DNA of 30,563 nt from Scenedesmus sp. ARA3 (lineage: Eukaryota > Chlorophyta > Chlorophyceae > Sphaeropleales > Scenedesmaceae), in assembly GCA_004335835.1 (NCBI GenBank), contig RWJK01001477.1:1-30563 (forward strand), given 5' to 3'. A model generated the notes under the pieces. It saw only the letters and a program-made list of their open reading frames with translations, searched no databases and was not told where the DNA came from. Below are positions 1 to 30,563 of this stretch, one piece after another. How positions within the stretch are numbered: position 1 is the stretch's first letter; the number at the start of each line of letters is the position of its first letter. Position numbers and translations under genes: made by a program.

Positions 1-37
1 TCCTGACTGGGGTTCCCACTCCTCGTTGAGTGGAGCA

Positions 38-57
38 TGTAATGTAATGTAATGTAA
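38..57 (+). repeat. TGTAA x4 short tandem repeat
   Basis: Four head-to-tail copies of the pentamer TGTAA. TGTAA is the usual polyadenylation signal of chlorophyte nuclear genes, so this could be a reinforced poly(A) signal for a gene ending left of the window, or simply a microsatellite. The sequence alone does not decide between these. Confidence 0.5.
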
Positions 58-111
58 TGCAATCACCATGCCTCACCATGCCAAAAACTGTCAATTTATA
101 CAGCACAGTGT

Positions 112-590
112 GTGGTCGAGGCAGGTGTTCTGGAAGTGCTTGGTGCGCTTACTGGTTTGATCAGGTTGAGCTTCACATGCTGTGGCAGCGCTGCATGCGC
201 TGAGAGAGGTCTGCAAGCTCAATCGACGCTGCAGCAGCTTGCAGGAACAGTGCAGCAGCTCGCTGCGCTCAGGTGTTTGGGCTTGTCAAAGTTAAAGATG
301 CGCAGCTGTTGTGAGTCGTGTACAAGTCGCCTGTTAGAGCTCCGAGCGCCACTGGCTGGCAGCGCAGTTGGTGTGCATGCGCTTGATGATGTGCATGCAC
401 TTGTTGCGGCATTTGATTTATTGTTGAAGTGACTGAGCTGCAAGTGCAGCTGCCTATCACGCTCCCAGAAGCAGAGCAGCAGCTTGGGAGTTTGCAGCAG
501 CTGTTGCCGCAGCTCAGCTCAGTGCGGGTGTCAGAGTGTGGCTGGTATGCAGGCCACCGGCCTTGCAGCTGGCATTTTCCACCTAAGCTA
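112..590 (+). pseudogene. possible leucine-rich-repeat gene remnant
   Basis: The open frame from about 112 to 432 has a leucine-spaced pattern (LEVLGALTGLIRL, then LQQLAGTVQQLAALRCLGLS) like degenerate LRR units. After its stop, a second stretch at about 430-590 can be read as Leu/Gln-rich (LGSLQQLLPQLSSVRVS) in another frame. No start codon, splice structure or conserved LRR asparagine ladder is visible. LRR-like genes and remnants are common in green algal genomes, but the assignment here rests only on leucine spacing. It may be an internal exon of a gene extending left of the window, or noncoding. Confidence 0.25.
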
Positions 591-599
591 TAACGCACA

Positions 600-1234
600 G
601 GTGCAACTGAAGTATTACAAGGATGTCTCTACGTTGTTATGTTGACTGCACAGCCTGTGCTGCGGCAGCACTGTTGGACATGGAGTTGCTGTTGTAGCTG
701 GTTCTGGTGTTGGACCAGCATCAAACGCACGAGTAATTGCCTGTATTTGATGGTAAGCGCATGCTGTGAAGGATAGCATCACGCTACGCACGATGAACTG
801 GCTCTGGGCACCTAATCTGAAACGTCAGCTGCAAGTGCAGCTAGTAGTCACCAGATGACGAGATGGACCTTCCTGGGACCACACACCTGCGGTTGGAGGC
901 CTTCAACACCTTCTTATTAGTTCGTCGTATCCATATGCGTGCCACTCAACAGGGTCTGTGTAGCTGAAATGCACATTAACAGAAAAGTTCGTCGATTTGA
1001 ACTTCGCCGGCGAACAATGTCATGGTTCTGTGCCGGGGGTTGACTGAGTTCTGCACTTGCGAGAAAAAGAGAAGTTTCCTGCAATTTTGTTTCTTCCCTT
1101 TCCTTCTTCCTTCAGTGCGATCGGTCATCACCCCAGCTAGCAATTAGCACAACACAGCTGCGCCTGTGTAGGCGCCTGTCGCTCAAACCACACTGACAGA
1201 CGACCAAAACTATGTAACTACAGCAATATATACG
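600..1234. other. gene-poor stretch upstream of the GH16-like gene
   Basis: No coding region is recognisable. There is a small perfect hairpin (GCGCCT, loop GTGT, AGGCGC) at 1160-1175 and a pyrimidine-rich tract at about 1090-1115. The stretch presumably holds the promoter and 5' leader of the downstream gene, whose ATG is at 1235, but no clear TATA box at a usual distance was found. Confidence 0.4.
1160..1175. other. small perfect hairpin
   Basis: GCGCCT, loop GTGT, then AGGCGC: a six-base-pair perfect stem about 60 bp upstream of the ATG at 1235. It lies in the presumed 5' leader. No function is claimed. Confidence 0.4.
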
Positions 1235-2212
1235 ATGACAGGACGCCTTCCAGTAATGGTTGGGTGCGGACTGGTCGCCGTGTTGCTGTTGCTCGCCCTG
1301 CAGCCACTGGATGCCAGCACTCCGCGTCGCAGCAAGGTCTGTATAACGATCTTTAAAGCCTTGCTGTCAATCTGGTTCCTGCAGACGGTGCTGATCGTTC
1401 GCCTTCATGCTCTACAGCAACCGGACCCGGCAAACACAGACGACAGGGGCAGGCCCTTGGACCCTTTCAAAGGCCCAGCCAAGAAACAACCAAGTGAGCT
1501 TTAGCAGTACTAGGTTCCTGCAAAGGAGATGTGCTGCAGGCAACACCCTAAGTAGGCCAGCAGCAGCACCAGCAGCAGCAGCAGTTCAACAGTGCAGCAG
1601 CAGTTGCAGGACCCTGTGCCAGCCCCCCACAGCTGGAATGACTGGTAGCATAAGCAGCCTTCACACCAATCAACGTGTTTGCTGGAATATACTTCAGCCC
1701 AGCCCTGTTTTCAACATGGCACCCACTTTGTCAGCAGCCTATGCCTGCAGCACTGCCAGGCTGCCTCTCTGCTGTACTGCGGCATACTTTTTTACCAGGG
1801 GGAGCAAAACCCTTCTGGCTGGCCATACACAGCAAGCAAGCAAACTGCGGCATAGTTCAATACACCACACACACCAGCGCAACTCCTGCGTCACTCGCAG
1901 CGCAAACCCAAGCATACCTTCAACCCTTTTCATTGCCGCCGCTGCCCACACAGTACTCGAGAACTCAGCTGTCCTGCAAGCATGCGGCGCGCCAACTTTC
2001 GAGTGGCCAGCTGGAAGCGGCTACTGCTGGTGGTCCCGCAGCAGCGGAGGTGCCCTGCAGGGCCCTGGCCCCAACTACTTTGACACCAGCAATGTAGCAG
2101 TTGCTGCCTCGGGCTCGCTGCAGCTGACGATCCAGCAAGTTGGCGGCAGCTTTGCGTGTGGGGAGGTGTTTCTGGACAGGAGCCTGGGCCTGGGTGACTA
2201 TATCTTCACGGT

Positions 2213-2250
<38 letters not shown>

Positions 2251-3110
2251 GCGGCAGCAGCAGCAGCAGCGGCGGCAGCAGAAGCAGCAGCAGCAGCAGC
2301 AGCGGCGGCAGCAGCAGCAGCAGCAGCGTGCACGTCCGTCCTGCAAGTCTTTGTGCGACAGGAGCAGAGAAGCAGCAGCAGTGTGCTTGGCCTGGCAGCC
2401 AAGGCAGCTGACAGCACTATGGTTCACATGCAACATGCAGTGTGTCAGCATCCTTATCATGTATGGTGCTGACTGTGTTCGCTGCATTTCCAACATGTTG
2501 CTTGTTGACTGCTGTGCCTGCAGGTTGAGACGGACCCCAGCACAGTGAGTGGTACAGCAGCAGTGCAGCTGTCACACAGCGTGGCCGTGTGAATACTGAC
2601 TTGCTCTCTGGTTTCCTGCAAGGCAGCGCATGCAGAAGCCATGCACAGCAAACACTCAACACAGCAGCAGCAGCAGCATTGTGTTGGATTGATGTCTTGT
2701 TAGTGCAGCTAGTTTGTTGATGCATCCTTGCTCACATTCACTGTTTCTACAGCCTCGCATGGGGTCAGCGGCTTCTGCATTGTATCCATGCTCTGCGCAG
2801 ATGGACAAGACCCTTGTGGGATCGCCATTCCTGTACGCTGAAAATGGCAATGAGATCGACGTGATTGAGTACTCACGGGTGAGATGTGTTGTAGTTGCTG
2901 TTTGTTGCAAATATACTAGGGTATTTTTGGCACACTCGAAAATAGATAGGCTATGATTCAACACTGCTGCTGATTTCAAATGCGCCTTGCATTCGTCCGC
3001 CCATGCTGTGCCAGCTTCGCATTGCCTGTGACACAGCGTGGCTGTTGGCGCTGCTGCGGCATGCGAATGACGCTGCCGCATTCTATGCTGCCGCTGCTGC
3101 TGCTGCTGCC

Positions 3111-3141
<31 letters not shown>

Positions 3142-6100
3142 TTCTGCTGCACGCCAGTGGAATTTGCCAGAGATTGAGAACAGCCAGTTTGTGCTGCAGC
3201 CGTATACTTTCCAGGGCTCAACAAAGCGGTACAACCAAACAGGTGAGCCATGGTATACCTACGTAGGCCTGCCAAGTACATATTGTAAGCTGATGTTGAG
3301 GGAACTCTGCTGCTGTGTCAAGCAGCTCAAGCGTTATGTGGCCAAGCAGTTTCCTGACAGCTTGAAGTGTTCCGGTGCCACGGACAGGGAACGAGTATCA
3401 CTAGGCACTTCCCATTTCAGCCAGTTTACTGAACATTGATGCCGTCACTTCAAGCCACAGCACTTTTGCCGCATCAACACCATCAATATCTTGCATTATG
3501 CAAATCAGCACGCCGCCTTCTTACGTGCTGCAGGCGGCTCCTGCACCGCCCGCATGCGCTAGTCCAGCACCAGCCAGCCCAAAGTGGCAACGAGAGTGAT
3601 TATTGCTGTTTAAACTAAACACTTCATGCTTCATGTTTTGCGCGCTGCAGGCGGATCCTACACGGCCCGCCTGCGCTGGTTCGGCACCAGCCAGCCCCAA
3701 AACTGGGCCTCTTAACTAGCTACGCGTACCCTTGTTGCTGTATAACAAACACGGCATGCTTCGTGTCTTGCCTGCTGCAGGCGGCTCGTACATGGCCCGC
3801 ATGCGCTGGTCCGGCACCAGCCAGCCCAAACCCGCCACAAGTATCCCCAACACTTTGCTAACCTCCATGCCATGCTTCATGTCTTGTGTGCTCCAGGCGG
3901 CCTGTATGCGGCCGCATGCGCTGGTCTGGCACCAGCCTGCACAAACCAGCCGCAGGTCTCTGCACTGCTGTAGAGGACAACACATGCAATTCGTGTCTTG
4001 CTTGCTGCAGGCGGCTCCTACACCGCACGCATGCGCTGGTCTGGCACCAGCCAGCCCAGTGAGGTGCTGTTTGAGGCGTGGAGCCCTTCTGGGGTCCTGG
4101 TGGCCAGCTGGGCGGCAGAGAGTGAGTTGCCTTGCACAAATGATTTGTGCAGACACCTGATTTGTGTTTTCCACATAGCTGTTGAGGCGTGGAGCCCTTC
4201 CGGGGCCTTGGTGGCCAGCTGGGCAGCAGAGAGTGAGTTGCCTTGGTGCACCAAGCGGTGCAGATGCCTGGTTTGATATGTATGTTGCTGCTTGAGGGCG
4301 CAAGGCCCGGCGGGTGACCTGGTGGCCATTGGCACTCTAGATGACATCAAGATGCAATGTCGCACGTCAAGTAACTGCTCAGATGTGTCGAGTGTGTATT
4401 GGTGTGACACCCGTTGGCACCTGCCAGCCCAGTGAGGTGCTGTTTGAGGCGTGGGGCCCTTCCGGGGCCTTGGTGGCTAGCTGGGCAGCAGAGAGTGAGT
4501 TGCCTTGGTGCACCAAGCGGTGCTTGAATTGTGTTTTAAATGTTGCTGTGTGAGGCGCAAAGCATGGCGGGTGACCTAGTGGCCACTGGCAATCTAGGTG
4601 ACATCTAGATGACATGTGGCACGTCAAGTTGCTGTACAGATGTATTAGATGTGTGTTGGTGTGACACCAGTTGGCACCAGCTAGCCCAGTGAGGTGCTGT
4701 TTGAGGCGTGGAGCCCTTCTGGGGTCCTGGTGGCCAGCTGGGCAGCAGAGAGTGAGTCTTACGTGCAGCTGCCACAAATGCGTTTTGTCAATCACTTCTA
4801 CACGTTCAGTGTATTTCTATGCCTAAGTGATGGTCTGCAAAGGTCCACGGCTGCATCCACTGCCAGCTGGTACTGCGATGCTGAATCTCAGCACATTTAC
4901 TGATTTTGCTGCTGCTGTCCTTCCCTGCCGCAGACGGCACCAACTTTGCACCTTCACTCGAGCGTGTGCACATCAACCACTGGACCTTCAAGCCACAGGG
5001 CATCTCCAACCCGCTGCCTGCTGGCTTCAGCAGCTCGAAATTTCATCTATGCTTGCTGCTGCTGCTGCTTCCTGCTGACCGCAGACGGCACCAACTTTGT
5101 ACCGGCACTCGAGCGTGTGCACGTCAACCACTGGACCTTCAAAATTCAGCCGGCATCCCCGACCCGAGGCCACTGCAACTGAATAACCCTTCTTCTGCTT
5201 TGTGCTGTTGCTGCAGACGGCACCAACTTTGTGCCTTCGCTGGAGCGTGTGCACATCAACCACTGGATCTTCAAGCCACAGGGCATCCACTGCCAGATGC
5301 CTTTGCAACTCGAAAATCCAACCACGCTTGCTGCTGCTGTGTTCTGCTGTTGCTGCAGACGGCACCAACTTTGCACCAGCACTCGAGCGTGTGCACATCC
5401 ACCACTGGATCTTCAAGCCACAGGGCATCCCCGACCCGAGGCCTCTGCAACTGAATAACCATTCTTCTGCTTCCTGCTGTTGCTGCAGACGGCACCAACT
5501 TTGCACCTTCACTGGAGCGTTCACTCGAGCGTGTGCACATCAACCACTGGATCTTCAAGCCACAGGGCATCTCCAACCCGCTGCCTGCCGGTTTTGGCAG
5601 CTCGCTTTTCTCACTGTCCTGCTTCAAGCACTGCCCGCTGGGTGATGCCAGCTGCACGCCGATGGGAGTGATGCCATCCTGCGCAGGTGGCGTTGTGCCG
5701 CCTCCTCCAGTCCCAAGGTGCGAATTGTTTCTGTGTTGCGTGCAGCAGCTAGTCTGCAGGGCGAGCTTTGACAGCAGGCAATGCACAACGCCATGCTGCC
5801 TGAGGTCTCTGCAGCAATGCTTGGGCGTCTTTGCAGTTCAAACTGTAAGCAGCGTACATGTGCGCATTGAGCAGTCTCGTATGCCGCCACTGATGCGTTC
5901 CTGCTGTGCTGCTTTGCCTGCCTGCAATTCCAAACCCACAATATGCAAACCCCCGTCCCGTCCCTCCATTTGTCTGTCTGTCACCGCTCTTGTTTCGACA
6001 GCAACCCAAGCCCCAGCCCAAGCCCCAGCCCCGTCCCTCTCCCAAGTTTCACGCCCACCCTCGCCCTCACCTTCACCACCAACAAAAACAAAGGCACTAA

Positions 6101-6398
6101 GACCTACACCTGCACCGCCAGGCTCACTGTCAAATCCACATCCACCGGCCAAACCCTAAGTGGCGTAAACCTCAACTGGACTTGGTCATCTCGCTTTTCT
6201 GTGGCTAACTCAGGCTTCCCGTATTCTGGGCTTGGCAGTACATCAAGCAGCGGAGTGTTCAGCAGCACAGCTCCCCAGAGCGGTGTCATGTCAGCAGCAA
6301 CGGGTGGATGCACCTTCTCAGTGGACAGCGTTGACCTGGCAGGGTGGCAGCTGGCGCCGGGTGTGCAGCTGCCGTTGAGGGTCTCTCAGGCGTGGTAG
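1235..6398 (+). CDS. secreted GH16-like (concanavalin A-fold) protein with Pro-rich linker and Ig-like domain
   Basis: Proposed exons: 1235-1336, 1385-1493, 1981-2210, 2524-2544 (21-bp micro-exon), 2801-2878, 3179-3242, 4011-4121, 5489-5717, 6002-6398. All junctions are in phase with GT/AG ends, giving about 446 aa. The N terminus is a signal peptide (MTGRLPVMVGCGLVAVLLLL, then ALQPLDAS). Exon 3 carries CWWSRSSGG and GPGPNYFD, and exon 5 carries EIDVIEYSR, which fits the GH16 active-site pattern E-[ILV]-D-x-x-E. Exon 6 carries QFVLQPY. These features match bacterial GH16-like proteins (GPNYF...REIDIEFSRW...QYVVQPY). After residues PPPPVP and a Ser-Pro linker, a C-terminal domain containing TARLTVKSTSTGQTLSGVNL resembles bacterial Ig-like (Big/invasin) domains. 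The expected role is binding or cleavage of cell-wall or extracellular glucans; the substrate is unknown. Exons 7, 8 and 9 are surrounded by partial copies. Exon 8 contains an internal in-frame duplication giving SLERSLER. The weakest junctions are exons 1-2 (a 48-bp intron that could be read through) and the start of exon 6. Confidence 0.62.
2215..2327 (+). repeat. (GCA/GCG)n triplet repeat at intron 5' end
   Basis: An interrupted GCA repeat begins within the donor site GTGAGCAGCAG of intron 3 of the GH16-like gene. In the sense direction it is a CAG repeat directly downstream of the 5' splice site. Confidence 0.9.
3085..3145 (+). repeat. (GCT)n triplet repeat before a 3' splice site
   Basis: GCT/CTG runs with GCC and GTT interruptions sit about 30-90 bp upstream of exon 6 of the GH16-like gene, replacing the pyrimidine tract. 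In the sense direction this is a CTG repeat. Confidence 0.9.
3534..4757 (+). repeat. exon 7 edge-duplication array of the GH16-like gene
   Basis: The intact exon is 4011-4121 (GGSYTARMRWSGTS ... VLVASWAAE). Four copies of its first half, each preceded by an AG (mostly CAG) acceptor, begin at 3534, 3651, 3781 and 3897, spaced 114-130 bp; the first contains an in-frame TAG. Three copies of its second half lie downstream and end in donors (GAGA|GTGAGT) at 4232, 4494 and 4751. Acceptor-side fragments are upstream and donor-side fragments downstream of the whole exon. The copies differ by substitutions and intron length, so this is not a simple assembly stutter. Confidence 0.85.
4934..5600 (+). 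repeat. exon 8 array, five copies
   Basis: Five copies start after CAG acceptors at 4934, 5085, 5217, 5359 and 5489 (spacing 130-151 bp), each opening with acggcaccaactttg and encoding NGTNF-(A/V)PxLERVHxxHW. Only the last runs on through GFGSSLFSLSCFKHC to the donor at 5718. Copies 2 to 4 diverge after KPQG or an equivalent point, and copies 2 and 4 share the tail CCCCGACCCGAGGC. Copy 1 extends to PLPAGFSSS before diverging. All incomplete copies lie upstream of the intact exon. Confidence 0.88.
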
Positions 6399-6823
6399 AG
6401 CTGACAGGTGCACAGGCTGGCGGCAGTACAGCTCCACAGATTGGTGTCATGTCAGCAGCGCTGGGCGGCTGCACGTTCTCAGTGGATGCTGTCAGCCTAC
6501 CCTGGCTGGCAGCTGGCGCCGAGTGTGCAGCTGCTGCTGAGAGTCTCTCAGGCGTGGTAGAGACAGCAATGGCTTGCTGTGGCGGTCTGGTGGCGTTTGA
6601 CGCCATCAGCATGCCTGGCTGGCAGCTGGCGCCGGGTGTGCAGCTGCCGCTGAGGGTCTCTCAGGCGTGGTAGAGACAGCAATGGCTTGTTGTGGCAGTC
6701 TCGTGGGGCCGGGTGTGCAGCTGCCATACCAGGCCATTCAGCTGTTAGCCTGCCTGGCTGGCTGCCAGCTCAAGTTGAGCCGGCTGTGCAGCTGCCGCTG
6801 AAGGTCTCTCAGGCGTGGTAGCG
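6260..6823 (+). repeat. repeated 3' end of the last GH16-like exon
   Basis: The intact exon stops at 6396-6398 (VSQAW then TAG). Further copies of the C-terminal segment end in the same TCTCAGGCGTGGTAG at 6558, 6671 and 6819. The third copy repeats GWQLAPGVQLPLRVSQAW without change, the second is altered (AAGAECAAAAESLSGV in one frame), and the fourth is decayed. These are stop-codon-side fragments lying downstream of the intact exon. Confidence 0.82.
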
Positions 6824-8558
6824 ACAACGCAGGCGCCCTGCAATCCTGAGGCACTTTGTGGCTTGTGGCGCAGCCGGGGCTGCTGAGGCGGTGTGCTGAG
6901 GCAGGCCGTTGGGCAAGGTGGCGCTTCAGGGAAGGATTCCTGCGACTGGCACAGGTTGATCTAGAATGCAAAAGGGAGACAAATCACAAGAATCACGAGA
7001 TGATTACGGGCTAGCTGGTTTGTGTGGCTGGTGTGACCTGCGTGTGCATCATGCGCCTGGCTGGCTGCAGCAGCACCGTTCTGGGCGTTGCGGTGTGATC
7101 TGAGTAGAACAGAACAGCTGGCAGCCCTCATGTGTCATGCTTGTGGCTTGCATGGTTGAGACACTGCCTGCATCAACAGCGGCGAAAGATATACAATACA
7201 CCATGATGGGCGTGCCTCTGTGTGTGTTGTGTGTGGAAGAGCGTGGCAGCGGTTGCTGGCATGACCTGTACGGTGGGCTTGGAGCTGAGGTCATAAGAGG
7301 CTGGCACATGCAGCTTCTTGCGATATGTTTGACGTTGGCGCAATTGATTTATTACGAGCTTGCCGCTTTGTGTGCACCTCCCCCTCCTAAACACTGGCAG
7401 CGGCTTCCATCTCAGGATACACATGAAGATTGCAGCTGTACGCCAGCATGCGGCACGTCTGCAGGGTTGAGGACTACAGTTCGTGGTCAGCTTGGTTGCA
7501 CTTGAGCTTGGAAGCAATCTAGCATGCACAACACCTGCATGCAATACGACACTGTGGATGGCTTTTGATTTCACCAGGAACAGCCAGTTTTGGTGCATTT
7601 CAACATTTACTGATGTGCTACTGGCTCGAGCCAGTAAGAGCTCTCGCCGTGCAGCTGCTTGTGGCAGTCACGTGATCCCACTCTCACGGCTTGACAGTCT
7701 TGGAAGCCACAGACAGCCGCAATGCGGCATTGTGCCGCTTGAGGCTGCCGTCACTTGCAGGGGTTGGGCCTGCATGCTTTTCTCTTCCCACTGCAGGGGT
7801 TGGGCCTGCATGCTTTTCTTTTCCCACTGCACGGGTTGGGCCTGCATGCTTTTCTTTTCCCACTGCAGGGGTTGGGCCTGCATGCTTTTCTTTTTCCACT
7901 GCAGGGGTTGGGCCTGCATGCTTTTATCTTCCCACTGCAAGCAACTTGCTTGTGACACTCGTAAACTGCCTATCAGCGTAACACCTCAGTCACTGGGTCA
8001 TAGATGCGGCATCTTACCACAGCATGGCACTAGCCTGCTGCTTACATGGCGCTGTTGTTTCATACGAATACTTGGAGTCACACTTAGATTGATGCCACTG
8101 CTGCGTTGTGTTACAGTAAAGCATGCTGTATGCTGCCTATGCATGCCAGAGGCCAGCCAGCTGTTGTTTTGGCACTTGAGAATTGTTGCTTTGAAAGGGG
8201 TTGCGGTGTATTGTGCTCCCCTGTGTGCTTCTGCACGTCAACCAAAACAGCCAGAAGCGTCCTGGCTAACCTTGTTTCCTCTGCTTTGTTTGCTGTCTGA
8301 AACGCTGTCTTGAACAGCTGCACTTGCCTGTTGGCTGGGTGCGCTACAGTGTGCCGGAGTTCATATGTGTACCGTGCATCTTCCAAAGCTGCAAGTTGTT
8401 TGCAGCAGTGTACTGCAAATGCAGTACCCTAGGCACATGCCATCTTGCACTTGACCGAGGTTGTTGCAGCGCAGTCTACACGCATGCCATAGCTATGATG
8501 CGAAGCTCACCGCACCGTGGCTATAGCTATGATGCGAAGGTGTTCCTTTGTTGGTGGC
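6824..8558. other. no recognisable gene; contains a minisatellite
   Basis: No conserved protein motif or exon series was recognised on either strand. The first part is probably the 3' region of the GH16-like gene. The 36-bp minisatellite at 7758-7937 and a 17-bp direct repeat (atagctatgatgcgaag, at 8489 and 8523) are the only structure seen. Long open frames here owe their length to the minisatellite, whose unit is a multiple of three. Confidence 0.5.
7758..7937 (+). repeat. 36-bp minisatellite, five units
   Basis: Five tandem 36-bp units (caggggttgggcctgcatgc then ttttcttttcccactg) begin at 7758, 7794, 7830, 7866 and 7902, with one or two substitutions each. The unit is divisible by three, so several frames stay open through it (RGWACMLFFSHC on the plus strand). 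Each unit contains CAG|G and a pyrimidine-rich TTTTCTTTTCCCACTGCAG, so it resembles a repeated 3' splice-site region. Confidence 0.93.
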
Positions 8559-8597
8559 GGACGACATTATTTTTTTTGTTACCAGGGGGACGACATT
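8559..8597 (-). mobile_element. 20-nt retroposon stub with target-site duplication
   Basis: The direct repeat GGACGACATT occurs at 8559-8568 and 8588-8597. Between them, read on the minus strand, is CCCTGGTAACAAAAAAAAT. The same 3' terminus (CCCCCTGGCAACAACAAAAAAAA) ends the SINE-like element at 28718-29015. The arrangement fits an extremely 5'-truncated retroposon copy: target-site repeat, element 3' end, A tail, target-site repeat. Confidence 0.5.
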
Positions 8598-8984
8598 CAG
8601 TGACGGCGTCAGTTGTGTGTGCATTTGACAGTCGACAGACGCTTGTCGTGCATGTTGTAACAGGTGCAGCATGCCAACAACCGTTCCAGGTGTTCGCGGT
8701 GGCCGTTCGATCTGAACACGCAGCAGCACCTGGTGAAACTGGTATACCCTACTGCCTGGCGCTCACGGCATAGCAAGAATTTTGCACTCATCCTCTTTAC
8801 ACCTTCTGCGCACGGCCAACAACAACATGTGTAAAAGGAAAACTGTCTCTTGACATCATGCCACAATCTAACCTCAAGGGCAGCAACGCCTGCCGCATAA
8901 ACCTGTTTGCCCAAGTCTAGCTTGCAGACCGTAGCAAACATCCACCAGATCTATTGACAAACACAGCCTGCGCTGCAACCTACC

Positions 8985-9217
8985 CCGTGCAACGCCTAGC
9001 GCCGCACAGGCGTCTGCTTCAAGCAGTGCAGCTTGCTGCTGCGCCTACCAGCAGCACTGCCACCTCCATATGCCCCACCTGCTGCTGCTGCTGCTGCTGG
9101 TGGTGCAGCCGTGCCTCCAATGCCTAGCACGTCCTTTCCAAACTCCTCTTCATGCACTGCCAACGTAGTGTACAAGTGCGCACCGCCGGCAAGGCCACAA
9201 CCTACCATCTGCCACAC
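8985..9217 (-). pseudogene. decayed copy of the 3' end of the HOS1/ELYS-like gene
   Basis: On the minus strand this reads EEEFGKDVLGIGG, an Ala-rich stretch, AGRRSSK and then KQTPVRR with a stop. It is closely similar to the last about 65 codons of the gene ending at 10890 (EEEFGRDVLGIGG ... RRSSKRLKQTPVRR). The copy contains a small insertion (SSKLHCLKQ versus SSKRLKQ) and lacks the upstream domains. It lies downstream of the intact gene, as do the other stop-side fragments in this window, but about 1.9 kb away, with an unrelated open frame in between. Confidence 0.8.
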
Positions 9218-9416
9218 CCCTTGCTAGACAACCTGCTGGCAGCTGCTTTCTGATTGCGGAGCATCAAAAATACATGCAAAACTATCATTTGAATGGTTGG
9301 CACTGCACAACACGCACCTGAAGAAGTGGCAACTTGAAGCCGCAGCTGCTGCTGCTGTCGCCTTCAGCCCACATAAAGGCGATGCCACTCTACCGCTCAT
9401 GACCCATGTTTTATTA

Positions 9417-9926
9417 TCATGAAAACCGGCCCCCACCGAGCACGGACTCTGGTGCAACCACAATGCCGGAATACAATTCGCGTCCTGCGTCTTCTGAGTA
9501 GGCTCTGTTCGTAGCAATCCTCAAAATCCCCTCCCTCCTAAGTTCCACTGCCACCTTTGCCCCCTCAGGGTACTCATAGAAGTCCTGCAGCAGTGTAGCA
9601 GTGAAGTACACATCCCCTGTGCGCCCCCGTTCATCAAACCTCACGCCATCAAACATGCTGCCAACCCCAAAGCCGGCTCCCAGCGGCTGCTGCAGGCACG
9701 CACGCGACAGCAGCTCCGCGCCACTGGCCCCATTTGCAGCCGCCAGCACGCGCCGCGAAAACACACCCTCAGCAGCATCGTCGATCAGGGCATCTGCATG
9801 CACGCGCAGGAAGCGCAGCGCAGGCCGCAGCAGCTGCTGCAGGTCCAGCTTGAAGCCAACAAACAGCAGCAACTCTAGCTGCTGCTGCAGCTGCGCGTCC
9901 AGTTGCTGCTCCTGCTTCTCAGTCAC
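9417..9926 (-). CDS. uncharacterised protein exon
   Basis: A 169-codon minus-strand frame with convincing composition: a Gln/Leu-rich opening, then ELLLFVGFKLDLQQLLRPAL, a globular middle (GAGFGVGSMFDGVRFDERGR) and TGDVYFTATLLQDFYEYPEG, ending in VLGGGRFS and TGA. There is no ATG at the 5' end of the frame (GTG at 9924-9926, TAA two codons upstream), so an upstream exon probably joins at an AG near 9905-9925. I do not recognise the family. A TGTAA lies on the minus strand at 8797-8801. A palindromic TATATAA motif at 10434-10447 could belong to its promoter. Confidence 0.45.
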   Translation of the reverse strand: MTEKQEQQLDAQLQQQLELLLFVGFKLDLQQLLRPALRFLRVHADALIDDAAEGVFSRRVLAAANGASGAELLSRACLQQPLGAGFGVGSMFDGVRFDERGRTGDVYFTATLLQDFYEYPEGAKVAVELRREGILRIATNRAYSEDAGRELYSGIVVAPESVLGGGRFS

Positions 9927-10390
9927 AAATTATGATACTCTAGGTTACTGGTGCGACGGGCTGAATAACTGCAAGCTCGGTGGCCTTGCATTTGCTGAGT
10001 GCCGCAACCAAGCACGACCCGTGTTGATTCGCAGCAACAAAACACATGAAAACTGAAGTGTAAGTTTTTGAGGTGCTTCGAAGGAACTTTGAGGTATGTA
10101 CCCCGTCCAAGGTTTTACCCGAGCACCGTGCAGGTCCAAGGTACAGCCCAAACCCCCGCCCAACCTACACGCTGGCTAGCTGTGACAACTGTAAATGTCG
10201 TGCAGCTCTGTAATCAATTGGTACAACGTGCAAGCAGGTCAATCATGCAGCTCTACAAGAATGCCATGAGTCTGATACTTAGATAGCTAGTCACCTGTTT
10301 CACTGCAGGCACAGGTGCTGTCGGTGCAACGCTGAAACGAGCAGTAGTAAAAATCCGCGTCCGGTTGTAGGATGAGGGTGTTGCAAACAC

Positions 10391-10395
10391 TTACA
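10391..10395 (-). terminator. candidate polyadenylation signal TGTAA
   Basis: TGTAA on the minus strand, about 495 bp downstream of the HOS1/ELYS-like stop codon. TGTAA is the standard chlorophyte signal and long 3' UTRs are normal there. A five-base match is weak by itself. Confidence 0.3.
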
Positions 10396-10433
10396 TTTGG
10401 TCACACTCGCACAAAATTTCTACAAATCGTCCG

Positions 10434-10447
10434 TTCTTATATAAGAA
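10434..10447. promoter_or_regulatory. AT-rich perfect palindrome with TATA on both strands
   Basis: TTCTTATATAAGAA is a perfect 14-bp palindrome followed by TATATATC, in otherwise GC-rich sequence. It places TATATAA on both strands. It could serve as a core promoter for the minus-strand gene at 9417-9926; no other support is available. Confidence 0.3.
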
Positions 10448-10889
10448 TATATATCACTGTTACCTCTGAGAGGTAGCATTGCTGGCAGGTGGTCGACAGG
10501 TGCAACACTGTGCACATTTTTCATTGCTCATCATAATCATCATGTTACCATTTAAGCCATAGCAACGTCGCCATCGGCCCCGCGCCCCACAGGAGCGGCT
10601 GAATGAACAGGCGAAGGGGGAAGGGGAGGGAGCACATTCATTGCTGTACGCTTGTGCCATAACAGAGTGGCCTGCCTTGCATCTTTGAACGCAAGTTATG
10701 ACTCCACAATAAGCAAGAACAGCCATGGTCCGCAGCAGCACACGCTGCCGAACCTCCGATCACCACCACTTCCACACCGAGGCCGCCTCGATGTATGCGG
10801 CATCCATGCATACCTGCAGCTGCCATTTGGCCATAAGCAGCCTGTGCCATGCAGCGTTGCATGCAACACTCTGCACCCCGCCACAACGC

Positions 10890-13800
10890 CTAGCGCCGCA
10901 CGGGCGTCTGCTTCAACCGCTTGCTGCTGCGCCTGCCAGCAGTACTGCCGCCTGCATACGCTGCCCCACCCGCTGCCGCTGCTGTGGCCGCTGCTGGTGG
11001 TGGTGTTGCTGCTGGTGTTGCTGCTGCAGCCTTGCCTCCAATGCCTAGCACATCCCTCCCAAATTCTTCTTCACTCATTGCAAACAGCCCAGGCGCTTGC
11101 AGGACAGCCCCAGGCGTGCTCATTCCTGCAAAGCCTCCAGGAGTATCTGCTGCCGCTGCTGCTGCACCGCCAAACAAGCTGCCACCTACTCCACCTGATG
11201 CAGCAGCAGCAGCTATGCCGCTGCAGCCGCCAAATGCTGCTGCTGCTGCTGCTGCAGGTGCTGGCGTGCCAAACAGCAGAGGCACAAACTCGCTGCTGCT
11301 GCCGCCTGCTGCCGTACCCTGCTGCTGCAGGCTGCCGTTGCCTGCAAAGCCCTGGGGTTTTGTGCTAGGGTTTTCAAGGGCCACAGAACCTGGGCCAGCT
11401 TCTGCCAGCACCTCACCGCCAAAGAGTGACCCCTGCAGGAGAGCAGCATTGGCACTCCTGACACCCACTGCTGCTGCTGCCGGTGCTGCTGCTGCTGGGC
11501 TTGCCTCCATACCTGCATCCATATCAGTATCTGCTGCAGCATCGCCAGCTGCTGCAGCTGCTGCTGCTGCTGCTAAGCTGCACTGAACGTCCGGCTGTGC
11601 TGCAATCAGCTGAGAAAGGAACACTGCCGGCTCAACGCCCCTCTGCGCCAAAACCACTGTCGGCACACCTGACACGGCTGCAGCTACTCCGCGGCTACTG
11701 TCTGCATGTGCAGCAGCAGCAGCAGCAGCACCAGCCGCAAGTCCAGCAAGGATGGGCGTAGCAGCACCCCCAGCTGCTGCTGTTGCTGTTGCACGCAGCG
11801 CCGGCGGCAGCGCTGCTGCAGCCGCTGACATGAGTGTGTGCAGCTGCCGCTGCAGCAGCGCAGCGCTCGCAGATGTGTCAGCTTTAGCGCCAGGGCTGGC
11901 TTTGTACTCTGCGTATGCTGCCAGAGCTTCCAAGCTGCGGCCCCTCTGCAGGCGGCGACAGCCACACCACACACAGTAGCAGCAGCAGCAGCAGAACACC
12001 ACAGTTAGTGACATGGCGTTGCCTCAGGGTGCACTGATTGAAGGCGGGGGCGACAGCATTCTAGATGGTTATCAGAAAACCCTTGACAAAACTTGGTTTT
12101 TGAGACCTGTAACAGAACGACAGCACAGAGCCCACCTGCAGCAGGTACAGCGGCAGCGCATGGCCCACTGGTTGCCCCGCAGCCATGCCAGCGCAGCAGC
12201 CCTACCCCTGGCCACACACACCTTAAACGCACAAAACACACTAAACCACACACCCTAAACCCACATGCCAGCCCAGCAGCCATACCCCTGGGCACACAAA
12301 CCCTAAACCCTCTTGGCCGTAACTTACCCAGGAGCTGCAGAGCTGCCTGGGTAGTCACTCATTCACTCACTCACTCACTCACTCACAGCCCTACCTGCTC
12401 CTCACTGACGACGATCCCATACACCGCAGCCACAGCATGCCGAAAAGTTAGCTTATCCTCGGCATCAGGTGGAAGAAGCCAGAGCCCAGCCGTACAATTC
12501 TTCACAAAACGACTCTTTGTGAAGATTTGTACCGCAGGACTGGATTCTTCCACCTGAGGCCGAGGACGAGTTGACTTTTCATAGCAGGCGTGGCTACAGC
12601 TGTACACACTTGATGTGTACTCGAACACTTCCTAAGCAAATTACACCCACTTCATGCAACAATAGCAGCACAATACGTGTCTGTGAACATTTGATGTTCA
12701 CGTATATGCAAACAGGCCTTTCAGCAGCAGCAGCAGGCCAGCACCCACCTGCAGCAGGTACAGCGGCAGCACATGCCTTCCTGACTGCCCCGCAGCCAAG
12801 CGGCCCCTGAACCAGCCCAGCAGCGCTGACTCCTCATCAGCATCCAGCATCCACAAGTTCTGGCATGTAGAAGAACAATCTGAAATTCATCGAACAGCTG
12901 ATCACTTCACAAGAAAACAGCAGGACCTTACAAAACAAGCCTTTTCAACTCATACAGAGAGCAGCCGCACTCTTACCTGCAGCAGGTACAGCGGCAGCAC
13001 GTGCCCTCCTGACTGCCCCGCAGCCGTGCGCCCCCTGAAATGTGTCAGCAGCGCTGACTCCTCATCAGCATCCAGCAACCACAAGTCTGGCATGTAGAAG
13101 CACGATGTGAAATGCATCAAACAGCTGGTCACTCCATACGAAAACAGCATGACCTTACAAAACAAGCCCTTTTACGAAATCATACAGAAAGCAGCCGCAC
13201 TCTTACCTGCAGAAGGTACAGCGGCAGCACATCGCCCCCTGACTGCCCCGCAGCCATGCGCCCCCTGAACCAGCCCAGCAGCTGACTGCTCATCAGCATC
13301 CACAAGTCTGGCATGTAGAAGAACAATCTGAAACTCATCGAACAGCTGATCACTTCACAAGAAACCAGCGAACGATACGAAAACGGCCTTGTTTCAAATT
13401 ACAACACAGAAATCAGCCGCACTCGTACCTGCAGCAGGTACAGCGGCAGCACATGCCCTCCTGACTGCCCTGCAGCCATGCGCCCCCTGAACCAGGCCAG
13501 CAGCGCTGACTCCTCATCAGCATCAAGAGGCAGCTGCAGCAGCTGCTGCAGCCGCGACTGCTGCTGCTGCTGCTGCTGGTCGTCTGCTGTTGCCCATGCA
13601 GCCAGCTGCTGCACGAGGGCCCTTACATGGCTGGTGCGCTTGGAAGGATGCAGCTGCAGCATACAGCACACAAAGTGCAGTGAGTGCCAGCATCGTGGCA
13701 GCACACATTCATCAGCCAACTGCGCTTGGCGGGCAGCAGCTGCACGACAGGCCACACACAGCAGACACAGCACGCATGACAGCACAAGCAGTGCACCGGA

Positions 13801-16572
13801 CAGAGGCAAGACTCACAACACAGAGACAGCTCCGTGCAAAAAAACAGCAATGGCATGCATAGACATGCCAAATTTGCACGCCGCGCAACGATTGTGCACT
13901 ACAGCAGCAAAATCACACACGTCACCAATTTGCAGCATATGAACAGCATTCCAATACACACCTGGCTGCAGTGTCTCCGCAGCTCTGAAAAGGCCTCTGC
14001 CAGCAACCCACATCCCAGCTGCACCCTCAGCAGCACCTGAGCCTCACGCAGCGACAGCTGCAGCCCATTGGCACTGCTGCCGCTGCTGCTGCTGGTGGTG
14101 GCGCAGCGTGCGCGCTGCACGGCCAAGGCCGTGGTGGGGCGGCCTGCTGCCAGCAGCGCTTCCACAAACCTGCGCAACAACAAATAAGAGCACATGCAGC
14201 TGCATTCAGCAGCGAGCAGCATCGGAAGCAGTGTGGTGGGGCGGCCTGCTGCCAGCAGCGCTTCCACAAACCTGCGTGGCAGCAATCGGGGTGCACATGC
14301 AATGCAGCAGGTGAAGCACACCGGCAGTTTCACAGGGCAGTAATGGGGCGGCCTGCAGCAAGCAGCGCTTCCACAAACCTGCTCAGTCACAACAGCAGTG
14401 CACATGCAGCAGCAGCAGTCTGCAGCATGCAGCAGCATGCAGCAGCATTTAGCATTCAGCAGCATTGAGAACAGTGTGGTTGGGCGGCCTGCAGCGAGCA
14501 GCGCTTCCAATCAACTGTGTGTCAGCAAAGAAAGGGGACAGGCAGCGGTTGAAAAGAGAGCACAGTTATCATGCTGCACGTTGTTGCTGATGTCACTGGG
14601 CCAGATGAGATAAGAGGGAGCTCCATCTTGCCAAACACCACTTTGGCCGAACCACGGCAGCTGCAATATCACGAAGCAACCAGGGGACTGGGGCAGCAGG
14701 GGCTGATAACCCAGCGGCAGATACATCATGCGTGGCAATACAGTGGCTCTCCTCCTCCAAACTGCCCAGCTCAAACAAGTACCCTCACTGCACCCTGCAT
14801 GAACATCACCTGAAAGGTGTGCTTGGGCATGCCACAGCACCCAGCAGGTTGCATGCCTCGTCAAGCGCCGCACTGCTGCTGCTGCTGCTGCTGCTGCTGC
14901 AGCCTTGCTGCTGCTGCTGCAGGGCGCAGTCCATGAGGTAGTGGCACTGCCACTGCTGCACTAGTGTGAGAGGCAGCTGAAAGCCCTGCAGGATGCAGGA
15001 CAGTGAAAGAAAAATGATGATATCTATTGGAGTCCTGCAACGTTTTGGATAAGCTTGTTGATCGTGCATGCGCCGCAAGCAGGCCAACCACATCTGCTTG
15101 CCCCACCTTATAATGCAATGCGGTCAGCGACCTACAACATCCCAACAGATGAGCATCAGCGAGTGCAGCACGCCCATGCCAGCACATACAAACAATCTTG
15201 CACAGGGTTTCCAGCTACTGCCCTTTCACCCTGCTGCAATCAGTGAGCATACCACCAACCCCCCTCCACCTCACGTCATGTCTGCTGCCACTCACATGTG
15301 CAAAGGCCACTGCGCTGGCCAGCCAGCCGCGACCCAGCAGATACATTCTCTCTGGCCCCTCTACATCAATCAATGTGCATTCAGATCCTTCTCCACCATG
15401 AACCCTTGCTTGCTGCCACTCACGTGTGCAAAGGCCACTGCGCTGGCCAGCCAGCCGCCATCCAGCAGATAGTACAGCAGCAGCGCCAGCTTAGCACGCC
15501 AGGCAGCAGCACCACAGCCGCCACTCATAAACAAGCCCTCCACACAGCCCACCACATCCGGGTAAGGATATGCTAGCTGCCGCTGCCCCTCCGATGTAAC
15601 AAGTAACTGATCTGCCAGATCATCCAGGAACAGACGCTGACGTGGCGCGGCCGATCGCTTTCCTGCAAGCGACGCCTGCCAGGCGGGCAGCGAGTCGTGC
15701 GCGGGGCAGGGCTTGCAGGAAAGTCCTGCAAGCTGGCTGCCGCCGGCTTGCAGGAAACCGCTGCTGCTGGCTGAGCGGGAGATGAGGGAGGGCTGGCCTG
15801 GCCGCTGCTGCTGCTGCTGCTCCAGCCAGCCGAGGACTTGCGTGGTCTGCTGCAGCAGCTGCAGGGTGCTGAGAAGCTCCTGTGCACTGCGGCTGTTGGG
15901 CAAGGGATTCACAAGCACGCACAGGTGAAGTTGTGTGTCAGGACAGTGTGCGGCAGGATCAGCAGCGGTGCAATACGACCTGCGGTTGAAGCAGAGCATG
16001 GGACAGCAGCCGGCTTGATGTTGCTCCAAGTAAAAAATGGTTGTGGCAGCTGCTGGTGGCGGGAACTATCATGCTAGGCGCTTATCACGCTGTAGCCGTA
16101 GTACAGTACAGTACAGTAGTTTATCTCACCTGCTGGTGCTGCCAGGTGGCAGTGTGGACTGCAGAGCCCCAGCCACGGACAGCAGCGTCTTGGTGGCATG
16201 AGCGAGCTCTATGATGCTGTCTGGAGACGCACCAGACTGAAAGAGGCCCAGCACTCGCTTATGCAGCTCGCTGGCTGTTGCTGTGCACCAGCCCAGCACA
16301 GCAGCGGGCTGCAGCAGCTGCCACTCCTCCGGATCAGCGCTGCTGAAGTCCTTATCGTTGCAAACGATCGCCACGTAATCGCAGATGAACCAGCCGAGGT
16401 TGGCTTCGAAGATGGCTGTGAGCAGGCCGTAGAACTGCTGCTGCAGGTCGCCATCGAGCAGTGCCTGCAGGCCGAACCTCTGAGCGAGCACTCCGATGAA
16501 TGATCTGACGGATTCAGATTTTAGACTTGTTAAAGGCGAGTCCACCAACGCCTGCTGCAAGCGCAGGGCCAT
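10890..16572 (-). CDS. HOS1/ELYS-like nuclear pore protein
   Basis: Exons in gene order: 16572-16130, 15886-15424, 14985-14810, 14169-13962, 13653-13429, 11945-10890; every junction closes in phase, giving about 856 aa. Exon 1 has GWFICDYVAIVCNDKDFSSA and WCTATASELHKR, like plant HOS1 (ICxYVxxVC...SSDP...DWCKR). Exon 2 has LLLYYLLDGG, exon 3 HYLMDCA ... DEACNLL, exon 4 VEALLAAGRPTTALAVQRA and VQLGCGLLAEAFSELRRH, and exon 5 LPLDADEESALL and LPLYLLQ. This order matches the helical ELYS domain of HOS1, the plant nuclear-pore protein related to animal ELYS. The last exon is a long Ala-rich region with FG-type motifs (SLFGGE, LLFGTP, SLFGGA) and a basic end (RRSSKRLKQTPVRR), fitting a nuclear pore or chromatin-contacting role. 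No RING finger, present at the N terminus of plant HOS1, was found up to the neighbouring gene. The ATG at 16572 follows an in-frame TAG, but an upstream exon ending at a CAG just before it is possible. Exons 2, 4 and 5 carry partial copies. Confidence 0.65.
12184..12390. repeat. 80-bp duplication, CCCTAAA motifs and (TCAC)n-tailed dispersed repeat
   Basis: catgccagc-[gc]cagcagcc-[ac]-tacccctgg occurs at 12184 and 12264 (period 80). Plant-type telomere-like ccctaaaccc occurs at 12253 and 12301. From about 12307 the sequence taacttacccaggagctgca-gagctgcctgggtagtcactca, followed by a TCAC microsatellite, is shared with 27328-27398 in another gene's intron. The core ACCCAGG ... CCTGGGT is an inverted repeat. 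Confidence 0.75.
12417..12607. repeat. about 190-bp imperfect foldback (long hairpin)
   Basis: The two halves are near reverse complements around a centre at about 12511. Left-arm blocks aaaagtt, tcctcggcatcaggtggaag, cgtacaa and tcttcacaaa are mirrored by tttgtgaaga, ttgtacc, cttccacctgaggccgagga and acttttc in the right arm. Outer parts (tacaccgcagccac versus gtggctacagctgta) also pair, with gaps. Arms are roughly 90 nt with a very short loop. It sits in the last intron of the HOS1/ELYS-like gene. It is either a MITE-like foldback element or a long-hairpin small-RNA precursor. Confidence 0.75.
14220..14513 (-). repeat. acceptor-side copies of exon 4 of the HOS1/ELYS-like gene
   Basis: The intact exon begins at 14169 (acceptor GCGCAG, then FVEALLAAGRPTT). 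Copies of its first about 45 bp with flanking intron begin at 14271, 14378 and about 14513, spaced 102, 107 and about 135 bp. The first two keep a perfect CAG acceptor; the most distal is altered at the splice site. All lie upstream of the intact exon in gene direction. Their distal ends stop within PTT, so each copy spans only the splice junction. Confidence 0.88.
14420..14466 (+). repeat. (GCAGCAT)n-like repeat
   Basis: A short run of gcagcat units (gcagcatgcagcagcatgca, then gcagcattt) lies between two partial exon copies in an intron of the HOS1/ELYS-like gene. Confidence 0.7.
15285..15345 (-). repeat. donor-side copy of exon 2 of the HOS1/ELYS-like gene
   Basis: The segment gccactcacatgtgcaaagg-ccactgcgctggccagccag repeats the 3' end of exon 2 and its donor (GCACAC|GTGAGT) found at 15415-15475. 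It encodes GWLASAVAFAH on the minus strand. It lies downstream of the intact exon and differs by a few substitutions. Confidence 0.85.
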
Positions 16573-17203
16573 GTTGTACTGCTGCTGCTGCTAGACCTGA
16601 ACTGGAAGAGAGCTTTGCATGCCCGAGACAGCGATCGTCGTGATTGTCAAAGAACGCATTTCCTACAGGCCACCGGCAAGACTGATGAGCCAGGGTGTGC
16701 AATGCACTGCTGTTCAACAACTCGAACCTGGATGCAGGCGTCATAACACATCACACACTGTGCAACAAGTTGTTGCCAACAACCCTAACCCCTGACAGGC
16801 AAAGGCCAGGGGCGACTGGCGTGACATTGAACCACTTGGGTTGATCCTGCGATGCTTCAATGGGCAGAAAATTAGCTCAAAACTTCTGTGCTGCAAGCAA
16901 AACCAGCACTTGCCCAGGTCCGACCATGCCACTGATCCAATGTAATCCATACACATCTCTACAGAGACACCAGCGCAACTGCCAAACTACCTGCCCATCA
17001 GTCCTGGTGCCCATGCCTTTCCGCTCAATTGAGGGGCAGATCAGGATCTTGCACGCGCCCACTCTTCACCCAGACAGGCCTGCTGCTCCCGCTAGGGAGA
17101 GAGACCCAGCAACCTCAATGCCCAACAGGATGAACCTGTAGTAGGGTTTGCTGCTCATCAGGACAAGCCGCTGCTGCTGCTGCTGCTGCTGCTTGTGCTG
17201 CGC
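16573..17203. other. region between the HOS1/ELYS-like gene and the pentapeptide gene
   Basis: It should hold the promoter and 5' leader of the HOS1/ELYS-like gene and the 3' end of the pentapeptide-repeat gene. I looked for a RING-type Cys/His series on the minus strand and found only scattered cysteines (for example KCWFCLQH) without the required spacing. A GCT triplet run lies at about 17169-17193. Confidence 0.4.
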
Positions 17204-17360
17204 TCATTTCGGGCAGACGAGGCTCTTCCGCATATCTCTTGTGTGTTGGTGTTGCTGCTTCACATCCAGATCATCCCAAGAACCCTGCCTCCACTGCTGT
17301 AGGTAGGGTCTGCTGCTTTCGGCGATGCAGACGAGGCTCTCACACGTGTCCACTTCAAAA
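17204..17360 (-). repeat. two stop-side copies of the last pentapeptide-gene exon
   Basis: The C-terminal segment ETRESLICPN is echoed as DTCESLVC at about 17310-17360 and DMRKSLVCPK plus stop at 17204-17245. Each repeats about 40 bp including the gcagacgaggctct motif (plus strand). Both are downstream of the intact exon. Confidence 0.7.
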
Positions 17361-17364
17361 GACA

Positions 17365-17391
17365 GCTGCTGCTGCTGCTGCTGCTGCTGCT
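17365..17391 (+). repeat. (GCT)n microsatellite
   Basis: A pure GCT run (nine units) immediately downstream of the pentapeptide-gene stop codon; CAG-type (AGC) in the sense direction. Confidence 0.95.
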
Positions 17392-17397
17392 TACGTC

Positions 17398-19148
17398 TCA
17401 GTTGGGGCAGATGAGGCTCTCCCGTGTTTCCACTCCCGTGGTGGGGTTGGTGCCGTTGGCTATCTTGCACAGGAACATCTGCTGGTCCTTGCGCAGCACC
17501 ACATCGCTCCAGTCGGTGTTGGTGATGTTCACGTTCTGCAGCCAATGGCAGCAGCAGCAGCAGCAGCCTCGGTGTTATGTGCCGGTCCTTGTGCAGCACC
17601 ACACCAATCCTAAACACCGGGCAACAATGCTTTGGCCGTACCACGAACTGTGCACTGTTGACATAGGCGCCCGCCAGAGTTGCATCCGTGACGTCTGCAT
17701 CCTCAAACTTCCTGGACTGGAGGCTTGCCAGCATCATGTTACAACGCCTCAACACACATAACAATGACAACTGCTGTGGTACACGCTTTACCCCAGCGGT
17801 CCTACAGGGCAGGCGTTGCCACGCAGACTTTGAAGACAACAAGACAACAAGCAAACGTCACAACTAGCTTTGACCGCACCTTGAACTGCGCGTTGTTGAC
17901 AAAGGCGCCTGCCAGGATTGCGTCCGTGAAGTCCGCATCTTCAAAGTTGCCAGACTCCAAATCAGCCAGCGTCATGTTGGCACCCTTGAAGTTGGCGGAT
18001 TCGGCCAGAGCAGAGAAGAATGACACACCTGCGAGGTAAAAAAGACAGTGTTACAAGTGTCACAAATGCATTTACAACAGGTCATGGTCAGCCTGAGTCC
18101 GCTGGCGTCATGTTGGTGCCCTTGAAGATGGCAAATTTAGCCAGAGCAGAGAAGCAGGAGAGTCCTGCGACACATGTGAGACAGTGCTACAGGTGTTACT
18201 ACAGCCAGTAAACAGGATATTCCAGCCATGAAGCAGCAGCCACCAAGACTGCTGCAGCTCCTGCTGCTGCTGCTGCTGCTGCTGGTAGCCCTGTCACATC
18301 TACACCGTTGCAGGTGCTTGGTTGCCGCTGCATGCCTGCTGCTGCCGCCGCTGCATGCCTGCTGCTGCTGCTGCTGGCGCTGCATGCCTGCTGCTGCTGC
18401 TGCTGATGCTGGCACTGCATGCCTGCTGCTGCTGCTGCTGCTGCTGCTGCTTGATCACCTGTGAGGTCTGAGCCGGAGAAGTTGGCCCTGCGCAGCACGG
18501 CCTTGGTGAAGGAGCGCTTGCGCAAGTCCTGCAGCAACAACACATGCAATGCAGAATTCACTGCTGTGTTGCATGTGTTTGAAGCGTGCATGTGGCGTGG
18601 CGACTGGAGTGACTGCCAGCAACACAACTAAGCAACAGCCAGCACCGCCTTGGTGAAGGAGCGCTTCCGCAAATCCTGCAGCAACAACACGGGCGGCCAG
18701 CCAGGCCCACCTCCCTCATTGCAGTGCAGGACTGAACACTCAAGCTGGCATACTTGTGATGCTTCGTTAAAGCGCAAAGCCTCGTGCCGCGCATGCATGC
18801 TGTTGCGGTGTGGCCAGCAACAATGAACCAGTCACAACCCGGCAGCTCCAAGCCATCACAGCGGCGCGTTGTCAGTGCTGCCGCAGCCAGGTGCAAGCCT
18901 CTGCTGCATGCATACTCCAAGTCAAACGCAAGTCAAATTCACATGAATGACGTGAAGTAGTATGTCATAAATCAGCAGCTGCTGCTCACCTGGTGACTCA
19001 GATCCTGCCCATCTAGAGGTGTGCTGATGCCGCCGCCACCCGACACTGCCTGTGCATCCATTGCCATGGGGCCTAGCAGCAGCAGCGCTGCTGACGCCGC
19101 CACAGCTGCACCGCCCAGCAGCTGGCTGGCGAGGCTTTGCTGCTGCTC
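17398..19148 (-). CDS. thylakoid-lumen pentapeptide-repeat protein (TL15/TL17-like), 5' exon unresolved
   Basis: Exons in gene order: 19148-18990, 18528-18459, 18028-17880, 17535-17398; phases close, giving 171 aa after the missing N-terminal exon. The first exon encodes a hydrophobic Ala-rich segment (AAVAASAALLLLGP) ending MAMDAQA, a lumenal signal-peptidase type site (AxA), so the mature protein should enter the thylakoid lumen. Exons 2-3 encode A(D/N)LXX-type repeats: ANFSGSDLTG, SANFKGANMTLADLESGNFE, DADFTDAILAGAFVNNAQF, which would fold as a right-handed beta-helix. The last exon encodes TNTDWSDVVLRKDQQMFLC and ANGTNPTTGVETRESLICPN, the conserved tail of plant lumenal pentapeptide proteins. 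The function of this family is not established. All four exons have partial copies nearby. The chloroplast transit exon should lie between about 19270 and 19800. Confidence 0.72.
17570..17612 (-). repeat. decayed internal copy of the last pentapeptide-gene exon
   Basis: On the minus strand it reads IGVVLHKDRHIT, corresponding to WSDVVLRKDQQMF in the intact exon. It lies upstream of that exon and has lost the acceptor. Confidence 0.55.
17640..17740 (-). repeat. donor-side copy of pentapeptide exon 3
   Basis: On the minus strand it reads NMMLASLQSRKFEDADVTDA then TLAGAYVNSAQF, against NMTLADLESGNFEDADFTDA in the intact exon at 17880-18028. A donor (GTACGG, versus GTGCGG) is kept. It lies downstream of the intact exon. 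It retains pentapeptide periodicity, so it could contribute an extra turn if ever spliced in. Confidence 0.82.
18090..18172 (-). repeat. acceptor-side copy of pentapeptide exon 3
   Basis: On the minus strand it is CAG acceptor, then ctctgctctggctaaatttg and aacatgacgcc, matching the first half of the exon at 17880-18028 (SALAESANFKGANMT). It lies upstream of the intact exon. Confidence 0.82.
18328..18452 (+). repeat. CTGCATGCCTG(CTG)n minisatellite
   Basis: Four units opening with ctgcatgcctg (18328, 18351, 18380, 18415), each followed by a growing CTG run. The array ends 7 bp before the donor of pentapeptide exon 2, so in the sense direction a CAG repeat follows the 5' splice site. Confidence 0.9.
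18638..18688 (-). repeat. acceptor-side copy of pentapeptide exon 2
   Basis: On the minus strand gttgctgcag then gatttgcggaagcgctcctt-caccaaggcggtgct repeats the acceptor and first about 40 bp of the exon at 18459-18528 (DLRKRSFTKAVL). It lies upstream of the intact exon and keeps CAG. Confidence 0.87.
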
Positions 19149-19212
19149 CTGCGGTGAGTGACAAAGTGACGTTGTGGAGATGGATATGCAACAAAGTGAG
19201 TTACAAAGCGGG

Positions 19213-19267
19213 GTTGAGCGCTGCACCACCCAGCAGCTGGCTGGCGAGGCTTTGCTGCTGCTACTGC
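19213..19267 (-). repeat. acceptor-side copy of pentapeptide-gene lumenal-signal exon
   Basis: It repeats the acceptor and first about 45 bp of the exon at 18990-19148 (QQSLASQLLGGA). In the copy, the first codon after CAG is TAG. It lies upstream of the intact exon. Confidence 0.82.
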
Positions 19268-20084
19268 AGTGAGTGTGAGATTACGCAGCATGAATATGTG
19301 GGCTGGGAGTGTGCTGTGCATGCAGAAGCACGGCAGCGGCCTGCGGCACCAGATACTGCTGGTGCAGTATCCTGCTGGTGTATCCCGCTGCGGACCGACA
19401 AAAGAACCATATGTATGTCTACATGCCCGGCTGTCAGATGTATGTCTACATGCCCGGCTGTCAGATGTTCAAAGTAGATCTTGACACCCTTTGTGGCAGC
19501 ACGCTGTAGCGAGCCACTGACACAGCAGGTGTCAGCACAGCGCTGGAGTGCTGGCCCAGCCTGGCAGGAACCCACCTGTGCATGTGCCCTGCATACTACA
19601 CGCGCTGTTGCTCCTGCAAATGTTATTCAGAGTGCTTGTAAAGTCAGCACGGTCCAAAGCGATGACGAGGGAGCTGCTGCTGTGTGTGGTGTGTGGCCAT
19701 GCTGCTGCTGACGCAGTGACGGAACGGCTGGCGAATTAGGTCAAGGGGCGGTAAGAGCCGCACCTGATGCAGCACAAGGACGTGCTACTGCATGGCGCTG
19801 AGTTGCCTGCAAGCGAAACGAAGCACATCAGCTTCGATACCCCTGGAAGCGAGATCGCCAGCTCAGCTGCATGAACACTGCCTGGCTATCTGCACTGATT
19901 AAATGAATAAAATATGTTACAAACGCACCAATGTGGGGCACGGCCTGATGCTGGTGAAAGCCATCGTGTGTACACTCAGCAGCACAGACAGCAGAGGCAG
20001 GACACAATATCAAGCAAGTATGCACACTACTCGGGTCAAAGTGCAATCAACAATATGATCTAGTTGCGATAACAGCCTCATCTG
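19268..20084. other. no recognisable exon; 27-bp tandem duplication
   Basis: The transit-peptide exon of the pentapeptide gene should be here but was not identified with confidence. A minus-strand ATG with good context (cagcatggcc) lies at about 19700. A perfect 27-bp tandem duplication (atgtatgtctacatgcccgg, then ctgtcag) occupies 19411-19464. Confidence 0.4.
19411..19464 (+). repeat. 27-bp perfect tandem duplication
   Basis: Two identical 27-bp units, 19411-19437 and 19438-19464. No divergence is visible, so the duplication is recent. Confidence 0.95.
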
Positions 20085-20385
20085 CAGTGACAGGTGGGGC
20101 ACATGCTGCCCAGGGTGCAGCACAACCGCTGCGTCATCATCTGTCACAAAGATGATCCCACCAGGAGGCAGTACTAAGCTGCAGTCCGGCAGCACAAAAT
20201 ACGTTAATGATATCCCGACCACACAATTCAAGCCACCAGCACCTGCTGACATGTGGACTGCGCACAGCACAGTCAAGTGGTGTCATGCTGCAGAACGTAC
20301 GTCACCACAAACCACAAACGCCCGAGCATGCGAGGTGTTGTACAGCAGACTCATATCGTTGCCAAACAGGGAACTGTAGGCATCT
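20085..20385 (-). CDS. two orphan exon-like segments of an unidentified gene
   Basis: On the minus strand, about 20385-20302 reads DAYSSLFGNDMSLLYNTSHA then RAFVVCGD between an AG (gacag) and a GTACGT donor. About 20206-20085 reads GISLTYFVLPDCSLVLPPGG then IIFVTDDDAAVVLHPGQHVP. Both have the composition of conserved soluble protein rather than of the surrounding repeats. I do not recognise the family and could not link the two in phase, nor find a start or a stop. They could be exons of a small gene downstream of the GNAT gene, or remnants. Confidence 0.3.
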
Positions 20386-20492
20386 GTCCATCATGACAAG
20401 CAAAAGTACACCAATTAAACCCTTGGTGCTCAAGTGCTGTGCAGGCACATGCACGCTGTGTGCTTTACACCTGGCAGTTGTGCAGCCTTGGC

Positions 20493-20532
20493 AGTACATG
20501 TACTGTACAGTACTGTACTGTACAGTACTGCT
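20493..20532. repeat. palindromic TACTGTACAG repeat
   Basis: The run tacatgtactgtacagtact-gtactgtacagtactg is made of overlapping palindromes (tactgtacagta) and can fold on itself on either strand. A shorter tacagtacagtacag run at about 16098-16117 shares the motif. Confidence 0.8.
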
Positions 20533-21053
20533 ACAGGACACAAGCGCTGCAACACACAAGTCTGTGCCAACACAGGGCTAGTGCTCGCTGGGCCAAGGTA
20601 TAAGCCATGCCAGTTGCGGATTAAGCAACATGCAGCATCATAGCGTGTCCCAGTGCTGAATTGCTCAAGAAAATCAGACTTCAAGACTGTCAATGCTGCG
20701 TAATGAACTGCGATAATACACGCCTGCATTCCAGTCACCGAACAGCAGGCACTGCAAAACATGAAAACAAAGTGGTGCTACGCTGCTCCTGCAGATGCAG
20801 CCGACCACGCATCCACATTGAACTGCCAAAGTGGACCTCTGCTAGATCATGACAATGGCAGCTGGACAGATCCCATTGAGCATGAAAAGCTCTCCACACA
20901 TTTGAATGATGCTCATCCACGCCCCAGGCTTCAAGTAATATAGAGAGCAGTGCTCCCCGCTGCCTTCAACTTAATCCGCGCGCCTGGTCAGGGGCTTTGC
21001 AGCTGTGGCTTTGTGGCTTGGATGGTACCACCATTGTTACTGAAGAAACGACG
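20533..21053. other. 3' flank of the GNAT gene
   Basis: No recognisable exon. It probably contains the 3' UTR of the GNAT gene; no minus-strand TGTAA was found close to its stop. Confidence 0.35.
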
Positions 21054-21127
21054 TCACTTGCGCTCGTACAGGATGAACTGCGACTTGCGGCCCACCTTGT
21101 CGTACAGCCCACGCGCCCTGCAAGGCG

Positions 21128-21158
<31 letters not shown>

Positions 21159-22180
21159 CGGCAGCAGCAGCAGCAGCGGCAGCGGCAGCAGCGACAGCAG
21201 GTACTGATGCACCAGGTCAGCATGCACCAGGCAGGACAACATAAAAGCGTGCACGTCACGCAGTGCCAAAACCTTGCAGGCGGAGGCAGCACAAGGTCTC
21301 CCTGCATGCTGACAGGTCTCAGCCTCAGCACCGCACCTGTAGTTCTGCTCGTGTGTCTGCCAGTAGACCTTGGGTGCTCCCTTTTCATCTGCCAGCGCAT
21401 ACACAGCCTCAATCAGCGCCTGACCCACCCCCTGCGCGCGAACCTGCAGTAGAATGCAATTATGTGCACAACGGCACAACCGCAGTCAGTGAGACATGCA
21501 GCCAGGGGACGCGCTCAAGTGTGTTTCTGCAGCTTTGTATATCGGTACACCTTCCTGCCTTGCGCAAGTTGAATTACGGTAGGCCAAGCTGGTAGGTCAA
21601 GATGGCAGAACCAATGGGTAGTGTACAGCGCAGAGCATGCAAGCAGCACAGGCAGCAGGCACACACTGAGGCGTCTGCACCAGCAGAGTGCAGTGATACT
21701 GAGTTTATGGTGATTGACTGCGCACCATTGGCAAAAGCCTCGCAAAAACGCACCTTCCCATCCACATACAGGTCCTGCATACATGAACATACACAGAAGC
21801 GCCCATCAGAACACTTCAGGACAGGCAGCAAAAAAGTGGACACTACACAACGCGGCAGGTAGTTGCCGCGGCAGCGGTGGTGCTTTCTGCATGATCAACC
21901 CAACTACTGCTCATGAACGGGCTCTGTTGCTACAGGTGTCACTGTGCAGACACATCTGTGTTACTGTTGTGAGCTGCGAAAAATTGTCTTCTACAATTGA
22001 TGGGGTGTGATGATGCACTGTTTACATTTGCCCTGCAGGAATGCATGTACAGCCTGAGACGAGCTGACATGCGTATGCGCTGAGTGCAGCCTCCTTCGTT
22101 GCCTCACCTCCAGGTAGCAGTAGTGCGTTGCACACCAGGTGGACCGATGAAGCAGCACATGCGCCAACCCCACAACCTGC

Positions 22181-22216
<36 letters not shown>

Positions 22217-23526
22217 GTGGCCAACCCTGGAAAGGTTGCCACTACTTGTGGTGCAGCCACCTTGTGCGCAGTTGATACATGCCACCAATACCAGCGTGGC
22301 ACGCTACAGGCATTGCTGCAAAAAACACCAGTGTTGCTATAGTTGCGAAGCACTGTGAGCAGCAGCTGCTGACACTTGGGGAAAGAGGTGATGCTGCAGC
22401 ATGCGGCAACTGCTGCCAGGCATGATATCTGAACAAAACAGAAACTGATCACCAGTGTTTGTGTTTGATTGCGTGCAGCAGCCGTGCCAGCTCACCAGCC
22501 CACCCTCTTCCTGATATGCCACCAGGCCGGCGTGGTTGCCCTGCAGCAGCATATAAAATGCGTGTTGTCAACACAAGCAACATCAGGGTCATACGCATGC
22601 AGTTTGCTGCTGGCGAAACTGCACCGCTCTTAGATCAAACAGAAGAAGCACAGCATACACGGCTGCAGGTGCTGTACGATAGCATGCACTGCGGCAAAAC
22701 ATGACACCTTGATGTCAAGTGCAATGCGATCAAGGTGGAGGTGGGCTCATGCTGGTCGCTGTATGAAGTTCATGATCACATGCACTGCACTGCACTGGGA
22801 ACTGCTCACCTCCCGTCCCTTCATGAGGCGCTGCCAGCACAGCTCAATCACATCCTCAGGGACACTGGCCTTGTACCTGCAACACAGCGCACATCATTCT
22901 GTTCTTTGCAAAGCATCCTCTTCCAACTTCAGTAAAGCCAGCTCTGTGCAGGCTGCGCCTATTCACTGCATGCGAACGTAACTGGTGTTGCTCAGCAGTT
23001 GCCTGCCCACCAGTTAAGAAGGCTCAAATTCCAGTCTGCTGCTTGCACAGCCATGTTATGCTGCTGCTGCTGCTGCTGTCCCTGCAGCTTATGCTGCCAG
23101 CCTCACCAGGCGATGTAGTCGCGGAACAGCTCCAGCCAGCGAGGCTTGTCAGAGGCCTGCAAGGTATTTCACAGCAGATTTAGATTCAAGATTCAAAAGC
23201 ATATTGCAGGCAGTGGATGCAACAAACATGCGACAGTGCTGTAAAAGCTGCAGCATTATGACATACAGCAATGAGTAATGGCTTGATGTGTGTGCCAGCC
23301 TGCTGGCATATGTGATGACATCTGTGCAGTACGGCATAAGACCCCTGAAACCTGATGTACTGATGTTCACCTGAAGGGGGCGTACAATGATTGCAGTGCT
23401 GCCTGGCTGCTGGGGCTCGTCATCGCCAGAAGCACCTGACGCAGCAGGCTGGGCTGCTGCTGCTGCTGCAGCAGCTGGGCGCTGCTTGCAGCAGCTGCGG
23501 CTGCTGCGCACTGCTGGATGCAGCAA
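21054..23526 (-). CDS. GNAT-family N-acetyltransferase
   Basis: Exons in gene order: about 23526-23371, 23156-23107, 22876-22810, 22540-22496, 22176-22108, 21774-21754 (21-bp micro-exon), 21443-21337, 21117-21054; all later junctions close in phase, giving about 140 aa after exon 1. Recognisable segments are PRWLELFRDYIAWYKASVPE, IELCWQRLMKGRE, HAGLVAYQEEGG, VGLAHVLLHRSTW, DLYVDGK, VRAQGVGQALIEAVYALADE, KVYWQTHEQN and ARGLYDKVGRKSQFILYERK. This is the order of small GNAT enzymes of the RGKGVGRALI type: QGVG is the acetyl-CoA pyrophosphate loop (R/Q-x-x-G-x-G/A), and LYDKVG carries the usual catalytic tyrosine. The acceptor substrate cannot be told. Exon 1 is Ala/Gln/Ser-rich (transit-like or low complexity) and has no ATG in frame, so the true start lies further upstream. 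Unlike its neighbours, this gene shows no exon-edge copies. Confidence 0.78.
21126..21200 (+). repeat. (GCA)n triplet repeat
   Basis: Interrupted GCA/GCG repeat located directly before (sense direction) the last GNAT exon; it is a CTG repeat in the sense strand, next to the acceptor at 21118. Confidence 0.93.
22181..22214 (+). repeat. (GCA)n triplet repeat
   Basis: Pure run ending next to the acceptor of GNAT exon 5; CTG in the sense strand. Confidence 0.95.
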
Positions 23527-24781
23527 TGGCTGCCGCAGTACGGTGCGTACCTGGCTGCTGCTGCAGTGAAGGCAAGGTGAGGGCGAGGGTGGTGCGCAGC
23601 AGCTGTTGGTGTGATGGCTGGTGTACTGGTAGTGAATGGTGGGTGCAGTGTTGAAGCAGTGGAAGCAAAATGTGGAAGTGGCTGGTTACATGCATGGCTC
23701 TGCAGCAGGTAGCTTAAAAGTCAGCTACATCTGCGACCCGCCAAAATTCAAACAACAGCGTCCCCAGCTTGCTGGAAAGCAGGCATGGCACGGACAACCC
23801 TGGCATTGCAGTGCACAGCAGAGCTGCAGCAGCTGCTGGCTCGACTAGGGCTTTGCTGATCCTTGTAGCTGTGGCTGCCAGCAAACACTGCAGCTGCTGC
23901 AGCCCACCTGCACCTGAACGTCTGTTTTGTAGCCAGCATTTTGGCTCAATTATACAACTAGAGCCTAGCAGCTACGCCGCTGCTGCACCAGCACTGTGCA
24001 AGAGCGCCAGCTGGCCAGGATCCAGATGATGACTGGCAAGCACGTGTGCGGCTGATGCGTGTCTGTGCGTATAATATGCAAGTCTGGGGCCTTTCCAAGG
24101 CTTTCGGATGCACAGACAGCTTCGTGTTCCACACACATGTCATTGTCGTTGGGTAGATGACATGCACTGGTTACTGCTGCGGCAGTGCTGCCTGATCACG
24201 TGCCACAAGACACCAGCTCCTGTCTGAGACTCTCGAATGCTGCACTATCAAAGCTTCAACTGACAGCAGCAGCGCCAAGACATCGTAGGAGCCCGGCCTT
24301 GCCAGGTGAACTGTGCTGCAGTCGCATACGGCACGAGTTTCGTGTGATTGTGCGTCGCACTTTTCCGAATATTTGCCACAGGAGGTCGCCATATGTAATG
24401 CTGTTGCAGTGGCCCTGCAGGAAGCAGCAGCAACTGCCATGCTGACTCAGCTGCACTGTTGCAGACCACTCACCTCTCAGCCACTTGTTCCATACTGCTT
24501 GCTTTTGCTGCCTTCATCACCAGGCACTCAAGCTTGTCATATTTTACAACTCTATCAGCGCAACTCTGCTAGGAGAGCCAGCCCTGCCAGCACAAGAAGC
24601 ACAAACTACACAGCAGCGAGCAGTGCACTGCATCCATCCGGCAGCAGCAGCTAAAACGCTTCAACTCAACGCCAGATCCCATCCAAGGCGCAACAGGCTC
24701 TGCAGCTGTCTCCAGGCCACAGCAGCTGGCAGCTTTGACCACTAGCAGCTGTCCTGCAAGCAGCCCACCCCAGCAACAGCA
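23527..24781. other. divergent region between the GNAT and isomerase genes
   Basis: Both neighbours point away from this segment, so it should contain both promoters and the missing first exon of the GNAT gene. No conserved coding motif, TATA box or RNA gene was recognised. Confidence 0.4.
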
Positions 24782-27700
24782 ATGGCGCAGTTTATCAGTA
24801 CACAGAAGCGGCAAGGCTATGCCATCATCAGCATTGCAAAGGAGCCAGTCAACAGCTTTGACACTGCCATGTGGCAGGCGCTGCATGCGGCGCTGCAAGC
24901 AGTGGAGACAGACAGCAGCATGCGCGGCGTGATCATCACCAGCGGCCTGCAGCGAGACATCTTCACAGGTAAGAAGTGCGGCAAGTGCAGCAAGCACGCG
25001 CGCATGTGGTTGTCTTGCAGGAAAGGTGGGCTGTGGAGCATCTGTTTTGTTGCTAGGTGCAGCTGTTGGTCGTTAGCTTCATTTGCAGGTTGGCGCCAGC
25101 CCACAGCAGCAGCAGCAGCAGCAGCAGGAGCCTCCTGAATCCCGCAGCATGCGCGTGTGCTGTACAGCCGGCCGTTGTGGTTGCATTACTGCTGATGAGT
25201 GACCACAACTCATCTCGTCTGTCGTCTACCCCACGCCGCACTCACAATCGCACAGCAATGCACCGTGCCCCACGGCTACTGGCTGTACCTTTCTTCTTCT
25301 GCTGCTGCTGCTGCTGCTGCTGCCACTATTATCACAGCCGGCAACGATCTCAAAGAGCTGTATGCGCCCCTCACCAGTTCACAGCACTACGCCACTTTCT
25401 GGGAGGCGCAGAGCCGCTGCCTGGTGGGCACATCTGAGACCTGCTGCTGCTGCTGCTTGCTTATCTCTCCGCAGCCGGCAATGACCTGAACGAGCTCTAC
25501 GCCCCGCTAACGAGCGCGCAGCAGTACGCCACCTTCTGGGAGGCGCAGAGCCGCTGCCTCGTACACACATTTGAGCCTGCTGCTGCTGCTGCTGCTGCTT
25601 GCTTATCTCTCCGCAGCCGGCAATGACCTGAACGAGCTCTACGCCCCGCTAACGAGCGCGCAGCAGTACGCCACTTTCTGGGAGGCGCAGAGCCGCTGCC
25701 TCGTACACACATTTGAGCCTGCTGCTGCTGCTACTGCTGCTGCTTGCTTGCTTATCCCTCCGCAGCCGGCAATGATTTGAAGAAGCTGTACGCGCCCCTC
25801 ACCAATGCGCAGCAGTACGCCACCTTCTGGGAGACGCAGAGCCGCTGCCGTGTCAACACATCTCATATTTGGTCTTATATGTCTGAGCCTGCTGCTGCTG
25901 CTGCTGCCACCACCGCAGCCGGCAATGACCTCAAGGAGCTGTACGCGCCATTAACAAGCGCGCAGCAGTACGCCACCTTCTGGGAGGCGCAGAGCCGCTG
26001 CCTGGTGGGCACATCTGAGACCTGCTGCTGCTGCTGCTGCTGCGCGCTTATCTCTTGCAGTTGGAAACGACCTGAAGGAGCTCTATGCCCCGCTGACAAG
26101 CGCGCAGCGATGCGGTGAATCAGCGCCACTAGCCGCACCCAATGCCTGCTGCCGTTGCTGCCGCCGCCGCTGCTGCTGCTACAGCCGGCAATGACCTGAA
26201 GGAGCTGTACGCGCCCCTCACCAGTGCACAGCAGTACGCCACTTTCTGGGAGGCGCAGAGCCGCTGCCTGGTGGGCATCCACAGCAGCAGGCTGGCCACA
26301 GCAGCAGCCATCCGAGGCGCATGCCCTGCTGGCGGCTGTGCGATCTCGCTGTGCTGCGACATGCGGCTCATGACGGCCGGTGCTGGCGGTGCTATTGGGC
26401 TGAATGAGGTGGCGCTGGGCATACCTGTGCCGAAGTACTGGGCGGGCGTGATGGTGCAGGTGCGTTCTGGGTGGGTTGATGGGTTTACTTTGGCGATGGG
26501 CTGTGTTGTTCAATGCATAATGTGGGTAGCCTCACTGCCTTGTTGCAGTAGTGTTTTGGCTGCGTTTTGCGGCGGCTGTGCGATCTCGCTGTGCTGTGAT
26601 GTGCGGCTCATGACGGCTGGTGCCGGGGGCGCCTTTGGGCTGAATGAGGTGGCGCTGGGCATACCCGTGCCCAAGTACTGGGCAGGCGTGATGGTGCAGA
26701 TGGGTGCCAGGTTGGAGTTTTGGACGTGGGGTAGCGTGCGTTTGATGTGCGTTTGCACACTTTGCTTTGTGCCGAATGCCCTTGCGGCAGCAAGTTTGTC
26801 GGCTGTGCAACCTCACTGTGCTGCGACGTGCGGCTGTTGACGGCTGGTGCTGGGGGTGCCATTGGCCTGAATGAGGTGGCGCTGGGCATCCCTGTGCCCA
26901 AGTACTGGGCGGGCGTTATGGTGCAGGTGCGCTGATGCAATCTGCATCGAGCAACGTGTGTGGCAGCGCAGTCGGTTGCTGGCGGGTGGGTAACTGCTGG
27001 CGCCACTGTATTCATGTGAGCATCTGCCGCCTCATTCTCGAAGATGCTATGCCCTTTTCCTGGTAGCAGTTGTGCTTTGGCGGCGGGCGTGTGGCTTTCT
27101 CATCTGCTGCAATTCTTCCCCACACATCCTGCGCTGCAACACCACCAACCTGCGTACTGGCACAAGACTAGCACAGCCGAACTCGAACCCTGCAAAGAAA
27201 CGACAGCACGTCAAACCAGACCACCGCAAAAGATCAGCGCACGCAAGCGATACGCCCCGCTTGTGCCCTAGGGCGCAAGTGGACGGGTAGAGGGTGTGGA
27301 GCCCAGGGGTGCCGCCCCTGGCCACACACACCCTCTTAGCCTTAACTTACCCAGGAGCTGCAGAGCTGCCTGGGTAGTCACTCACTCACTCACTCACTCC
27401 ACCAACCTGCAGGTGATTGGGCATGCGACTGCTGAGCAGCCGCTGCTGTCATGCCGCATAGAGCCCCCACAACAAGCACTGCTGCATGTTTTCAAAGTTG
27501 CGCGCCCACATACCCTGTGCTGCTGCTGCTGCTGCTGCTGCTGCACTGCCTGCAGGTGATCGGCCATGCAGCTGCTGAGCGGCTGCTGCTGAGCGGCAGC
27601 ATGGTGCCCCCCAAAGCTGCGCTGCAGTTGGGGTTGGTGGATGAGCTGGTGGATGATAAGGCGCAGCTGCTGCCACGCGCAGAGGTAAGCATTTCAACAA

Positions 27701-28533
27701 GACTACATGTGTTGCATGGAGCAGGACTAGGGGCTGTCTTTGATGCAGCAGCAGGAGGCGAATTGCGCATACAGCACATGTGCTCGCTCATGAGAGCATC
27801 ACTGGAGTGTGGCAGATGCCATAGGATCCCTGGAGCTGCGAGGATGCTGGCAGGGCAGACAGAGCAAGCATTGCTCTGGTAAGCCTGGTAGGTTTAACTG
27901 TGTGGGTTTTGCAAGCGACTTCCCTGCTCATCGTTTGCCTAGACACATGCGTTTTGCAACTGCTGCTGCTTGCAGGAACTCATGCAGCAGGTGGTGAAGC
28001 TGCCCGGCAGCGCCAGGGCAGCCACCAAAGCAGGCCTCTAAATTCAACGCCTGCCTGAACACGAATGTCCTGCAACTGCTGCTGCTTGCAGGAAGTCATG
28101 CAGCAGGCAGTGACGCTGCCAGGCGGCGCTAGGGCAGCCACCAAGGCAGGCTGTTGGAACTCAACGCCTGCCTGAACAAATGCCCTGCAACTGCTGGTGC
28201 TTGCAAGAAACCATGCAGCAGGTTGTGCTGCATCTTTAGGGTCGTCGAGCGTTTGTGAACATGCATGCCTGCGCACTGACATGCCCTAATTGCTTGCGCT
28301 TGCAGGAACTCATGCAGCAGGCGGTGAAGCTTCCAGGTGGTGCCAGGGCAGCCACCAAAGCAGGCCTGAGAGGCGACTTTGACGAGGCCTGGCTGCAGTA
28401 TGCACTCACATGGGAGGCTGGGCCGCGGGGCTTTGCACGCATCACAGACCCCAACACAGTGGCGTCTGTGGGTGCGGCGATCCAACGGCTGTCTAAGGGC
28501 GGCGGCAACAAGCAGCCTCAGTCGAAGCTGTGA
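24782..28533 (+). CDS. ECI1: ECI1-type delta3,delta2-enoyl-CoA isomerase, peroxisomal (SKL)
   Basis: Functional exons: 24782-24968, 26185-26459, 27556-27684, 28306-28533; phases close, giving 272 aa. The protein belongs to the crotonase superfamily and is closest in motifs to animal ECI1: AGNDLKELYAP with YATFWEAQSR, IRGACPAGGCAISLCCD (animal NGACPAGGC), IGLNEVALGI with the catalytic glutamate, and VIGHAAAERLLLSG with ALQLGLVDELV. It should convert 3-enoyl-CoA to 2-trans-enoyl-CoA during beta-oxidation of unsaturated fatty acids. The last residues, QPQSKL, form a perfect PTS1 peroxisomal signal, and there is no N-terminal transit peptide, which fits algal beta-oxidation in peroxisomes. The start ATG (acagcaATGGCG) is the first in frame. 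Exon 2 has six extra acceptor-side copies upstream and two donor-side copies downstream; exons 3 and 4 have one and three extra acceptor-side copies. Which copies are used in mRNA is inferred from completeness and phase. Confidence 0.85.
25299..25323 (+). repeat. (CTG)n before a decoy acceptor
   Basis: Pure CTG run 14 bp before the first copy of isomerase exon 2. Similar CTG runs precede copies 2, 3, 4, 5 and 7. Confidence 0.93.
25338..26290 (+). repeat. isomerase exon 2 array: seven acceptor-side copies
   Basis: Copies start after AG acceptors at 25338, 25475, 25617, 25766, 25919, 26061 and 26185 (spacing 124-153 bp), each encoding AGNDLxxLYAPLTxxxxYATFW or, in copy 6, a truncated form. Only the last continues into the rest of the exon. 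Copies 2 and 3 are almost identical over exon and intron, while copies 1, 4 and 6 are more diverged. The acceptor needs one carried base, but the possible donors after RCL leave phase 0. Chaining one copy to the next would read CCG GCA ATG ACC TGA and stop, so early copies would act as poison exons. Confidence 0.93.
26331..26926 (+). repeat. isomerase exon 2 donor-side array: three copies
   Basis: The intact 3' part ends at 26459 (GVMVQ|GTGCGT). Two further copies of the about 130-bp GGCAISLCCDMRLMTAGAGG to WAGVMVQ segment end at 26699 and 26926. In the first the donor is changed (CAG|ATGGGT); in the second it is intact (CAG|GTGCGC). Neither copy has a clear acceptor. Both keep the catalytic LNEVALGIPVP. 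They lie downstream of the intact exon. Confidence 0.92.
27303..27398. repeat. dispersed repeat with (TCAC)n tail, second copy
   Basis: This begins with a hairpin (CCAGGGG, loop, CCCCTGG at 27303-27321), then ggccacacacacc, taacttacccaggagctgca-gagctgcctgggtagtcactca and a TCAC microsatellite. The last part is shared almost base for base with 12307-12386, in the same orientation on the plus strand. It lies in the third intron of the isomerase gene. Confidence 0.78.
27413..27470 (+). repeat. acceptor-side copy of isomerase exon 3
   Basis: CCTGCAG then VIGHATAEQPLLS, matching VIGHAAAERLLLS of the intact exon at 27556. It decays after about 40 bp and lies 143 bp upstream. Confidence 0.87.
27519..27544 (+). 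repeat. (GCT)n before the acceptor of isomerase exon 3
   Basis: Triplet run, CTG in the sense direction, ending 12 bp before the exon at 27556. Confidence 0.93.
27976..28380 (+). repeat. isomerase exon 4 acceptor-side array: four copies
   Basis: Copies begin at 27976, 28092, about 28206 and 28306 (spacing 116, 115, about 100 bp), each with ttgca[g/a] then gaa-xTCATGCAGCAGG. The first two are ELMQQVVKLPGSARAATKAG and a close relative; the third has lost the acceptor (TTGCAA) and quickly diverges. The last, complete copy carries the stop and SKL. All incomplete copies are upstream. Confidence 0.92.
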
Positions 28534-28643
28534 TGGGCGCTGGGATATATGCATGTGGCAGCTTGCTTGCGTGAGAGCAGCAGTTGCAGCAGTAGTGAAG
28601 GGTGTCTCTGGTTTTGGGGGAGCTCGTCTGTCAGTAGATAGGT

Positions 28644-28648
28644 TGTAA
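28644..28648 (+). terminator. polyadenylation signal TGTAA of the isomerase gene
   Basis: TGTAA, 111 bp after the stop codon, in the usual chlorophyte form and at a plausible distance. Confidence 0.45.
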
Positions 28649-28704
28649 TGCCGCCGCATAGGACTTTCAACTGTCCAGTGCAAGTTGCTACTAGCGTGGT
28701 CCTC

Positions 28705-29027
28705 AACGCAGTATACTCTCTCTGTCCATTTTTTCACAAGCTTGCACTTATAGACTCCTTTATTGGGGCGGCTAACACTGAGTGTTGGTCGGGTGTGTGC
28801 GGCATGCAATTGAGCTGTAGCACACCAAGGGGGTGTGGGGGTTCAACTCCCCCGCTTANNNTTTTTGGTCCGGGCGCTGGGCACCTCCTGTATAGGGTGT
28901 TGTGACGTGTTCTGCTGGTGAGGCATTGCCTCCCGCTCCCGGCAGTTGGGCTTGCCCAGTTGCGCTGTGGTAGCGAGCCAGTAGGATTCCGTCCCCCCTG
29001 GCAACAACAAAAAAAACGCAGTATACT
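28705..29027 (+). mobile_element. SINE-like retroposon with 12-bp target-site duplication
   Basis: The 12-bp repeat acgcagtatact occurs at 28706-28717 and 29016-29027. The enclosed about 298 bp ends in CAACAACAAAAAAAA, an A-rich tail directly before the second repeat. Inside, 28837-28853 forms a perfect T-arm-like hairpin (GGGGG, loop TTCAACT, CCCCC) containing GGTTCAACTCC, a good RNA polymerase III B box. There is no clear A box at the right spacing and no open frame, so it is a non-autonomous element, probably tRNA-derived. Three Ns at 28859-28861 lie just after the B box. A stub with the same 3' end is at 8569-8587. Confidence 0.65.
28859..28861. other. three undetermined bases
   Basis: NNN within the SINE-like element, directly after the B-box hairpin. 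It may mark an assembly join or a polymorphic position. Confidence 0.95.
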
Positions 29028-29422
29028 TTATGTGCCTGTGCTGTAGCAGCTCGGCAAAGCATATGCGCTGCTCAGGCTGGTCCAGGCTCAGCAGCAGTGG
29101 TCTCCGCTGGCTGTCCTGATTCGTAAAAAGTGATCCACAACATGATGCCGAGCAGCTCCAACAGGCAGTCACCCTACCGACGCCAGGCAGTCATGTTCAA
29201 CATCAGTGATGATCATCGCTGTGGAGGCAGGTGGTGATGGCGCAGCGTGCTCATTGTGCCACTGTGCTACGCCACTGCCACGACAGTCTGAGCTGCTGTG
29301 CCTGCAAATTGCTGCATGCCTCTGCTGCAGCCCTCTTTAATGTGGCATCGTCTTACTGGCAGTTCTGCGCTACTGTTGCACCAGCACTTGTGCAAGCAAG
29401 CCACAGCTGTGCGGCAGCAGGC

Positions 29423-30472
29423 ATGGACTTGCCTCTGCTCGACCACATAGCCCTGGTGCCACAGGACGCATCATACGCCGCTATGGTGATCCGTGCAGCC
29501 CTCGTGTAAGTATGCGTGACTCGCCTTCACATTGTATGCTGGCGGTTGCAAGCTCCGGAGCTCGAGCCAGGTTCAGCCTGAGGATATACCCGAATCCGAG
29601 TAACAGCAGTGCTGAGCAGGCTGGAGTCGTGAAAACAGTAACAAGGTATATTAGTAATGCTGAAATGAGAATTGACTCGACATTGCGAAGTATCAAGGAT
29701 TCGTCAACATCAAGCGGGAAGACCTGCTCCCGCCAAAAGGCAGGTGCTGCTGCGAAAGCGCAATGTATTGCATGTGACACGCACGGACAAGAGACTAGCG
29801 GGATAGTCGCAGCAGCGAAGGTTGAAACGTTATCAATGGGTCTTCTGTCAGCAGCAGCGCTGATTCTCCATTTTCATTGCACATGGCTACTTGGCAGCTG
29901 CATGCACAGCTGAAGCATACCCCCAGTAACATTGTGTGCTTTAGGGCAAAGCTGCAAAGCTGACTGTGCCACTCCGAAGTTGAAGCAATGCTGATGTGGC
30001 AGCTTGCCACTAGTGGCAGCCAGGCGCGCCTGCTGAGCTTCCGCGCAAGTTTCTTTATAAGAGTCAAGTCTGCTGAACTTCTACAACTTCACCACTGTAG
30101 CAGCAAGTCCTCTACAGTCAACAAAATCAACTATTGTAAAACATGTATGGTGTGATACTGCTACTGCAGGTCAGCAACAGCATGCAAACGTCTCTGGAAG
30201 GCCGATGTCTGGCAGATGCAAGCATCTCAAGGAAGCTGCTGGAAGAGGAAATGCTGTGGGTGAGTGGCATGTTGTGTGGTGTGGGGTGGTGAGCGGCACT
30301 TGCTCCCTGCTGTGTTGCACAGGAGAGTGGCGCAACTGCCCCCCCTGTGCAGCAGCTTGAGTAGCGAAGCCAAGTCGTGTGGTGTGGGGTGGTGGTGTGT
30401 GCGGCACCTGCTCCCTGCTGTGTTGCGCAGGAGAGTGGCGAATCTTGCCCCCCTGTGCAGCAGCTTGAGTAG
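29423..30472 (+). CDS. 3' part of an unidentified gene
   Basis: Exon 29423-29503 (or to 29505) reads MDLPLLDHIALVPQDASYAA then MVIRAAL before GTGTAAGT. Exon 30170-30259 reads NSMQTSLEGRCLADASISRK then LLEEEMLW before GTGAGT. The last exon, 30323-30364, reads ESGATAPPVQQLE and TAG after TTGCACAG. The join between the last two exons is in phase. The family is not recognised; the Leu/Glu-rich helix LLEEEM suggests a soluble alpha-helical protein. It is not clear whether the ATG at 29423 is the true start, since the exon could open at the CAG just before it. The last exon is repeated downstream. Confidence 0.4.
29510..30165. other. intron of the unidentified gene; no feature recognised
   Basis: A 660-bp intron. 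Its first half (about 29535-29830) has fewer CAG/CTG triplets than the rest of the window and an open plus-strand frame (RYISNAEMRIDSTLRSIKDS), but no family was recognised. Confidence 0.35.
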
Positions 30473-30563
30473 CGAAGCCAAGTCGTGCGCAGGGGTGTGC
30501 GGCACTTGCTCCTTGCTGTGTTGCACAGGAGAGTGGCGCAACTGCCCCCCTGTGCAGCAGCTT
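30293..30563 (+). repeat. terminal-exon array, three units (98-108 bp)
   Basis: Units begin at 30293, 30401 and 30499 with gcggcac-[ct]-tgctcc and include a TTGC[AG]CAG acceptor and the whole short last exon. Unit 2 reads ESGESCPPVQQLE then stop. Unit 3 lacks one C in the C-run, so its frame shifts, and it is cut by the window end. The array probably continues to the right. Confidence 0.9.

Follow-up and report, generated by a model that had tools for sequence, protein, structure and literature searches.

Our analysis confirmed that partial copies of exons accumulate at exon edges, in the window (the whole stretch of 30,563 nucleotides analysed here) and beyond it: three sets of exons or exon hits, 72 in all and each searched on both sides, gave 125 partial copies. 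The enrichment of duplications at exon edges is real. On average, the copies retain codons, frame, and splice sites, and free neutral decay is not seen; this preserved look is contrary to a simple view of stray duplications.

The original observation was that, in every case that could be oriented, acceptor-side fragments lie upstream and donor- or stop-side fragments downstream of the intact exon. This polarity was found in all 114 copies that touch an exon or profile-hit edge, with no contrary case and with 11 of the 125 touching neither edge. In the first set (32 exons, 85 copies, none contrary), 41 copies were upstream and acceptor-side, 38 were downstream and donor- or stop-side, and six stopped short of both edges (four upstream, two downstream); one of the 38, a downstream copy of pentapeptide exon G with 75% identity, is possibly a sister repeat exon. 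The pattern itself therefore stands, but it carries no evidential weight beyond the word "tandem," since the geometry of junction-spanning tandem duplication forces it: when a segment with one junction is duplicated in tandem, the distal unit keeps the rest of the exon, and the polarity is fixed. Chance similarity and simple repeats were rejected: the searches used low-complexity filters or an equivalent test, and none of the 125 copies recovered from the two sides was contrary.

Copy arrays in the window

Self-comparison of the window revealed numerous local direct duplicates, nearly all at exon edges, with 46 direct and no inverted pairs within 3 kb. Twelve window exons were picked for arrays that this comparison showed nearby and hence are not a blind sample; 11 of them bore partial copies when both flanks were searched. 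Copies are clear in four genes, namely, a plus-strand gene, an ELYS-like gene, a pentapeptide-repeat gene, and the gene for enoyl-CoA isomerase (ECI), whereas the self-comparison gave none for an acetyltransferase-like gene (from about 21.0 kb). Of the five genes out of six originally proposed, these four are sure, and the fifth depends on an array at 30268..30563 (103- to 108-bp spacing, listed without a strand) that runs off the contig end and is not assignable to an exon.

In the plus-strand gene (about 1.2 to 6.4 kb), the intact exon A (4011..4121; self-comparison and both-flank search) is preceded by acceptor-side copies starting at about 3534, 3651, 3781, and 3896 and followed by donor-side copies ending at about 4232, 4494, and 4751. 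Upstream of the intact exon B (5489..5717; both-flank search) lie four acceptor-side copies, which start at about 4934, 5085, 5217, and 5359, and the last exon, with the stop codon (6002..6398; both methods), is followed by stop-side copies at 6423-6562, 6617-6675, and 6753-6821.

On the minus strand, the reading frame at 10890-12023 has a stop-side copy of its 3' end at 8990..9164, 1.9 kb downstream (self-comparison). The ELYS-like gene, whose ELYS profile match is weak and below the cutoff, contains the donor half of an intact exon at 13429..13527 (both methods), with donor-side copies downstream at 13205-13300, 12975-13075, 12747-12847, and 12131-12188, and the acceptor half of an intact exon at 14124..14169 (self-comparison), with acceptor-side copies upstream within 14233-14285, 14333-14415, and 14480-14528, two of which were also recovered in the both-flank search. 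Three further minus-strand cases were found by both methods: the donor half of an intact exon at 15411..15471, with a donor-side copy downstream at 15283-15343, and exon acceptor halves at 18493..18528 and 19105..19148, with copies upstream within 18640-18690 and 19220-19275, respectively. The acceptor half of a pentapeptide-repeat exon at 17969..18028, also on the minus strand, has an acceptor-side copy upstream at 18105-18199 (both methods and profile).

In the ECI gene, on the plus strand, six copies of the acceptor side lie upstream of the intact exon 2 (26185..26459; both methods), with starts at about 25338, 25475, 25617, 25766, 25919, and 26061; downstream of it are two copies of the donor side, at 26571-26699 and 26797-26927. 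The both-flank search also recovered the two donor-side copies and five of the acceptor-side ones. Intact exon 3 (27556..27684), the twelfth of the window exons searched, has one acceptor-side copy upstream at 27406-27468, seen by BLAST only, at 79% identity and under the both-flank threshold. Upstream of intact exon 4, with the stop (28306..28533; both methods), acceptor-side copies start at about 27976 and 28092, these two being also recovered in the both-flank search, and a short one lies near 28206.

Extent and conservation of the copies

Twenty regularly spaced loci (182.8 readable kb) yielded 59 local arrays with a median minimal spacing of 127 bp, and 15 of the loci were positive. This is more than chance would give, and their 138 direct pairs versus one inverted pair fit local tandem duplication. 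The proposal of local direct duplication across splice junctions in housekeeping genes is supported as well; the genes with copies, on both strands, include those for chaperonin CCT subunits, aminoacyl-tRNA synthetases, and ECI. Once exons and copies had been masked, intron similarity hits touched an exon or copy edge in 31 cases and did not in one, in agreement with the predicted edge enrichment. In three fully modelled genes, 20 of the 22 introns bear copies, about half of intron length consists of copy arrays, and mean intron length is 825 with copies and 400 without; the term "pervasive" fits these genes but does not hold universally, since no copies were found in three of the six tRNA-synt_2 genes. 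A genome-wide search with ECI exon 2 returned its own contig only, one spacer searched through the genome returned its own locus only, and viral contigs searched for relatives gave three pattern matches and no relatives. One published table gives a mean intron length of 462 bp for Tetradesmus obliquus versus 230 to 302 bp for its three other Sphaeropleales (PMC5966456), and this long mean fits copies lengthening introns.

In the first set, third codon positions hold 324 of the 482 differences between copies and working exons, the differences across the 85 copies are mostly synonymous (S 323.5, N 158.5), and 1852 codons of copies contain two stops. The nonsynonymous fraction was 0.33 (bootstrap 0.27 to 0.39 over 39 arrays, with 83 of the 85 pairs, two without differences being dropped), whereas a neutral copy paired with a constrained exon would give 0.575, or 0.536 with a raised CpG rate. 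The fraction was 0.356 in three further genes, and the nonsynonymous share was higher in the tRNA-synt_2 set (33.8 of 72). Splice signals were largely kept, with AG in 40 of 44 acceptor-side copies and GT in 29 of 33 donor-side copies as scored, or 32 of 33 after three boundaries were shifted by 1 to 2 bases (overall, 69 of 77 as scored and 72 of 77 with the correction). Indels per substitution amounted to 0.052 in exon parts versus 0.287 in intron parts, with 21 indels seen versus about 89 expected under neutrality. Raw synonymous (0.209) and intron (0.161) divergences are correlated (rho 0.49, p 0.003). Damaged copies do exist, as 15 indels in the first set (13 frameshifting) and 4 in the three further genes give 19, and these genes together have four stops in copies. 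Changes specific to copies numbered 97 S and 95 N and those specific to working exons 37 S and 3 N, which makes the copies intermediate, neither neutral nor exon-like; the copy-specific changes alone fall only mildly under the lowest neutral value (P 0.015).

Origin and persistence of the copies

These data lead us to propose, tentatively, a model of recurrent junction-spanning duplication in which copies also exchange sequence with the working exon or collapse into it, so that damaged copies are weeded out indirectly. In this Tetradesmus-like nuclear genome, segments of about 90 to 260 bp across one splice junction have been duplicated locally and repeatedly at most of the exon edges examined. 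A duplication crossing an acceptor leaves an intron tail and the first part of the exon upstream of the working exon; one crossing a donor or stop leaves the last part of the exon, with that donor or stop, downstream. The copies would then remain in recombinational contact with the working exon, the best-supported reason proposed for the observed average retention of codons, frame, and AG or GT: deletion between copy and exon, or conversion, would make a copy part of the working exon, and an array collapsing onto a damaged copy would cost the chromosome its gene. Such second-order selection could partially preserve copies in a large population, and unit gain and collapse would also account for long introns. 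Exchange is here read from sequence patterns rather than from events observed directly. Gene conversion alone was rejected, because algebra (no simulation) keeps its nonsynonymous fraction at or above the neutral-copy value, and selection is therefore still needed.

Several relationships among copies bear on exchange. Same-side copies are usually nearer to the working exon than to one another (sister pairs, 6 of 105; in a second setup, 11 of 74). For ECI exon 2, flanks unite copies in two of three comparisons and exon parts do not; of the 11 cases in which copies are sisters by their flanks, exon parts support this in three and contradict it outright in four. The support that such tree discordance lends to exchange or collapse is thin, and the six pairs of the sister-copy codon test were too few for use. 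Of 29 copies whose exon parts diverge by 6% or less, 10 have intron similarity that ends within 10 bases of the splice site, and one of these was inspected individually. The edge enrichment (31 to 1) and mid-exon breakpoints go beyond what exchange and collapse by themselves explain.

Alternatively, though this is rather doubtful, most introns may keep functional half-copies of flanking exons, selected for RNA processing or as on-site templates for conversion-repair. Coding information would then be partly redundant inside introns. Also unlikely, to a slightly greater degree, is that direct use at the RNA level conserves the copies: they might serve as cassette exons, as alternative terminal exons, or as decoys controlling whether the adjacent intron is removed or retained. 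The average retention of splice sites, frame, and codons would suit such use, as would the edge enrichment and the share of the exon held by copies, about half (0.43 and 0.50 of exon length), as though a set amount were required. A T. obliquus CCT5 database protein also has 15 residues resembling one copy, suggesting that a gene caller, at least, takes a copy as an exon. However, inspection of the inner ends by eye showed no second splice site that was consistent among copies, several units break the frame, and constraint is clearly weaker on copies than on working exons. Moreover, 10 of 11 aligned related ECI proteins have no copy-type insertion, and the 9-residue insertion in the eleventh (P0016) is unlike a copy.

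Plain junction-spanning duplication with copies neutral thereafter, the version originally put forward, is improbable. It would agree with the direct orientation, with frameshifts and stops in some copies, and with shared inner ends, which despite copy divergence lie no more than 10 bases apart in 15 of the 22 arrays that have several copies (and not in 7). It would also agree with intron homology where this runs for 25 bases or more, as in 44 of the 77 copies that reach an edge; homology covers 10 to 24 bases in 12 others and fewer than 10 in 21 (with shorter flanks, the three counts are 42, 11, and 24). Yet the codon, indel, and flank tests contradict simple neutral decay and thus the idea of mere decoys: the nonsynonymous fraction lies below the expected minimum of 0.54 to 0.575, indels are depleted about fourfold, and neutrality leaves unexplained both exon identity of 94 to 100% next to unrelated intron flanks and the clustering of inner breakpoints mid-exon. 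An outward age gradient was absent, with mean divergences of 0.264 for the nearest and 0.257 for the farthest copies in 29 arrays (farther copy more diverged in 38 comparisons, less in 49, tied in 7); a scheme in which copies arise one after another at the working exon and displace older ones outward was therefore rejected.

We weighed an assembly artefact seriously, because diverged haplotypes or strains placed end to end, with the copies being real exon ends of other genomes, are the simplest account of constraint. They would account for the synonymous nature of the differences, the retention of splice sites, the divergence of introns, the polarity, and the near-complementary halves, and short reads alone underlie at least one T. 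obliquus assembly (UTEX 393). Still, this reading is the most improbable of those weighed here and was set aside, and assembly stutter is unlikely, as predicted. Copies carry 95 private nonsynonymous changes versus 3 in the working exon, as well as frameshifts absent from it, and diverged copies often have common internal breakpoints. The two ends of one exon also differ in copy number (CCT5 exon 10 has no acceptor and six donor copies, with some units nearly identical, in 107-bp steps), donor-side copies cluster beside the upstream exon and acceptor-side copies beside the downstream one, and ECI, the only gene so searched, has a single locus in the assembly besides one 33% hit. Nested insertion of whole exons, which would yield complementary halves, fails because upstream and downstream copy numbers are unequal and many exons are one-sided, and recursive splicing at AG|GT fails because many exons start without GT.

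If these counts hold in long reads, exon-edge copies largely determine how long introns are in a widely grown algal group, and the choice of splice sites has to contend, at most junctions, with false sites that look plausible. The arrays offer a test of whether copies lacking a function of their own can be preserved indirectly, by their own recombination. They also carry a warning for annotation, as the T. obliquus CCT5 entry appears to contain such a copy.

Relation to known systems

A limited literature search met no description of conserved exon-edge copies, and we make no firm claim of novelty. In the AGGT duplication model, tandem genomic duplication creates introns or splice sites. The arrays described here are likewise local direct duplications of splice signals and protein-coding sequence; however, their segments span existing exon-intron borders, no new intron was seen, many units accumulate, and the copies are partly conserved. 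The copies sit in introns beside working-exon junctions, unlike a duplication inside an exon that makes a new intron. Tandem exon duplications and mutually exclusive exons are direct exon repeats inside introns with coding-type conservation and resemble our copies in orientation, position, and conservation, but ours, each with roughly half an exon and a single evident splice site, cannot act as whole exons.

In green algae and other protists, introner elements alter the content of introns on a large scale. The arrays also change intron content in algal genes on a mass scale, but their sequence is local to each exon, as judged from one exon and one spacer searched genome-wide. Coding or intronic minisatellites share the regular, sometimes nearly identical units; unlike them, the arrays occur specifically at splice junctions, have a polarity, and change in a codon-related pattern. 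Finally, the decoy exons of regulated intron retention are complete small exons in particular genes; the copies similarly place nonproductive splice sites next to real ones, but they are half exons and occur in most introns examined.

Partial exon copies and the side on which they lie

The original prediction that partial copies accompany exon edges was borne out, since comparison of the window with itself gives arrays of local direct duplicates, none of them inverted and nearly all at exon edges. Both flanks were searched for 32 exons of six genes (12 in the window, 10 of the 11 modelled exons of the chaperonin subunit gene CCT5, and 10 of CCT1), and 28 exons had at least one partial copy; the 12 window exons are a non-blind sample, chosen beside arrays already detected by BLAST self-comparison. 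No copy was found at the search threshold for four exons: exon 3 of the enoyl-CoA isomerase gene (ECI), exons 5 and 11 of CCT5, and exon 1 of CCT1. The 85 copies comprised 41 upstream reaching the acceptor edge, 38 downstream reaching the donor or stop edge, and 6 reaching neither, with none of contrary polarity on either flank. A second set, two tRNA synthetases and CCT8, gave 29 copies at 14 of 21 profile matches (13 upstream at acceptors, 12 downstream at donors or stops, 4 reaching no edge). These loci, like CCT1 and CCT5, are not a blind sample, because they were drawn from families whose searches had already hinted at copies. A third set, six tRNA-synt_2 genes with 19 matches chosen by family irrespective of copies, gave 11 copies at 5 matches in three genes (6 acceptor, 4 donor or stop, 1 reaching no edge), the both-sided search returning none in three of the six; in the second and third sets, edges are profile-match ends and not exact exon ends. 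At two tRNA-synt_2 loci, L037 and L038, the family matches fall inside uninterrupted reading frames of 715 and 482 aa; these apparently intron-poor genes have no partial copies.

The predicted polarity, with acceptor-side fragments upstream and donor- or stop-side fragments downstream, was thus found and speaks against random insertion of exon pieces. However, it adds no further evidence, because it follows from geometry and restates that the process is tandem. If a segment running from intron into exon were duplicated in tandem, the first unit would stop mid-exon and the second would continue into the remaining exon, forcing the acceptor-junction fragment upstream; donors and stops would give the mirror image.

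An assembly artefact is argued against by shared breakpoints among diverged copies, private nonsynonymous changes in copies, unequal copy number at the two ends of one exon, the single locus of ECI (one further match, 33%), and a Tetradesmus obliquus CCT5 entry, P0241, in which 15 extra residues (NMVRVEQYAMRAFAD) relative to the Raphidocelis protein resemble a copy at 7966 in the CCT5 locus L032. This entry seems to include one CCT5 exon 10 copy as coding sequence; it is weak as independent proof, because its source may be this strain or a close one. Protein similarity places the host among Tetradesmus-like green algae (genome 87.3 Mb, 1,567 contigs): the ECI protein (24782-28533) is 97% identical to its T. 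obliquus match in database comparison and CCT5 matches at 91-100% over the main exon matches, exon 10 excepted, where the match extends into copies. The rest of the window has a pentapeptide-repeat gene, weak ELYS-like and acetyltransferase matches from profile search, and one unnamed plus-strand gene, for which labels such as GH16_A are guesses. Three consecutive N at 28859-28861, near the contig 3' end, suggest a small assembly join. An ordinary minisatellite (36-bp unit, about five repeats, 95% match) lies beyond the modelled exons at 7756-7939, and a 92-bp repeat, 87% identical, at 12285-12376 and 27315-27399, 15 kb apart, is the sole direct repeat more than 3 kb apart in the window self-comparison.

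Enrichment at exon edges and genome-wide spread

ECI, CCT5 and CCT1 together contain 88 pairs of local duplicates, of which 50 span junctions, 34 are almost wholly exonic and 4 were classed as non-coding only. Because conserved exon parts are detected more easily, exons and 68 copies were masked before the introns were searched again; 31 of the resulting matches adjoined an exon or copy edge and 1 lay elsewhere, which upholds the predicted enrichment. Geometry does not explain it, and by our estimate uniform placement would yield more intron-only than edge cases; splice-signal constraint beside edges could contribute to part of it. CAG/CTG runs are very frequent, often just upstream of acceptors (window 2214-2327, 3086-3150, 25299-25323 and many others), and may aid slippage.

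Of 20 loci sampled at even steps through the contig numbers, with 182.8 kb readable, 15 contained local direct arrays, 59 in total, with 138 direct duplicate pairs versus 1 inverted, minimal spacing quartiles of 114, 127 and 174 bp, and mismatches with 3-periodicity above shuffled sequence (105 blocks, z 4.9). As these loci are without exon annotation, intron counts are limited to modelled genes: in ECI, CCT5 and CCT1, 20 of 22 introns contain at least one copy, arrays make up 51% of intron length, and mean intron length falls from 825 to 400 once arrays are subtracted, with array offsets transcribed by hand from earlier alignment results.

Breakpoints, exchange and constraint

In 15 of 22 multi-copy arrays, the inner ends of same-edge copies coincide to within 10 bases; inner ends lie near mid-exon, the median copy covering 0.43 (sd 0.10) of exon length on the acceptor side (19 exons) and 0.50 (sd 0.11) on the donor side (15 exons), in a table entered by hand and confined to exons of known full length. 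Copy length correlates with exon length (rho 0.70 acceptor side, 0.56 donor side), and acceptor and donor copies do not overlap in 8 of the 12 exons having both, where a uniform model would give 3.1 (P 0.003). An unrelated intron adjoins 10 of 29 copies with at most 6% exon divergence, among them a CCT5 exon 4 donor copy (73/76 bases identical, intron similarity not above shuffles) and a CCT1 exon 7 donor copy (66/66). Copies are seldom sisters, closer to each other than to the working exon (6 of 105 pairs); in 74 triples, mean distance is 0.071 from copy to exon and 0.093 between copies, which are mutually closest in 11. Exon-limited similarity and closeness to the working exon point to exchange confined to the exon part or to recurrent origin of copies at the working exon. 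An outward age gradient is absent from the arrays, which favours exchange. At L032 7688-8370, CCT5 exon 10 has six copies on its donor side, some nearly identical, in steps of about 107 bp, and the intact plus-strand exon at 5489..5717 carries a 12-bp in-frame duplication (window 5510-5533, SLER repeated) that its upstream copies lack.

The copies are under partial constraint, because synonymous change exceeds the neutral share and private changes number 97 synonymous and 95 nonsynonymous in copies versus 37 and 3 in working exons. In the first set, 323.5 synonymous and 158.5 nonsynonymous changes separate copies from working exons across 1,852 codons (89/69/324 at codon positions 1/2/3), with 2 stops and 15 indels, 13 of them frameshifting. 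With the mutation spectrum taken from the intron parts that align, the expected nonsynonymous share is 0.73 if change is neutral, 0.575 if a neutral copy is paired with a fully constrained exon, and 0.536 if, for such a pair, CpG transitions are raised six-fold. The observed share is 0.33 (bootstrap over 39 arrays 0.27-0.39; 0.32 with one copy per array), and it is 0.356 in the second set and 0.47 in the small tRNA-synt_2 set, where one match may be no exon. Taken alone, copy-private counts fall only mildly below the lowest of the neutral expectations (P 0.015). Exon parts have 0.052 indels per substitution and intron parts 0.287, and this depletion, together with the low nonsynonymous share, contradicts a simple view of the copies as neutral decoys. 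Among copies reaching an edge (9 others were left out of scoring), 40 of 44 acceptor copies have AG and 29 of 33 donor copies have GT, or 32 of 33 with three slightly misplaced boundaries corrected; retention exceeds neutral expectation with the correction (72/77, P 0.0002-0.009) and more weakly without it (69/77, P 0.005-0.10).

Proposed gain and collapse of units

Such exon-edge copies are unmentioned in PMC7291106, PMC5552973 and PMC5255914, and in passages of PMC7590803, PMC5966456 and PMC7955037. Duplication here is local and direct across junctions, the copies are partly constrained and retain splice sites, and similarity is centred on the exon; from this we infer repeated gain and collapse of units. 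Collapse of copy and exon would turn copy sequence into working sequence and expose its damage, so that effective selection on a copy would approximate the collapse rate and would matter above the reciprocal of population size. Gain and collapse predict intermediate constraint, matching observation, and do not account for mid-exon breakpoints or edge enrichment. It is possible that copies instead function directly in RNA. More speculatively, half exons may be poorly recognised by exon definition, setting a size limit on copies. Known systems with which these copies can be compared are AGGT duplication, introners, mutually exclusive exons and decoy exons.
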